This document shows, one piece after another, positions 1-50,602 of a stretch of 50,602 bases of DNA. Positions within the stretch are counted from its first letter, which is position 1. Every line of letters begins with the position of its first letter. The notes beneath the pieces were generated by a model. It saw only the letters and a program-made list of their open reading frames with translations, was not told the DNA's origin and ran no database searches. Both the position numbers and the translations under genes were made by a program. Origin of the DNA: a virus; IMG/VR virus record IMGVR_UViG_3300048583_000524, positions 1 to 50,602 of that record. One strand, given 5' to 3'.

Positions 1-90
1 CGGAATAAATGTAGGATACAGATTTACGACAGAATGATCGAAGTGAACGGTACCCATTGTAATGAATACAGTTTAAAACCCTTTGAATAA
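1..90 (+). CDS. C-terminal end of an unidentified phage protein (partial)
   Basis: Frame 1 is open from the window edge and ends in TAA at 88-90, giving the last 29 residues of a protein that starts to the left. The tail contains KCRIQIYDRM followed by a Cys and ends KPFE. The stop overlaps the next start in a TAATG junction, typical of translationally coupled phage genes. I do not recognise the family; the density of charged and aromatic residues looks like real coding sequence. Confidence 0.6.
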   Translation, partial: RNKCRIQIYDRMIEVNGTHCNEYSLKPFE

Positions 91-197
91 TGGATGCAAA
101 TTTTTTATATGCTGTAATAGCATCCGGCTTTTGGGTATGGATAGTAATTGAATTTCTAAACCCGGAAACTGATGATGATGACTTTTTCAATTCTTAA
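90..197 (+). CDS. Small single-pass membrane protein (35 aa)
   Basis: The ATG at 90 overlaps the preceding stop (TAATG) and the frame runs to TAA at 195-197. The first 24 residues form one hydrophobic, aromatic-rich segment (FLYAVIASGFWVWIVIEFL), followed by an acidic tail with four consecutive Asp. This is the layout of a one-TM phage peptide with a charged C-terminus. Function unknown. The overlapping start, correct phase and compact spacing to the next gene support it, although the protein is very short. Confidence 0.55.
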   Translation: MDANFLYAVIASGFWVWIVIEFLNPETDDDDFFNS

Positions 198-217
198 TGA
201 TATAAAGGCCTTCCAAA

Positions 218-652
218 ATGACTATAAAAAATTATACAAGTTCAATTCCTGCAAGTAGAAGCATGGCACGGATTGAAGAATTATTGGTAGAAGCCGGTGC
301 CACTGATATAAGCAAAAGTTATAGTGATGGTATTTGCTCAGCAATAAGATTTAGAATGGAAATAAATGGAATGCCTGTTTTCTTCCAATTACCTGCAAAT
401 GTTGATGCATGTTTCAACGTATTATGGGCTGGGGTTAAACGACCGCAACCGGATACAAAAAAACGACTTAAGGATCAAGCTTCCATGACTGCATGGAAAA
501 TTGTATCTGATTGGGTTGAAATACAGTTGGCTATGATAAAGCTTGAACAGGCGAAAACCCTGCAGATATTTCTGCCGTATGTATGGAACCCTGATAAAAA
601 TGAAACACTATATCATAGGATTGAAGCCAATCAAAAACTTTTATCCTGGTAA
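218..652 (+). CDS. Conserved phage early protein, function unknown
   Basis: A 144-residue soluble protein starting MTIKNYTSSIPASRSM. The general form (N-terminal MxIKNYTSS, then an ARIEELLVEAGAT helix and an IRFRMEINGMPVFFQLPAN strand pair) resembles a family I know from early regions of many phages, always of unknown function. No catalytic motif or membrane segment is visible. It sits at the head of the early operon, with a 31-base A/T-rich gap before the next gene. The start is supported by the leader ending in ccaaaATG. Confidence 0.85.
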   Translation: MTIKNYTSSIPASRSMARIEELLVEAGATDISKSYSDGICSAIRFRMEINGMPVFFQLPANVDACFNVLWAGVKRPQPDTKKRLKDQASMTAWKIVSDWVEIQLAMIKLEQAKTLQIFLPYVWNPDKNETLYHRIEANQKLLSW

Positions 653-683
653 TTTTTTTTTTAATCATCAATAAATAAAACCA

Positions 684-1238
684 ATGGCAAAAACTAAAAT
701 GAAAGTCGTGAGTGCTGACGAAACAAGCGCAACAATTACAATGGAAGAGTTGGCCGAAAAAGCAAGGGCCGTTAATAAACTTTCCGGCAGGTATGAAATA
801 AAAAAGGCCAAGCTTAAGGATGAGAACTTCCTGGAAGCAGAGTACAATGAAACGCTACAGGACAGCAGCAACACAGTGAAAAAAGATTGCACAGCAGCTG
901 TACACGCTGATCTGAAGGAAGCATTTAAGCGGATGGATAACATACTACTTAATGTTTGCGAGCAACAGGATGATAGTGTAGTGGTATGCAACGGATTTAC
1001 CATTGGCAAGGATGGATCCGGGGTAACCCTTATTGGTTACCGTGATCTTGAAAGCGGATCCGTTCTCAACCTTACTAGCCCTTACACAAAATTTGAAGAC
1101 AACGGCGATCTCGAGCATGCTATTTCAGTTGCAAAACAGGAAGTGCTTCAATACCTTTTTGAAGGTAAACATGCCCCTGATGCTCAGCTTTCCTTGTTTC
1201 CTGAAGGTGATAACGATTTAGTAGAAGAAGAATTCTAA
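684..1238 (+). CDS. Early protein with C-terminal sliding-clamp-binding motif
   Basis: A 184-residue acidic protein. The N-terminal half is Lys/Glu-rich and predicted helical, the middle has beta-rich segments (VVVCNGFTIG, VTLIGYRDLESG), and the end carries QLSLF at residues 168-172 followed by an acidic tail. QLSLF is the canonical bacterial DNA polymerase III beta-clamp-binding pentapeptide, so recruitment to the host replisome is a reasonable inference. No enzymatic motif is visible. The stop overlaps the next ATG (TAATG at 1236-1240), coupling it to the MazG-like gene. Confidence 0.85.
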   Translation: MAKTKMKVVSADETSATITMEELAEKARAVNKLSGRYEIKKAKLKDENFLEAEYNETLQDSSNTVKKDCTAAVHADLKEAFKRMDNILLNVCEQQDDSVVVCNGFTIGKDGSGVTLIGYRDLESGSVLNLTSPYTKFEDNGDLEHAISVAKQEVLQYLFEGKHAPDAQLSLFPEGDNDLVEEEF

Positions 1239-1492
1239 TGACAACGCCTGATATACTGGACGATATCTTCAAGGAGCTGGCACGCGCAAAGAAAAAGCAT
1301 CCCAACTGGCCGGACCACCCGGCTGGCCAGGCTGGGATTGTGTGTGAAGAATCAGGCGAATTGATGAAGGCTTGTTTGCAGAAAAAATACCAGAGAAAAG
1401 AACTAACTGATAATGAACATCGCAGACGAATGCGGTCAGAAGCAATTCAAGTTGTTGTCACTGCAATTCGCTTTTTAGAAAATCTTAAATAA
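1238..1492 (+). CDS. MazG-like NTP pyrophosphohydrolase
   Basis: An 84-residue all-alpha protein with the short motif E37-E38-x-x-E41 in CEESGELMKA, and a downstream helix RSEAIQVVVTAIRFL that supplies further acidic residues. This is the Mg-binding arrangement of the all-alpha NTP pyrophosphatase (MazG-like) superfamily. These enzymes hydrolyse (d)NTPs to monophosphates, and phage versions may tune nucleotide pools or (p)ppGpp-linked stress. The length is at the short end for the family but common in phages. It starts within the TAATG overlap with the preceding gene. Substrate cannot be told from sequence. Confidence 0.75.
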   Translation: MTTPDILDDIFKELARAKKKHPNWPDHPAGQAGIVCEESGELMKACLQKKYQRKELTDNEHRRRMRSEAIQVVVTAIRFLENLK

Positions 1493-1509
1493 CAATTCAA
1501 ATAATTATT

Positions 1510-3321
1510 ATGTCGACATTTCAAGATTTATCAATCGTTTCAGTACTTCCTGACCCAAAGCAGCCACGGAAGTATTACGATGATGTGGCTATGGAAGAAC
1601 TGGTGGCCAGTGTAAAAACACATGGAGTAATTCAACCTATCCTTGTAAGGCCTGATACAGACGGATTTATGATCGTTGCCGGTGAACGCAGGTATAGGGC
1701 AAGTTTGTCCGCAGGTTTGGAAACCATTCCAGCCACTATTCGTAACCTTACTGATGAACAGGCTCTGGAAATCCAAATTACAGAGAACCTTCTTCGCAAA
1801 GATGTGCATCCGTTAGAAGAAGCGGTTGGCTTCAAAAGCTTGTATGAAAACCTTTCCATTGAACAGATCAGCAACCGGGTGGGTAAATCACAAGGATTTG
1901 TTGCAAAGCGGATAAAGCTGGCTGAATTAGTTGAAGATGCTCAAACTATTTTCTTCCGTGGGCATATGGATTTAGAACAAGCCCAACAATTATGCAGGTT
2001 AGCTCCCGATGATCAGCAAGCAGTGTTAAAGGAGTACTTACCCAAAGATTGGAAAACAAAAAAAGGTGATTGGCATATTGGAAATATTGCGTGGTTGATA
2101 AATAAGAAGATGGTCGAACTAAAGGATGCAAAATTCAAAACCAATGATGCAAACCTTTATCCGGAAGCAGGCGCCTGTACAAAATGCCCCTACAACAGCG
2201 CAAATCAGCCGCTTCTGTTCGATGATATGAAAGGTAAGCATTGTACCAAGCCTACGTGCTTTGCCATCAAACAACAGCGGGCTATGAAAGCAAAAATGGA
2301 AGAGTTGGCCGCTAACCCTAATCTAATTTGTGTAACAAGCTACATCTATTCTGATGAAGACAAAGCGAAAGTAGCTGCAGCCAAAGAAATGGGTATTACA
2401 ATTCTCGATGATAAAATGTATGAGTCCCATTATGAGGTTGATGCTGAGTGGCCAACGTTTGAAGATTGGGTTCAGGATAACGATGATCCGGAAGATGAAG
2501 ATTATAATGAAGAAAGTGCGAGGAATGAATATGCCCGAGAGAAGAAAATATGGGAAGAAGACCTTGCAGAGCAAAATGCCGCTATTGCAGAAGGCAGGGT
2601 TATCAAAGCTTACATCATAGCCGGTAATGCTGAAGGTGAAGAGAAGCTTATTCAATTGAAATCGTCTGCAAAAGCGATGGTTGATCAAGCAACTGGCAAT
2701 GGTGATGATAGCGCCACTACCTATGAAATTGCACAAATTGAAATGCGGGAAATAAGGAATAAGCAGCTCGATGGTGAAAAAATTTGGACGGCTATCAGGG
2801 AATTGATAGGATCTGATGAAGCTGAAAAAGTATTGTTCAATACTGAGCCACTTTCTGAAACTGAAATGCTGGCCGTTGCTCATGCGATTTATGACAAAAT
2901 AAATTATTCTACCAGGCGGAAATTTGAAGACCAATTGGGAGATATCAATAAATCCGTAGCTGTTACTGATATCGGCTTAAATGTTGCCCTGCGAATTTTC
3001 CTTCTTGATGTTTTAGTAAGTGCTTATGGTAGCCATCAGGTAAATGGCTCCAAAAATGCTATAGCCTACCAGGTAATAAAAAAATACCTACCAACAGAAA
3101 TTGCTCAAATAGAAATCCAGCATCAGGAGAAAGCAGAAAAGCGACAAGCCAATATTGCAAAACGAATTGCAGCTCTCCGGAAACAATCTGAAAAAGCTAA
3201 GGAATTACCGGCTGTTGCAGAAGATGTTTTGCCTGAAGGAAATAACCTTTCTGACCAGGTAACAGATGCATTCTTCAATGCAGCAAAAGCCAAAAGCAAA
3301 AGAAAAGCAAAGGCCGATTAA
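1510..3321 (+). CDS. ParB-like DNA-binding protein with Cys cluster
   Basis: A 603-residue protein. Residues 1-110 are a ParB N-terminal domain, with the nucleotide-binding box GERRYR at 58-63 and the TENLLRKDVHPLEE segment at 91-104. Residues 117-135 form the helix-turn-helix (SIEQISNRVGKSQGFVAKR). At 223-250 four cysteines (C223, C226, C245, C250) make a probable zinc site, as in large plasmid and phage ParB/RepB-like proteins. The rest is charged and helical, ending in a Lys-rich tail. No ParA partner is present, so classic partition is not demonstrated. In phages such proteins may act in replication control or as CTP-dependent DNA clamps. Position in the early operon supports a DNA-transaction role. 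Confidence 0.88.
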   Translation: MSTFQDLSIVSVLPDPKQPRKYYDDVAMEELVASVKTHGVIQPILVRPDTDGFMIVAGERRYRASLSAGLETIPATIRNLTDEQALEIQITENLLRKDVHPLEEAVGFKSLYENLSIEQISNRVGKSQGFVAKRIKLAELVEDAQTIFFRGHMDLEQAQQLCRLAPDDQQAVLKEYLPKDWKTKKGDWHIGNIAWLINKKMVELKDAKFKTNDANLYPEAGACTKCPYNSANQPLLFDDMKGKHCTKPTCFAIKQQRAMKAKMEELAANPNLICVTSYIYSDEDKAKVAAAKEMGITILDDKMYESHYEVDAEWPTFEDWVQDNDDPEDEDYNEESARNEYAREKKIWEEDLAEQNAAIAEGRVIKAYIIAGNAEGEEKLIQLKSSAKAMVDQATGNGDDSATTYEIAQIEMREIRNKQLDGEKIWTAIRELIGSDEAEKVLFNTEPLSETEMLAVAHAIYDKINYSTRRKFEDQLGDINKSVAVTDIGLNVALRIFLLDVLVSAYGSHQVNGSKNAIAYQVIKKYLPTEIAQIEIQHQEKAEKRQANIAKRIAALRKQSEKAKELPAVAEDVLPEGNNLSDQVTDAFFNAAKAKSKRKAKAD

Positions 3322-3397
3322 TTGCTTGATAAGCCACCACTCTCTTTCTATTGTTGCAGTACAATAATTTTTTAACAACAAACAAAAATCAAACACA

Positions 3398-3811
3398 ATG
3401 AAACTTGTAAAATTTGACAAAACCAATTCTGCAACTATCCGCACCAAACAAGCTGCAGTAACTGTAAAGGCTGATGGCCAAATAGTAATTAACAATGAAG
3501 CCGCTACAAAAATTGGGCTGAAGGCTGGCGATACCATTGCCATCTTCCAGGATAGTGAGACACCAACAAATTGGTACCTGGTTAAGGATAAAGACGGCTT
3601 TAAACTCCGTGCATCCGGAAAAACCAGCCCAACGTTAGTTACCGCCAATCCAACAGTTGTAAAGAACTTGCTTGCAAGCTTGAAAATTGAAAGCAAGGAT
3701 GCGGTTCGCTTCAAAATGGGAACTGAAGCTATCAAGCATGAAAAGCTTAGCCTTTTCGCAATCAATACTGCAGAGTTCAGAATCAGCGAGCGTAAAACTG
3801 CAAAAGCTTAA
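3398..3811 (+). CDS. Hypothetical early protein, possible AbrB-like N-terminal fold
   Basis: A 137-residue protein following the ParB-like gene after a 76-base gap with an A-rich leader (aaacaaaaatcaaacacaATG). Residues 20-55 (VTVKADGQIVINNEAATKIGLKAGDTIAIF) read like the looped-hinge/swapped-hairpin pattern of SpoVT/AbrB DNA-binding domains: strand, short loop, helix, then a GDTIAIF strand. This is a weak visual resemblance. The C-terminus is basic. It could be a DNA-binding accessory to the ParB-like protein; function otherwise unknown. Confidence 0.8.
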   Translation: MKLVKFDKTNSATIRTKQAAVTVKADGQIVINNEAATKIGLKAGDTIAIFQDSETPTNWYLVKDKDGFKLRASGKTSPTLVTANPTVVKNLLASLKIESKDAVRFKMGTEAIKHEKLSLFAINTAEFRISERKTAKA

Positions 3812-3814
3812 GCC

Positions 3815-4699
3815 ATGCCAACAGGACGGGTAACTATACTAACCAATTCACAAATGAACTTTATCCGGAAGAACCGGCTGAAGATGAGCGGAAGCGATAT
3901 CGCCAATAAACTTGGTGTTGGTAAAGGTGTAGTTACCTGTTTCCTTCGCAGGGAAGGGTTGCAGGTACCAAAGGAATTGGTTCACAAATGGAAAGGTGAA
4001 AAGAATGCACGAAGGTCAACCAGTGACACAAAAACAGATAGCTACCTGAAGCGCAATTACCTTAAAGTTCCTAGCAAGCGGATGGCTGAACATATTGGCC
4101 GTAGCGATACATTCGTAAGGACCCGGCTTCGCCAATTGGGGTTGATCATTCCTGCTGATATCATCCTGCAAAGAAAAATTGACAGCCGCATCAAACCCGG
4201 TACTATTCCCCCGAACAAAGGCAAACGAATGTCAAAAAGCCAATATAAAAAGTGTATGGCTACGATGTTCAAGAAAGGGAATATTCCACCTAATACAAAA
4301 ATGCGTGATGGTGTAATCTCCATCCGTAATGATAAGCGTGGAGTTCCTTACAAACACATAAGGGTAAGTATGGGTGTATGGATACCTTATCATCGATACC
4401 GTTGGGAAATGTTTCGTGGTCCAATTCCAGCCGGCCACTGCATTTGGTTTAAGGATGGTAATTCGCTTAATACCAAACTCGAGAACCTTGAACTGATTAC
4501 ACGAAAGGAAAACATGAGTAGAAATACCATTGCCCGTTATCCTTCTGAAATCCAAAGTGCAATTCATAAATTAAAAAAACTTCAAAAATCAATTACATCA
4601 TGCGAAACAAAATTGGAGACCTCACAGACCATCTCTTCGCGCAAATCGAAAGGCTCAACGACGAAGACCTTAAAGGCGAAGAACTACAGAAAGAAATAA
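3815..4699 (+). CDS. HNH homing-type endonuclease with two N-terminal HTH units
   Basis: A 294-residue basic protein. Two helix-turn-helix repeats lie at about 15-50 (MSGSDIANKLGVGKGVVTCFL) and 75-110 (SKRMAEHIGRSDTFVRTRL). A Gly/Pro/Lys linker follows (PGTIPPNKGKRMS, GNIPPNTK), as in phage HNH proteins with NUMOD-like modules. The HNH_3-type core is at about 188-230: YHRYRWEMFRGPIP, GHCIWFKDGNSLNTKLENLELI. It nicks or cleaves DNA and probably behaves as a free-standing homing endonuclease. Its last ~33 codons overlap the next gene by 100 bases and are low-complexity Ser/Lys/Thr, suggesting a run-on tail after insertion. Confidence 0.85.
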   Translation: MPTGRVTILTNSQMNFIRKNRLKMSGSDIANKLGVGKGVVTCFLRREGLQVPKELVHKWKGEKNARRSTSDTKTDSYLKRNYLKVPSKRMAEHIGRSDTFVRTRLRQLGLIIPADIILQRKIDSRIKPGTIPPNKGKRMSKSQYKKCMATMFKKGNIPPNTKMRDGVISIRNDKRGVPYKHIRVSMGVWIPYHRYRWEMFRGPIPAGHCIWFKDGNSLNTKLENLELITRKENMSRNTIARYPSEIQSAIHKLKKLQKSITSCETKLETSQTISSRKSKGSTTKTLKAKNYRKK

Positions 4700-4842
4700 A
4701 CAGGGGTAAGGCGATGGCAGCTCTAGCCACACCTATTGTGAATGCCGCAAAAATTACTGTTGATGCGGCAAAATTGGTTGGAAGGGGCGATACGAAGAAA
4801 AGAGACATGCTACTTATTTACGGCAAAACTGAAACAGAGTAA
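4600..4842 (+). CDS. Conserved small phage protein, function unknown
   Basis: An 80-residue helical protein (MRNKIGDLTDHLFAQIERLND... ending GKTETE). It belongs to a type I know from replication regions of many phages, where the pattern is 'D-L-x-D-H-L-F' followed by a helix containing NAAKI/NSAKV; no function is established. The ATG is preceded by an A/T-rich leader (aaaaatcaattacatc) like those of neighbouring genes, although it lies inside the end of the HNH gene. The stop overlaps the helicase start in TAATG. Confidence 0.82.
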   Translation: MRNKIGDLTDHLFAQIERLNDEDLKGEELQKEINRGKAMAALATPIVNAAKITVDAAKLVGRGDTKKRDMLLIYGKTETE

Positions 4843-6512
4843 TGACTATCACTGCAACCAAACATGATTTTATAATAAGCTTCAATTTCCATGCGGGAAT
4901 TATTGCCGATGTTAAGGCAATTGATGGCCGCTGGTTTGATCGGGAATCCCGAGCATGGCATGTACCTGCAAGCGAAAGTGAAGCAGTTGAAAACCTGAGG
5001 CGAAAGTATCATTACCTGGTACCGAGCACAACAATGCAAGCTTCTGAATTTATTGGGAATATTCCCGATCTGCCTGAATTGAAAATTGACATACCCCTAA
5101 AGCGCAATTTGTTCGCTTATCAGCGCAAGGGCGTTGCGCGTAGCATGGAACTAAAGCGGTTTATTAATGGCGATGAACCCGGATTAGGAAAAACGGGCCA
5201 GGCAATAGCAACGCTTCATGGTGCGGCTTTACGGGGTGAACAGACGTTTCCATGCCTTATCATTTGCCCAAAATCACTAAAAGAGAATTGGGCCCGGGAA
5301 TGGGCGATTTGGACGGATAGAAAGGCAATCGTTCTTCGTGACAGCATGCGTAATACCTGGAGCCAATATTTACGTACCGGTTTGGCTGATGTGCTGATTG
5401 TTAATTACGAAAGCCTTAAAAAGTATTTCGTTGCATCAATTAATAAGCCGGATGATGCTGCACTGTCACTTAAGTATGTAAAGTTTAAGGAGCCAATTAA
5501 TCTCTTCAAATCTGTGGTAATAGATGAACTCCATAAATGCAAGGACAATGGAACACAACAAAGTAAGTTTACGAAAGGGCTTAGCAGTGGTAAGGAATGG
5601 ATTTTAGGACTTACAGGAACGCCTGTCGTAAACAAGCCCAAGGACCTGATTTCCCAACTAGCCATAATTGACCGGCTGGGAGACATTGGGGGTTACAAAT
5701 TCTTCATGAACCGGTATTGCGGTGGCAATGGATCCGGAGCCACCAATCTTAAAGAGCTCCAATATCGATTGGCAACAACCTGCTTTTTCCAAAGGCAGAA
5801 AAAGGATGTGTTAACCGATTTGCCAGATAAGATGCGGCAAATAATCCTTTGTGATATCACAACCCAGAAAGAGTATCAGGATGCTATAAAAGATTTAAGT
5901 AATTACCTGCGCGATTACAAAAGCAAAACTGAATCAGAAGTAGAAAAATCCATGAGAGGTGAGATCATGGTGAAAATTGGCATTTGTAAAAATATCAGTG
6001 CAAGGGGTAAACTGAATGAAGTTACTGAGTATGTAAATGAAGTAATTGAATCAGGGCAAAAGATTGTTGTATTTATCCATCAAAAAGAAATTGCAGAAGC
6101 CTTACTTAAAATATATCCGCATGCTGTTACCATTCGTGGTAGCGATAGCACGGATGCCAGGCAAAGTAATGTGGACCGGTTTCAAAAGGATCCAAAATGT
6201 AATATCATCATCTGCAATATTAAAGCCGGGGGTGTAGGTATTACCCTTACCGCATCATCGCGTGTGGCTTTCGTAGAACTGCCCTGGCATGCTGCAGATG
6301 CAAACCAATGTGAAGACCGCTGTCATCGTATCGGGCAAAAAGGATCTGTTCAATGTACCTACTTCCTGGGTGGTGGCACTATCGATGAAGACATCTATAA
6401 AATTATCGAGAAAAAGCGTGAAGTGGCTAACAGCATTACCGGAAGTGAAGATGATGTACAAAAGGAAATAATTGACAGGATTGCAGAATCATTATTCAAT
6501 ACGAAGGCATAG
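4842..6512 (+). CDS. SNF2/SMARCAL1-type DNA helicase
   Basis: A 556-residue superfamily 2 ATPase. The first ~60 residues (NFHAGIIADVKAIDGRWFD, ...WHVP) resemble a HARP-like substrate module. Motif I is DEPGLGKT at 111-118, motif II DELH at about 228, motif III LTGTP soon after. The C-terminal RecA domain has GGVGITLTASS and the SNF2 signature CHRIGQKG near 494. This is the arrangement of annealing helicases/fork remodellers (SMARCAL1/ZRANB3-like) widespread in phages. It probably remodels forks or recombination intermediates during phage replication. The start overlaps the previous stop. Confidence 0.92.
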   Translation: MTITATKHDFIISFNFHAGIIADVKAIDGRWFDRESRAWHVPASESEAVENLRRKYHYLVPSTTMQASEFIGNIPDLPELKIDIPLKRNLFAYQRKGVARSMELKRFINGDEPGLGKTGQAIATLHGAALRGEQTFPCLIICPKSLKENWAREWAIWTDRKAIVLRDSMRNTWSQYLRTGLADVLIVNYESLKKYFVASINKPDDAALSLKYVKFKEPINLFKSVVIDELHKCKDNGTQQSKFTKGLSSGKEWILGLTGTPVVNKPKDLISQLAIIDRLGDIGGYKFFMNRYCGGNGSGATNLKELQYRLATTCFFQRQKKDVLTDLPDKMRQIILCDITTQKEYQDAIKDLSNYLRDYKSKTESEVEKSMRGEIMVKIGICKNISARGKLNEVTEYVNEVIESGQKIVVFIHQKEIAEALLKIYPHAVTIRGSDSTDARQSNVDRFQKDPKCNIIICNIKAGGVGITLTASSRVAFVELPWHAADANQCEDRCHRIGQKGSVQCTYFLGGGTIDEDIYKIIEKKREVANSITGSEDDVQKEIIDRIAESLFNTKA

Positions 6513-6516
6513 GGAT

Positions 6517-6903
6517 ATGGGACATACTCGGGAGAAAATACTTAGGATAATTCAAAACAATGAAAGTGGAGGCGATATTCTAAGGCTTCTCAATAAAAGA
6601 TTAGATGCGTTTTTGGATTGGGCGATTTGTGATGGGAATTATTCAAATGAAATGGATATAGTAAATGTTTGGATCACCTTCGAAAAGTCTATTCCGAGAT
6701 TTCCTTCAAGAAAGCTCAGGGAAAAAATACTGGTTAAATTTAATTTTATCTGCCAATACTGCGGAGCCACTGAAAGTAAATGTATTGACCATATAATTCC
6801 TTATTCATTAGGGGGTAAAACGCTTGAAGAAAATCTTCAAGTATTGTGTAAAAGTTGTAATAGCAAAAAAAGAGATAAGGTAGGATATGAACTATATAAC
6901 TGA
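6517..6903 (+). CDS. HNH endonuclease
   Basis: A 128-residue protein. The HNH/zinc module is C-terminal: C79-x2-C82 (CQYCG), D91-H92 (IDHIIPYSLGG), and C111-x2-C114 (CKSC) followed by NSKKRDK. The N-terminal 70 residues are helical and probably bind DNA. I chose the ATG at 6517, four bases after the helicase stop, over an upstream in-frame ATG at 6472 because the latter would overlap the helicase by 41 bases. It may act in replication or recombination, or be a second free-standing homing endonuclease. Confidence 0.85.
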   Translation: MGHTREKILRIIQNNESGGDILRLLNKRLDAFLDWAICDGNYSNEMDIVNVWITFEKSIPRFPSRKLREKILVKFNFICQYCGATESKCIDHIIPYSLGGKTLEENLQVLCKSCNSKKRDKVGYELYN

Positions 6904-7678
6904 AATTAACAGGTTCTACGATTGGCTCGAAACGAATCAGGTTCCAAAATCGGCAATTGCCCTATGGCATAGTATGATGCACATAGCAAATAAAACAGGA
7001 TGGGAACAGACATTCACGGTAGCTATATCAACCATTGAATCTAAAACAGGATTCAAACGGTCAGAACTTTTTGAAGCAAGAAATATTTTGACGCAAAAGG
7101 GAAGAATTAATTGGCGTCAACGTGGTGGAAATCTTTGTGCGGAATATGAAATAATTCCCTTTTGCGTCCATAATACGGACGCAAACCCGGACGCAAATGG
7201 TAACACAAACCCGGACGCAAATGGTAACACAAACCCGACGCAAAGGCCTACTATTAGTAAACTAAAGAATAATAAACTAAACAGTAATACTTCCGGTTCT
7301 AAAGAACCGGCACATTGGAAAAAAATTATTGATATCTGGTTTAGTTTTTACGCTGAAAATATTTCCGATGAACATGGCGAACCAGCGCTACCTGTTTTCA
7401 ATGCCGTCCAAGGATCCCATCTTAAAAAAATAATTGCCGCCTTAACCAAAAAAGCAAAGGAAAAAAATCAGGAATGGACCGAAGATTATGCCTGCAGAAC
7501 TTTTAAGCGCTTCCTGGAACTTGGGTGGAAGCATGATGATTGGATGAAACAAAACTTTGAACTCGCAAATCTTCTTTCAAAATTTAATTCAATAACAAAT
7601 TCAACTCCTACAAATGGACCAACTAAAAAATTTAATGGAAAAATCCCCGAAAAAATCGATTATTCCAAATCTATATGA
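6887..7678 (+). CDS. Phage replication initiator / replisome organizer
   Basis: A 263-residue protein. Residues 1-85 are a winged-helix-like domain (MNYITEINRFYDWLETN, ALWHSMMHIANK, TIESKTGFKRSELFEARNIL), the form of phage replisome organizers and DnaD-like N-domains. Residues ~95-125 are an Asn/Asp/Thr repeat linker (NPDANGNT twice) encoded by DNA iterons. The C-terminal part is helical (WKKIIDIWFSFY... LGWKHDDWMKQNF). It is followed by a DnaC-like ATPase, the classic O/P-type pairing, so it probably binds the origin inside its own gene and recruits the loader. It overlaps the HNH gene by 17 bases. Confidence 0.82.
   Translation: MNYITEINRFYDWLETNQVPKSAIALWHSMMHIANKTGWEQTFTVAISTIESKTGFKRSELFEARNILTQKGRINWRQRGGNLCAEYEIIPFCVHNTDANPDANGNTNPDANGNTNPTQRPTISKLKNNKLNSNTSGSKEPAHWKKIIDIWFSFYAENISDEHGEPALPVFNAVQGSHLKKIIAALTKKAKEKNQEWTEDYACRTFKRFLELGWKHDDWMKQNFELANLLSKFNSITNSTPTNGPTKKFNGKIPEKIDYSKSI
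7161..7310 (+). other. Candidate replication origin (iterons, AT-rich stretch, inverted repeat)
   Basis: Inside the initiator gene, GGACGCAAA or its complement occurs at 7161-7169 (minus orientation), 7177-7185, 7189-7197 and 7213-7221, with a one-mismatch copy at 7236-7244 and a further single-mismatch copy upstream at 7089-7097. A strongly A/T-rich stretch follows at 7248-7292, then a perfect 8-bp inverted repeat with a 2-base loop at 7293-7310. Iterons, DNA-unwinding-like region and palindrome inside the initiator gene reproduce the layout of the lambda origin in gene O. Function is inferred. Confidence 0.6.
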
Positions 7679-8435
7679 TAATGTTGATTTAACTCAATCT
7701 GAAATTGATTCAGCAATTGCTGATGCTAAAATTAAAAAGTATTGGCAGTTAAAAGACGAAAGGGAACGACTGCAAAAAATAGAACTGTTTAAAGAGCTTA
7801 CCAGGCCTTGGAGTGCAGATGAATTAAAAAAAGTAGCACTTGGAAGGGCAAATACATTGGTGAAAAAATCAGGGAAAGAATATTTTGAATTGGATGAGTT
7901 CTCACAACCGGTATTTGATCTGCTTTGCCTTTACTTTTCAAATGATCCAAAATTTGAAGAACATGGCTACAGCCTTCATAAAGGTAATTTACTGATTGGT
8001 GAAGTGGGGGTAGGTAAAACAGAGATGCTTCGTGCATTTGAATATAACAAAAGGCAATGCTTCAAAATGATTACCTGCAGCCAGATAAGCCTTAAGGTTG
8101 ATGAAAATGGAAGTGACTATTGGAAAACATACACAGGTTATATACCCGGCCATGGTAATACTCAGGATTATTATTATCAACCAAATGTTGGATGGTTGTT
8201 TGATGAATTTGGTACTGAGGAGCCAATCAACTGCTATGGAACTAGGGTAGATCCACTTTTCAATATCATTCAAACTCGTTATAACAAAAGAGATAGCGTT
8301 CCATTTTCAAGCCTTCACATGACATCCAATTTAAATGGTGAAATGATGCAGCATAGATATGGGGCACACATCAGGAGCCGGGTAAGAGAAATGTTTAACG
8401 TTATAAAAATTGATGGGGTTGATAGAAGAAAGTAA
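7614..8435 (+). CDS. AAA+ ATPase, DnaC-like helicase loader
   Basis: A 273-residue ATPase. Walker A is GEVGVGKT at about 129-136, Walker B LFDEFG near 196, a sensor-1-like MTSNLNG near 237, and an arginine-finger-like RSRVREMF near 257. The N-terminal ~100 residues are charged and helical, as in helicase-binding domains of DnaC/DnaI loaders. It probably loads the host replicative helicase at the origin marked by the upstream initiator. The start overlaps the initiator by 65 bases; a second in-frame ATG at 7635 has a more A-rich leader and may be the true start. Confidence 0.88.
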   Translation: MDQLKNLMEKSPKKSIIPNLYDNVDLTQSEIDSAIADAKIKKYWQLKDERERLQKIELFKELTRPWSADELKKVALGRANTLVKKSGKEYFELDEFSQPVFDLLCLYFSNDPKFEEHGYSLHKGNLLIGEVGVGKTEMLRAFEYNKRQCFKMITCSQISLKVDENGSDYWKTYTGYIPGHGNTQDYYYQPNVGWLFDEFGTEEPINCYGTRVDPLFNIIQTRYNKRDSVPFSSLHMTSNLNGEMMQHRYGAHIRSRVREMFNVIKIDGVDRRK

Positions 8436-8488
8436 TTAATCACGCCAAAAGGCTGGCGATAATCAACAATCTACAAAAAAGTTAAGCC

Positions 8489-8824
8489 ATGAAAAACATT
8501 TACGTAAACGGCCAATGGGAAGCGCTTGATGGTGAGTATGAGTGTCGCCTTGATCATGCTTACCTGCGAATAAAGGGATGGAAGAAACTGTACTTTAAAA
8601 AGAATAGCACCAAGCCGGCCACCATTCGCCTGCTGATTGATACAAAAGGACCAAGCCAGGATTGGTGGAAACACTGGATCCAGCTTTTTCGGGATGGCAA
8701 GCTGGTGGACCGCTTTCGCATTCGCGACGAAGCAAGCGACACTTTCAGCCGCAATCTGCCTGAGGAAAACGTTGACGGCAACTACATCTACATCATTGAA
8801 AAATTTGAACCAGAAAAAAACTAG
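8489..8824 (+). CDS. Hypothetical early protein
   Basis: A 111-residue protein rich in aromatic and basic residues (ECRLDHAYLRIKGWKKLYFKK, WWKHWIQLFRDGKL). Alternating hydrophobic/charged segments predict a mostly beta fold. No signal peptide, TM helix or catalytic motif is visible. It lies in the early operon between the loader and an HD-domain gene, and the leader ending aagttaagccATG fits the neighbours. Function not recognised. Confidence 0.8.
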   Translation: MKNIYVNGQWEALDGEYECRLDHAYLRIKGWKKLYFKKNSTKPATIRLLIDTKGPSQDWWKHWIQLFRDGKLVDRFRIRDEASDTFSRNLPEENVDGNYIYIIEKFEPEKN

Positions 8825-8894
8825 AAATCTTTTGAGAAAATCGGTTATTAATAATCAAACGATAATTAAAAATTTAAATCAAAATACCAACATT

Positions 8895-9464
8895 ATGAAA
8901 ATTGGAACAAAATCAGTTTTATTCGGAGCTCATTGTTTTATCATCCACCCATGGTTTGTTGCATTCGCCTGGTGGAAATTGTATGGTTTCCCATTTGATC
9001 CCCGGCTATGGGTAGCATTCTTTGTGCATGACATTGGATATCTCGGAAAGCCGAACATGGATGGAGATGAAGGAGAATTGCATCCATACCGTGGAGCTTG
9101 TATAATGGGTGCATTGTTTGGCAAAAAATGGTTTGACTTTACGCTGTATCATTCCAGATTTCTTTCAAAGAAAAATGGAGCGCAATACTCCCGGCTGTGC
9201 GTTGCTGATAAGTTAGCAATTGGAATAACTCCATCATGGCTGTATTTGCCTATGGTGCGAGCAACCGGAGAAATACATGAGTATATGAAGGATGCTGAAA
9301 GGAACTCAGGTGGAAAGATTAAGGTTCAGCAATCACAGAAAGTTTGGTATAGAGAAGTGCAGTTATATGTAAAAAATTGGGTGAAAGAACACAAAGAAAT
9401 AAAGGAAGATACATGGACACCTTCTTCACGGGTGGCTATTAACAAGGAGGGAGTTTGGCAGTAA
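8895..9464 (+). CDS. HD-domain-like metal-dependent phosphohydrolase
   Basis: A 189-residue protein. Candidate metal ligands in HD-superfamily order are H18, H45-D46 (FVHDIGY), H63, H86 and D105 (CVADKLAIG). The HD pair followed by Gly-Tyr and a later Asp is the recognisable core. Such proteins act on nucleotides or phosphodiesters; the substrate is unknown. I chose the ATG at 8895 because it has an A/T-rich leader (aataccaacatt) and the frame upstream only shadows the preceding gene. Context suggests nucleotide metabolism or DNA processing in early infection. Confidence 0.78.
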   Translation: MKIGTKSVLFGAHCFIIHPWFVAFAWWKLYGFPFDPRLWVAFFVHDIGYLGKPNMDGDEGELHPYRGACIMGALFGKKWFDFTLYHSRFLSKKNGAQYSRLCVADKLAIGITPSWLYLPMVRATGEIHEYMKDAERNSGGKIKVQQSQKVWYREVQLYVKNWVKEHKEIKEDTWTPSSRVAINKEGVWQ

Positions 9465-9504
9465 GGATGTAGAAGAATTTAACCAATTTAACTAAAAACA
9501 ATTA

Positions 9505-9753
9505 ATGTGGAGCCTTGAACTACATATAAAACAAAGTTACAATGCTGCTTCCCAGCAGTTTGAAACCGGAGCAAATGATGTATTTGATTCCTGGCATATA
9601 ATCGAATCGGTGGAAACCTATTCAGAAAAACACCAATGGGAAAAAATGGCTGAATGGAAAATGAAGCACAACCTTGACAGTTCAGATAACAATCATTTTT
9701 TCTGCCTTAGCAGATTAAGTCATGGAGTAAATGAGTTCAATGAAGAAAAATAA
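9505..9753 (+). CDS. Hypothetical small early protein
   Basis: An 82-residue protein (MWSLELHIKQSYNAAS...), rich in Ser, Asn, His and Trp, acidic overall, with no recognisable motif. The leader (ctaaaaacaattaATG) is typical of this genome, and the end overlaps the resolvase start by 23 bases, suggesting coupling. Function unknown. Confidence 0.75.
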   Translation: MWSLELHIKQSYNAASQQFETGANDVFDSWHIIESVETYSEKHQWEKMAEWKMKHNLDSSDNNHFFCLSRLSHGVNEFNEEK

Positions 9754-10378
9754 TCGATTTACAATAGAAGATATTGAGCAATTGCAGGCTAAGGGATTAT
9801 TACCCAACCTAAATAATAATGCTCTGATTATGGAAAACCCGCCACCGCCACCTGGTAAGGATAAAAACAATACAAAGGCTACAAAAGCAAAAGACGCACC
9901 CCGGGACGCTGTTCTTATGGGTAGCGTGGTGCGTACTGTTGATGCAAATGTAAGCAAAACCTTTCTCGTTGGTATTGATCCGGATGTGGAGCGCTGCGGC
10001 TTCGCAATAAAGGATAAGGAAACCGATATCATCATTGAAGTGAAAGCCTTACATTTTTTCGATGTAATTAACCGGATAAACAAATTGAAGCAAGAAGGCC
10101 AGGTAATAGTTTATGTAGATGCAGGATGGTTACATTCAAAAAGCAATTGGCATGAAGCTCAAGGGAAAAGGGCTGAGAAAATAGCAAAAAATGTAGGTAA
10201 TTGTCATCAGGTAGGGAAGCTGCTGTGTGAATACTTTAGAAGAAAAGGGCTAAAATATTATGCAATTAAGCCGGTAACGAGCAAAATTGACGGAAAGGCT
10301 TTTGATAGATTGAAGGTATGGAAAGGCCGGACAAATCAAGATATGCGCGATGCGGTTGGGCTTATATTGGGGCGGTGA
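9731..10378 (+). CDS. RuvC-like Holliday junction resolvase
   Basis: A 215-residue protein. Residues 1-75 are a poorly ordered, Pro/Lys-rich leader. The RNase H-like domain follows with D83 in LVGIDPDVERCGFAI, a second acidic strand VIVYVDAGW (D130), and a late acidic helix DMRDAVGLILG (D207). This is the catalytic spacing expected of RuvC-type resolvases, which cleave four-way junctions and here could trim branched DNA before packaging. It closes the early operon. An in-frame ATG at 9740 is an alternative start. Confidence 0.8.
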   Translation: MSSMKKNNRFTIEDIEQLQAKGLLPNLNNNALIMENPPPPPGKDKNNTKATKAKDAPRDAVLMGSVVRTVDANVSKTFLVGIDPDVERCGFAIKDKETDIIIEVKALHFFDVINRINKLKQEGQVIVYVDAGWLHSKSNWHEAQGKRAEKIAKNVGNCHQVGKLLCEYFRRKGLKYYAIKPVTSKIDGKAFDRLKVWKGRTNQDMRDAVGLILGR

Positions 10379-10455
10379 AAAAGAACAAATGCACAATAAA
10401 ATATGTACATTTCGTTTTTTTTATTGGAATTAACTTATAAATTCGCCCAATGAAA

Positions 10456-10484
10456 AAGCCCCAACGCTGCAAACGTTGAGGCTT
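10456..10484 (-). terminator. Candidate intrinsic terminator reading leftward
   Basis: Arms 10456-10466 and 10474-10484 pair over 11 positions with one C/A mismatch and a 7-base loop. Read on the minus strand, the stem is followed immediately by five T residues (complement of 10453-10457). The + strand has no T-run after it, so it fits a minus-strand transcript, perhaps that of the small ORF at 10519-10677. A second GC-rich hairpin follows at 10489-10502. Confidence 0.5.
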
Positions 10485-10518
10485 GGGTGCTCCTGCGGGA
10501 GCGTCTTAGTTAGCGTAA

Positions 10519-10677
10519 TTATTTGTCCTTGAATCTGCATTTAGGGATACATAAAGCTTGGGAGCCCCCAGGCTTTATTTTTTTCCCACTGCGCCAATGG
10601 GTAGACCAATTAAGGAATACCATTTCGCAGTCTCCAATGCAGCCTTGACAAAACGCCTTTTTTCTTGGCTGTTTCAT
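10519..10677 (-). CDS. Possible small Cys-rich protein (52 aa)
   Basis: An open frame on the minus strand from ATG at 10677 to TAA at 10519. The product begins MKQPRKKAFCQGC and has paired cysteines (C-x2-C-x3-C near the start, C-x3-C near the end) in a basic background, like a small metal-binding peptide. Support: it lies in a 445-base gap between + strand genes, is preceded by an A/T-rich leader, and is followed by a minus-strand terminator-like hairpin. Against: a strong + strand terminator lies inside it. Unproven. Confidence 0.35.
   Translation of the reverse strand: MKQPRKKAFCQGCIGDCEMVFLNWSTHWRSGKKIKPGGSQALCIPKCRFKDK
10551..10584 (+). terminator. Intrinsic terminator of the early operon
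   Basis: A 12-bp stem (10551-10562 with 10567-10578, one G-T wobble) closes a 4-base loop and is followed by T residues to 10584. This is a textbook rho-independent terminator on the + strand, 173 bases downstream of the resolvase stop, and probably ends rightward early transcription. Confidence 0.75.
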
Positions 10678-10823
10678 AGACTTGGTTTTTAAATAATAAA
10701 AGCATTTCTAACATTTAGCAAACAAAAGGTTTTAGTAAGTAACATTAAGGATATTTTTTGCACATCAAATTTTAAAGTAATTCTACCTTTCGAAATTTGG
10801 CTTGTTCTCCATAACTTGCATGC

Positions 10824-11132
10824 ATGCCAATTCAGAAAACTGCCTTTCGGGACCGGATCAAAGCCAAGGCAGATTTATACACCTTCCTTTACGAAAGCAC
10901 AGATGATCTGCTCAACCTTTCATCAAACAAAACCCAGCTTGTCAAAGAACTAATACACTATTCCGTCCGTTTCCTTTTTCCAGCTTATAAAACCGCGGAT
11001 GAAATAGAAGCTGAGTGCCGGGAAATATGCTCACTATTCCATTGTTATCCACCTGAAAACATCCGTGCTCTTGTTTCTTCTTCCATGGTTGATAAAGCCT
11101 TTGGAACCTTACCACCTGATTTGAAAAGCTAA
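10824..11132 (+). CDS. Hypothetical protein between early and late regions
   Basis: A 102-residue helical protein (MPIQKTAFRDRIKAKADLYTFLYESTDD...), with a KTQLVKELIHYSVRFLF helix and a Cys/His-containing segment (CREICSLFHCYPPENI). It stands alone between the early terminator and a 334-base gap, so it probably has its own promoter. Its position between early and late regions would suit a regulator, but no HTH is evident. The start at 10824 follows cataacttgcatgc; function unknown. Confidence 0.7.
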   Translation: MPIQKTAFRDRIKAKADLYTFLYESTDDLLNLSSNKTQLVKELIHYSVRFLFPAYKTADEIEAECREICSLFHCYPPENIRALVSSSMVDKAFGTLPPDLKS

Positions 11133-11425
11133 ATTAGGGTAAGAACTTCTTTCTTTATCATTGCCTTCGCAACTGCGAAGTAGTCCATCCCTTATTGTGC
11201 AGCCTCGATGTGTATTACATCCAATTTTATTTCTAAATTTTACTTTTTGTTACCTTTTTTTATAAGTGAGTTCTATTATTACCGAATTGTTATACTAAAA
11301 ACAAATATAACTCTCAATTATCTTTTGCTAAACAAATTAGGCTGTAAAAGATTTACACACCCTGATACAAAAGTCAAAAAAATGTCTGCGATTAAAAAGG
11401 ACACTCCAAATTGATTACTGCAAAA
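11133..11425. other. A/T-rich gap without a convincing gene
   Basis: About 300 bases that are strongly A/T-rich. A short open frame at 11208-11414 encodes a Phe/Tyr/Ile-rich chain with no convincing start and is rejected. A perfect 7-bp inverted repeat with a 2-base loop lies at 11165-11180, without a T-run. The stretch leads into the operator-like site before the ParB-methyltransferase gene and probably holds promoter sequence. Confidence 0.4.
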
Positions 11426-11446
11426 TCGTATTTTATACTACTTTCG
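11426..11446 (+). promoter_or_regulatory. Operator-like site, TAGTA-N5-TACTA family (copy 1)
   Basis: The half-site TACTA at 11436-11440 is preceded after five bases by TCGTA at 11426-11430, one mismatch from TAGTA. The 13-mer GTATTTTATACTA at 11428-11440 recurs exactly at 34021-34033. TACTTTCG at 11439-11446 differs at one position from the Bacteroidota -7 box TAnnTTTG. The site lies 20 bases upstream of the ParB-methyltransferase ATG. Confidence 0.5.
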
Positions 11447-11466
11447 TGACAAAATAAGTCCGAAGC

Positions 11467-12924
11467 ATGGGTAGCATTCAATCCAAAGTCATTGATACCA
11501 AACCAATTAACTGGCGATATCTTAAATTTTTACAGCAAGATGACTTTAAAGGCTGGACAGCGGATGCAAAAAACAGGTTAAAGGAATCTATTACCGCTAA
11601 CCATTTCAGCCAGCCCTTTTACGTATGGCAGGATATGGATGGAACCATTTGGTGCCTTGACGGCCGTCACCGTTTCCTTATACTGAATGAATTAATTGCC
11701 GATGGTTTATCGGTTCCTGAATTACTTCCAGCAACTTTCATCGAGTGCATGAATAAAAAGGAAGCTGCTGAATTGGTGCTGCAGTATTCTTCCGTGTATG
11801 CCCGGGTGCAGGAACAAGGGTTGCTTGATTTCATGAAAGCCTTTGAACTCGACTTCGAAGCCATGAAAATGAAGATTGATCTGCCCGATTTCAATATGCT
11901 TGACTTTGAATTGGACATGAAAGGGCCCGACGAAGTTGCAATTGATATGGCAAAGCGCAGTCTGCAGGAAGATTTCATCGTTCCCCCATTCTCAATACTC
12001 GATACCAGGCAGGGGTATTGGAAGGAGCGCCGGGCGATGTGGGATAAACTATTGCCCGACAGCCAGGAAACACGGGAAGATGTAGAGCTGATGGCAGATA
12101 GCGCCCAGAATAGCGAGATATATGAATTGCGCAATAAAATGCGGGCTGTACTTAGCCGGGATCCTTCATGGGAAGAAATACTCGATGAAGCCAAAAAGAA
12201 AGGTATGAGCCTTTACAAGGGTGCGAGCATCTTCGACCCGGCACTATGCGAGATTGCGTATCGTTGGTTTAATTTACCTGGTGGAACTATTCTGGATCCG
12301 TTTGCCGGTGGATCTGTTAGGGGAATAGTTGCGGGATTACTTGGCTTTGGATATGCAGGGATTGACCTGCGTATTGATCAGGTTGAAGCCAATAGGAAAC
12401 AATATGAAAGCATTAAGGATGATGTATCGGGTGTTTCATGGGCCTGTGGAGATAGTAATGTGGTGCTTGATTCATTTCCTGGGCAATACGATTTCATCTT
12501 TTCCTGCCCACCTTACCATGACCTGGAGAAATACTCAGAAGATCCTGCCGATCTAAGCAATATGAATTATGATGAGTTCCGCGATATCTACACTTCCATC
12601 ATCAAGAAATCAGTGGCCCGGCTAAAGGATAACCGCTTTGCTTGTTTTGTAGTTTCTGAAATACGTGGCAAGGATGGATACAACAAAGGATTCGTGCAGG
12701 ATACAATTGATGCATTTGAAAGTGCCGGTGCAAAGTTTTACAATGATGCAGTATTGATCAACCAAATTGGTAGCGGTGCCATTCGGGCCCGCAGGATGTT
12801 TGAAACAAACCGGAAGCTTTGTAAAGTGCATCAGAATGTTTTGGTATTTTTTAAAGGGGATTGGAAGACGGTGAAGGAAAATTATCCTGAAATCAGCACA
12901 GCCGAAATGGTTGAAGAAACTTAA
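11467..12924 (+). CDS. ParB-like/DNA methyltransferase fusion
   Basis: A 485-residue protein in two parts. The N-terminal ~150 residues are a ParB-like nuclease/NTPase-type domain with CLDGRHRF near 62-69. The C-terminal half is a Rossmann methyltransferase: motif I DPFAGGS at about 277 and catalytic motif IV SCPPY at about 346, the order and (S/N/D)PPY form of N6-adenine or N4-cytosine enzymes. It probably modifies phage DNA against host restriction. It opens the packaging operon, directly behind an operator-like site and ahead of the terminase genes, suggesting late modification of DNA to be packaged. The target sequence cannot be read from the gene. Confidence 0.9.
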   Translation: MGSIQSKVIDTKPINWRYLKFLQQDDFKGWTADAKNRLKESITANHFSQPFYVWQDMDGTIWCLDGRHRFLILNELIADGLSVPELLPATFIECMNKKEAAELVLQYSSVYARVQEQGLLDFMKAFELDFEAMKMKIDLPDFNMLDFELDMKGPDEVAIDMAKRSLQEDFIVPPFSILDTRQGYWKERRAMWDKLLPDSQETREDVELMADSAQNSEIYELRNKMRAVLSRDPSWEEILDEAKKKGMSLYKGASIFDPALCEIAYRWFNLPGGTILDPFAGGSVRGIVAGLLGFGYAGIDLRIDQVEANRKQYESIKDDVSGVSWACGDSNVVLDSFPGQYDFIFSCPPYHDLEKYSEDPADLSNMNYDEFRDIYTSIIKKSVARLKDNRFACFVVSEIRGKDGYNKGFVQDTIDAFESAGAKFYNDAVLINQIGSGAIRARRMFETNRKLCKVHQNVLVFFKGDWKTVKENYPEISTAEMVEET

Positions 12925-13189
12925 AAGATAATTGCTCTTTGTCTTGATAAGGTCGTTATCTCTCCCCAATATTGCCTTGTGAGACAAGAGCGGACAGCCT
13001 TAGTGCAACGTGCCCCAGGTTCTCACAAGGCCTTATGTTATATTTTCTACCATGCCGCAAGCGTGGGTCTTTTGAGATGGTTTTGAGCCTTAATCAAATC
13101 CTTTGAAAAGAAACGGTGGCATCGAAAGGTGACCACCGTACCGGTTAACTGGCGAATAACTAATTTGCCGCTCCAAAAAACTGAGCGGT
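12925..13189 (+). other. Hairpin-rich region upstream of terminase genes (candidate leader RNA or cos/pac)
   Basis: The region contains at least five paired segments: a perfect 11-bp pair 12974-12984 with 13021-13031; GCTCTTTGTCT (12934-12944) pairing with 12982-12991 with one bulge, mutually exclusive at its edge with the first; a 6-bp stem at 13050-13066; a perfect 7-bp stem, 13113-13119 with 13133-13139; and a perfect GC-rich 6-bp stem, 13168-13173 with 13183-13188, ending one base before the ATG at 13190. Such density suggests a structured RNA, a translational control element or a packaging site. No known RNA family was recognised. Confidence 0.4.
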
Positions 13190-13429
13190 ATGGATGAACA
13201 GGAAAAACTAATGATTATGCAAGCAACAATTTCAAACGTCAAGGACTTGCTGCAGAAGCGCCTTAACAGCCGCATCGAAATGATGAATACCCTTGCATCC
13301 AGCCCAATGGATGGCCTTCCTGAGAAGGTGCAAGAACTCCGTGAACGCGAAGCGGAAAAAACCCGGGCAGTCATTACCGAGCAAAAGGATCTTCTTGAAC
13401 TTCTCAAAATGCTTTTCCCACAAACATGA
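13190..13429 (+). CDS. Small coiled-coil protein preceding terminase
   Basis: A 79-residue, almost wholly helical, charged protein (MDEQEKLMIMQATISNVKDLLQKRL... LREREAEKTRAVITEQKDLLELLKMLF) with heptad-like leucine spacing, so probably a coiled coil. It ends five bases before the small terminase ATG and may be a packaging accessory; function unknown. Its ATG sits directly after a GC-rich hairpin. Confidence 0.78.
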   Translation: MDEQEKLMIMQATISNVKDLLQKRLNSRIEMMNTLASSPMDGLPEKVQELREREAEKTRAVITEQKDLLELLKMLFPQT

Positions 13430-13433
13430 GCCT

Positions 13434-13853
13434 ATGGCACTAATTGATAAAATAGAGTTTGAGAAGCGGGTGCGAATGGTCCAGGAATGGATCATTGAAG
13501 ATTGGCCGGAAGCCGATATTCGAAATAATATAATGAAGACCTGGAAGGTTTGCGACAGGCAGTCTCGAAGGTATGTAGCTGAAGCAAGGAAGCGTTGGGC
13601 CGGGGAAAACCAAAAAGAAGTCGATGAAAGGCGTCGCCTTCGCATCGAGAGCCTGAAAAAATTAAAGCGATCGTTAAAAGAACAATATAAGGGCTCACCA
13701 TCAGGAATATTTGCAGTACTGGCCGTTGACAAAGAAATCATTAAACTCGAAGGACTTGACCCTGCAATAAAGGTTCAGCATACCGGTGCAGGTGGTGGGC
13801 CCATTCAAACCGAAACGACCCATAAAGTGGTTTTCGAAGACTATGCCAAATGA
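13434..13853 (+). CDS. terS: Terminase small subunit
   Basis: A 139-residue protein. Residues 14-50 form a helix-turn-helix of small-terminase type (VQEWIIEDWPEADIRNNIM, WKVCDRQSRRYVAEARKRW), followed by a basic helical oligomerisation region and a short flexible tail. It recognises phage DNA for packaging and hands it to the large subunit. The ATG at 13434 was chosen, immediately after the preceding stop; the upstream open frame only shadows that gene. It overlaps the large subunit start by 11 bases, as expected for a terminase pair. Confidence 0.83.
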   Translation: MALIDKIEFEKRVRMVQEWIIEDWPEADIRNNIMKTWKVCDRQSRRYVAEARKRWAGENQKEVDERRRLRIESLKKLKRSLKEQYKGSPSGIFAVLAVDKEIIKLEGLDPAIKVQHTGAGGGPIQTETTHKVVFEDYAK

Positions 13854-15204
13854 TGCCACCTTTCATTTCAACAAAGTTTATAAGCCGGTATTTACCACTA
13901 AGGCAAGATATATATTTTGTTGGGGTGGCCGTGGCCGTGGTGGATCCCACTTTGGCACTGATTACTTTCTTTATAAAATGACCCAACCAGAGTACTTCCG
14001 TGGCGTGATCATGCGCTCGGTTTACTCTGATATCAAAGATTCCCTTTACCAGGATTGGAAAGACCGGCTGGAATCAAGCGATTTCCCTGAAGAAGATTTC
14101 ACTATTACCGACAGTAAGAAATCAGCTATTTACAAACCCACAGGAAATGGTTTCATTGCAAAGGGCTTCAAAAAATCTTCCGGCAGCCAGAGCGCAAAAC
14201 TTAAATCGTTAGCCGGTATTACCCATATCATTATTGAAGAAGCCGAGGAAGTCGATGAAGAAGACTTCAATAAACTAGATGACTCTATCCGTACCAATAA
14301 GATTGAGAACATTCAAATCATCCTGCTTTTCAATCCACCAAATAAGAATCATTGGTTGATGAAAAGGTTCTTTAATCTGGAAGATTGCGGGCTATTAGAT
14401 GAAAAGAACAAGCCGCTTCCTTATTATAAGGCGATACCTAAAGCTATACCCGAGCTGTTGGCAATTCATTCAACCTATCAGGATAACATCAAGAATTTAA
14501 ACGAAAAGACCATATCCAAATACCGTGGATATGGAGATCCAGATAACAACTTCTACAACCCTGAAAAGTATTATGTAGATGTTTGCGGGTTGGTACCTGA
14601 AGGTGCCAGGGGCCGCATATATCGCAACTGGAAGGTTATATCAAGCGCTTTTTTTGATAGCCTTCCCTACCCTTCATTCTATGGCCTTGACTTTGGCTAT
14701 AGCGATGATCCGGTGGCGCTCGTAGAAATAAAGAGCCACAACAATCGTAATTTTTACCGGGAGATTGTCTATGAGCCTGGGCTTACTAACCCGGCACTGG
14801 CCAGCCTGATGAAGGTTCGTGGGGTAAATAAGAAGGCGCCAATTTATGCGGATAGTGGAGAACCAAAGAGTATTAAGGAGTTACGAGACCTTGGCTTTAA
14901 TGTTCTTCCTGCAGATAAGGGCCCTGATAGCGTACTGTTTGGCATTAAGCAGATAAGTGCCATGGAGAACTATGTTACCCAGGAAAGCGAGCATATTTGG
15001 TTTGAGAACCAGGAGTATAAATGGATGCTTGATGCCAATAAGGAGCCGACAGACACACCAAGGGATAAACATAATCATGCCAAAGATGGGATTAGATATG
15101 GGGTAACCATGCACAGGAATATGAAGCGGAAGCGGAAAGTTGTGGTGGGTTCTGGTACTACTATTGAGCCGGCTAAGAAAAAAAATCCTTTGGAATGGGT
15201 GTAG
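13843..15204 (+). CDS. terL: Terminase large subunit
   Basis: A 453-residue packaging motor and nuclease. The adenine/Walker A region is CWGGRGRGGSH at 26-36, Walker B with catalytic Glu is HIIIEEAEE near 128-136, and the coupling motif follows (LLFNPPN). The RNase H-like nuclease has D in GLDFGYSDDP near 285, IYADSGEPKS, and a final acidic KDGIRYG. Overall it resembles the PBSX-type family. The ATG at 13843 overlaps the small subunit by 11 bases. It drives DNA into proheads and cuts the concatemer. Unusually, portal and capsid are not next to it: a minus-strand block begins 12 bases downstream. Confidence 0.92.
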   Translation: MPNDATFHFNKVYKPVFTTKARYIFCWGGRGRGGSHFGTDYFLYKMTQPEYFRGVIMRSVYSDIKDSLYQDWKDRLESSDFPEEDFTITDSKKSAIYKPTGNGFIAKGFKKSSGSQSAKLKSLAGITHIIIEEAEEVDEEDFNKLDDSIRTNKIENIQIILLFNPPNKNHWLMKRFFNLEDCGLLDEKNKPLPYYKAIPKAIPELLAIHSTYQDNIKNLNEKTISKYRGYGDPDNNFYNPEKYYVDVCGLVPEGARGRIYRNWKVISSAFFDSLPYPSFYGLDFGYSDDPVALVEIKSHNNRNFYREIVYEPGLTNPALASLMKVRGVNKKAPIYADSGEPKSIKELRDLGFNVLPADKGPDSVLFGIKQISAMENYVTQESEHIWFENQEYKWMLDANKEPTDTPRDKHNHAKDGIRYGVTMHRNMKRKRKVVVGSGTTIEPAKKKNPLEWV

Positions 15205-15216
15205 GTGTCAAGGGTG

Positions 15217-15441
15217 TCAAGATTCTGGAATAGAGTGGCTGATTAAATTAATATTTACTGTCGCACCATCTATTTCCGATCCATTAGCAACCTTTACAAC
15301 GATCTTGTTTTTATGAACAGAAGTAACATCGCCTAGTAATTTCCCATTTTGATATAGTTTTCCCTTTTCAACACTTATGATTTTAAATGGTGCCGATGCA
15401 GAATGGCAGGGGCTAATTGGTTCAAATTTCTTATATATCAT
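15217..15441 (-). CDS. Hypothetical protein, last gene of leftward block
   Basis: A 74-residue beta-rich protein (MIYKKFEPISPCHSAS... KGKLYQNGKLLGDVTSVHKNKIVVKVANGSEIDG). The ATG at 15441 overlaps the end of the upstream gene by 11 bases and is preferred over more distal in-frame starts that fall inside that gene. The small barrel-like pattern could be an SH3-like fold. It converges on terL with only 12 bases between and no obvious terminator. Function unknown. Confidence 0.65.
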   Translation of the reverse strand: MIYKKFEPISPCHSASAPFKIISVEKGKLYQNGKLLGDVTSVHKNKIVVKVANGSEIDGATVNINLISHSIPES

Positions 15442-15973
15442 AATTCTTAATTTTATCATTATTGGGGTCAGGGTATATATCATGTCCAAATTCCACCTTG
15501 ACTTTCTCATTTTCAATTGAAACCCTTGGAACGATTGAATAGTAGCCAAGTGAGTCGCTTAAGTTTGTCTCTCTAATTTCATGCTTTAAGAACAATTCAA
15601 ACCATTTATCATTTCCACCGACATTGACCCTTTCAATTCTTTCCCTGTAGAAGTCGAAAAAATCTCCATATTTGAATTCAAAAAACAAATCGCATCTATG
15701 CCTTAAGTTTTCAAGGACATTGCGAAACAAGTGCTTCTCATAATTTTTCATTGACTCGGAAACCGATGCCTTTAAAGTTGGGTGCATCCATGCTTCGCCG
15801 CTAACTTCCGCATATAGCAATATTTTGTCCGCATTGTATGTCTCAACAAAAAGTGGTGAGCATTCATTCCAAGATAGGCAATTTGTCAGTCTGTCAAGAT
15901 ATGCTTCCATGTCTACCGGTTTATTGTCAACTGGCATGTGTGGAATGAAATTGCAGTGGTTCATATGTATCAT
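15431..15973 (-). CDS. Hypothetical accessory protein
   Basis: A 180-residue soluble protein with many aromatic and His residues near the N-terminus (MIHMNHCNFIPHMP) and a conserved-looking stretch RHRCDLFFEFKYGDFFDFYRER. No family is recognised. The ATG overlaps the upstream gene's stop (ATGA), so it is translationally coupled in the leftward operon. Confidence 0.75.
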   Translation of the reverse strand: MIHMNHCNFIPHMPVDNKPVDMEAYLDRLTNCLSWNECSPLFVETYNADKILLYAEVSGEAWMHPTLKASVSESMKNYEKHLFRNVLENLRHRCDLFFEFKYGDFFDFYRERIERVNVGGNDKWFELFLKHEIRETNLSDSLGYYSIVPRVSIENEKVKVEFGHDIYPDPNNDKIKNYDI

Positions 15974-16344
15974 AAGTCAATTCTAAATGCAGATAGAAAA
16001 AGATAAAGAGCGAATTTTAATGCAAAATATATCATAATTAGTACGGTAATGAGATTGATGATAGAAAGCCACAATGGAATATCTTCCCGGAACCAATTCT
16101 TGCGGGCGTGCCATGCAGTATGCTCTACGGTTTTCGATGAAATGTCCCATTCTGCACAGTCCATATTACTCATTTTCCCAACAGACACAGCAACCCCGTT
16201 TGCAAATTCGAACTTGAATTCCGATCCATCAAAGGAAAGTTTCTTTAGTGCAACTGTATCCAGCAATTCTTTTAATTCTTCCGGAGTCATAAAAGCATTT
16301 TGTATTTGTAAAATGGATTTATTTTTATTCCCTTTGATTTCCAT
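15970..16344 (-). CDS. Membrane-anchored accessory protein
   Basis: A 124-residue protein with a soluble N-terminal ~90 residues (MTPEELKELLDTVALKK...) and one or two C-terminal hydrophobic segments (IPLWLSIINLITVLIMIYFALKF, then ALYLFLSAF). It is probably inserted in the host inner membrane. Accessory membrane proteins in such phage blocks often affect superinfection or host physiology, but nothing in the sequence identifies the role. Confidence 0.75.
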   Translation of the reverse strand: MEIKGNKNKSILQIQNAFMTPEELKELLDTVALKKLSFDGSEFKFEFANGVAVSVGKMSNMDCAEWDISSKTVEHTAWHARKNWFREDIPLWLSIINLITVLIMIYFALKFALYLFLSAFRIDL

Positions 16345-16384
16345 TTGGCAGCTCGCATTATATCGCGGATAGTTCGTTTCTTTT

Positions 16385-16849
16385 TCATAGAATAGTATTT
16401 AGCTTAGCACTTTCTCCAAATAGTTGCTTAGCCTTAAAATTGTATGCTTCAGCAGCTTCAATTTCAGTATCGAACTTTCCTATATTAATTGTTCGGCCTT
16501 CAAATCTTATCCTTGCCATAAAGTAATTCACATGGCTTACACCTACATAGCTGCTAGTCTTTAACCTATTGTTCTGCAATTTACTTTCTTTCTGTGTGTT
16601 ATCTGAATGCCTAATCCAGATCAAATTCTCCTTTCGGCAATCTAAGGTATTACCATTGATGAACTTTACTTGCCAATTTTTGGCAACTTTATTACCCATG
16701 ACGAGATTATGCAGGTAACCTAAATCATTGTTTCGGGCATAGAAGAATTTTTTGCTTTTTGCAGCATAAAATTTCCGATGATTGTACTTATCGTAAATAT
16801 CATCATCAACGATAGCCTTTTGGCCTTGAGTTAATTGAATCTCTTTCAT
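16385..16849 (-). CDS. HNH endonuclease with AP2 DNA-binding domain
   Basis: A 154-residue protein. The HNH module is in the N-terminal half: LHNLVMG, then VKFINGNTLDCRKENLIWI. The C-terminal half is an AP2/ERF-type DNA-binding domain: SSYVGVSHVNYFMARIRF, INIGKFDTEIEAAEAYNFKA, GESAKLN. HNH-AP2 fusions are free-standing homing endonucleases common in phages. It starts in an ATGA overlap with the upstream gene. It is the third HNH protein in the window and the only one in the leftward block. Confidence 0.88.
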   Translation of the reverse strand: MKEIQLTQGQKAIVDDDIYDKYNHRKFYAAKSKKFFYARNNDLGYLHNLVMGNKVAKNWQVKFINGNTLDCRKENLIWIRHSDNTQKESKLQNNRLKTSSYVGVSHVNYFMARIRFEGRTINIGKFDTEIEAAEAYNFKAKQLFGESAKLNTIL

Positions 16850-17061
16850 TTCTTAATTTCCTTCAAAATCAATTCATCATTTTCTCCATAGCTGAAACAT
16901 TCCGGACAATAGTGTTTAGCCCCTTCTTTTAACCAATCGGCTTCCATCGCCACATCTTCTGCAAATTGTGCGTCACTCCATGCCGAATATTCCGCATCAG
17001 CATTTTCATCTTTATCACAATTGTCGCATACAACTGTGAACATTTTTACTTCTTTTAGCAT
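16846..17061 (-). CDS. Small zinc-ribbon-like protein
   Basis: A 71-residue acidic protein with two CxxC knuckles, CDNC near residue 12 and CPEC near residue 52, separated by an acidic/aromatic stretch (AEYSAWSDAQFAED). This is the pattern of small phage zinc-binding proteins. An in-frame ATG at 17043 (MFTVVCDNC) has a more A-rich leader and may be the real start. Partner or target unknown. Confidence 0.78.
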   Translation of the reverse strand: MLKEVKMFTVVCDNCDKDENADAEYSAWSDAQFAEDVAMEADWLKEGAKHYCPECFSYGENDELILKEIKK

Positions 17062-17078
17062 CTTATTGGTATTTATAT

Positions 17079-17420
17079 TTAATCAGTGTAACAAACCACA
17101 TAGGCATCAAACATGTCTTCCGGATCGCGCCTGTATTTTATATCCAGTATTAAAAAGTTCTTTATCAGGCCAGATTCAGCCTTACAAAGCAAGGTATCTC
17201 CTTTTGATGGCGGCTTAATCCCAATTAAACGCATATAGAATCCATTTACTTCATTGACAAATTTGCTAATATTACGCCTGTGGGTTACTGTTTTTCCCCA
17301 CATTGGCTTAGTATAGTCAAACGTTTTGCCCGTTTTAATGCTTAGGCCGTATGCAAACAATTCATCTTCGGTGCAGGTTTCTGCAAAAGCTTTGATGTCG
17401 GTAATTGTATCTGATGTCAT
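17079..17420 (-). CDS. Hypothetical accessory protein
   Basis: A 113-residue protein (MTSDTITDIKAFAETCTEDELFAYGLSIKTGKTF...), with an N-terminal helical part and a C-terminal strand-rich part ending CYTD. No motif or TM segment is recognised. The leader on the minus strand (acgttttaaaattaatctATG) and tight spacing support it as an operon member. Confidence 0.72.
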   Translation of the reverse strand: MTSDTITDIKAFAETCTEDELFAYGLSIKTGKTFDYTKPMWGKTVTHRRNISKFVNEVNGFYMRLIGIKPPSKGDTLLCKAESGLIKNFLILDIKYRRDPEDMFDAYVVCYTD

Positions 17421-17429
17421 AGATTAATT

Positions 17430-18041
17430 TTAAAACGTTCTATAATACTTATAATAAAACTTATCGAGCAATGTCTTCCATATCTCCAATTTCCTTTTAT
17501 GAAGGAAAGGCGCTTGCTTAACCATTACCGGCCCACGATCACTAATTTTAATTAAGCCGGCATACTCTGGCACACTTATATTCATATCATCCGGAACGGC
17601 AAAATAAAACTTATTAGGAATTTTCGACTTGCTCAGGTCGTGTATTCTAATCCTGCTGCAGGGCGCATACACATGCTGAATGTTGTGGCTGATATCTGTT
17701 TCATAAAACCAATGCTTCCTTCTCCAGCGTCGGGGATTAGGCACATCCAATCTCCCATACCGGTATGAGCAAATTTTATTCCCTTTTCCCTTACCAAGGT
17801 ATTCAACATAACTATTCTTCCCGGCTCTCAGCGCTTCAAAGAATTTATGCTTTTCCTTTTCAAAGTCCTTTCTATAATCTCCCTGGGAAACTTTTATCTC
17901 CACCTCAACGCAATAGCCGCGTTCACTCATACAAAAAAAATCGCTCTCCCAATCATGCCGGAAAATATATTGGTTATTGATTTGGTATAAGTAGTTCCGG
18001 AATTCCTTGTTAAGGGCCTTTTGTACTTGCGTTGAATTCAT
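17430..18041 (-). CDS. Putative PD-(D/E)XK-type nuclease
   Basis: A 203-residue protein. Residues ~29-60 carry D-W-E-S-D then VEVEIKVSQGDYRKDF, with the E48-I-K50 step and the following S-x-x-D. This matches the catalytic strand of PD-(D/E)XK fold enzymes such as MmcB-like or phage-encoded restriction-type nucleases. The C-terminal half has FYFAVPDDM and AGLIKI strands that complete such a fold, and the whole is basic (PNPRRWRRKHW). Proposed role: DNA cleavage or repair. It could also be an inactive DNA-binding relative. The leader carries one copy of a duplicated 23-base element. Confidence 0.72.
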   Translation of the reverse strand: MNSTQVQKALNKEFRNYLYQINNQYIFRHDWESDFFCMSERGYCVEVEIKVSQGDYRKDFEKEKHKFFEALRAGKNSYVEYLGKGKGNKICSYRYGRLDVPNPRRWRRKHWFYETDISHNIQHVYAPCSRIRIHDLSKSKIPNKFYFAVPDDMNISVPEYAGLIKISDRGPVMVKQAPFLHKRKLEIWKTLLDKFYYKYYRTF

Positions 18042-18129
18042 TGTATTCTTACAATTTTTTTGTTCGATGTGCCCTGTTTAGTGAGTTTGACGGCTCTCAG
18101 ATTTAATGTATTCTTACATTTTTTTTGTT
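18042..18129. repeat. Duplicated gene-leader direct repeat (2 x 23 bp)
   Basis: A 23-base element at 18042-18064 recurs at 18107-18129 with one difference; both begin TGTATTCTTACA and end in a T-run plus GTT. On the minus strand the first copy is the A-rich leader immediately before the ATG at 18041. The second lies right after the end of the upstream gene and lacks an ATG (ATTAAAT instead). This looks like a duplicated translation-initiation region or the scar of a deleted gene. Confidence 0.6.
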
Positions 18130-18475
18130 ATGCCAAGCCTATCTCAAAACATTCCCGACATTGCATAAGGCCTTTTTGAAGTTTGTAATTTTCGTCCACC
18201 ATCGGATAATGATCGCCGGTAAAAGACTGTCCACACGAATCGCATTTTTTGGTTTTATCTTCAACCCTAGTCATAATTTCACACCATTCCGCAACCCAAT
18301 CTGTAATAGTTCCATCCTTGGATTTTATTTCTACTCGATTGTTATCGCTTCCGTAATTTACAACTTCCGCAACTCCTTTGTGCCATTCTTTTCCATCAAC
18401 TCCTTTAGGTGAAACTAAATCTCCTATGCGTAATCCGTAGTATCTTTTTCGGTCAATATTTTCAAACTTTTCCAT
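18128..18475 (-). CDS. Hypothetical protein with C-terminal zinc knuckles
   Basis: A 115-residue protein. The N-terminal half looks like a small beta-barrel (YYGLRIGDLVSPKGVDG, VVNYGSDNNRVEIKSKDG). The C-terminal half has CDSCG and CREC, a four-Cys zinc site. It may bind nucleic acid, but no family is recognised. It is one of several Cys-pair proteins in this block. Confidence 0.75.
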   Translation of the reverse strand: MEKFENIDRKRYYGLRIGDLVSPKGVDGKEWHKGVAEVVNYGSDNNRVEIKSKDGTITDWVAEWCEIMTRVEDKTKKCDSCGQSFTGDHYPMVDENYKLQKGLMQCRECFEIGLA

Positions 18476-18511
18476 TTAGATATAATTAGTTTTGAAGTGA
18501 TAAAAATATGG

Positions 18512-18826
18512 TTAATCTGTTGTTTTCCTTCCACATTGGCAAACCCAATCTACCCTGTTACCACTATCAGTTTGGGTAATTACCTGCCTGTACTCATGAA
18601 TTCCATTGCAAACAAAATACTTATCTCCATAGCATTTCAATTCAGGTGGTGCTAAAAGCGGTTTAGGTAATTCCGCAAAATTTGGGAATTCCAGGCGGGC
18701 TATTTCCTTATCATCATTAATATCTACAACAACTATGCTTCCTAATTGCTGATGCAATAATTCATGCAACATTGCTGTTCGACCAATAGAAGCATCATCT
18801 ACAACTATAATCATTCCCCTTTCCAT
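18512..18826 (-). CDS. Hypothetical accessory protein
   Basis: A 104-residue protein beginning MERGMIIVVDDASIGRTAML. It has a hydrophobic strand, a helix HELLHQQLG, then a second strand IVVVDIND. The C-terminal end has C-x-C (VCQCGRKTTD) with earlier Cys residues. The start MIIVVDD pattern suggests an alpha/beta fold, but there is no P-loop. Function unknown. Confidence 0.72.
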   Translation of the reverse strand: MERGMIIVVDDASIGRTAMLHELLHQQLGSIVVVDINDDKEIARLEFPNFAELPKPLLAPPELKCYGDKYFVCNGIHEYRQVITQTDSGNRVDWVCQCGRKTTD

Positions 18827-18829
18827 ACC

Positions 18830-18988
18830 TTAATTAATTGGCTTTAGAACTATTTCTTCAAATAAGCACCACACTGGCCAGATCCATTCGGGCAGTTCTA
18901 TAAGGCCATGATTCGTTTCCAAGTCATAGTTGAGCAATGGATATGCTTGGCCGTTTGAGTAGCCGATTGCAGTGTGATTTTCTTCCAT
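18830..18988 (-). CDS. Hypothetical small protein (52 aa)
   Basis: From ATG at 18988 the product is MEENHTAIGYSNGQAYPLL... with a Trp-rich segment LPEWIWPVWCLFEEI near the C-terminus. I chose this start because it lies just after the upstream stop at 18993; more distal in-frame starts would sit inside that gene. Function unknown. Confidence 0.6.
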   Translation of the reverse strand: MEENHTAIGYSNGQAYPLLNYDLETNHGLIELPEWIWPVWCLFEEIVLKPIN

Positions 18989-18992
18989 AGTA

Positions 18993-19232
18993 TTACCCGA
19001 TATTAGATTTGATGTATTCATAGCAATCGGTGATTGTTTCCTTTGTTCCGCTTTTCCACCGGATAACAAAGTCATCGTTAAGAACTTCTTTGATACATGG
19101 CTTCGTGGTAATTGTAAACTCCTTTGGATGCTTTGGATTGTTCTGGATCCATTCCAGGAAAAGCATTGGACCCTGAGATTGCTTAGGAAAAGACATTACC
19201 CAGCCTGATGCATATGATAGTTTGGCTTTCAT
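18993..19232 (-). CDS. Hypothetical small protein
   Basis: A 79-residue protein (MKAKLSYASGWVMSFPKQ... WIQNNPKHPKEFTITTKPC) that looks mostly beta, without recognisable motif. The minus-strand leader (aaaattcttataaaATG) is typical of this genome. Member of the leftward accessory operon. Confidence 0.7.
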   Translation of the reverse strand: MKAKLSYASGWVMSFPKQSQGPMLFLEWIQNNPKHPKEFTITTKPCIKEVLNDDFVIRWKSGTKETITDCYEYIKSNIG

Positions 19233-19245
19233 TTTATAAGAATTT

Positions 19246-19665
19246 TTAAGGTTTAAGCAGTTTCTCTGCCCTTTCCCAATGACCGACTAACATCGCTGTA
19301 TCGCCTGATTTTACAATATCAGTTAGCAACTCTTTATATGCATCGCGCTCTGCAGCCATTTTTATTAGTGTATCAATCTTGCTTTCGCCCAACTTCATTT
19401 CCGGGTGTTCGAATGAAACGACCTTCTCGAGAATTTCTTCGGCTTGCTTAATCCAAAGTTCAGGATAGGGCTTTCCTGCACATGCGTTGACACAGGCAAC
19501 GATGCGGGCTTTGTTGGCTAATGTTTGCTCAATAGGAATTGCCAAACTGTACCTACCATTACTATCCTTATTTGTACTGTAGGAAATATTGGTGTCAAAA
19601 TTTGAGCTAAGGATAACGTGTTCTTGTTGTATCCATGGCTCCGGTGTATGCTTTAAATCACTCAT
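19246..19665 (-). CDS. Conserved phage accessory protein (NKARIVACVNAC family)
   Basis: A 139-residue protein from ATG at 19665 (MSDLKHTPEPWIQQ). It contains LANKARIVACVNACAG followed by ...LWIKQAEEILEKV and AAERDAYKEL. The ARIVACVNACAG box with nearby ERD-x-Y/L is familiar from many phage hypothetical proteins of unknown function. An in-frame upstream start (19689) is less likely because its leader is poor. Confidence 0.75.
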   Translation of the reverse strand: MSDLKHTPEPWIQQEHVILSSNFDTNISYSTNKDSNGRYSLAIPIEQTLANKARIVACVNACAGKPYPELWIKQAEEILEKVVSFEHPEMKLGESKIDTLIKMAAERDAYKELLTDIVKSGDTAMLVGHWERAEKLLKP

Positions 19666-19710
19666 AAATATTAGTTTGTGGCCCGGCAACGCACCGGGCC
19701 CATTTATTAA

Positions 19711-20019
19711 TTAATTCTTTTGAATTGCCAAAATGAAACTTCCACATGCGTTTGATACTTCAATTCCTTCAAATTGATTATCAACGTAAGGCGCCAGATA
19801 ATCTCTGCTACTACCTACAAACCATGCGCCTTCAATACCAAGGGTATTGTTTTCACCATAATTTTTCAGGGTGGTGTCCTTAGCCAACTCAAAAGAAGAA
19901 CCCTTGCATAATTCTATGCAATCTGTCATACTATCAAATCTGCTTTTCACATTAATGTGAAGCGCTTCCCGATGCTTCCTAACGAAATATTTTACTGTAC
20001 TCATTGTAATCCTTGCCAT
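19711..20019 (-). CDS. First gene of leftward accessory operon, hypothetical
   Basis: A 102-residue protein from ATG at 20019 (MARITMSTVKYFVRKHREALHI), with SMTDCIELCKGSS and a C-terminal GAWFVGSSRDY... ACGSFILAIQK segment. The combination recalls conserved phage hypothetical proteins of similar length; no function is known. The start fits the A-rich leader (caattcaaacaacacaatt) and lies about 25 bases from a perfect minus-strand -7 box, so this gene heads the operon. Confidence 0.75.
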   Translation of the reverse strand: MARITMSTVKYFVRKHREALHINVKSRFDSMTDCIELCKGSSFELAKDTTLKNYGENNTLGIEGAWFVGSSRDYLAPYVDNQFEGIEVSNACGSFILAIQKN

Positions 20020-20043
20020 AATTGTGTTGTTTGAATTGTTTAG

Positions 20044-20051
20044 CAAACATA
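20044..20051 (-). promoter_or_regulatory. Leftward promoter -7 box (TATGTTTG)
   Basis: Read on the minus strand, 20051-20044 is TATGTTTG, a perfect match to the Bacteroidota -7 consensus TAnnTTTG. It lies about 25 bases upstream of the ATG at 20019, giving a short leader. No TTG -33 box is present; instead an operator half-site (TACTA/TAGTA at 20071-20075) begins 19 bases upstream of the box. Confidence 0.6.
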
Positions 20052-20060
20052 AAAAGAATT

Positions 20061-20085
20061 TAGTAAATTATACTATTAAGTAGTA
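20061..20085. promoter_or_regulatory. Divergent operator, three alternating half-sites (copy 2)
   Basis: TAGTA at 20061-20065, TACTA at 20071-20075 and TAGTA at 20081-20085 alternate in orientation at exact 10-bp (one helical turn) spacing. They lie between two opposed promoters, the outer half-sites facing each -7 box. The same TAGTA-N5-TACTA unit occurs at 34019-34033 and, with one mismatch, at 11426-11440. This fits binding of a dimeric regulator controlling both the leftward accessory and rightward tail operons. Confidence 0.6.
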
Positions 20086-20102
20086 TTATTTATTTTTTCG
20101 TT

Positions 20103-20110
20103 TACTTTTG
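20103..20110 (+). promoter_or_regulatory. Rightward promoter -7 box (TACTTTTG)
   Basis: TACTTTTG matches the Bacteroidota -7 consensus TAnnTTTG perfectly and lies 47 bases upstream of the ATG at 20158. A canonical -33 box is absent; the operator half-site TAGTA (20081-20085) ends 17 bases upstream, close to where a -33 element would be, as for an activator-dependent promoter. Confidence 0.6.
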
Positions 20111-20157
20111 GTTTCTCTTACCAATCGGAAACATGTAATACCACAAATTATTAGCCT

Positions 20158-20865
20158 ATGTCACAACAATCTGAATCCCAGTCCAGCCTACAAAAGCTGG
20201 CAGAAGGGATTACATTTATCAGGGATAATGCCCCAAAAATTGCTCCTGAATCGGAAAACCAAATAGTAGTGACCGGAGTGGTTGCATCATTGGACCGCAT
20301 TCTTAACCGGCTTTTCTTTTTGGCTGGTATTACCCATTCAAAAACCTTTGAGCCGCTTCCACCAATCGTACTTGGTGAATCTGAGAAAGTAATAGATCAC
20401 AAGCCCACGCCTGATGAAAGGCAATTGTATTTGAATAAGGTTAAGGCGCTCTCCGATCAAATTACAACCCTGCATCCTGATGGTATTCTGAATGATTACA
20501 CTTTACCGGAAGATGTATTGGTTATCCGTGGGGTTGCTAAGCGTGCGGGAATTGAAAATTATGAAGATGCTGAATTGACAGTTGAATTCATTGAAGCTAT
20601 CCAGGAAGCTATTAAGGCTAATGAAGCGGATGATGCATTGCAAGCTAAGATAGATGCGCAATTGGCCGAAGGGGAAAAAGAGCATAATGGCAAGGATCCT
20701 GATACATTAAATTGGAGTGATGAAGATATTTTGGATGCCTTCGGACAGGAAGATCATGATGAAGATTCCTTTGACGATGCTGATATTCCTGAATCAGAAC
20801 AGCCGGCAGCAGAAGTTGCCGAGCGCAAAAAGCCAGGCCCTAAACCAAAAGCCAAGCCGGAATAA
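20158..20865 (+). CDS. First gene of tail operon, acidic protein with basic tail
   Basis: A 235-residue protein. The N-terminal ~100 residues are helical (LAEGITFIRDNAPKIAP... VVASLDRILNRLFFLAGI). The middle is strongly acidic (DILDAFGQEDHDEDSFDDADI) and the last residues are KKPGPKPKAKPE, an AT-hook-like or simply flexible basic tail. It overlaps the next gene in TAATG. It is probably a virion assembly factor given the context; function unknown. Confidence 0.78.
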   Translation: MSQQSESQSSLQKLAEGITFIRDNAPKIAPESENQIVVTGVVASLDRILNRLFFLAGITHSKTFEPLPPIVLGESEKVIDHKPTPDERQLYLNKVKALSDQITTLHPDGILNDYTLPEDVLVIRGVAKRAGIENYEDAELTVEFIEAIQEAIKANEADDALQAKIDAQLAEGEKEHNGKDPDTLNWSDEDILDAFGQEDHDEDSFDDADIPESEQPAAEVAERKKPGPKPKAKPE

Positions 20866-21635
20866 TGCGGATCCAAATCAACGGCAATATCGTAACACTT
20901 CCAACCAGCCTTAGGGAGATAACGCTCGGCCAGCGCATTGATTTCCATGATCAATATGGTCGGGATTTCGATACCATGGCAAAAGGCATTATTGAAATGC
21001 CTGATGGGTTGGACAAAGAACTGGAAATAGCGCAATTCCAGTTTGAAAAGATGTTTGCCGTTTTCGCCTTCTTCACAGGTACCACACCCGAAGCTTTAAA
21101 AGAAAGCGAGTATGTTGATCAGATTGCTAATATATATCTGTCAAGCCTTGCGGTACTGATGGAAGAAGAAAACTATCCTGAATTGCAGCATTCATTTTTC
21201 TGGAAAGATGTTACCTGGAAACTACACCCTACCGAACTAAAACAGGGTAGTATGATGACTTTCGGTGAATTCATCGACAGTAAGCAGATGGTAAAAGACA
21301 TGGAAGAATTGGGGCAAGGTAAATGGGAATCGATGCTTCGGTTAGCTGCAATATTTCTCCGCAAGGAAGGAGAGCAGTATGATGCATCATTCCTTTATGA
21401 AGATAGTGACCGATTGAAACTAATGCGGGAGTTACCTATGGATATCGCGATGCAGATAGGTTTTTTTTTGACCGGCTGTCTACGTTCATTTCTGACCACT
21501 TTCCCGTTTTCTTCCCAGGACGTGGACCAAAAGCTGGAAACCACAGCAAGAAACACTTTGAAAGGTTCGGCTGGATCAACTTCCTTAAAAGCATCGCAAA
21601 AACAAAGGTCTTCGATATCCCCAGCAGTGGGCTAA
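20865..21635 (+). CDS. Tail assembly chaperone (unshifted product)
   Basis: A 256-residue product in the frame starting at 20865 (MRIQINGNIVTLPTSLREITLGQRIDF...). The first ~200 residues look like a phage tail chaperone: a short beta start, ITLGQRIDF, then helices. Beyond the T-run at 21461-21469 the frame becomes low-complexity (KGSAGSTSLKASQKQRSSISP), while the -1 frame continues with protein-like sequence to 21775. This is the arrangement of lambda G/GT-type chaperones, where the short form is more abundant and a minority of ribosomes make a longer fusion that contacts the tape measure. Confidence 0.75.
   Translation: MRIQINGNIVTLPTSLREITLGQRIDFHDQYGRDFDTMAKGIIEMPDGLDKELEIAQFQFEKMFAVFAFFTGTTPEALKESEYVDQIANIYLSSLAVLMEEENYPELQHSFFWKDVTWKLHPTELKQGSMMTFGEFIDSKQMVKDMEELGQGKWESMLRLAAIFLRKEGEQYDASFLYEDSDRLKLMRELPMDIAMQIGFFLTGCLRSFLTTFPFSSQDVDQKLETTARNTLKGSAGSTSLKASQKQRSSISPAVG
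21461..21470 (+). other. Candidate -1 frameshift slippery site (T9 G)
   Basis: Nine T residues then G at 21461-21470. Zero-frame codons are TTT (21462), TTT (21465), TTG (21468), each allowing -1 slippage with retained pairing; T TTT TTT and T TTT TTG both fit X XXY YYZ. The -1 frame opens at 21410 (after a TGA at 21407) and stays open to the TAA at 21773, so the run lies inside the overlap. A homopolymer length error is the alternative. Confidence 0.6.
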
Positions 21636-21775
21636 ATAGTATTGACTGTGCAAGGCGGGCTTCGCTTTTCGATGTGCTGATATATGCAAGTGAAGAAAAA
21701 GAATTGGGTGAAGCGCAGGCCCTGGATCATCAGGCTGAAATGAATAAACAACGTTCACAACAAAAATCAAAATAA
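21470..21775 (+). CDS. -1 frame extension of tail chaperone (GT-like)
   Basis: After slippage at the T-run the -1 frame runs about 100 codons to the TAA at 21773-21775. It includes HFERFGWINFLKSIAK, VFDIPSSGLNSIDCARRASL and FDVLIYASEEKELGEAQALD, ending in a Gln/Lys-rich tail. The fusion from 20865 would be about 303 residues. It has no plausible start codon of its own near the beginning, so expression as a fusion is most likely. Its stop overlaps the next ATG (TAATG), confirming that this frame ends the functional gene. Confidence 0.65.
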   Translation, partial: DRLSTFISDHFPVFFPGRGPKAGNHSKKHFERFGWINFLKSIAKTKVFDIPSSGLNSIDCARRASLFDVLIYASEEKELGEAQALDHQAEMNKQRSQQKSK

Positions 21776-22047
21776 TGAGATCAGGAATTAAAAAATTGGC
21801 GGCTCTAATGGGAATTATAGCGATGGCCGGGGCACCTGCTGCCCATGCTTCTCAGGCAAGCATGGGTCAGGTTCAGCATGAGTATAAGGTTAGTGCTAAC
21901 AGGCCAACCGTTCAATCAGAGCGTAAGCAATTCAATGGCAACCGCAATCCTTATCGGCCATCTAAATGGGCCGGCGGCAACCAACGTCAGCAAAGAAAGC
22001 GTTGGAGCCAATGTCCTTGGACCCGTCCTGCAAAGAATCGTAAATAA
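21775..22047 (+). CDS. Small secreted basic protein
   Basis: A 90-residue protein with a signal peptide: basic start MRSGIKK, hydrophobic core LAALMGIIAMAGAP, and likely cleavage after AHA (residue ~25). The mature part is Gln/Asn/Arg-rich and strongly basic (GGNQRQQRKRW, TRPAKNRK). The start overlaps the frameshift product's stop. A Sec-exported peptide inside a tail operon is unusual; it might act in the periplasm or be a virion-associated peptide. Alternatively the hydrophobic start is a membrane anchor. Function unknown. Confidence 0.6.
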   Translation: MRSGIKKLAALMGIIAMAGAPAAHASQASMGQVQHEYKVSANRPTVQSERKQFNGNRNPYRPSKWAGGNQRQQRKRWSQCPWTRPAKNRK

Positions 22048-22054
22048 AACAACC

Positions 22055-22228
22055 ATGGATGTCATAACAAAAGCTGAAGAGCTTCAAAAGGACTGCCATT
22101 TATTCACTAGCGATTTGAATGGAAATGTTGCTGCTATACAGCCGCAAGACGCAACCAATGTTTGGCTGTTCAAAAAGCTTGCTGAGTTAGAATTGCGATT
22201 ACAGGCCCTTGAAGAAAGCAATAGTTGA
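22055..22228 (+). CDS. Small helical protein
   Basis: A 57-residue protein from ATG at 22055 (MDVITKAEELQKDCHLFTSD... VWLFKKLAELELRLQALEES), predicted two-helix with a leucine-rich C-terminal helix. I chose this ATG because it follows the previous stop by seven bases; the open frame upstream is a shadow. Possible assembly factor; family not recognised. Confidence 0.6.
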   Translation: MDVITKAEELQKDCHLFTSDLNGNVAAIQPQDATNVWLFKKLAELELRLQALEESNS

Positions 22229-22267
22229 AATAAATCTTTTTACCAATAATCTAAATTAACCAAAACT

Positions 22268-22723
22268 ATGATTGCACAAAGATTTCAAGAAGAATTCCAA
22301 AAGGATTTAAAATCCAATCTATTACCAACCGGCTACACAACATCAGAATGGTTTGATGCTGCCATGTATGCCTTGGGTCAGGCTTCACCCGCTCAATTAG
22401 GCATTTCAGTTTCAGATTATGAAACTCTGCATCTTAAACTTTCAGGATGCTCCATTGCTCCCCTTTCCATGTTTGAATTTGCAGTGGCCAATAACATGCT
22501 CGAAGGAAGTTCACGCAAGGCGCTTGATTTGAACTTTCCAAGTTACATAACCCTTCAAAAAGAAGTGTACAACCTGGCTAAAGATTGGACAGCCCGTACC
22601 GAAGTAATCAGGACCGCTGTACAAAAGCGTATTAATGAAGAAGAAAAAGCTAAAGCCGCTCTTAATGGAGAAAGAGCTAAGCCCGAACCCGGATTTATGA
22701 AACCAGTAATTGGTGAAGCATAA
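22268..22723 (+). CDS. Hypothetical tail-region protein
   Basis: A 151-residue mostly helical protein (MIAQRFQEEFQKDLKSNL...), with an ALGQASPAQLGISVSDYETL segment and a charged C-terminal helix KRINEEEKAKAAL. Its stop overlaps the next start (TAATG). It lies within the tail operon and is presumably structural or an assembly factor; no recognised family. Confidence 0.78.
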   Translation: MIAQRFQEEFQKDLKSNLLPTGYTTSEWFDAAMYALGQASPAQLGISVSDYETLHLKLSGCSIAPLSMFEFAVANNMLEGSSRKALDLNFPSYITLQKEVYNLAKDWTARTEVIRTAVQKRINEEEKAKAALNGERAKPEPGFMKPVIGEA

Positions 22724-23295
22724 TGCAGCCATATAGCCTACTATATCAGATTTTTAAAGCAGTGCTCAATCAATCCGCTACCATTCAAGGCCGGGTTTAT
22801 TGGGCACCGCAATTTGGTATTGAAATAAATACCGATCAGCTTAACCAGGTCTTTTCCGAGCATTCCATTCCAAAGAAATATCCGCTTTCGCTTATCATGC
22901 CACCAAGGAGCAATGGCAAGATGGGTGTAAAGAGCAATGTCTGGGAAAGCTATTCAATCACAATGTTTTTCCTGCGTACTACCTATTACGAAGGCACTCA
23001 GGTTGCCAGGCGTAATCTTAAAACCGGAACATCGGAAAGGCCGGTGACAGAAGACTGGGACGCTATGAAGGCAGCTAGCAATGACTTTATTAAAGTAGTG
23101 AAATTGGTGCAAGATCGCGACCGGCTTTATCAAACATCGTTCAGGCTATCAGATGATCCTGCTTACTCAGTACCGGTATCGTTTGTCGGTACTGATCGGG
23201 TTTCAGGAGTAAGGCTAGATTTCAAGTGCTCAATTTTTGTTCCCTGTGAATTAACGGATTACGATCCTGATAACATTCCAAATATATCAATATGA
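22723..23295 (+). CDS. Putative tail completion/terminator protein
   Basis: A 190-residue protein (MQPYSLLYQIFKAVLNQSATIQGRVYWAPQFGIE...). Mixed alpha/beta with aromatic strands (WESYSITMFFLRTTYYEG) and a final strand pair (VRLDFKCSIFVPC) resembles tail terminator/completion proteins that cap the tail tube. The assignment is by size, fold pattern and context and is tentative. It overlaps the preceding stop by TAATG. Confidence 0.72.
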   Translation: MQPYSLLYQIFKAVLNQSATIQGRVYWAPQFGIEINTDQLNQVFSEHSIPKKYPLSLIMPPRSNGKMGVKSNVWESYSITMFFLRTTYYEGTQVARRNLKTGTSERPVTEDWDAMKAASNDFIKVVKLVQDRDRLYQTSFRLSDDPAYSVPVSFVGTDRVSGVRLDFKCSIFVPCELTDYDPDNIPNISI

Positions 23296-23552
23296 ACCTG
23301 GATAAAGAATCAGAATTAAGGCAGTTTAATGCAAAGATGAACGCGGAGTTTAAACCTTCTTGCGAGCTGCCGCAGGTTGAAGAAACCGATGCCATCGCAA
23401 AGCCGGAAGTTAAAACCGCAGATAGCATCGACCCTGCACGTTTGGAAGCAATGAAACAACGGGCCAAGCAATTAAAAACCAAACACCCACACATGAAAAC
23501 TAACCGCATCATGCGGAAGGTGGCTGAAGAATTCAAAATAAAATTGGTATGA
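23292..23552 (+). CDS. Hypothetical small tail-region protein
   Basis: An 86-residue charged protein (MNLDKESELRQFNAKMNAEF...), with an acidic N-terminal half and a Lys/Arg/His-rich helical C-terminal half (RLEAMKQRAKQLKTKHPHMK). It overlaps both neighbours by four bases (ATGA), so it is tightly coupled. No motif recognised. Confidence 0.72.
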   Translation: MNLDKESELRQFNAKMNAEFKPSCELPQVEETDAIAKPEVKTADSIDPARLEAMKQRAKQLKTKHPHMKTNRIMRKVAEEFKIKLV

Positions 23553-23812
23553 CATCAACAGATATCGCAAAACTGATTCCTGCAGAATATAGGAAGGAGA
23601 TATTGGATTTGAAAATGATTGAGCATGCACAAGCTATTCAAACCAATGATGATATGCATTACCTGTTTACCATCTGGAAAAACTACATCGAGCCTGGTAT
23701 TGAAATGGATTGTGGATTATGTATTCAGCGAATACTTGGGAATTATAAGCAGCTATTACCTGTGCTGATTACGCTTGAAAAGGATTTGCAATTATTAAAT
23801 GAAGTCGATTGA
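23549..23812 (+). CDS. Hypothetical small tail-region protein
   Basis: An 87-residue helical protein (MTSTDIAKLIPAEYRKEILDLKMI...), with a MDCGLCIQRILGNYKQLLPVL segment. Starts in an ATGA overlap and overlaps the next gene by 14 bases. Conserved-looking but of unknown function; context suggests an assembly factor. Confidence 0.72.
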   Translation: MTSTDIAKLIPAEYRKEILDLKMIEHAQAIQTNDDMHYLFTIWKNYIEPGIEMDCGLCIQRILGNYKQLLPVLITLEKDLQLLNEVD

Positions 23813-24287
23813 AGCCATATATCGTGGGGCACAAAAGATCCTTGAAAAAGCTATCCGAGATGAAAGCCGGGCGCAAGGTCACTATCTGACAGGTGCCATG
23901 GAAGAGTCGCTTGATGCTAATAATCAAAAACAAGCCGATGCAGATGTATTGGAAGGAACGGCAATCAATTATACGAAATATGTAAACGAAGGTGTGAGAG
24001 CTGAAAGTGCAAGCTTCAAGCAATTTCCTTTTCTCATAAGATACTTTCAATTAAGAGGACTCCCGGAAGAAGAAGCAAAGAGAGCTGCCGCAGCAACTAT
24101 TCGGGTTTGGCAAAAAGAAGGTATGCCAACGGAAGCGAGCTCACGGTTTAGCAAAAACAGAAAGCGTAAGCAGATGATTGAAGATGCTATAAAAGATGCA
24201 AGCAACGCACTCGATAAATACATGAGTACTTCATTGGATGCAGCTGTATCAAAAGAATTTTTAAAAGAAAAAAGCGAAACCATTTAA
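23799..24287 (+). CDS. HK97 gp10-like head-tail/tail component
   Basis: A 162-residue protein. The pattern of an N-terminal helix, then GHYLTGAMEESL (the usual 'R-T/L-T-G-x-L' position), a beta pair around NYTKYVNEGVRAESA, and long C-terminal helices (MIEDAIKDASNALDKYM) fits gp10-like tail-component proteins that act between neck and tail tube. Confidence in the family is moderate. It overlaps the next start by one base (TAATG). Confidence 0.7.
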   Translation: MKSIEAIYRGAQKILEKAIRDESRAQGHYLTGAMEESLDANNQKQADADVLEGTAINYTKYVNEGVRAESASFKQFPFLIRYFQLRGLPEEEAKRAAAATIRVWQKEGMPTEASSRFSKNRKRKQMIEDAIKDASNALDKYMSTSLDAAVSKEFLKEKSETI

Positions 24288-25726
24288 TGGCGATATCATC
24301 TATCATACAACAGCCGGAAAGTAATAGTTTGCATGCCGCTTACAGGCCTGTATTATTTCGTGTGGTAGCCGATGGCAGTACCCCACCCCCCGTTGTTTAT
24401 TGCGACATATATTTTAACGGTGTTTATTACCGAACTATCAGTAAAACGGTTTATGCCAAATTAAATACCAGTACATCAGAATGGCTTTTTGATATCCAGG
24501 GTCCTGCACAAGAATATGTAAAGCATTTCTTGGCCACAAATGGTGGTGGAGTTTTGTCGCAGGCAGTACCGATCATGGCTCGCACCTTTTGCCGCTTCCG
24601 GGCCAGCGATAAGGATCCTGATGGATTTATCATTATAGATGGTACAATGCCAGTTCAGGGAACTGCAACAAAGAAGCCTATATCGGGTACCGGTATGGAA
24701 TCGAATTCATGCTTTATCCTAAATGCAACCCTGCAGCATGAAGACAATCAAATATTACCAACCCATCTGAGTGCATTTAAAACCGGTACATGGGCTGATG
24801 ATTGCTATCCGGTAACACACCGGCCAACACAAAGTATTTCAATTGGAAATTCAGACTATTTCCCTATAATTACCGATGGTGAAATATGCATCACCAAATT
24901 GATCCTTAATTACAAATTAAAAACCAGTTCATCTTTTGTCGCGACTGAAATAGATATCAATGATGTATGCGACGGTGCCATTGCATCAATCACAACTTCC
25001 CAGGTACCTGCTACTACCAATATAAATGTATCGTGGGAATTCACCGGCTCTCCTACATCCTTTGATTATCGTGTTGATGGCGGTGTTTGGATTAATACCA
25101 CCGAAACAACTATTGTCCTTACCGGTCTTGCCGTTGGTCCGCACAATATTGAAGTTCGACCTATTTGCAGTTGTGCTACCGGTACAAGCCTTCTTAAATC
25201 GTTTACCGTTGGCGATGTATCAACTACCTGCAATTCTGTAGTAACAATTGAAAGTATTACTGCAACTGGTGATAGAGAAATTACAATTGTTTTCTCATCA
25301 ACAGGCCCGGCCACCAATTGGCGATATCGCTTAAATGGTGGTAGCAATGTAGCTATTACCAGCACAACATTGGTGCTTACTGATCTTAGTTTTGGTAGCC
25401 AAAGCATAGTTATTGAGCCTGTTTGTGATGATTTTCAAATAGGTGTCGGTGATTCGGAAGATTTTATAGTAGAAGCGGATAATCCATCGGCTCTTGCTTT
25501 CTCAGTAAGACTTACAGATATTATTGAAGGTCACTGTGGTGCAATTGAAACCACTGCATATTCTGACAGCTTCTCTTTTGGTGCAGGAATCATTCTTTAT
25601 ATAGATCCTTTGTTCATAACCCCAATAGGTGGTTACAATTTTGTAAGCATCAGCGGGAGTGGTACAATACACACTATCGACCCATTCACAGGCGAAGTTG
25701 GAGCCGCAACATCTAATAGCTGCTAA
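24287..25726 (+). CDS. Tail protein with fibronectin III/Ig-like repeats
   Basis: A 479-residue protein. Residues 1-220 form an unrecognised N-terminal domain. Residues ~230-400 carry two tandem beta-sandwich units: each has a 'W-x-x-x-x-x-P-x-x-x-x-Y/W-R' start (NINVSWEFTGSP, FDYRVDGG; EITIVFSSTGPA, NWRYRLNGG), TTIVLTGLAVGPH/TTLVLTDLSFGSQ and a final Cys-containing strand. A C-terminal ~75-residue domain (YSDSFSFGAGIILYID... GEVGAATSNSC) follows. It is probably a tail-tip or adhesin protein of the Ig-rich type frequent in Bacteroidota phages. Confidence 0.8.
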   Translation: MAISSIIQQPESNSLHAAYRPVLFRVVADGSTPPPVVYCDIYFNGVYYRTISKTVYAKLNTSTSEWLFDIQGPAQEYVKHFLATNGGGVLSQAVPIMARTFCRFRASDKDPDGFIIIDGTMPVQGTATKKPISGTGMESNSCFILNATLQHEDNQILPTHLSAFKTGTWADDCYPVTHRPTQSISIGNSDYFPIITDGEICITKLILNYKLKTSSSFVATEIDINDVCDGAIASITTSQVPATTNINVSWEFTGSPTSFDYRVDGGVWINTTETTIVLTGLAVGPHNIEVRPICSCATGTSLLKSFTVGDVSTTCNSVVTIESITATGDREITIVFSSTGPATNWRYRLNGGSNVAITSTTLVLTDLSFGSQSIVIEPVCDDFQIGVGDSEDFIVEADNPSALAFSVRLTDIIEGHCGAIETTAYSDSFSFGAGIILYIDPLFITPIGGYNFVSISGSGTIHTIDPFTGEVGAATSNSC

Positions 25727-25728
25727 TT

Positions 25729-26292
25729 ATGAAAGCAATATATATTCCTTCAGGTGCAAAAAATTTAGTCCCCCTTTTCCCGGGTGTAAATTTTTCCAAC
25801 GTAGCCGAGTACTTCGTCCAATTGAAAAATAGTGATGATGAGATTATCTGCACAAGTAATTTGTATCGCCTTAAGATTGGATGCGATGATACGATAAGGA
25901 TCCACTTTCTTAATTCCCTTGGCGCTATTGATGCTGCGAACTTCGACGAAGTGATTATTCAGCAGGAAACCGATTCAGATGCACGTCGCATTGCCCCAAC
26001 AGTTCCATTACAAAAGCCTGTACATGCCACAAACCGATTCAATATAAGGGCTAATGATAAATACATTGTAAAAACAACAGATTACGGTGAAGATGATATG
26101 CCATGGATTGAAGAGCTTTTTAATTCGCCAATTGCCTGGATAGAATGGAAAGGAATACAATCACAGGCAGATAGTTACCTGCCTATTGTCATTGCAGATA
26201 GCAAATTTGAAAAGCTGAAATCAGATGGCCGATACATCTATGAAGTGGAAGTACAGTTCATTCTCAGTCATCCAAAATTCATTATCAGATAA
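25729..26292 (+). CDS. Tail protein, hypothetical
   Basis: A 187-residue beta-rich protein (MKAIYIPSGAKNLVPLFPGVNFSNVAEYFV...). It contains a PWIEELFNSPIAWIEWKG segment and ends HPKFIIR. It lies between the FN3-like tail protein and the large tail protein, overlapping the latter by one base. It may be a distal-tail or hub component by position; the family is not recognised. Confidence 0.75.
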   Translation: MKAIYIPSGAKNLVPLFPGVNFSNVAEYFVQLKNSDDEIICTSNLYRLKIGCDDTIRIHFLNSLGAIDAANFDEVIIQQETDSDARRIAPTVPLQKPVHATNRFNIRANDKYIVKTTDYGEDDMPWIEELFNSPIAWIEWKGIQSQADSYLPIVIADSKFEKLKSDGRYIYEVEVQFILSHPKFIIR

Positions 26293-28577
26293 TGCCTGAA
26301 GCCAGATATATAAGAGTTTTTGTAGATGATCAGGAATTGGATTTGCCAACTGAAACGCTTCCGCTTTCGCTTAATTATAAGTTGGAAGATGCAGATGACT
26401 TTCAGAAGAAAAAATCAAGCAATGCACTTGGTCTTGAATTCCCGGCTACAACCAATAACGATAAAATTGGCAATGCCTTCCACGATCCTGCGAGCGAAGA
26501 CAATTCTCCGGATAAATCATTTTCCAATTTCAGGAAAGGTTTGATAGAAGCAAATGGTTTTGAATTATTAGTCGGCAAGGCTTTTCTTAAAGCCGCTACC
26601 CATAATAGCAGGCCTTTAAGTTACCGGTGGGATTTTTATGGCAACAATGCCGATTGGAAGGTGGAGTTAGAAGAAGTGACGCTCTTCGAAGTGCTAAAGC
26701 ATATCAATTTCACTTTCGATAAACCAACCATTGAAGCAAGCTGGGCTTTTGATGGCACCAGCGAAAGCCTGCCCTATGTATTTGCCCCGGTACGCTACAG
26801 GAGCCCCATGGATGCATCCGATACTGATATGGCGGTTGATTACCTAAGGCCAGCGATATCCATGTTCTGGCCGCTATTTTGGGGTTTTAAAAAGACTGGC
26901 TATCGAATTGAAAGCGAGCTTTTGAATTCTGAATATTTCAGGAGAATGGTAATGCCCTGGACATGGGGGAATTTCTTGTATAGCGAAGGCACGCAACTTG
27001 ATCAGCTTGATTTTTTGGCAAAATCGGTAATGGATTTTACAAGGAGTGGTATTAGTCGAACCGAATATATTGACGCATTTGTAAGTAATGATAGCACAGA
27101 TGGTGCCTTTGATAATAACAATTCGTATACCTATGATGTGGCAAATAAAGCAATGACATGGACTTACCTTCCTGCTTTCAGCTTTGGCACAATAGAAGTT
27201 GGATTTTACATTAATATTTTCCTTGAAACCGAAGTAAACAGTAATAGCGATATGCACTTATGGGTGCGTTGGTTTAAAAATGGAACTCAGGTTGCAGAAA
27301 CATCGCTGAAAAATATTGCAGCTCCACCGGGCCTTTTAAATAAACGATCGTTTTTTGGTGCGGTAGAAGATTGGCAATTAATTTCAGTTGATCCAAGCGA
27401 TATCATCACAGCAAAGCTTTACTTACGCACCTATGATAGCAACATTGGCCGGGCTAAAGTAAAATTGTCTGTTGATGAATTTAGTATCCAGTACTTTAAA
27501 ATACCGGTAGGTGGAAGAATTGATTTCTCCAATTACCCGGCTTTTAAAAAATACAAATGGTTGGATTATCTGCGTGGTGTTATAGACCTTTTTAATCTTG
27601 AAATTCAAACAGATCCAATTAACAAAATTGTATTAATTGAGCCTGAGCATCCATACTCGCTTACTGCCAATCAATCGGAAAGATTGCCAGGATACTTTAA
27701 TGAAGATTATATTGATTGGGAAAACAAGCAGGATGTTGATAAGGTTTCAGAACTGGAACTATTTAGCGAGCACGAAAGAGAGCTGCTATTAAATTTCAAA
27801 GATGATACAAATGATGGCGCTCTTAAAGTAATTAGCAATCGAAATCAAAACGAACCGGGTTCATCAAAGTTTGTTCTTCCAGGAAGGTTTAAGGCTGGGA
27901 AGAAAGCCGTAACCAATAGGTTTTTTTCCCCCATGGTGCATTATGATGTGGAGCAGTGGGCAGCAATTGCAGGCACCGCTCCACAAATGCCTGTTTTGGT
28001 GCCTGAAAATATCAGCAATACTTCGCGTGATGAAGCGCAAAACACCTTTTCTCCAAAAGTAGCCTGGTATAAAGGCAATGTAACCGGCTTTGGTGGCTGG
28101 CGCTTTGATGGCGATGAATTAACCAGCTTTCCAATGATGTTTTCGGTTAATTATAAACCCGGTGGCGAAGCAGATCCTGTATTGAGTTACACCGATGAAA
28201 GAATTGGTACTGGTCCCGGTTCGTTAAGAGCCGTTGGATTACTAAGAAGATTTTATTTGCAGCGGATGGCCATCATGAGAAATGGCCAGCATTATAATAC
28301 TTATTTCCATTTACATAATACAGATGTATCTAATTGGTTTCATCGCGAACATATCAAATGTCGTGGCCAGCGTTGGGAATTAATTGAGATTAATAATTAT
28401 AGGCCACTCGAAGAAGAAACTACTTCAACGAAGTTGAGAAAATGGGTTCCCATTAGCCAGGAAGATTTGAACAATTGTTTTCCATCCGCATCGAGCATTA
28501 TTCTCGATACATCCGGCAATGAGTTCGATATTAAATACTCTCCACTTAAATGCCTTCCGTCTGACATTCCAAATTGA
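26292..28577 (+). CDS. Large tail/baseplate hub-like protein
   Basis: A 761-residue beta-rich protein (MPEARYIRVFVDDQELDLPTE...). The first ~40 residues specify a 'DDQELDLP...SLNYKLED' opening that I associate with Bacteroidota phage tail proteins. Internal segments such as VGFYINIFLETEVNS and LWVRWFKNGTQVAETSL look like a carbohydrate-binding beta-sandwich, and the C-terminal part has a Trp/His-rich domain (VSNWFHREHIKCRGQRWELIE). Position directly before the tape measure suggests a hub or baseplate role. No enzymatic motif is evident. Confidence 0.78.
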   Translation: MPEARYIRVFVDDQELDLPTETLPLSLNYKLEDADDFQKKKSSNALGLEFPATTNNDKIGNAFHDPASEDNSPDKSFSNFRKGLIEANGFELLVGKAFLKAATHNSRPLSYRWDFYGNNADWKVELEEVTLFEVLKHINFTFDKPTIEASWAFDGTSESLPYVFAPVRYRSPMDASDTDMAVDYLRPAISMFWPLFWGFKKTGYRIESELLNSEYFRRMVMPWTWGNFLYSEGTQLDQLDFLAKSVMDFTRSGISRTEYIDAFVSNDSTDGAFDNNNSYTYDVANKAMTWTYLPAFSFGTIEVGFYINIFLETEVNSNSDMHLWVRWFKNGTQVAETSLKNIAAPPGLLNKRSFFGAVEDWQLISVDPSDIITAKLYLRTYDSNIGRAKVKLSVDEFSIQYFKIPVGGRIDFSNYPAFKKYKWLDYLRGVIDLFNLEIQTDPINKIVLIEPEHPYSLTANQSERLPGYFNEDYIDWENKQDVDKVSELELFSEHERELLLNFKDDTNDGALKVISNRNQNEPGSSKFVLPGRFKAGKKAVTNRFFSPMVHYDVEQWAAIAGTAPQMPVLVPENISNTSRDEAQNTFSPKVAWYKGNVTGFGGWRFDGDELTSFPMMFSVNYKPGGEADPVLSYTDERIGTGPGSLRAVGLLRRFYLQRMAIMRNGQHYNTYFHLHNTDVSNWFHREHIKCRGQRWELIEINNYRPLEEETTSTKLRKWVPISQEDLNNCFPSASSIILDTSGNEFDIKYSPLKCLPSDIPN

Positions 28578-28583
28578 TAAATT

Positions 28584-31500
28584 ATGAGCGATCAGGTTAC
28601 AAAAATTTATGAGTTAAAAACGCTTGGATATAGCCAGGTGCAAACTGAATTGGAAGCTGTTGCACAAAGCTTCCGTGATATAAAGGCTGCAAAAAAAGAT
28701 GTAGAAGCCGAATCTAAAAGATCATCATCATCCACCAAAACAGAGACGGCCGAAATCATCAAGCAAAAGGAAGCCTTAGCCGCTTTGAAAGTGGAAGAGC
28801 AGCGTTTGAAGGTAGAAAAGCAACAGCTTGTAAATGAATCGAAGGCCCTTTTGGTTGTTCGTCAACAGGAAATCAATCAGCAACGCCAACAAAAGGCCGC
28901 TACAGATGCGGCAGCAGGCTCCTACAACGCCCTAAACAGAACGCTTAAGGAATTGTACGCACAGGTAAAGGGAGCGCCCAAAGGCTCCGCTATCGAATTC
29001 CGTGGCCAAACCCTTCAATATGATCAGGCAATTATAAAGCTGCAAGAATTATCGGCAGCTGAGCAGGATTTCCGCAGGCAGTTTTCCCGCGACAGTTTGT
29101 TGGTTGGTGAATATACATCGGGTATTGTACAGGCATTTAAACAGATGGGGCTTGATGATCTGATTGGTGGCCAGGTTAATAAAGCAAACGAGCGCCTGCA
29201 GATGTTGGATAATGAGTTTAAGGATCTCCAAAGTACTTTATCACAAATAAAAGTAACCGGTGAAGGAAGTCTTGAAGGAATTGAAAAGCAGCTGATTGAA
29301 AATAGGAAGGAAGCTATAGCCCTTAAAGAATCGGTTGGAGATTTAGAAAAAGAATTAAAGAGTACCGGTGATGTAGGGAATAAAATTACCAGTGCAATTA
29401 GCGAAGGTTTTAAGCAAATCAAAGGTCAGGCCGTTCAATTTGCATTATCATTTGTAGGCATACAAGCTGTATTCAATAAACTATCTACCGAAGTTGCAGC
29501 AGGTATCGAAGAAGCAAAGCAAATTGAAGGTGTTGAAGCAGCTTTCAAACGGTTAAACGACCCGGGGTTACTGTCTCAATTACGAGCCGCTACAAAAGGA
29601 ACGGTTAGCGATCTCGAATTAATGAAGCAGGCGGTTCAGGCCAGCAACTTTGAAATTCCACTTGAAACACTTGGTAATTTATTGGATTTCGCTAGGCGAA
29701 GGGCAAAAGATACAGGTCAGGAAGTTGATTTCCTTGTGCAATCTATTATCACTGGTATTGGCCGTAAGTCTCCATTGATATTGGATAACCTTGGAATTTC
29801 AGCAGTCAGATTAAAAGAAAACCTTAAGGGAGTTACTGCTGAATCCGCATCTATTGGTGACGTTGCTACCGCGGTTTCAGCAATCATATCTGAGGAAAAT
29901 GCAAAGGCTGGAAAGGAAATTGATACAACTACCGAAAGCCTTGCACAGCAAAGAGCAACCTGGCAAAACTTGCGTACGGAATTAGGTCAGGGGGTTCTGC
30001 CAATACTGTCTGCAATTGGTGCCGTCCTTCTTTTCTTGTTAACCAATCTCACCACCATTATAGGAGTACTCGGTCTTTTTGCCCTTGGCTGGGCTCTTAC
30101 CAATAAAGAACTAGTCATTGCAAATGCAAGGCTATTGCTGGTAAATGCTCAAATCGTTGCCAGCCGGATCGCTCTTGGTGCTATTACCATCTTCCAAACC
30201 GCTTATAATGCATCATTGGCATTATATACCGGTATTGCAAGAGGAGCGGCCGTAGCTACTACCCTATTGGGTACCGCTATGCGTTTGTTGCCAATTGGAA
30301 TAATTCTTACAATTCTTGGTGTATTGGTTGCCACCTTCAGGGCTTTTGCTGCCCAGGTAACATCAACCAATTCTGAATTGAAGGCGCTTGCCATGCAGCA
30401 GCAGATAAATGCTGATATAAGCAGGCGTGTTGCTGATGCCACAACCGAGCAGATCAGTAAAATGCAGGTATTAACCAAAGTGGCCGGAGACAATAATGTA
30501 AGCCTGGAAGGAAGGAAAAGAGCGCTCCAGGATTTGATAAACATTAATCCGGAATATCTAAAAGGCCTTACACTCGAAAATTTAAAAACAGAAGAAGGCA
30601 TTGGCATTCTTAATCGTTATGTTTTGGCTTTGCGTGAAAAGGCTTCATTGGAAGCTGCTCAGGCTATCAGAAACGAAAAACTGCAAAAAGATACACGGCT
30701 TCAGTTACTGCAGTTTGAATTAGAAAAAAGAGTATCCACCGGAAAGGGTACTGAGTTAGAAGATCTGCCTGATGAATTGAAGGAGTTTGTTGGCAATGCC
30801 AGGAAGCAATTTAATTTCACTGCAAGTCTAACAGATTTAGTAACCGGTGAAAGTGCAGCAGCCGAAGCGCTAAGAGCTATAAAGGCACAAAGGGGTGAAA
30901 TTGTTCTGGAGCTCGATGCAACTGATGAGATTATCAAAGAGCGTTTTGCCAACACAGGATCTACCGCGGTTGGCGTGGTTTCCAAACAAGTTGATATTGA
31001 TATCGCTGAGCTTCAGGATAAACTTAAAGGGTTGAATGAAGCGATTAATTCTTTCAAAGGAAGCCAGACAGAATTAAACAAATTAATTACAGATCGGGAT
31101 GCAACGCAAAAGCGCCTGGATAGTCTTCTTGGTAAAAAATCAGGTGGTGGAAGTAAATCAGGTGGATCTAAAGCTAAAGAAGATCCTTTTAAAAACATTG
31201 ATGCCTTACTTAATGCCAACTTAGCAACACTTGAACTTTCCAGAGCAGAAAATAAAATTAGCGAAGAAGAATTTCTTAAAGAATTTTTAACCATCAATCA
31301 AAAGGCGATCGCATCAAAGCTTGAACTAATTAAGAAAACTGGTACCGATGAAATAAGAATTAGAGCTGAATTAAATCTTTCCAGGATACAACTTGAAAAA
31401 GAGACTCAGGATAAACTTTTTGAATTGCGTGAAAAGGAAGTTCAAAAAGAATTTGACCTGGCAAAGAGAATTGCTGAAGCAGCATTTTCCGCAACATCAG

Positions 31501-33026
31501 AAAACGCTTCTGAAAGCGAAAGGATTGATGCACAATTAAAACTTGATAACGATCTCCTGCAGGCTCAAATCACCTTTAATCAAAATATGGATGCAATTGA
31601 AAAGGACTTCAATAAAGCATCGATTGAAAATTCCTTCGAAAGAGCCGAAGCAATTAAAGCCATCAACAGGCAGCTGACTAAGGACCAGGTTGATCAACTT
31701 AAAAATGATGTAAAGGTTTTAGAACAGGAAGGCGAAACGGCCGTTGCCAAGTTCCAGGAAAAGATTTCACAGGCAAGGCTCGCACTTTCCAATCAAAAAC
31801 CCGGAAAGGGTAAGGCAAATGATAAGGTCAAAGCCGGCAATGAATTAGATAGGGCAGAAAACAGGGGTGTCCTTGCCATTGAAGTAGAGAACCTTCAAAA
31901 GCTATTACCTAAATACAAAACCTTATTAGATCAAAAGCTTATTACCGATGAAGAGTATTATAGATTTTTAACCAAACTCAATGACAAGGCTGCTGAATTA
32001 AACAATGCGGCTGTACAGAATATTGAGACCAATACAGGTAAGATAAGGTCAATAGGCGATCTGATCAGAAGCGGAGCAGGTAAATTATTTGGCTTTGAAA
32101 ATGGTTCTGAAGGAGCTGTGCTATTTAATCAGATAGTTACCGAGTCTTTCGACCTGGCAAAGAGTGCAATGAATTCTTATTTTGATGCTGAAATAGAACG
32201 CATCAACCAAAGCAAACAGGCACAAATAGAGCGCTTGGATTTGGAAAAAAATCAGCTGCTTGCCCGTGCCCAAAGCCGGGATGAAGAAATTTCCATCGAG
32301 CAGCAATTCCAATCCAAAAAAGCTATTCAGGAACAAAAGGCTGGGGAGCGGATAAAGAAAATAAAGAAGGCTGAAGCCAAGATCGCCTTGGCTGTGGAAT
32401 TAGGAAACCTTGCTGTCTCTGCTGCTCAAAACCCGCTAAACGGTGTTTCGTTTGGTGCCGCTGGTATTGCTATGTATGCCTTACTTGCTGGCCTTGCCAT
32501 TGGCCGCTATGCAATGCGGGTTAATGATATCAATAAAACGCAGTTTGAATATGGTGGCCAGGTACCAACAGAAACCGGTGGAAAAATAACCGGTCCTTCG
32601 CACGCAGCGGGTGGCGTTCCATTTAATTATGAAGCAGAAGGAAATGAACTTGCCATCATCCGGACGAAAAATGCACCTGCAGGTAAAAAATATTCTATAT
32701 CCGGAACACACACGCAAATTGCATCAGCGCTCAATCAATTGGGTGGTGGTAAGGGGTTTATGCCGGGTGCATCACTTTCTAAGTTCGAATATGGTGGATC
32801 CTTGGGCGAAAGCCTTCAGGCCCCGGTATTTACCCCGGCGAGTAATACGCTTCCAATCAGCGATGCAGGTTCTATCAATCAGGTATTAGATTTGCTTACC
32901 GAACAGGCCAAGGCTACACAAGCCGTAAATGCAAGAATTGACCGGTTCCAAGTTTACCAGGTAACAAGTTCAGTTACATCGGCTCAAAGGAAAGAAGTTA
33001 TTCAGGACGAAATTGGTACATTGTGA
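28584..33026 (+). CDS. Tape measure protein
   Basis: A 1480-residue protein with the usual tape measure plan: a long coiled-coil N-terminus (residues 1-280, Gln/Lys/Glu-rich), a tail-length domain, hydrophobic membrane-like segments at about 470-510 (VLPILSAIGAVLLFLL...) and 565-590 (LLPIGIILTILGVLVATF), further coiled coil to ~1270, a hydrophobic segment near 1285-1310 (GAAGIAMYALLAGLAIG) and a Gly-rich C-terminus. At roughly 0.15 nm per residue this implies a tail of a little over 200 nm, so a siphovirus. It probably also helps channel DNA through the host membrane. Confidence 0.93.
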   Translation: MSDQVTKIYELKTLGYSQVQTELEAVAQSFRDIKAAKKDVEAESKRSSSSTKTETAEIIKQKEALAALKVEEQRLKVEKQQLVNESKALLVVRQQEINQQRQQKAATDAAAGSYNALNRTLKELYAQVKGAPKGSAIEFRGQTLQYDQAIIKLQELSAAEQDFRRQFSRDSLLVGEYTSGIVQAFKQMGLDDLIGGQVNKANERLQMLDNEFKDLQSTLSQIKVTGEGSLEGIEKQLIENRKEAIALKESVGDLEKELKSTGDVGNKITSAISEGFKQIKGQAVQFALSFVGIQAVFNKLSTEVAAGIEEAKQIEGVEAAFKRLNDPGLLSQLRAATKGTVSDLELMKQAVQASNFEIPLETLGNLLDFARRRAKDTGQEVDFLVQSIITGIGRKSPLILDNLGISAVRLKENLKGVTAESASIGDVATAVSAIISEENAKAGKEIDTTTESLAQQRATWQNLRTELGQGVLPILSAIGAVLLFLLTNLTTIIGVLGLFALGWALTNKELVIANARLLLVNAQIVASRIALGAITIFQTAYNASLALYTGIARGAAVATTLLGTAMRLLPIGIILTILGVLVATFRAFAAQVTSTNSELKALAMQQQINADISRRVADATTEQISKMQVLTKVAGDNNVSLEGRKRALQDLININPEYLKGLTLENLKTEEGIGILNRYVLALREKASLEAAQAIRNEKLQKDTRLQLLQFELEKRVSTGKGTELEDLPDELKEFVGNARKQFNFTASLTDLVTGESAAAEALRAIKAQRGEIVLELDATDEIIKERFANTGSTAVGVVSKQVDIDIAELQDKLKGLNEAINSFKGSQTELNKLITDRDATQKRLDSLLGKKSGGGSKSGGSKAKEDPFKNIDALLNANLATLELSRAENKISEEEFLKEFLTINQKAIASKLELIKKTGTDEIRIRAELNLSRIQLEKETQDKLFELREKEVQKEFDLAKRIAEAAFSATSENASESERIDAQLKLDNDLLQAQITFNQNMDAIEKDFNKASIENSFERAEAIKAINRQLTKDQVDQLKNDVKVLEQEGETAVAKFQEKISQARLALSNQKPGKGKANDKVKAGNELDRAENRGVLAIEVENLQKLLPKYKTLLDQKLITDEEYYRFLTKLNDKAAELNNAAVQNIETNTGKIRSIGDLIRSGAGKLFGFENGSEGAVLFNQIVTESFDLAKSAMNSYFDAEIERINQSKQAQIERLDLEKNQLLARAQSRDEEISIEQQFQSKKAIQEQKAGERIKKIKKAEAKIALAVELGNLAVSAAQNPLNGVSFGAAGIAMYALLAGLAIGRYAMRVNDINKTQFEYGGQVPTETGGKITGPSHAAGGVPFNYEAEGNELAIIRTKNAPAGKKYSISGTHTQIASALNQLGGGKGFMPGASLSKFEYGGSLGESLQAPVFTPASNTLPISDAGSINQVLDLLTEQAKATQAVNARIDRFQVYQVTSSVTSAQRKEVIQDEIGTL

Positions 33027-33027
33027 T

Positions 33028-33132
33028 ATGGAAAACCGAAACTTTAAAGAGCGCTGGAAAACCAATATTGGTTTTGCCGTAATAATCCTTGCTATCTATG
33101 GAATTATTCAACTGATAAAACACTTCTTATAA
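33028..33132 (+). CDS. Small single-pass membrane peptide (34 aa)
   Basis: From ATG at 33028, overlapping nothing and starting two bases after the tape measure stop: MENRNFKERWKTN, then a hydrophobic segment IGFAVIILAIYGIIQLI, then KHFL and TAA at 33130-33132. The next ATG follows immediately. Positive-inside charge, one TM helix and perfect gap-filling position make it a likely real micro-protein of unknown function. Confidence 0.55.
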   Translation: MENRNFKERWKTNIGFAVIILAIYGIIQLIKHFL

Positions 33133-33351
33133 ATGGCAGAAGAAATAAAGATGACAGATTTGGATAAGCGCCTTCGGGAAATTGCAGCACTGAACTGGCC
33201 GCAGTTTGTGGCATTGGTTGGAGAAGATGTTATTATAAAAGCTAAGATTTGCCTAATGCGAAAGAGCAAGGCCAGTTATGGACAAATCAGTGTAAAGCTT
33301 GGTGTGACCGAGCGGGTAGCGCAATATAATTGCAGTAAGTGCGATCATTGA
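33133..33351 (+). CDS. Small HTH-like protein
   Basis: A 72-residue protein with a C-terminal helix-turn-helix pattern: KASYGQISVKLGVTERVAQYNCSKC. The N-terminal half is helical (MTDLDKRLREIAALNWPQFVALVGEDV). It could be a DNA-binding regulator at the end of the tail operon; target unknown. The start abuts the preceding stop exactly. Confidence 0.7.
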   Translation: MAEEIKMTDLDKRLREIAALNWPQFVALVGEDVIIKAKICLMRKSKASYGQISVKLGVTERVAQYNCSKCDH

Positions 33352-33390
33352 GTTTTAGAAAGTAAAAGGAAAACAAAAAATACTTCAGCC

Positions 33391-33882
33391 CTATAACTCA
33401 TGATTTTGGTCAAGGTATTTTTTAATGCACCTAAATACACTTACAAATATAAAAATAGACCCCATAAGGTTTATAATTAAGAAAATCATATAAATCCCTT
33501 TGCAAGCCAAAAAAAAGGTCCGACCATACTCATCTTCTATGCTTCCATGCATTAAAGAGTATTTAAATAATGATGTGATAATAAAAAAAAGTGCCAAAGC
33601 AATCGAACGGACTCCATTCCTATTTATATCCCTGCTAAGATTTTCGTTTCCTGTAATATTCCTGGCCCAAGAAAAAGCAACGGAGGCTAAGCCAAGGAAA
33701 AAAGCAATCCCATAATTTGTATATTGGATAGTATCATTCTCGGTGTTTCCAAAATCAACAACCGACTGAAATACTATGACATACATAATAAAAAAACCCA
33801 ATCCTAAACCAGAAATTAAGTAAAAAAGGGGAAGAATTAATTTTTGTTTTAATCTAGATAGTATTTCTTTAAAAACAATCAT
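33391..33882 (-). CDS. Four-TM membrane protein (moron)
   Basis: A 163-residue protein with four hydrophobic segments: LILPLFYLISGLGLGFFIMYVI, YGIAFFLGLASVAFS, IALALFFIITSLFKY and IYMIFLIINLMGSIFIF. It is alone on the minus strand between the + strand tail and head operons, with its own A/T-rich upstream region, and is more A/T-rich than its neighbours. This is the setting of a moron acquired by horizontal transfer. Such genes often affect superinfection, but no specific family is recognised. Confidence 0.75.
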   Translation of the reverse strand: MIVFKEILSRLKQKLILPLFYLISGLGLGFFIMYVIVFQSVVDFGNTENDTIQYTNYGIAFFLGLASVAFSWARNITGNENLSRDINRNGVRSIALALFFIITSLFKYSLMHGSIEDEYGRTFFLACKGIYMIFLIINLMGSIFIFVSVFRCIKKYLDQNHEL

Positions 33883-34015
33883 TTTATAATTTTTCGCTAA
33901 TATACTTAATTGTATTTATTTATAAATCCCATATCTGACTTATTCCCTGAAGTCCTAAAATAAGTGCTTGCCCAAGGGTAAAACAAAAATCAAATCCATA
34001 CAAACTACGTTACCC

Positions 34016-34043
34016 AAATAGTATTTTATACTATTTCTAAGTA
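34016..34043. promoter_or_regulatory. Operator-like palindrome before head operon (copy 3)
   Basis: AAATAGTAT at 34016-34024 and ATACTATTT at 34028-34036 form a perfect 9-bp inverted repeat around TTT. It contains TAGTA (34019-34023) and TACTA (34029-34033) separated by exactly five bases, and a one-mismatch third half-site AAGTA at 34039-34043, reproducing the three-half-site arrangement at 20061-20085. A one-mismatch -7 box CAGCTTTG lies at 34055-34062, just before the protease ATG at 34070. Confidence 0.6.
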
Positions 34044-34069
34044 CAAAAACATTGCAGCTTTGTTCTGCG

Positions 34070-35242
34070 ATGAAAAAGAAACTACAAGTATTTAATTTCT
34101 CCATCCAGAATCAGGGCGATGATACACTCGATGTTTACATCGATGGTGATATTGTCGATGCTGAAACGCAACAAATAATGCGTGACTGGTGGGGCGACGA
34201 AACATCCGTTTCCTACAAATCTTTCCGCGATCAACTGACAGCCAGTGAAGCTAAAGTCTTCAACATCTACATTAATAGCTATGGTGGGCACGTGGGCGAT
34301 GCCATGGCGATGTATGATCTCCTGGTTGACCTTCAAAACAAAGGCAAAACCGTTAATACCATCGGCCGTGGAATCATTGCTAGTGCAGCTACCTACATAT
34401 TAATGGCAGGTAAGAACAGCGAAATCAGCAAGAATAGCTGGTTCATGGTTCATAACGTTTCGGGTGCTGTTTGGGGTGATGTTTACAGCATTGAAAACTA
34501 CGCAAAAACACTGCGGAAATTCAATGACAGGATCCGCGATTTCTATGCCGAAAGCACTGGCCTTCGCAAAGAAGAGATTTCCAAATTAATGGACCAGGAA
34601 ACATGGATGGCCGGTGATGAAACCGTAAACAAAGGTTTTGTCAAAAAACTATCCGGTGAAGCAAGTTTCAAGAACGCTATTCCTAAAGAGCAATGGGATT
34701 TTAGCAACATCGCTGTGCTCAACGCATATAACTCAGCCGTCGGCAAACCGCCCGCTCATCCACATGCTCCAGAAAACCCCGAACCAGATTCACTAATCAT
34801 TAATCACATCAACGAAATGAAAAAGTTCTTTACCGATCTCAGCGGTTCTATCATGAATGCAATTAAAGGCATAAAGCCCGCTGAAGACGGAACACAGGCA
34901 ACACTTGTAAACAGCATTGCCGATGCAGTAAGTAAGCCGTTTGAAAACTTATCTGAACAGTTTGAAAACTCTGTTGCTGATCAGGTTAAAAACGCTGTAA
35001 CCGACGCTGTAAAGGGAATGGATATAGCCACATTGGTTTCGAATGCTGTTGCAAAAGCAATAGAAGACGCGAAGCTTCCTGATGCAACTGAAATAGGCAA
35101 TCTAACCAAGAAGATTGGTGATCTCGAAAAGAAAGCCGGTGATCTTGAACAGGACATAGCCAAAAACAAAGGCAAGGAAACAGGGGCTAAAAATGAAGTT
35201 GTAAAAGAGCCTATCGGCAAGTGGAATATTCCCGGAGCCTAA
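34070..35242 (+). CDS. ClpP-type prohead protease with C-terminal scaffold-like region
   Basis: A 390-residue protein. Residues ~1-200 are a ClpP/SppA-fold serine protease: nucleophile S105 in GIIASAATYILMAG, H128 in WFMVHN, oxyanion region INSYGGHVGDAMAMY. After a Pro/His linker (HPHAPENPEPD), residues ~250-385 are helical and Lys/Asp/Ala-rich (VADQVKNAVTDAVKGM, KKIGDLEKKAGDLEQD), resembling a scaffolding domain, so protease and scaffold may be one polypeptide. I chose ATG at 34070; TTG at 34052 is less likely. It begins the head operon after the operator-like site. Confidence 0.88.
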   Translation: MKKKLQVFNFSIQNQGDDTLDVYIDGDIVDAETQQIMRDWWGDETSVSYKSFRDQLTASEAKVFNIYINSYGGHVGDAMAMYDLLVDLQNKGKTVNTIGRGIIASAATYILMAGKNSEISKNSWFMVHNVSGAVWGDVYSIENYAKTLRKFNDRIRDFYAESTGLRKEEISKLMDQETWMAGDETVNKGFVKKLSGEASFKNAIPKEQWDFSNIAVLNAYNSAVGKPPAHPHAPENPEPDSLIINHINEMKKFFTDLSGSIMNAIKGIKPAEDGTQATLVNSIADAVSKPFENLSEQFENSVADQVKNAVTDAVKGMDIATLVSNAVAKAIEDAKLPDATEIGNLTKKIGDLEKKAGDLEQDIAKNKGKETGAKNEVVKEPIGKWNIPGA

Positions 35243-35284
35243 TTCCTTAAAAAACTATTCAATCAAATTTTAAAGTAAAAAATC

Positions 35285-35683
35285 ATGAGTTCAAATGCAT
35301 TTGATAATTCTGGCTTGAAGGATAAACTTCATTTGGAAGGTACCCCGGTAGCCGCCTTTACCCCATCTGTAACCTTTACCTATGGCCTGGTTGGCGATCC
35401 CGCTGAGTTATCCATAGTAGCAACTGCCGGTGGTACTATTCCATCAGGTGACACCTTTAAAAAGTGCCACTTAAGAGTGGTTGATCAGTTCGGTGGTGAA
35501 GTACGCGATACGATTACCGCAACCGGTGGTGGTGGTGCAAAAACCATTGATGTAACCACACTTAACATCAGTAAGCCACTTTCTGTATTGGCAACCTTCA
35601 TTACCACCAATGGCCTTGTTGCCGATGGTAAGGCCGATGTAAGCGGACCAACAGGAACCATTGCTTACTGGGATAAACAGTAA
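35285..35683 (+). CDS. Putative head decoration protein
   Basis: A 132-residue beta-rich Gly/Thr protein (VTFTYGLVGDPAELSIVATAGGTIP, ITATGGGGAKTIDVTTLNI), located between the prohead protease and major capsid as decoration proteins often are. Composition and size fit, but no definite family was recognised. The A-rich leader (aaagtaaaaaatcATG) supports strong expression. Confidence 0.75.
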   Translation: MSSNAFDNSGLKDKLHLEGTPVAAFTPSVTFTYGLVGDPAELSIVATAGGTIPSGDTFKKCHLRVVDQFGGEVRDTITATGGGGAKTIDVTTLNISKPLSVLATFITTNGLVADGKADVSGPTGTIAYWDKQ

Positions 35684-35740
35684 CCCATTACCAGGAAACA
35701 TTTAATCAAATTTTTATCAACCTATTTTAATCAATAAGCC

Positions 35741-36763
35741 ATGTTCGAAACAGTAAGCATTGATTCTCTGTCCTTCCATAATGCCGTTATACAACCGGCT
35801 TTTCAGGACCTTATTCCTCAGGGATTTCCCTACCGCGGTACCCTGAATGAATTCACTCTCATGGATAATGTGGTAAGCAAAAGGCCTATCATAGATATCC
35901 GCAGGGTGCAAAACATTTTACAACGTCGTGATGCAAGTTGCGATGTGAATTACAAAAAGGTAGTAGGTGCAAGTACCCGTCAAATTACGGTTGACGAAGT
36001 ATATGGTGCAACCACCTTTTGCCGCAACGAATTTTATCAGGGTGCGCTGAAAGATTGGCGCAATCGTGATCCTTTGTTCGCTGATAAAGTTCTTCCCTAT
36101 TTCCAAGGAGCGGTAAACATTGACGTTGCATCCAACAGCTATTTTGGTGACATTGACCGTGTGGTTTCACCAACAGCACAATGGAGCACCAATGTATTTG
36201 ATGGCATCTTCAAATGGATTAAAAAGTATATTACCGCAACCGTAATTCCTGCTAGCCAAACAGTGGCAATTGCAGACGGTACTGATTACCTGGCTAACCC
36301 ATCTGCAGCATACAACCTGATCAAAACCTTGCATGACAAGCAGAATCCTTTGCTGTATTCCTTCGAAGACAGCCAGAAGGCTTATTACGTTAGTAAGGAA
36401 GTTGCCAACGGTTACGAAGACTACCTGATCAGTGTTGGACTCGAAGCCCAGGGTTATACCCTTTTGGAAACTGGAATTAAAACGCTGGCTTACAAAGGCA
36501 TCCCTATTATGATTGAGCCAATCTGGTCCCCAATCATCAGCGAAATAAAAGGCGCTGCTGGCTTTGCCGCTGTACTTACGCTGCGTGGAAATTTTGTTTT
36601 CGCTACCGATAAAGAATACGGTGAAGGCGAAGATGGAAAAACCGCACTTGAAGTATGGTATGAGAAAAAGGATATGAAGTGGTATTACCGCTTGTTCCTG
36701 AAAGCCGGTACACAGGTAGCATTGCCGGAGCATTTGGTGGTTGCAATGTCAAGTTGGACCTAA
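35741..36763 (+). CDS. Major capsid protein
   Basis: A 340-residue protein (MFETVSIDSLSFHNAV...). It has an N-terminal arm, a mixed alpha/beta core with GGEVYGATTF-like strands and a C-terminal hydrophobic strand set (FAAVLTLRGNFVFATDKEYG... WYYRLFLKAGTQVALPEHLVVAM). Size, position between protease/decoration and portal, and the strong leader (tttttatcaacctattttaatcaataagcc) support HK97-fold major capsid. The upstream protease with scaffold-like region supports proteolytic maturation. Confidence 0.85.
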   Translation: MFETVSIDSLSFHNAVIQPAFQDLIPQGFPYRGTLNEFTLMDNVVSKRPIIDIRRVQNILQRRDASCDVNYKKVVGASTRQITVDEVYGATTFCRNEFYQGALKDWRNRDPLFADKVLPYFQGAVNIDVASNSYFGDIDRVVSPTAQWSTNVFDGIFKWIKKYITATVIPASQTVAIADGTDYLANPSAAYNLIKTLHDKQNPLLYSFEDSQKAYYVSKEVANGYEDYLISVGLEAQGYTLLETGIKTLAYKGIPIMIEPIWSPIISEIKGAAGFAAVLTLRGNFVFATDKEYGEGEDGKTALEVWYEKKDMKWYYRLFLKAGTQVALPEHLVVAMSSWT

Positions 36764-36807
36764 TTCCGAAAGAAACAATTTTTATCAACGAATAAATTCT
36801 TTATAAA

Positions 36808-37389
36808 ATGCTTTGTGTACTTGTTCAACAATATAATCGCGCCTGCGGGCCGGTTTCCGGGGGCGTTAGTGATGTAGGGCTCTTTGATCCATCAGATTTT
36901 AATTTCACGCAAGCAGCCCCGGTAAGCGGGGTTGCTCAGCCCTATTCTGCAATCGCACTGCGTGCCGGTGCAACGGCAGAAGATGGAGCCAAAATTTACC
37001 CGGTTCATTTCAATGACAATGAAGCGGAATACACGCCCCAAAGGCAGAATGTTGGTGCATCGGTAAAATATACCCATGGTATTACTACCCAGTTGCCCGA
37101 TATCAGCCAATTGCTTACAACATTCCTTCAGTCGCTTGATGCAGCGAGCGTATGCTGCGGTATTGGTGTAGTGTTCCGGTTAAATACTGGCCGCATCTTC
37201 GTAATGGGCGAAAAGTTTGTCAATGCTAATGCCATTCCAAGATTCAAAGTAAAACTTGGTGATTTTGATGGTACCAGCGGTAAACTATTTGAAGACTTCA
37301 ACGGAATGAACGTTGCCTTTTCCGGTGACTATAGCCGTCCGCTTTACGAGTTCACAGGCGGTTGGGATGCTATTGAGGCAATGATGTAA
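36808..37389 (+). CDS. Structural protein, possibly major tail tube subunit
   Basis: A 193-residue beta-rich protein (FNFTQAAPVSGVAQPYSAIALRAG... YTPQRQNVGASVKYTHGITT), with a Cys pair (SVCCGIGVVF) and an FEDFNGMNVAFSGDYSRPLYEF stretch. Amphipathic strands, size and its strong leader fit a tail tube protein, but it lies between capsid and portal, so a head or neck component is equally possible. Family not recognised. Confidence 0.75.
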   Translation: MLCVLVQQYNRACGPVSGGVSDVGLFDPSDFNFTQAAPVSGVAQPYSAIALRAGATAEDGAKIYPVHFNDNEAEYTPQRQNVGASVKYTHGITTQLPDISQLLTTFLQSLDAASVCCGIGVVFRLNTGRIFVMGEKFVNANAIPRFKVKLGDFDGTSGKLFEDFNGMNVAFSGDYSRPLYEFTGGWDAIEAMM

Positions 37390-37420
37390 TTCAGTTTTTT
37401 AATCAAATTTTTTCTTCCCT

Positions 37421-37669
37421 ATGGCAGGTGCCAAAATAAAAGAAGAATTCCTGGGCGTTGTCATTGGTTTCAATGGCAGCGCCCAGCCTCTTGGTAAACG
37501 AGATGATATTGATGTGTTGGCTATCATAGCACAACAAAGCCAGGACCCTTCCTTACTGAAGCTCTTTGAAGAAAATCTTCCCGATGCAGATGTATTGATT
37601 AAGGAAAAAGTTGATGCGGAAATTAAGGCTCGAAAAAGCCGGAAGGCATTAAAGCAAAAAGCGGAATAA
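37421..37669 (+). CDS. Small helical protein between capsid and portal
   Basis: An 82-residue protein (MAGAKIKEEFLGVVIGFNGSAQPLGKRDD...) with a C-terminal basic helix (VDAEIKARKSRKALKQKAE). It ends three bases before the portal ATG. It could be an assembly factor or head-tail accessory; nothing specific is visible. Confidence 0.72.
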   Translation: MAGAKIKEEFLGVVIGFNGSAQPLGKRDDIDVLAIIAQQSQDPSLLKLFEENLPDADVLIKEKVDAEIKARKSRKALKQKAE

Positions 37670-37672
37670 AAA

Positions 37673-39064
37673 ATGACTGCAGGTCAACCAAAACATAATC
37701 AGAGAAACAATCCAAGAAAAAAAACTCGTGCCCATGTGGCTAACGAGGTGAAACTGGATGTGAAAAATCCGATTCCGTTTGAAAACCCGCAGACGTTTTC
37801 TTCCATTTCCCAACACAGGTACATCCCGTTTCTTTATCCTGATGATACCTATGCACAGCAGCTGCTTGAAGCAAGGTTAATATCTGTTACCAATAATGCT
37901 TGCATTAATACGAAAACTGATTATTGCGCCGGCCTGGGTTTTGAAGATAAAGACGGCAGAGATTTGGATCAAAAAATTATTGATTGGCTCGGGCAAATGA
38001 ACCGCAAGGCAGATAAGGCGCTTTCACTTAATAAAAAAGCTTTTGCCGGGATATTTACGTGGGGTAATCAACCAATTGAGGTAGTAAGATTCAAAGCCGG
38101 CGGTACGCCTTATTTCTATGTGTATGTTCACAACCTTTTGGAGTGGCGCTTGTGCGCTGAAAATAGTGATGGAGATGTAACACACGCTATTCGCAGTAAA
38201 TTATTTCGTAGGCAGGGAATTGCGACATCCGAGCAGCTAAAAGAAATTAAGCCAATTCCACTTTATCGCAGGAATGCAAAAGAATCAGATAATTGGCTGA
38301 AGGATGGTGATGTAGAACGTACCATGATCTGGTATTCAAATCAAGTAACTGGTTTTGATCATTATGGCTTGCCTTCAAACGTAGCAAGTATGATTTACCA
38401 ACTGCTGGAATACAAAGGTGCCAGGTATAATCTTGACAACTTCGATAATAATATGGTGCTTGGTGGCCTGCTTGCGTTGAAAGGTCAGCTTGGACAAATT
38501 GAAGCTAATAGGATAGCTAAGCAGGTTGTCTCTACCCATACCGGTGATGGAAAACGTGGCCGGGTTGCGGTTGTGGCTAGTGAAGAAGGTATTGATGGCA
38601 GTTCCTTTCATTCTTTCGATACTACTAAGGATGGAAGCTTTACAACTGCAGATGAAAAATGGATGCAAAAAATTATCCTGGCAAATGAGTGGGATGCTGT
38701 ATTAGCCGGTTTGATATCACCATCCACCATGGGTAAAGGATCTGGGTTCATCACTAAAATTCTTGAGCTAAAATTAAATACCGTTATACGTCCTGCACAA
38801 GAAGATATCATGCAAAATGTTTGGAATGACATTTTTGCTGAATGCCAAAAATGGACAAAGCTTCCTTTCGACAAATTTAATATCGGCATCAAAAACAGTA
38901 TTGATATAAGTGGCCTTACAGATGTAGATATTACTCCTGCAGTACAGGTAAATGAAGTAAGGCAAGCAAAGGGCCTTCCAGCAGATGATAAAATGGAAGG
39001 GGTTTATATGAATAGCGCAAAAGCCAAACAGGAAAAAGAAGGAGGTGAAGATGTACAACCTTAA
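37673..39064 (+). CDS. Portal protein
   Basis: A 463-residue protein. The core has the portal pattern: N-terminal helices leading to LEARLISVTNNACINTKTDYCAG, a stem-like ENPQTF/GLGFEDKDGRDL region, a crown-like C-terminal half with AEITKILELKL-type helix (GFITKILELKLNTVIRPAQEDI), and the DPSSTMGK-like loop (SPSTMGKGSG). It fits the size of siphovirus portals. It forms the ring through which terminase packages DNA. Its stop overlaps the next start by 20 bases, coupling it to the connector. Confidence 0.85.
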   Translation: MTAGQPKHNQRNNPRKKTRAHVANEVKLDVKNPIPFENPQTFSSISQHRYIPFLYPDDTYAQQLLEARLISVTNNACINTKTDYCAGLGFEDKDGRDLDQKIIDWLGQMNRKADKALSLNKKAFAGIFTWGNQPIEVVRFKAGGTPYFYVYVHNLLEWRLCAENSDGDVTHAIRSKLFRRQGIATSEQLKEIKPIPLYRRNAKESDNWLKDGDVERTMIWYSNQVTGFDHYGLPSNVASMIYQLLEYKGARYNLDNFDNNMVLGGLLALKGQLGQIEANRIAKQVVSTHTGDGKRGRVAVVASEEGIDGSSFHSFDTTKDGSFTTADEKWMQKIILANEWDAVLAGLISPSTMGKGSGFITKILELKLNTVIRPAQEDIMQNVWNDIFAECQKWTKLPFDKFNIGIKNSIDISGLTDVDITPAVQVNEVRQAKGLPADDKMEGVYMNSAKAKQEKEGGEDVQP

Positions 39065-39716
39065 TAACCTGATGCGTCCTGTGCTTATAACGGCACCTGA
39101 AGTTGTTTTCCATGCACCTACGAAGCATACGCTCGATGTTAGGACAATTGAGCAAAGCATTATTGTAGCTGAAGAAAGATTGATTCGTCCGGTACTGGGT
39201 TATGACTTTTATGAAGCATTAGTCGCACAAAAGAATGTTGATATCATATCTGATAATATTTCATCCATTCAAACATTAGCTGGTAGCGATCCGATTTTCC
39301 AGGCAGGAGATATTGCTAATGCATTTGAGCGCCTTTCTGTAGCTAACCAAAAGCTTTGGAAAATGCATCTGTGGAAATTGGTTGCGGAGTGTGTGGTTAT
39401 GCTTGCAACGCCTGAAGGGTTTGTTCAGTTTTCAAGTGAAGGCATTGTGCATACAAACCCAACGGCCGGGCCACTCACAAGTGGTAATACAATTACTCCC
39501 GGGCTGCAGTCTGTAAAATGGGCAATGGATAAAAAGATGATGGACCGCATCGATCCGCTTACTGAAGCTATGCATCAATGGATCTGTCGTAACAAAGCTG
39601 ATTATCCGCTTTACGAACGTGAATGCGATTGTGATGCAAAGGGAATTGCTTACAAAAGAAAAACAGATATGATTTTGGGAATTTATGATGATGATGAAAA
39701 TGATTGTTCATGTTAA
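39045..39716 (+). CDS. Head-tail connector-like protein
   Basis: A 223-residue protein (LNNLMRPVLITAPEVVFHAPT... IEQSIIVAEERLIRPVLGYDFYEALVAQK). The 'I-x-x-A-E-x-x-x-I-R-P-x-L-G' helix start is what I know from Bacteroidota phage connector/adaptor proteins (DUF6712-like), which sit below the portal. The C-terminus is acidic with Cys (CDCDAKGIAY, DENDCSC). An in-frame ATG at 39051 is an alternative start. Assignment by motif and position. Confidence 0.78.
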   Translation: MKMYNLNNLMRPVLITAPEVVFHAPTKHTLDVRTIEQSIIVAEERLIRPVLGYDFYEALVAQKNVDIISDNISSIQTLAGSDPIFQAGDIANAFERLSVANQKLWKMHLWKLVAECVVMLATPEGFVQFSSEGIVHTNPTAGPLTSGNTITPGLQSVKWAMDKKMMDRIDPLTEAMHQWICRNKADYPLYERECDCDAKGIAYKRKTDMILGIYDDDENDCSC

Positions 39717-39970
39717 AAAAACTCAATCACATATTTATCGGTTGGGGCAAACGCCTTGGATGGTTACCAACAAGTTTAGCCGAAAATAAAATGGCTGAAT
39801 TACGGCTGGAAAAATGCAAGAATTGCCAGGAAAGTAAAACACACAAAGCTCTCCTAATAATTAATGGAAGCGCACACTACGAACAACAGATTTTTTGCAA
39901 AATATGCAGCTGCCCTTGCTTCCAAAAAGCAATTGTAGTGCTTGAAAATTGTCCACTAAAAAAATGGTAA
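39710..39970 (+). CDS. Small multi-Cys zinc-binding protein
   Basis: An 86-residue protein from ATG at 39710 (MLKKLNHIFIGWGKR). Cysteines occur in CKNC, CKICSCPC and a final NCP, so at least one zinc site. The N-terminus has a short amphipathic aromatic stretch. It follows the connector with a small overlap and precedes an FN3-like protein. Function unknown; possibly a virion or assembly factor. An upstream start at 39704 would add two residues. Confidence 0.7.
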   Translation: MLKKLNHIFIGWGKRLGWLPTSLAENKMAELRLEKCKNCQESKTHKALLIINGSAHYEQQIFCKICSCPCFQKAIVVLENCPLKKW

Positions 39971-39973
39971 ACT

Positions 39974-40663
39974 ATGAGTTTAATTACTGATCATTTTGGA
40001 ACTTACTGCGTTTGTACACCTGAAAGTTCGGGCCTTCCGCAATTACCTGCGTCTGCTGATTTGGATGAAACGGCAACAACCCAAAACTCAATTACATGGG
40101 TATGGGATGCAATTGCCGGTGCAACGAATTATGTACTTGAATTTTCTACTAACGCTGGATTTACTAGCCCAACAGTAATTTACTCGGGTTCGCTTCTTAC
40201 ATATACAAGGGCCGGTCTTTCACCTGGTACTACATACTATGCAAGGGTTAAGGGTCAGGCTTCCGGATACACGGATAGCGCATGGATTACAGATAGTGCA
40301 GCAACAGTTGCGGCACCTACTACCGAAGTTGCATATTGGGGCTGGTTGGATGCGGATGCTCTTCCTAATGAAGCTGCTATCCTTGCTGGCCAGGGTACCG
40401 ATGACTTTCCTTTTGGTGCAACTATCGTTGCTGACTTTACGGCAAATACAGATCCTAAATATTTATGGATGGCAGAGCGGAGTACTGAGCCTACAAAAAC
40501 GGTTTGGTATGGCAGCGCATTAAACAACGGGGCCATTGGTGCATCTGAAACATTCGCAATAAAAGGCACATCAGCCAGCGGATCAGGGGCAAGCTGGAGA
40601 GTGTATATGTCCACCTTCCAAACGGAGCAAACGGATACTACTATTGAATTCCGCGTAATCTAA
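39974..40663 (+). CDS. FN3-domain structural/adhesion protein
   Basis: A 229-residue protein with one fibronectin III domain at about residues 20-110 (ITWVWDAIAGATNYVLEFS, TYTRAGLSPGTTYYARVKG). A second beta domain follows (YWGWLDADALPNEAAILAGQ..., ending IEFRVI). Such domains are typical accessory folds of virion surface proteins. It precedes the propeller adhesin, so it may contribute to host adsorption or capsid decoration. Confidence 0.75.
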   Translation: MSLITDHFGTYCVCTPESSGLPQLPASADLDETATTQNSITWVWDAIAGATNYVLEFSTNAGFTSPTVIYSGSLLTYTRAGLSPGTTYYARVKGQASGYTDSAWITDSAATVAAPTTEVAYWGWLDADALPNEAAILAGQGTDDFPFGATIVADFTANTDPKYLWMAERSTEPTKTVWYGSALNNGAIGASETFAIKGTSASGSGASWRVYMSTFQTEQTDTTIEFRVI

Positions 40664-40710
40664 TTTAATAAAAACGGGTGCGGGTAAAACCGCATCCAAA
40701 ATTTTCTAAT

Positions 40711-42021
40711 ATGCCAATTCAAATAAATGATGGATTCCAGCCAAATGCACCAAGGGCGATAGACTTGCGCTCCGGGAAAATTGCATTAGGCAAAACGGTG
40801 CCTTATGCAAGTGTAGCAGAAGCATTGGCAGCGATAAACGTGGCATATAGGCATGAGGGGTTAGAATTCTTAGTGAATGATGGCACCTTAAAAAAGTATC
40901 GTTTCACAAGTGATTATGCTGAAGACGGTGTGGAAGAAATAGGGAGTGGTGGTAATGTTGCCTGGAGTGATATAACAGGTAAGCCATCTACTTTTTCACC
41001 TTCAGAGCATAGCCATTTTGATTTTGTATCACGACCTGCAGCAGAAGATAATGAATGGTATGCAGTCACCTATGGTAATGGATTATTTGTTGCAGTTTCA
41101 TTTACTGGTTCAAACAGGGTTATGACTAGCCCGGATGGTATAACCTGGACTTCAAGAACCGCAGCAGTTAATAATAATTGGCGGGCCGTCACATATGGTA
41201 ACGGGTTATTTGTTGCGGTCTCTTTTGATGGCTCAGAAAGGGTAATGACCAGTCCAGACGGTATAACCTGGACTTCAAGAACTGCAGCAGAAAACAATCT
41301 ATGGATTTCAGTCACCTATGGTAATGGATTATTTGTTGCAGTTTCATTTACTGGTTCAAACAGGGTTATGACTAGCCCGGATGGTATAACCTGGACTTCA
41401 AGAACCGCAGCAGAAAACAATGATTGGAGTGCTGTCACCTATGGTAATGGATTATTTGTCGCTGTTGCATCAAGCGGTTCAAACCTAGTTATGACTAGCC
41501 CGGATGGTATAACCTGGACTTCAAGAACTGCAGCAGAAAACAATGATTGGCGTGCTGTCACCTATGGTAATGGATTATTTGTTGCTGTTGCAGCATCTAC
41601 TGGGAATAAGATTATGACCAGTCCAAATGGTATAACCTGGACTTCAAGAACTACTCCAGAAATTACTGGGTCGAATACAATTACTTATGGCAATGGATTA
41701 TTTGTTGCAATTGCAGCTTCAGGCACAAATAGAGTAATTAGAAGCACCGATGGTATTACATGGGTATTAGCAACAGCGCCAGATAATGGTTGGCGTGCCG
41801 TCGCCTATGGTAACGGATTGTTTGTCGCCGTTGCTTCAAGCGGAACAAACAGAACAATTGCAACAGGATCCATGGGAACAGAAACATCAATATTATACTC
41901 TTTGACACCCGTTAATACAGCAGACGTTCGAGGCGAAATTAACGATATAAGGTATGATGATACCTATATCTACATTAAGACAAGTTCAGGATGGAAGCGA
42001 ACAGCCTTATCATCATTTTAA
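40711..42021 (+). CDS. Seven-repeat beta-propeller tail fibre/adhesin
   Basis: A 436-residue protein. The N-terminal ~100 residues include MPIQINDGFQPNAPRAIDLR and a GKPSTFSPSEHSHFDF segment like the collar of phage fibres. Residues ~110-390 hold seven ~40-residue repeats of the form W-x-A-V-T-Y-G-N-G-L-F-V-A-V ... V-M-T-S-P-D-G-I-T-W-T-S-R-T. This is the number and pattern of a seven-bladed propeller, and the final repeat lacks the SPDGITW strand, suggesting closure by the N-terminal strand. It is probably the receptor-binding protein. I chose ATG at 40711; the frame upstream begins in the non-coding gap. Confidence 0.83.
   Translation: MPIQINDGFQPNAPRAIDLRSGKIALGKTVPYASVAEALAAINVAYRHEGLEFLVNDGTLKKYRFTSDYAEDGVEEIGSGGNVAWSDITGKPSTFSPSEHSHFDFVSRPAAEDNEWYAVTYGNGLFVAVSFTGSNRVMTSPDGITWTSRTAAVNNNWRAVTYGNGLFVAVSFDGSERVMTSPDGITWTSRTAAENNLWISVTYGNGLFVAVSFTGSNRVMTSPDGITWTSRTAAENNDWSAVTYGNGLFVAVASSGSNLVMTSPDGITWTSRTAAENNDWRAVTYGNGLFVAVAASTGNKIMTSPNGITWTSRTTPEITGSNTITYGNGLFVAIAASGTNRVIRSTDGITWVLATAPDNGWRAVAYGNGLFVAVASSGTNRTIATGSMGTETSILYSLTPVNTADVRGEINDIRYDDTYIYIKTSSGWKRTALSSF
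41042..41868 (+). repeat. Seven tandem ~120-bp coding repeats (propeller blades)
   Basis: The propeller repeats are nearly identical at DNA level: runs of about 100 bases in the unit around 41064 and the unit around 41308 are the same, while units 4-7 diverge progressively. Such identity beyond what protein conservation requires suggests recent unit duplication or gene conversion and could generate receptor-binding variants. Confidence 0.75.
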
Positions 42022-42046
42022 ATTTTAAAATTCCATTTATTTAAAA

Positions 42047-42487
42047 ATGAGAGAATACTTTATAAGCATACTTCAGGGAATTATTTATCCGGATGCAAGA
42101 TTGATGGTTGTTCTGCTTGCATTCATTTTTATAGATCTGCTAACTGGTATAAGAAAAAGCAAGAAAAAAGGAATTACAACGAAAAGTGCTGGTCTTAGAA
42201 TGACGATAGATAAAGCAACTTCATACTTCAGCTTCCTTCTCTGTGTTTTTTTACTTGCTAATATTTCAAAGCCTGGTACAGATAGCCATTTTGCTGAAGT
42301 GATACTTGATAACAGTTTGAATGCACTTTTCCTTGCAAGCATCTACATTGAATTTAAAAGCATTCTGGAAAATATTATGGAAGCTAATCCGGATAGTGAC
42401 CTTGTGAAATATGTGATAAGGCCGCTCCATAACATTATAATTCTAAAGTTTAAAACCCTTCCTTTTCAGGACGTTAAAAAGGATTAA
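42047..42487 (+). CDS. Phage holin
   Basis: A 146-residue membrane protein of holin type. The first hydrophobic segment (ARLMVVLLAFIFIDLLTGIRKSK) contains the D-L-L-T-G-I turn, typical of the phage holin (family 4-like) group. A second hydrophobic segment follows (SYFSFLLCVFLLANIS) and a third weaker one (LNALFLASIYIEF), with a charged C-terminus. It permeabilises the inner membrane to release the amidase. It begins the lysis cassette, directly before the spanin-like gene. Confidence 0.85.
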   Translation: MREYFISILQGIIYPDARLMVVLLAFIFIDLLTGIRKSKKKGITTKSAGLRMTIDKATSYFSFLLCVFLLANISKPGTDSHFAEVILDNSLNALFLASIYIEFKSILENIMEANPDSDLVKYVIRPLHNIIILKFKTLPFQDVKKD

Positions 42488-42504
42488 TTTCTATAAATAA
42501 TTTT

Positions 42505-43017
42505 ATGAAATACAACAGCCCGGTATATAAAATATTCGGAATTTTTATTGTAGCGCTCATACTTCTTTTTATGGCTATTGGGCTTGTAGGGTGTTCCTTT
42601 ATGCGCGAGATGGAAAAAAAAGATGATGAAACCAAATCGCTTACAAAATCGGATAGCAGCTACTTAAAAAAGGATAATAAAAGCTCTTTAACTGTTGATG
42701 AATGGACCAAAATAACAGAGCGCTTTGGAACACAACCACCACCCGTAATTCAAGGTGGCGATACCAATATCACCAATACTATTTATCAGCCAATATTGGA
42801 GCGCATCATCGAGCGTGGATCCCGGCAAGCTGCTACTCAATCATCATCAACTGATAGCGGCACACTCAATCGCTTAAATGCCATCGAGAAACTACTCACT
42901 ACCAAAACAGTTGATACCGAAACACAGGTATTAAACATCTGGCACATGATAGGAATAGCAGCTATTGTTGCCGTTGTAATGATTTTGCTTTCTAAACTTA
43001 AAATTGGGCTAAGATGA
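42505..43017 (+). CDS. Candidate unimolecular spanin (u-spanin)
   Basis: A 170-residue protein. The N-terminus is a lipoprotein signal: basic/aromatic start, hydrophobic core (IFGIFIVALILLFMAIG), and lipobox L27-V28-G29-C30. The middle ~110 residues are periplasmic-like (Ser/Thr/Lys/Asp-rich, extended). A C-terminal TM helix at ~147-165 (MIGIAAIVAVVMILLS) is followed by a short basic tail (KLKIGLR). Lipobox plus C-terminal TM in one chain is the u-spanin architecture, which fuses outer and inner membranes. It lies between holin and endolysin and overlaps the latter by ATGA. Confidence 0.75.
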   Translation: MKYNSPVYKIFGIFIVALILLFMAIGLVGCSFMREMEKKDDETKSLTKSDSSYLKKDNKSSLTVDEWTKITERFGTQPPPVIQGGDTNITNTIYQPILERIIERGSRQAATQSSSTDSGTLNRLNAIEKLLTTKTVDTETQVLNIWHMIGIAAIVAVVMILLSKLKIGLR

Positions 43018-43424
43018 GAGAGATAAAACACATCGTTGTTCATTGTACGGCCACACCACAAACTACAACAGTAGCAAGCATCCAAAACTATTGGCGTAGT
43101 ACATTAAAATGGAAAAGCCCCGGTTATCACATCATTGTTCATGCTGATGGAACGCTTACCCGTTTACAGCCAAATGAAAAACCAACCAATGGTGTAGCCG
43201 GTCATAATGCCAATTCTCTACATGTAAGTTATATCGGCGGTATCGATAAAGAAGGCAAACCAAAGGATACACGCACGCTCAATCAAAAGCAAAGCCTTTT
43301 GGCAGTTATAACTGTTTGGAAGCGCCTTTTTCCCAATGCCATTGTGCAAGGCCACAGAGATTTCCCTGGTGTATCAAAAGCATGCCCATCATTCGATGCA
43401 AAAAAAGAATATAAAAATATTTAA
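43014..43424 (+). CDS. N-acetylmuramoyl-L-alanine amidase (endolysin), T7 lysozyme-like
   Basis: A 136-residue Amidase_2 enzyme. Residues matching the T7 lysozyme catalytic set are visible: H10 (IVVHCTAT), Y38 (SPGYHI), H114 (GHRDFPG), K122 and C124 (SKACPSF). H10, H114 and C124 would bind zinc. It cleaves the amide between muramic acid and L-alanine in peptidoglycan. There is no signal peptide, so export depends on the upstream holin. The ATG overlaps the spanin stop (ATGA). The length fits minimal phage amidases. Confidence 0.93.
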   Translation: MREIKHIVVHCTATPQTTTVASIQNYWRSTLKWKSPGYHIIVHADGTLTRLQPNEKPTNGVAGHNANSLHVSYIGGIDKEGKPKDTRTLNQKQSLLAVITVWKRLFPNAIVQGHRDFPGVSKACPSFDAKKEYKNI

Positions 43425-43445
43425 TAATAAAAAAACTTTATAATC

Positions 43446-43919
43446 ATGGGATACACATTCACAAAATCGGGCAATGTAACAGCCGTTGATGGACCCGGTG
43501 TCAAAATCAAAACCAAGGCAAGATGCTTATTGTCTTATGACGAAATGTCTCAAAGAATTAGTATCACGTTTGGTGATTCCGATTATCGGACTACTATTAA
43601 TATTCCAGTAAGTGAAATTGATTCAATCAATTCCGTTGCACCGGATTCGGATATTGAAATCCTGCTAAACCAGGTTATAAGGGTATTGCCCGATCAGGAC
43701 AACTCAGCTGCATCTGCAGCGGCTATAACTCCTAGTAATGAAGATGATATTGCTGCCACACGCGGTGTATATGTAGGCGGTACCGGTACCGTGGTGGCCA
43801 TTATAAATGGTGCCGCTGTAACCTTTACGAATGCAGCGGCAGGAAGTGTATTGCCCATTCAAACCACGCGTATAAATGCAACCGGTACAACTGCAACGGG
43901 ACTAATTGCACTTTATTAA
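43446..43919 (+). CDS. Spike-base-like virion protein
   Basis: A 157-residue protein. The N-terminal half is beta-rich (RCLLSYDEMSQRISITFGDSD). The C-terminal ~55 residues (RGVYVGGTGTVVAIINGAAV, VTFTNAAAGSVLPIQTTRIN, ATGTTATGLIALY) match the pattern I associate with the phage spike-base family (RGxYVGxxGxV ... LPIxxTRVNATGTTA). It probably forms a base for the following tailspike-like protein. Assignment by motif memory. Confidence 0.72.
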   Translation: MGYTFTKSGNVTAVDGPGVKIKTKARCLLSYDEMSQRISITFGDSDYRTTINIPVSEIDSINSVAPDSDIEILLNQVIRVLPDQDNSAASAAAITPSNEDDIAATRGVYVGGTGTVVAIINGAAVTFTNAAAGSVLPIQTTRINATGTTATGLIALY

Positions 43920-43928
43920 AAACAGTTT

Positions 43929-46259
43929 ATGATAGGCATTGGTATTTCATTACATCTTCAAAAAATAGGAGTAAGCACGCCACCGGTAAATACCGTGCTG
44001 CCTGGTATATCAGGTACACCGACTAATGGTTCAGTATTAACGGTTATCCCTGGTACCTACACAGGATCACCTTCGGCACCAACATATCAATGGTATGCGA
44101 ATGGTGTTGCGATAGTCGGGGCTACCAATACAACGTTTACAGTAGGGATAAATCAGCTTGAAAAGGTAATTACTGTTGTGGAAAATGTTGGCAGTGGCGT
44201 TAGTGCTACATCATTACCGACAGTATCGGTATATTATACTTTTACACATTCAGAAGCATCAACGTTCGTAGCTTCACAATCTCCCATACCGGAGATAAAT
44301 AAATACTACTATGATGATTTTGTTAGCAAGCTTAAAACCGGAGTAATAACGGGCTTGACAAAATTTGATTACTTTTATCTATTGACAAGCATTGACAGGC
44401 CAAGTAGTTTAAAAAATATAATTAACCCGGCGGGATTTAGTGCTGCTTTAATAGAAACCACGCCAAACACTTTAGGCTTTACACCTTGGGGTGGATATAG
44501 TGGTTTTAGCGCTGACGGATATTTAGGAGCAGGTAGGACTCCCGTGCAATTGGTTAAATACACTCAGAACGATGCCCACTTTGGAGTCTACGTTGGAGAG
44601 AGTTTAGGTAGTAGTTCAGGATTAGTCGGTGCTGAAACAAACCAAAACATGCAGCTTAGGGGTAGTGATGGAACTAACGGAACATGCCGTATAAATGGCC
44701 CAACTATTACTTTTGCGAATGTTACAAGTGCAGGTGGGTATATTATCAACCGTACAACAAATGCTAATGTTCAGATATATAGAAATGGTAATCCAGGTCC
44801 AACTTTTACAAATAATACAAGTACGACAAAACATAGCCAACCAATATTATTTGGGAGGCAGACATCTGCATATTGTGCATCGCCTATTTTAGCGGAACAC
44901 GGTGGAGCATCATTAAATGCTACTGAAGCAGCTAACGTGAATAATGCTATTGTAGAACTTTATCAAAATTTGGGTATTCTCCCAGGTGTAAATGCTGCAA
45001 AATTAGTACAAGCTAAATTCCCTGCCGATATAAACGGAAGAAGTTATCGTGACGCATCAATGGTAACTACTTTAATAGGAGGTGTAGAGTACCAAGTTCA
45101 AGCGTATTGGAATATTGACGCATACGCAATTATTCAGTACAGAACACGCACGGATGCTAATCTACCATTTGGAACATGGACAAGTTTTATATATGATGGT
45201 ACGGATGGGTTACCTGTTATACAGCAAAATGAAATTGTCAACGACCATAAAAATTTGAATGTGGGATTTGACCGTGACGGTTATGTGCATTTGGCATATA
45301 ACAATCATAACAATCCACTTGTTTATCGTAGAGCATCACAGCCTATTACAAGCTGGACAGGTGCAGTCGATGCTCTTACCAATCCGTTCCCTGGAGCATC
45401 AATTACTTCATATACAAAATTCTTTAACGACCCATCAGGCAAACTGTATTTAATCTACCGTAATGGTGGAGCTACTGCTGGTGGCATAGCTATGTCTCAG
45501 TATAGTGAAACAACTGGGTGGAGCGTTCCAAGTGGGTTGAATAGCAACGGGGAACTTTGCAATGAAACAATACTTACCAATGCGGGTGCATATCCGTATA
45601 GTGTAGGCTTCGACCCTGACTTCGGTTCAGGCGGTCACTTCCATTTCGCCTGGCATTGGAAAGTCGGGGGTGGTGGAAACCAGCAGATAGGCTATTTACG
45701 TTGGGATGGCACTAATTGGAAAAAGGCCGACAATTCACCACAAACAATGCCGGCAGCAATGCTTAATCAGGATACGGTGGAAAACAACACAGCGTATATG
45801 GGCCTTGGCGGTCAGAACTCATGTAAGAGCGACCATTTGGGCCGGCCACACATTGCATACATTATTAATGACCTTCCGCAAGCAGACCCCGCACGTAGAG
45901 CGAGAGTACGTCATGCTTACCACAACGGTACATCCTGGGTTAAAACAGATGTACTGATTAGTCCTGACATACTCGATTGCGGCGATCCTGAGAATGACTT
46001 CTGGCGGTGTCCTGATATTGCTATCAACCAAACCACAGGCAAAGTATATATCCTTTTAGCCTTGTTCGGCAGCAATGGGCTGCGTATGCTAAGTGGCCCG
46101 GCACCTTATACCACTTGGAGCACTACAGTTTTAGATACCACTAACATAGGCGAATGGTCACCAACCTTCGATGAATGGCAATGGCGTAATCATTTAAAGT
46201 TGTGGATACCTGTACAATCATCATTGCAATTAAAAATCATAGAACATACCCCCGCATGA
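43929..46259 (+). CDS. Tailspike-like protein with BNR_4-type polysaccharide-degrading domain
   Basis: A 776-residue protein. Residues ~20-100 are an Ig-like module (YQWYANGVAIVGATNTTFT) typical of phage tails. A middle beta-rich/LamG-like domain follows (residues ~120-350). The C-terminal ~400 residues contain HKNLNVGFDRDGYVHLAYNNHNNPL and FNDPSGKLYLIYRNGG with later DPDFGSGGHFHFAWHW and GRPHIAYIIND. This is the repeating His/Asn/Trp pattern of BNR_4-type propellers, including polysaccharide lyases (PL24/PL25-like). It is probably a depolymerase degrading host capsule or exopolysaccharide. Substrate unknown. Confidence 0.8.
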   Translation: MIGIGISLHLQKIGVSTPPVNTVLPGISGTPTNGSVLTVIPGTYTGSPSAPTYQWYANGVAIVGATNTTFTVGINQLEKVITVVENVGSGVSATSLPTVSVYYTFTHSEASTFVASQSPIPEINKYYYDDFVSKLKTGVITGLTKFDYFYLLTSIDRPSSLKNIINPAGFSAALIETTPNTLGFTPWGGYSGFSADGYLGAGRTPVQLVKYTQNDAHFGVYVGESLGSSSGLVGAETNQNMQLRGSDGTNGTCRINGPTITFANVTSAGGYIINRTTNANVQIYRNGNPGPTFTNNTSTTKHSQPILFGRQTSAYCASPILAEHGGASLNATEAANVNNAIVELYQNLGILPGVNAAKLVQAKFPADINGRSYRDASMVTTLIGGVEYQVQAYWNIDAYAIIQYRTRTDANLPFGTWTSFIYDGTDGLPVIQQNEIVNDHKNLNVGFDRDGYVHLAYNNHNNPLVYRRASQPITSWTGAVDALTNPFPGASITSYTKFFNDPSGKLYLIYRNGGATAGGIAMSQYSETTGWSVPSGLNSNGELCNETILTNAGAYPYSVGFDPDFGSGGHFHFAWHWKVGGGGNQQIGYLRWDGTNWKKADNSPQTMPAAMLNQDTVENNTAYMGLGGQNSCKSDHLGRPHIAYIINDLPQADPARRARVRHAYHNGTSWVKTDVLISPDILDCGDPENDFWRCPDIAINQTTGKVYILLALFGSNGLRMLSGPAPYTTWSTTVLDTTNIGEWSPTFDEWQWRNHLKLWIPVQSSLQLKIIEHTPA

Positions 46260-47413
46260 TAGAAGCACAAAACCTTTGGAGCAAGATTAAAGCCCAGGCC
46301 GCTATAGATGTCGACCTAACTTTTGTGCGTGATAGCAGCCTGCCAATAGGTGCTTATAAAATACATGGGCCTTTGGTGGTGCATTGTAGTACAGATGATG
46401 AACCGGGAGCCGTATATGCGGTTGCTCGTATTGCTGCGGAGATGGGTTTCGCAATGCATCAGCCGGGGGTAATTACCCGCGAATCTGTGAAGCCTTTTAC
46501 CGATTGGAAGATTGATTATGTGCCGCAGTATGATATCCTTCACTTGGATAACAAAGTGCCTGGTAAGTTGAAGCCTTGGTTTCATTGGCACCATGTGCCT
46601 ACAGTGCCGCTCGACGAAAGTTACCACCGTAGCTGGTGGATACAGTTCCCACATAGGTATCCTAAAATTGCAAGTGGGGTTACCCGATGCAATATTCTAC
46701 ATGAACAATTTCCAATCATTGTTTACCAGGATTGGCTTGAAAGGCGCAAACCTGAAACAGTAAGTCTATTTGAAGTGGATGGAACCGGATATGCCTGGGC
46801 AGCAAATGTAATTTCCACGCCCGCTGGTTTAAATGCCTTTGAAAAGGAATGCTGGGATAAGACAATTGCGATCGGCGCTCGCACAGACAAGCCTTTAGGC
46901 ACGCGGGTTTCAAGGGCAGGGAAAGTAATGTATTATACACAACGTGCTGCTGATGCCATCAATTCGCTACCCTATAACGATAACAGCGATCGGCCAAAGG
47001 TGAACTATACCGACTTATATGTAAGGGCCTACAAGGCCATTGAAGCCTGTTTCCATGCGCACGGTGAGCGGCCACGGTTTCGCGTTCTGGCATATGCGTG
47101 CTACTTCAAAGCGCCCGCATTCGTTAATATGAGCGGCTTTGATGTGCATTACGTTTCGCCCGGCGCTGGAGCCTGGACACGCGAGCTTATGGAAGCTGAC
47201 CTGCTGAACTGGCAGGCCTGGAAACTTACTGGCGCAAAAATGATATGGCGCCCAAACCTATGGTTAAATAACAACCTGCCCGATATGGGGCTGGTTACTG
47301 AATTTATAAAGCGTGCGCGGCCCGATGGGCTGGTATGCGCTACAAATTATCGGGCTGAGCTTAATAGCAGCTTGTATGCTATTTTTAAGGCATTGCAGGG
47401 TTTGTTTCAATAA
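46256..47413 (+). CDS. Carbohydrate-enzyme-like protein (DUF4838/alpha-glucuronidase-like N-terminus)
   Basis: A 385-residue protein starting in an ATGA overlap with the tailspike gene (ATG at 46256). VHCSTDDEPGAVYAVARIAAEMGFAMHQPGVIT resembles the Rossmann-like 'GTLYAVYELLE-LGVRW..PG' region preceding the TIM barrel in DUF4838/alpha-glucuronidase proteins, and ...WAANVIS, YVRAYKAIEACFHAHGERPRF, DVHYVSPGAG and WRPNLWLNNN read like barrel strands. It is shorter than full GH67-type enzymes. It may be a second glycan-active tail enzyme; similarity judged by eye and uncertain. Confidence 0.75.
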   Translation: MIEAQNLWSKIKAQAAIDVDLTFVRDSSLPIGAYKIHGPLVVHCSTDDEPGAVYAVARIAAEMGFAMHQPGVITRESVKPFTDWKIDYVPQYDILHLDNKVPGKLKPWFHWHHVPTVPLDESYHRSWWIQFPHRYPKIASGVTRCNILHEQFPIIVYQDWLERRKPETVSLFEVDGTGYAWAANVISTPAGLNAFEKECWDKTIAIGARTDKPLGTRVSRAGKVMYYTQRAADAINSLPYNDNSDRPKVNYTDLYVRAYKAIEACFHAHGERPRFRVLAYACYFKAPAFVNMSGFDVHYVSPGAGAWTRELMEADLLNWQAWKLTGAKMIWRPNLWLNNNLPDMGLVTEFIKRARPDGLVCATNYRAELNSSLYAIFKALQGLFQ

Positions 47414-47448
47414 AGAATGTTTTTCTCATAAGCAGTTAGTTTTGGTTC

Positions 47449-47470
47449 GGCCTGGGTTTCTACCCGGGCC
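47449..47470 (+). terminator. GC-rich hairpin after tailspike operon
   Basis: Arms 47449-47457 and 47462-47470 pair over 9 bp with one G-T wobble and a TTCT loop. The downstream T-tract is short and interrupted (cttacttttg), so it may be a weak terminator or attenuator between the tailspike and the next small gene. Its loop-side sequence (TCTACCCGGG) recurs in the hairpin at 47738. Confidence 0.45.
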
Positions 47471-47484
47471 CTTACTTTTGCTCT

Positions 47485-47694
47485 ATGATACGTACAGAAG
47501 AAACCGAAGCTTTAAAACACCGCATATCCATTATAAAGGATAAAATTGAACTAAAGAAGCAAGGCTTCTTTGAATTTGGAAGTACACTTGAACAGTTGGA
47601 AGCATCCCTTTCCTATGAACAATCACAATTAGAATTGGCCATTCAGATGGCTGATAAAAATAATTTTGAAGAAGACTTTGAATTTCCAATATGA
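47485..47694 (+). CDS. Small coiled-coil protein ending the late region
   Basis: A 69-residue helical, acidic protein (MIRTEETEALKHRISIIKDKIELKKQGFFEFG... EASLSYEQSQLELAIQMADK), predicted coiled coil. It lies between two similar hairpins, the second a good terminator, so it forms a short transcription unit or the end of the late operon. No family recognised. Confidence 0.68.
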   Translation: MIRTEETEALKHRISIIKDKIELKKQGFFEFGSTLEQLEASLSYEQSQLELAIQMADKNNFEEDFEFPI

Positions 47695-47737
47695 TAAATT
47701 ACCTTTATGGTTGTTTAAGGGTTTAGGGTTTTGAATT

Positions 47738-47769
47738 CCCCAGGTGTCTACCCGGGGTTTTTCTTTTTC
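47738..47769 (+). terminator. Intrinsic terminator of the late region
   Basis: Arms 47738-47745 and 47750-47757 pair with one A/C mismatch around a GTCT loop. T-rich sequence follows directly (TTTTTCTTTTTC). It lies 43 bases after the small gene and marks the end of phage-type coding sequence, after which mobile and defence debris begins. Confidence 0.65.
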
Positions 47770-47775
47770 AAAGCC

Positions 47776-47803
47776 ATGGTTCGTGTGGCACGAACCTACC
47801 ATA
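47776..47803. repeat. Palindromic element A (ATGGTTCGTG...CACGAACC)
   Basis: A perfect 8-bp hairpin (GGTTCGTG at 47778-47785, CACGAACC at 47789-47796, loop TGG) within a longer imperfect palindrome bounded by ATGG and CCAT. It shares ATGGTTCGTG and CACGA-CC with the palindrome at 50277-50308, so the two flank the defence-gene region. Confidence 0.6.
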
Positions 47804-47822
47804 AACATCCGCAATTTATTAA

Positions 47823-48014
47823 CACATAACGCCTTACTTTACATTTAAAGGCAACAAGGTTATTTTTAAAGAGTTTGGTGGGATATATCATTCGGTTAAT
47901 AAAGAACATTTGCAGGCTTACATAAATGAATTTACTTTGCGGTTTAATATCAATAAATTCATAATTAAGGATGGGCTTGATCTCGTTTGGCGAATGTTAC
48001 AGATAAAAGAATGA
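47823..48014 (+). pseudogene. IS1595/ISXO2-type transposase, C-terminal remnant
   Basis: An open frame without start codon from 47823 to TGA at 48012-48014. It encodes a ~63-residue C-terminus: FKEFGGIYHSVNKEHLQAYI, then NEFTLRFNINKF. The 'GIYH-x-V-x-x-x-H-L-x-x-Y-x-x-E-F-x-x-R-F/Y-N' series is the conserved C-terminal end of ISXO2-like transposases of the IS1595 family. The preceding in-frame TAA at 47820 and lack of the upstream catalytic region show a truncated relic. Confidence 0.62.
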
Positions 48015-48036
48015 CCTATGAAAGCCTAATAAATTA

Positions 48037-48168
48037 ATGATGAAACTTAACTTACAGGGAAAGGAAATATCTATTTTGCAGGTTGGCAACCAGGTTTTTG
48101 TCAGCCTTTCTGATATTGTAAAAGGATGCAAGTGTCACAGATCACCTAAAAAACAGGAGGCAGAATAG
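48037..48168 (+). pseudogene. KilA-N/antirepressor-like N-terminal fragment
   Basis: A 43-residue frame from ATG at 48037 to TAG at 48166-48168. Its first ~30 residues (LNLQGKEISILQVGNQVF, VSLSDIVKG) match the opening of KilA-N/Bro-type proteins (short strand, I-x-I/V-L-x-V-G-N-x-x-F/Y-V/I-S-L-S/T-D-I). It then switches to an unrelated Cys/Lys-rich end and stops. It is probably a truncated relic, perhaps of a phage antirepressor. Nothing convincing follows in the next 147 bases. Confidence 0.45.
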
Positions 48169-48315
48169 CAATTCTGTTAAAGATTTAATGGATGGGAATG
48201 TTATTAATAGCTCAATTACCAGCTTATTGACAGCTAAAATAAACTTGAAAAAAATAATTTTGGACAACAACTAAAAGGATTAGCGAGTACAATCAACCTA
48301 AAAAGGAAATTAATA

Positions 48316-49287
48316 ATGGCCGACAAAAAAAAATCAACAAAAATAATAGCCCAGCCTTACCAAAGAATAAGTGATGATAAAGATAAATTTTATGGATTCT
48401 TAGATGAATCTAAATTGGTTTCGCATAAAACAGAAAGGCTTTCGATTGTTGATCTAAGTAAGTTAGTTATAGAAGCCATTGAATACGCTAATAAGAAATC
48501 CAGCCGAGAATTGCTTGAAATCCCGGCATTAATCACTGACCAGAAGCTGAAAGAGTTTTATGTAAAGAAAGGTAGGGAGTTATTTAAATATTTTGTAAGG
48601 TATTGCGGAGATCCAGCATCTACAGCATATGATTGTTTAAATAAACACTATTCTAATGTGGCAAAAGATAATTTCAGAAACAATCTTATTCAGAAAGGTA
48701 GAATGAACTCAGGATGGCGTTATCAGCATATCGCTAAAGATGCTGCCAGATTATCTAATAGGTTCGATTCAGTTTCTGACCTAAATTTAAAAGAAGCAGA
48801 CTTCAATGCAGTCCTGCGATACATAGAATCAAAGGATAAGATTAGCATTTATGTTTCAATGAAAAATCGCAGCAATACGATGGGCGGTCAGGATTGGCCT
48901 AAGGCAATTCACGCATTAGAATCAGCAGCGAATAATGATAAAAACAGGGGTGGAAATTATATATGTGTATTTGGCATTGCAATGGAAAAGGGACAGAGAT
49001 TTATAAAGGTAAGCAGGGAAACAGGGTTGCCCATTTCCTACAATACAGAAGTGTGGCTGTCTGATTACTTTTGGCCATTTTTTACAAATTTTACTTATGA
49101 AGAAATTGCCAAAACGGTACTAGATGTCTTAATTAAAGATGGGAGACAATCAAGTTTTGATATAGAGATACCAGAATTAGTAATAGAATCATTTGGAATC
49201 GAATGCAATAAATATTCTTTAATTGATACCAACGGAAACTTTAATGATGCTCACAGATTGGTTGACTTATTTACTGGAACATTATGA
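48316..49287 (+). CDS. Putative type II restriction endonuclease
   Basis: A 323-residue protein with no recognised named family. Support for restriction activity: it overlaps a DNA methyltransferase gene by ATGA at 49284-49287, has a mixed alpha/beta core, and includes ISIYVSMKNRSNTMGGQDWP (about residues 177-196), where a beta strand ends in V-S-x-K-N, reminiscent of the catalytic lysine strand of PD-(D/E)XK restriction enzymes (VSxKN). A start at 48316 follows an A-rich leader (ggaaattaataATG). Recognition site unknown. Confidence 0.7.
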   Translation: MADKKKSTKIIAQPYQRISDDKDKFYGFLDESKLVSHKTERLSIVDLSKLVIEAIEYANKKSSRELLEIPALITDQKLKEFYVKKGRELFKYFVRYCGDPASTAYDCLNKHYSNVAKDNFRNNLIQKGRMNSGWRYQHIAKDAARLSNRFDSVSDLNLKEADFNAVLRYIESKDKISIYVSMKNRSNTMGGQDWPKAIHALESAANNDKNRGGNYICVFGIAMEKGQRFIKVSRETGLPISYNTEVWLSDYFWPFFTNFTYEEIAKTVLDVLIKDGRQSSFDIEIPELVIESFGIECNKYSLIDTNGNFNDAHRLVDLFTGTL

Positions 49288-50159
49288 ACAACAATAAACA
49301 ACATTTGGATATTTGGGAAGGTGATGCGAGAAAGATATTAAAGGATAACTATCCAGATGGATTTTTTAATCTAATAGTTACTTCTCCCCCTTATGCGGAT
49401 GCAAGAAAAAAGCATTATGACAGCATAAGCACAAAAGAATATCCTGACTTTTTTAAAACTTTCCATGATGAACTGTGGAGGGTCTTAAAGGATGACGGAT
49501 CTTTTATATTAAACATAAAGGACAAGGTTATAGACGGAGTTCGAGATAGGTATGTTTGGAAAACCGTAATGATGCTTAGTGAATTGGGGTGGAGATGTGT
49601 AGACGATTATGTATGGCTAAAGCCCAATGCTATGCCTGGATATTGGCCAAATCGTTTGCGGGATGAATGGGAGTATTGTTTTCATTTTACAAAGCAGACA
49701 AAATTTAAAATGTATCAAAATTCAGTAAAAAAACCCATTGGTGGTTGGGCACCAAAAAGGCTTGAAAAACTAACAGGTAAAAGTGCAGAAAGGCACAACA
49801 GTGAAAACGAGAGTGGTTTTGGTAGAGATTTGCGTAAATGGGTTAATAAGGATTTGGTCTTGCCTGGGAATACGATTTCTGTACCTTTAGTAGGTAAGGA
49901 TATGGGGCATCCGGCTGTTTTCCCTACAGGATTGCCTGACTTTTTTATAAAATTATTTACGACGGATGGTGATAATGTATTAGACCCGTTCGGAGGTAGT
50001 GGCTCTACGGGACTTTCCGGGATCGAATTAAATAGAAATGTCGTTTTAATTGATAACAATAAAAAATATATAGAAACTATGAAATCCAGACTAGGAAAGT
50101 ATGCACCTATTGTTCATTCGCCATCTATAAATAAGAAAAAAGATTCCAAAGCAGCATAG
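49284..50159 (+). CDS. Type II DNA methyltransferase (beta class)
   Basis: A 291-residue enzyme. Catalytic motif IV TSPPY is at residues 33-37, near the N-terminus, and the AdoMet motif I DPFGGSGSTG is at about 234-243, near the C-terminus. This permuted order defines beta-class N4-cytosine/N6-adenine methyltransferases. It overlaps the putative endonuclease gene, forming a complete restriction-modification pair. It probably protects DNA at the cognate site. The start in ATGA is clear. Confidence 0.9.
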   Translation: MNNNKQHLDIWEGDARKILKDNYPDGFFNLIVTSPPYADARKKHYDSISTKEYPDFFKTFHDELWRVLKDDGSFILNIKDKVIDGVRDRYVWKTVMMLSELGWRCVDDYVWLKPNAMPGYWPNRLRDEWEYCFHFTKQTKFKMYQNSVKKPIGGWAPKRLEKLTGKSAERHNSENESGFGRDLRKWVNKDLVLPGNTISVPLVGKDMGHPAVFPTGLPDFFIKLFTTDGDNVLDPFGGSGSTGLSGIELNRNVVLIDNNKKYIETMKSRLGKYAPIVHSPSINKKKDSKAA

Positions 50160-50329
50160 ACTTTTTAAGTCTCATAACCATTTGTTTTGACCCATATGCG
50201 GAGTTGAGATGCAATCTTATTCTAAAGGAACAATGACGTCAAACATATTAATAATTGCAAAGCAATAAAACTCCTACGTTATGGTTCGTGTCCCCACGAT
50301 CCATAACGCGCCAGCCAGTTTTGTTATTC
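50160..50329. repeat. Intergenic stretch with palindromic element B (50277-50308)
   Basis: A perfect 6-bp stem (AGACTT/AAGTCT) overlaps the methyltransferase stop at 50158-50172. Element B has 14-base arms, 50277-50290 and 50295-50308, pairing at 13 positions around a TCCC loop. It contains ATGGTTCGTG and CACGATCCAT, matching element A at 47776. It separates the restriction-modification pair from the minus-strand Shedu-like remnant. Confidence 0.65.
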
Positions 50330-50602
50330 CTACTCAATTTCTTTAAATTCCTTACAGATAAACCAATCTCTCCTTAATTTCTTTGAATAGATGATATGAT
50401 AGGCTCTTTCAAATAGTTCATCATATGTAAGTATGTCAATATTTCGATTATTACGTCTAAATCGTTCAAACGTTTTATTTTTAAGCAAATTATTATCATC
50501 AAGTGAATCTGTCGGAAATTCTTGCCTTTTGTTTCCAATTAGGAAAATAGTTTTTGGGTCTATTCATTCTATTTGATTTTTGTCAAGCCTTTTTCCTTCT
50601 TT
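50330..50602 (-). pseudogene. Shedu (DUF4263)-like nuclease C-terminus, TGA-interrupted, partial
   Basis: On the minus strand a frame runs from the window edge to TAG at 50330-50332, interrupted by TGA at 50566-50564. The part after the TGA reads IDPKTIFLIGNKRQEFP, then LLKNKTFERFRRNNRNIDIL and TYDELFERAYHIIYSKK. The 'K-x-I-F/L-I-I/G-x...F-x-x-F/Y-R-R-x-x-x-x-I-D/E-I-L/I-T-Y-D-E-L' pattern is the conserved C-terminal end of DUF4263, the Shedu antiphage nuclease. Before the TGA the frame is also protein-like, so a nonsense change from TGG (Trp) is plausible. The N-terminal part is outside the window. Confidence 0.6.

Follow-up and report, generated by a model that had tools for sequence, protein, structure and literature searches.

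The question raised by this viral DNA is whether several of its late promoters are controlled by one common regulatory protein. The window, i.e. the whole stretch of DNA that was analysed, is IMG/VR virus record IMGVR_UViG_3300048583_000524 with a length of 50,602 bases. An earlier note had described alternating half-sites of the type TAGTA-N5-TACTA, which occur at helical spacing in three places and precede the packaging, the tail/accessory and the head operon. The corresponding promoters are called P1, P2 and P3, respectively, and the coordinates of the relevant features are summarized in Table 1. The −7 boxes were picked by eye from the consensus TAnnTTTG.

Table 1. Putative operators, −7 boxes and genes of the window that are relevant for late gene control
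Feature	Position	Strand	Description
ParB-like gene	1510-3321		
ORF10824	10824-11132	+	102-residue all-helical protein; last gene before P1; second candidate regulator
P1 operator (putative)	11416-11440	.	TACTG-N5-TCGTA-N5-TACTA; precedes methyltransferase/terminase (packaging) operon; half-sites at −23, −13, −3 from the −7 box
P1 −7 box	11439-11446	+	TACTTTCG; one mismatch to TAnnTTTG; overlaps last half-site; inferred from Bacteroidetes consensus
ParB-like/N6-N4 DNA methyltransferase	11467-12924	+	gene 1 of packaging operon
Large terminase	13786-15204		packaging operon
P2 leftward −7 box	20044-20051	-	TATGTTTG; accessory genes; half-sites at −34/−24/−14 (G1: −33/−23/−13)
P2 operator (putative)	20061-20085	.	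TAGTA-N5-TACTA-N5-TAGTA; three exact half-sites, flanked by divergent −7 boxes
P2 rightward −7 box	20103-20110	+	TACTTTTG; 22 bases downstream of third half-site start, likewise in G1
Family-wide protein, function not assigned	20158-20865	+	gene 1 of rightward P2 operon
72-residue predicted helix-turn-helix protein	33133-33351	+	upstream of P3; best candidate regulator
P3 operator (putative)	34016-34043	.	palindrome 34016-34036 plus AAGTA 34039-34043; precedes head operon; half-sites at −36/−26/−16
P3 −7 box	34055-34062	+	CAGCTTTG; within second inverted repeat GCAG-N7-CTGC (34054-34068)
Clp-type protease	34070-35242	+	gene 1 of head operon under P3
Likely major capsid protein	35741-36763		adjoins Clp-type protease gene

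When the window was scanned for the pattern TAGTA-N5-TACTA, we found exact matches at 20061-20075 and 34019-34033 and a site with one mismatch at 11426-11440. The three half-sites that had been reported between the divergent −7 boxes of P2 are all exact and the full sequence of this array reads TAGTA-AATTA-TACTA-TTAAG-TAGTA. At P3, both the perfect palindrome with its 9-bp arms (AAATAGTAT-TTT-ATACTATTT) and the third half-site with one mismatch were found as described. For P1, the one-mismatch site and the identity of 13 bases (GTATTTTATACTA, present at 11428 and 34021) were reproduced, but a third half-site (TACTG, 11416-11420) had been missed. Thus, P1, P2 and P3 carry three half-sites each.

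With at most one mismatch allowed, the two-half-site pattern occurs five times in the window compared with 0.87 expected matches, and none of 100 shuffles reached this count. Two of the five matches (27482, 40225) are located inside genes and by itself this pattern is, therefore, only moderately specific. For the triple TAGTA-N5-TACTA-N5-TAGTA, the best three non-overlapping matches on both strands start at 20061 (no mismatch), 34019 (one mismatch) and 11416 (two mismatches), and these are exactly P2, P3 and P1. A first-order Markov model predicted 0.00 triples per genome at each of 0, 1 and 2 mismatches, so that the signal is stronger than initially reported. Equal frequency inside coding sequence, which had been named as an argument against an operator, was not observed for the triple, which is confined to the three promoters. 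Genome scans detected no array at early promoters of the window or of two related phages (G1 and G8, see below). In IMG/VR, close versions of the triple yielded two unrelated matches only, one of them apparently within coding sequence.

All of these sites are AT-rich and the arrays might simply mirror the texture of AT-rich promoters. When only AT-rich non-coding DNA was considered, three regions with at most one mismatch were found against an expectation of 0.08 and at most 1 in 100 shuffles. An unrestricted search of the non-coding DNA, which covered all 5-mers and spacers, ranked patterns of A/T runs above TAGTA and, because of this dominance, the test on AT-rich non-coding DNA alone could not single out the TAGTA motif. 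The open-ended k-mer ranking was set aside as uninformative for the same reason. The case for the motif is therefore built on the genome-wide triple scan and on the related phages.

Related contigs were found in IMG/VR with the Clp protease, the terminase and the likely capsid protein as queries, and their coordinates refer to the strand on which the structural genes read plus. The same protein searches retrieved prophages of Chitinophaga tropicalis ysch24, of a Flavihumibacter MAG and of Taibaiella lutea, which places this phage family in the Chitinophagaceae (soil Bacteroidetes). Among 50,697 phage records, no homologue of the capsid protein was detected. The closest relative is a syntenic phage of 62.7 kb (G1, IMGVR_UViG_3300001918_000027). 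When its whole genome was scanned with the triple of the window, the two best matches were the homologous P2 and P3, with two mismatches each and none expected. In G1, P3 reads TAGTT-N5-AACTA-N5-TAGTA and is as far from the ATG as in the window, and P2 reads TAGTA-N5-AACGA-N5-TAGTA. The P1 array of this phage (TAGTT-N5-AACGC-N5-AAGTA-N5-AACTA) is less pronounced and would not be convincing statistically on its own, which also applies to P1 of G2 (IMG/VR 3300047523_000010) and P2 of G10 (2700988700_000001).

More distant relatives carry arrays of similar geometry with a different spelling of the half-sites. The Clp and capsid matches of G8 (2896078775_000001) are identical to those of the C. 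tropicalis prophage, and a scan of this phage with TAATC-N5-GATTA-N5-TAATC gave P2, P1 and P3 as best separate matches. The half-sites are AACTC/GAGTT in G12 (2595699005_000003), CATTC/GAATG in G4 (3300048998_000123) and TAATT/AATTA in G10; at P2 of G5 (3300048833_000737) and G6 (3300048588_000110), TAATT is found. The agreement between P1 half-sites and P2 half-sites was higher within a given genome (0.74) than across genomes (0.53), and the true pairing was the best of 24 permutations. The expectation that relatives carry the array at the same positions was borne out for G1, G8 and others, but not throughout. Neither the Flavihumibacter prophage, which shares most of the structural genes and lacks an in-register array at P1 to P3, nor G9, G11, G14 and G17, in which no significant array was detected, follow this rule, and the array is thus not universal in the family. 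The Flavihumibacter prophage had served as an out-of-sample check of the P1/P2 register and did not pass it. Taken together, the conserved geometry, the phage-specific spelling and the recurrence before the same operons point to one phage-specific late regulator.

To quantify the spacing, we analysed 27 late promoters and found that the triple score was raised at a half-site distance of 10 (z 7.7; 6.6 when the window and G1 were left out). At distance 12 the rise was smaller and odd distances gave none, which is the pattern expected if the arms of the dyads exceed 5 bases. A set of 32 promoters, which takes in the negative promoters of the Flavihumibacter prophage, gave a z of 8.1 against AT-matched real windows from the same genomes (6.5 without the window, G1 and G6). 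Homology to the three operons guided the selection of promoters. Only P1 of G8, G12 and G4 were added later on the basis of array scanning, and for this reason the figure for the 27 promoters, which excludes them, is less biased. The enrichment at distance 10 survives both dinucleotide shuffling and AT-matched controls and the arrays of G12 and G4 are not purely AT, which argues against mere promoter texture. Together with this explanation, we considered that the arrays might serve a different process, for example partition by a ParB-like protein. The window does carry a ParB-like gene, but a homologue was not found in G2, G10 and G12. We regard texture or such a process as a highly improbable origin of the arrays.

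The position of the half-sites relative to the −7 box bears on how the arrays may work. In P1 and P2 of G8, G10, G12 and G4, the half-sites start at −33/−23/−13/−3 when counted from the initial T of the −7 box, and in promoters of the P1 type the TA of this box is shared with the last half-site. P1 of the window, of G1 and of G2 fits this register partially. The leftward accessory promoter of G1 also shows a partial fit and that of the window is one base off. Other registers are used at P3 of the window and of G1 (−36/−26/−16) and at their rightward P2 promoter (−42/−32/−22). At the position of the P3 −7 box, most relatives carry YAnnTTTR.

We consider it fairly probable that the arrays are operators of one phage-encoded late regulator, which probably acts as an activator at the place of the −33 box. 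According to this model, the regulator would bind as dimers to inverted pairs of half-sites. Since the half-sites start in steps of 10 bp, adjacent bound units would be aligned on a single side of the helix, directly upstream of the host-type −7 box TAnnTTTG. From this position, which coincides with that of the −33 box or is close to it, the bound protein would most likely help the host RNA polymerase to start, and the packaging, the tail/accessory and the head genes would be switched on together. That the register is kept exactly in different genomes favours contact with the RNA polymerase, but the differing registers at P3 and at the rightward P2 promoter of the window and G1 are awkward for a rigid activator. 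In the Bacteroidetes phylum, −33 boxes are poorly conserved. Thus, the observation that TTG boxes at −33 are not clearly enriched before the late promoters (5 of 27 compared with 2.9 expected) fits activation but carries little weight. On balance, we favour activation as mode of action with moderate confidence.

Alternatively, a phage protein might cover the region from −33 to −7 as a repressor and keep the late promoters shut until induction or late infection. Half-sites in the P1/P2 register fill the whole spacer and enter the −7 box, which is common among repressor sites, and this overlap, together with the different register of P3 and the variation of registers between promoters, favours repression. 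Moreover, the family contains prophages, and the dyad AGTA-N5-TACT shares its geometry with the site of a CI-like Bacteroidetes SOS repressor, CTAA-N5-TTAG (PMC8565304). However, control of early genes is indispensable for a lysogeny repressor, and the lack of arrays at the early promoters of the window, G1 and G8, and also next to the HTH_3 gene that the C. tropicalis prophage carries, makes such a function unlikely. Repression does not require the exact register that P1 and P2 keep across genomes, and searches of the window revealed neither an S24 peptidase with HTH_3 domain nor any other gene of the S24 or HTH_3 type, although this contig may be incomplete and lack an end. Thus, repression appears to be a rather unlikely explanation of the arrays.

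A second alternative is that the arrays are bound by a protein of the host, which could be its SOS repressor or a response regulator. In this case, late expression would follow the state of the host and the spelling would follow the host species. Host-encoded S24 SOS repressors of Chitinophagaceae do use N5-spaced dyads (PMC8565304) and some phages of the family carry CTAA-N5-TTAG sites, but the arm CTAA differs from AGTA. More importantly, no match to the triple of the window was found in 296 Chitinophagaceae genomes, which argues against a host regulon, and in the 8 Mb genome of C. tropicalis the G8 version is matched exactly at a single place, which is P2 of the prophage itself. We therefore consider a host regulator very unlikely, and the binding partner of the arrays is most likely a phage protein. 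Taken together, the proposal of a single regulator for the three late units is well supported by the arrays of G1 and G8 and by the related spelling of P1 and P2 within genomes, and its phage origin is supported indirectly. From these data we infer a phage-encoded protein that binds as a dimer and activates transcription.

Two small proteins had been suggested as candidates by their position. The more plausible one, and the most plausible encoded candidate overall, is the 72-residue protein upstream of P3. Its structural model is a five-helix bundle with a helix-turn-helix at the end (pLDDT 87). When iterated profiles were run on the early genes of the window and two family-wide late genes, this was the only protein with a predicted DNA-binding fold that reached all family members covering its region. 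Fold comparison indicated similarity to generic helix-turn-helix folds (TrpR, sigma region 4, LuxR-type) with E-values that were not significant. The protein also occurs in phages without a clear array and is, therefore, a candidate only. Its predicted recognition helix carries AQY in the window and in G1, which both have TAGTA-type arrays, and mostly ARY, VRY or AEY/VEY elsewhere. For the second candidate, ORF10824, searches of IMG/VR and of the phage collection returned no relatives beyond the window and G1, and fold comparison gave no match. This gene closes the early region, where late regulators are often located. Known late-regulator families gave no significant match for either candidate (Pfam, PHROGs, PDB sequence search).

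If the 72-residue protein were the regulator, the arrays might represent a new activator system of Chitinophagaceae phages, in which a small helix-turn-helix protein of this family acts on at least two tandem inverted sites, 20 bp apart, that abut the −7 box directly, and in which this protein takes over from −33 recognition. Half-site specificity would shift rapidly from one related phage to the next and the geometry would stay fixed. We put this idea forward as a tentative and somewhat doubtful possibility. In a short search of the open literature, no paper on late gene regulation in Chitinophagaceae phages was found. Our data define a putative operator precisely, together with the operons that it would control and a promoter family that can be tested. 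Since the spelling of the operator drifts but the geometry is kept, co-evolution of regulator and operator is directly testable, and the promoters might be used as orthogonal set for Bacteroidetes.

Small phage proteins that control several late operons include P2 Ogr and P4 Delta, and RinA and ArpU of gram-positive systems. Regulators of this type use inverted repeats near the −35 region, or their genes come last in the early region. No sequence relationship to either of our candidates was found and the likeness is limited to position. The site of the Bacteroidetes S24 (CI-like) SOS repressors, CTAA-N5-TTAG, the arms of which drift while the spacing is kept (PMC8565304), resembles the dyad AGTA-N5-TACT in its 4-bp arms, its 5-bp spacer, its drifting arms and the host group. 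In contrast, the arms here are AGTA, AATC, AATT and others, so that the dyad geometry alone agrees, and the S24 SOS sites are host operators whereas the arrays of three to four half-sites occur at phage late promoters only.

The closest likeness in working is the late regulon of Mu, in which one phage protein, C, serves four late promoters (lys, I, P, mom) with non-consensus −35 elements. The binding site of C is next to the −35 element or covers it, and C acts in different ways at the individual promoters (PMC4461284). No Mor/C-type protein was detected by Pfam or PHROG matches among the window proteins scanned, a set without several structural proteins. Unlike those of Mu, the promoters of the window are of the Bacteroidetes type (TAnnTTTG) with three to four alternating half-sites in 10-bp steps, the spelling of which varies among related phages, and activation is here a probable mode of action. 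As judged from their distribution, with an operator before several late operons and none elsewhere in the window, G1 and G8, the arrays would fit a phage late regulon that comprises multiple operons.

When we compared the P3 region, which precedes the head operon and its first gene (Clp-type protease), with the Clp starts of relatives, we found a second inverted repeat enclosing the -7 box. The repeat reads CGCAG-N7-CTGCG in G1 (the closest relative), ATTCAG-N7-CTGAAT in G2 and TTACAAATTTGTAA in G10, and the further relative G11 carries the same arms as the window. Since both arms change together, the repeat may constitute a second operator. At P1, the promoter of the packaging operon, G1 and G10 share an identical palindrome (GTGTCATAATATGAC) right after the -7 box. 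In G2, G4 and the Flavihumibacter prophage the corresponding position again holds TGTGTCA or GTGTCA, and the window's copy is degenerate.

Features in the window
Feature	Position	Remark
AbrB-like early protein	3398-3811	weak Pfam match
CTAA-N5-TTAG	11328-11340	between ORF10824 (last gene before P1) and P1
Palindrome after P1 -7 box (degenerate copy)	11447-11461	
Inverted repeat around P3 -7 box	34054-34068	GCAG-N7-CTGC
Likely major capsid protein	35741-36763	
Protein with weak Eco47II-like match, and methyltransferase	48316-50159	

Exact host SOS-repressor sites (CTAA-N5-TTAG) were found in the window, G8 (16986), G4 (5023) and G12 (44017). Those of G8 and G4 are identical (TTGCTAATATTTTTAGCAA) and lie about 20 bases upstream of a Dam-like methyltransferase ORF. 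The AbrB-like early protein, common to the window, G1, G8 and G10, is possibly a third DNA-binding protein.

Quantification of sequence identity for the likely major capsid protein yielded 52-85% across the family. Since tblastn with this protein gave no match among 50,697 phage records, this phage group seems to lack a representative among deposited phages. One protein, whose match to an Eco47II-like endonuclease is weak, adjoins an N6/N4 DNA methyltransferase, and the two are possibly a phage-borne restriction-modification pair.
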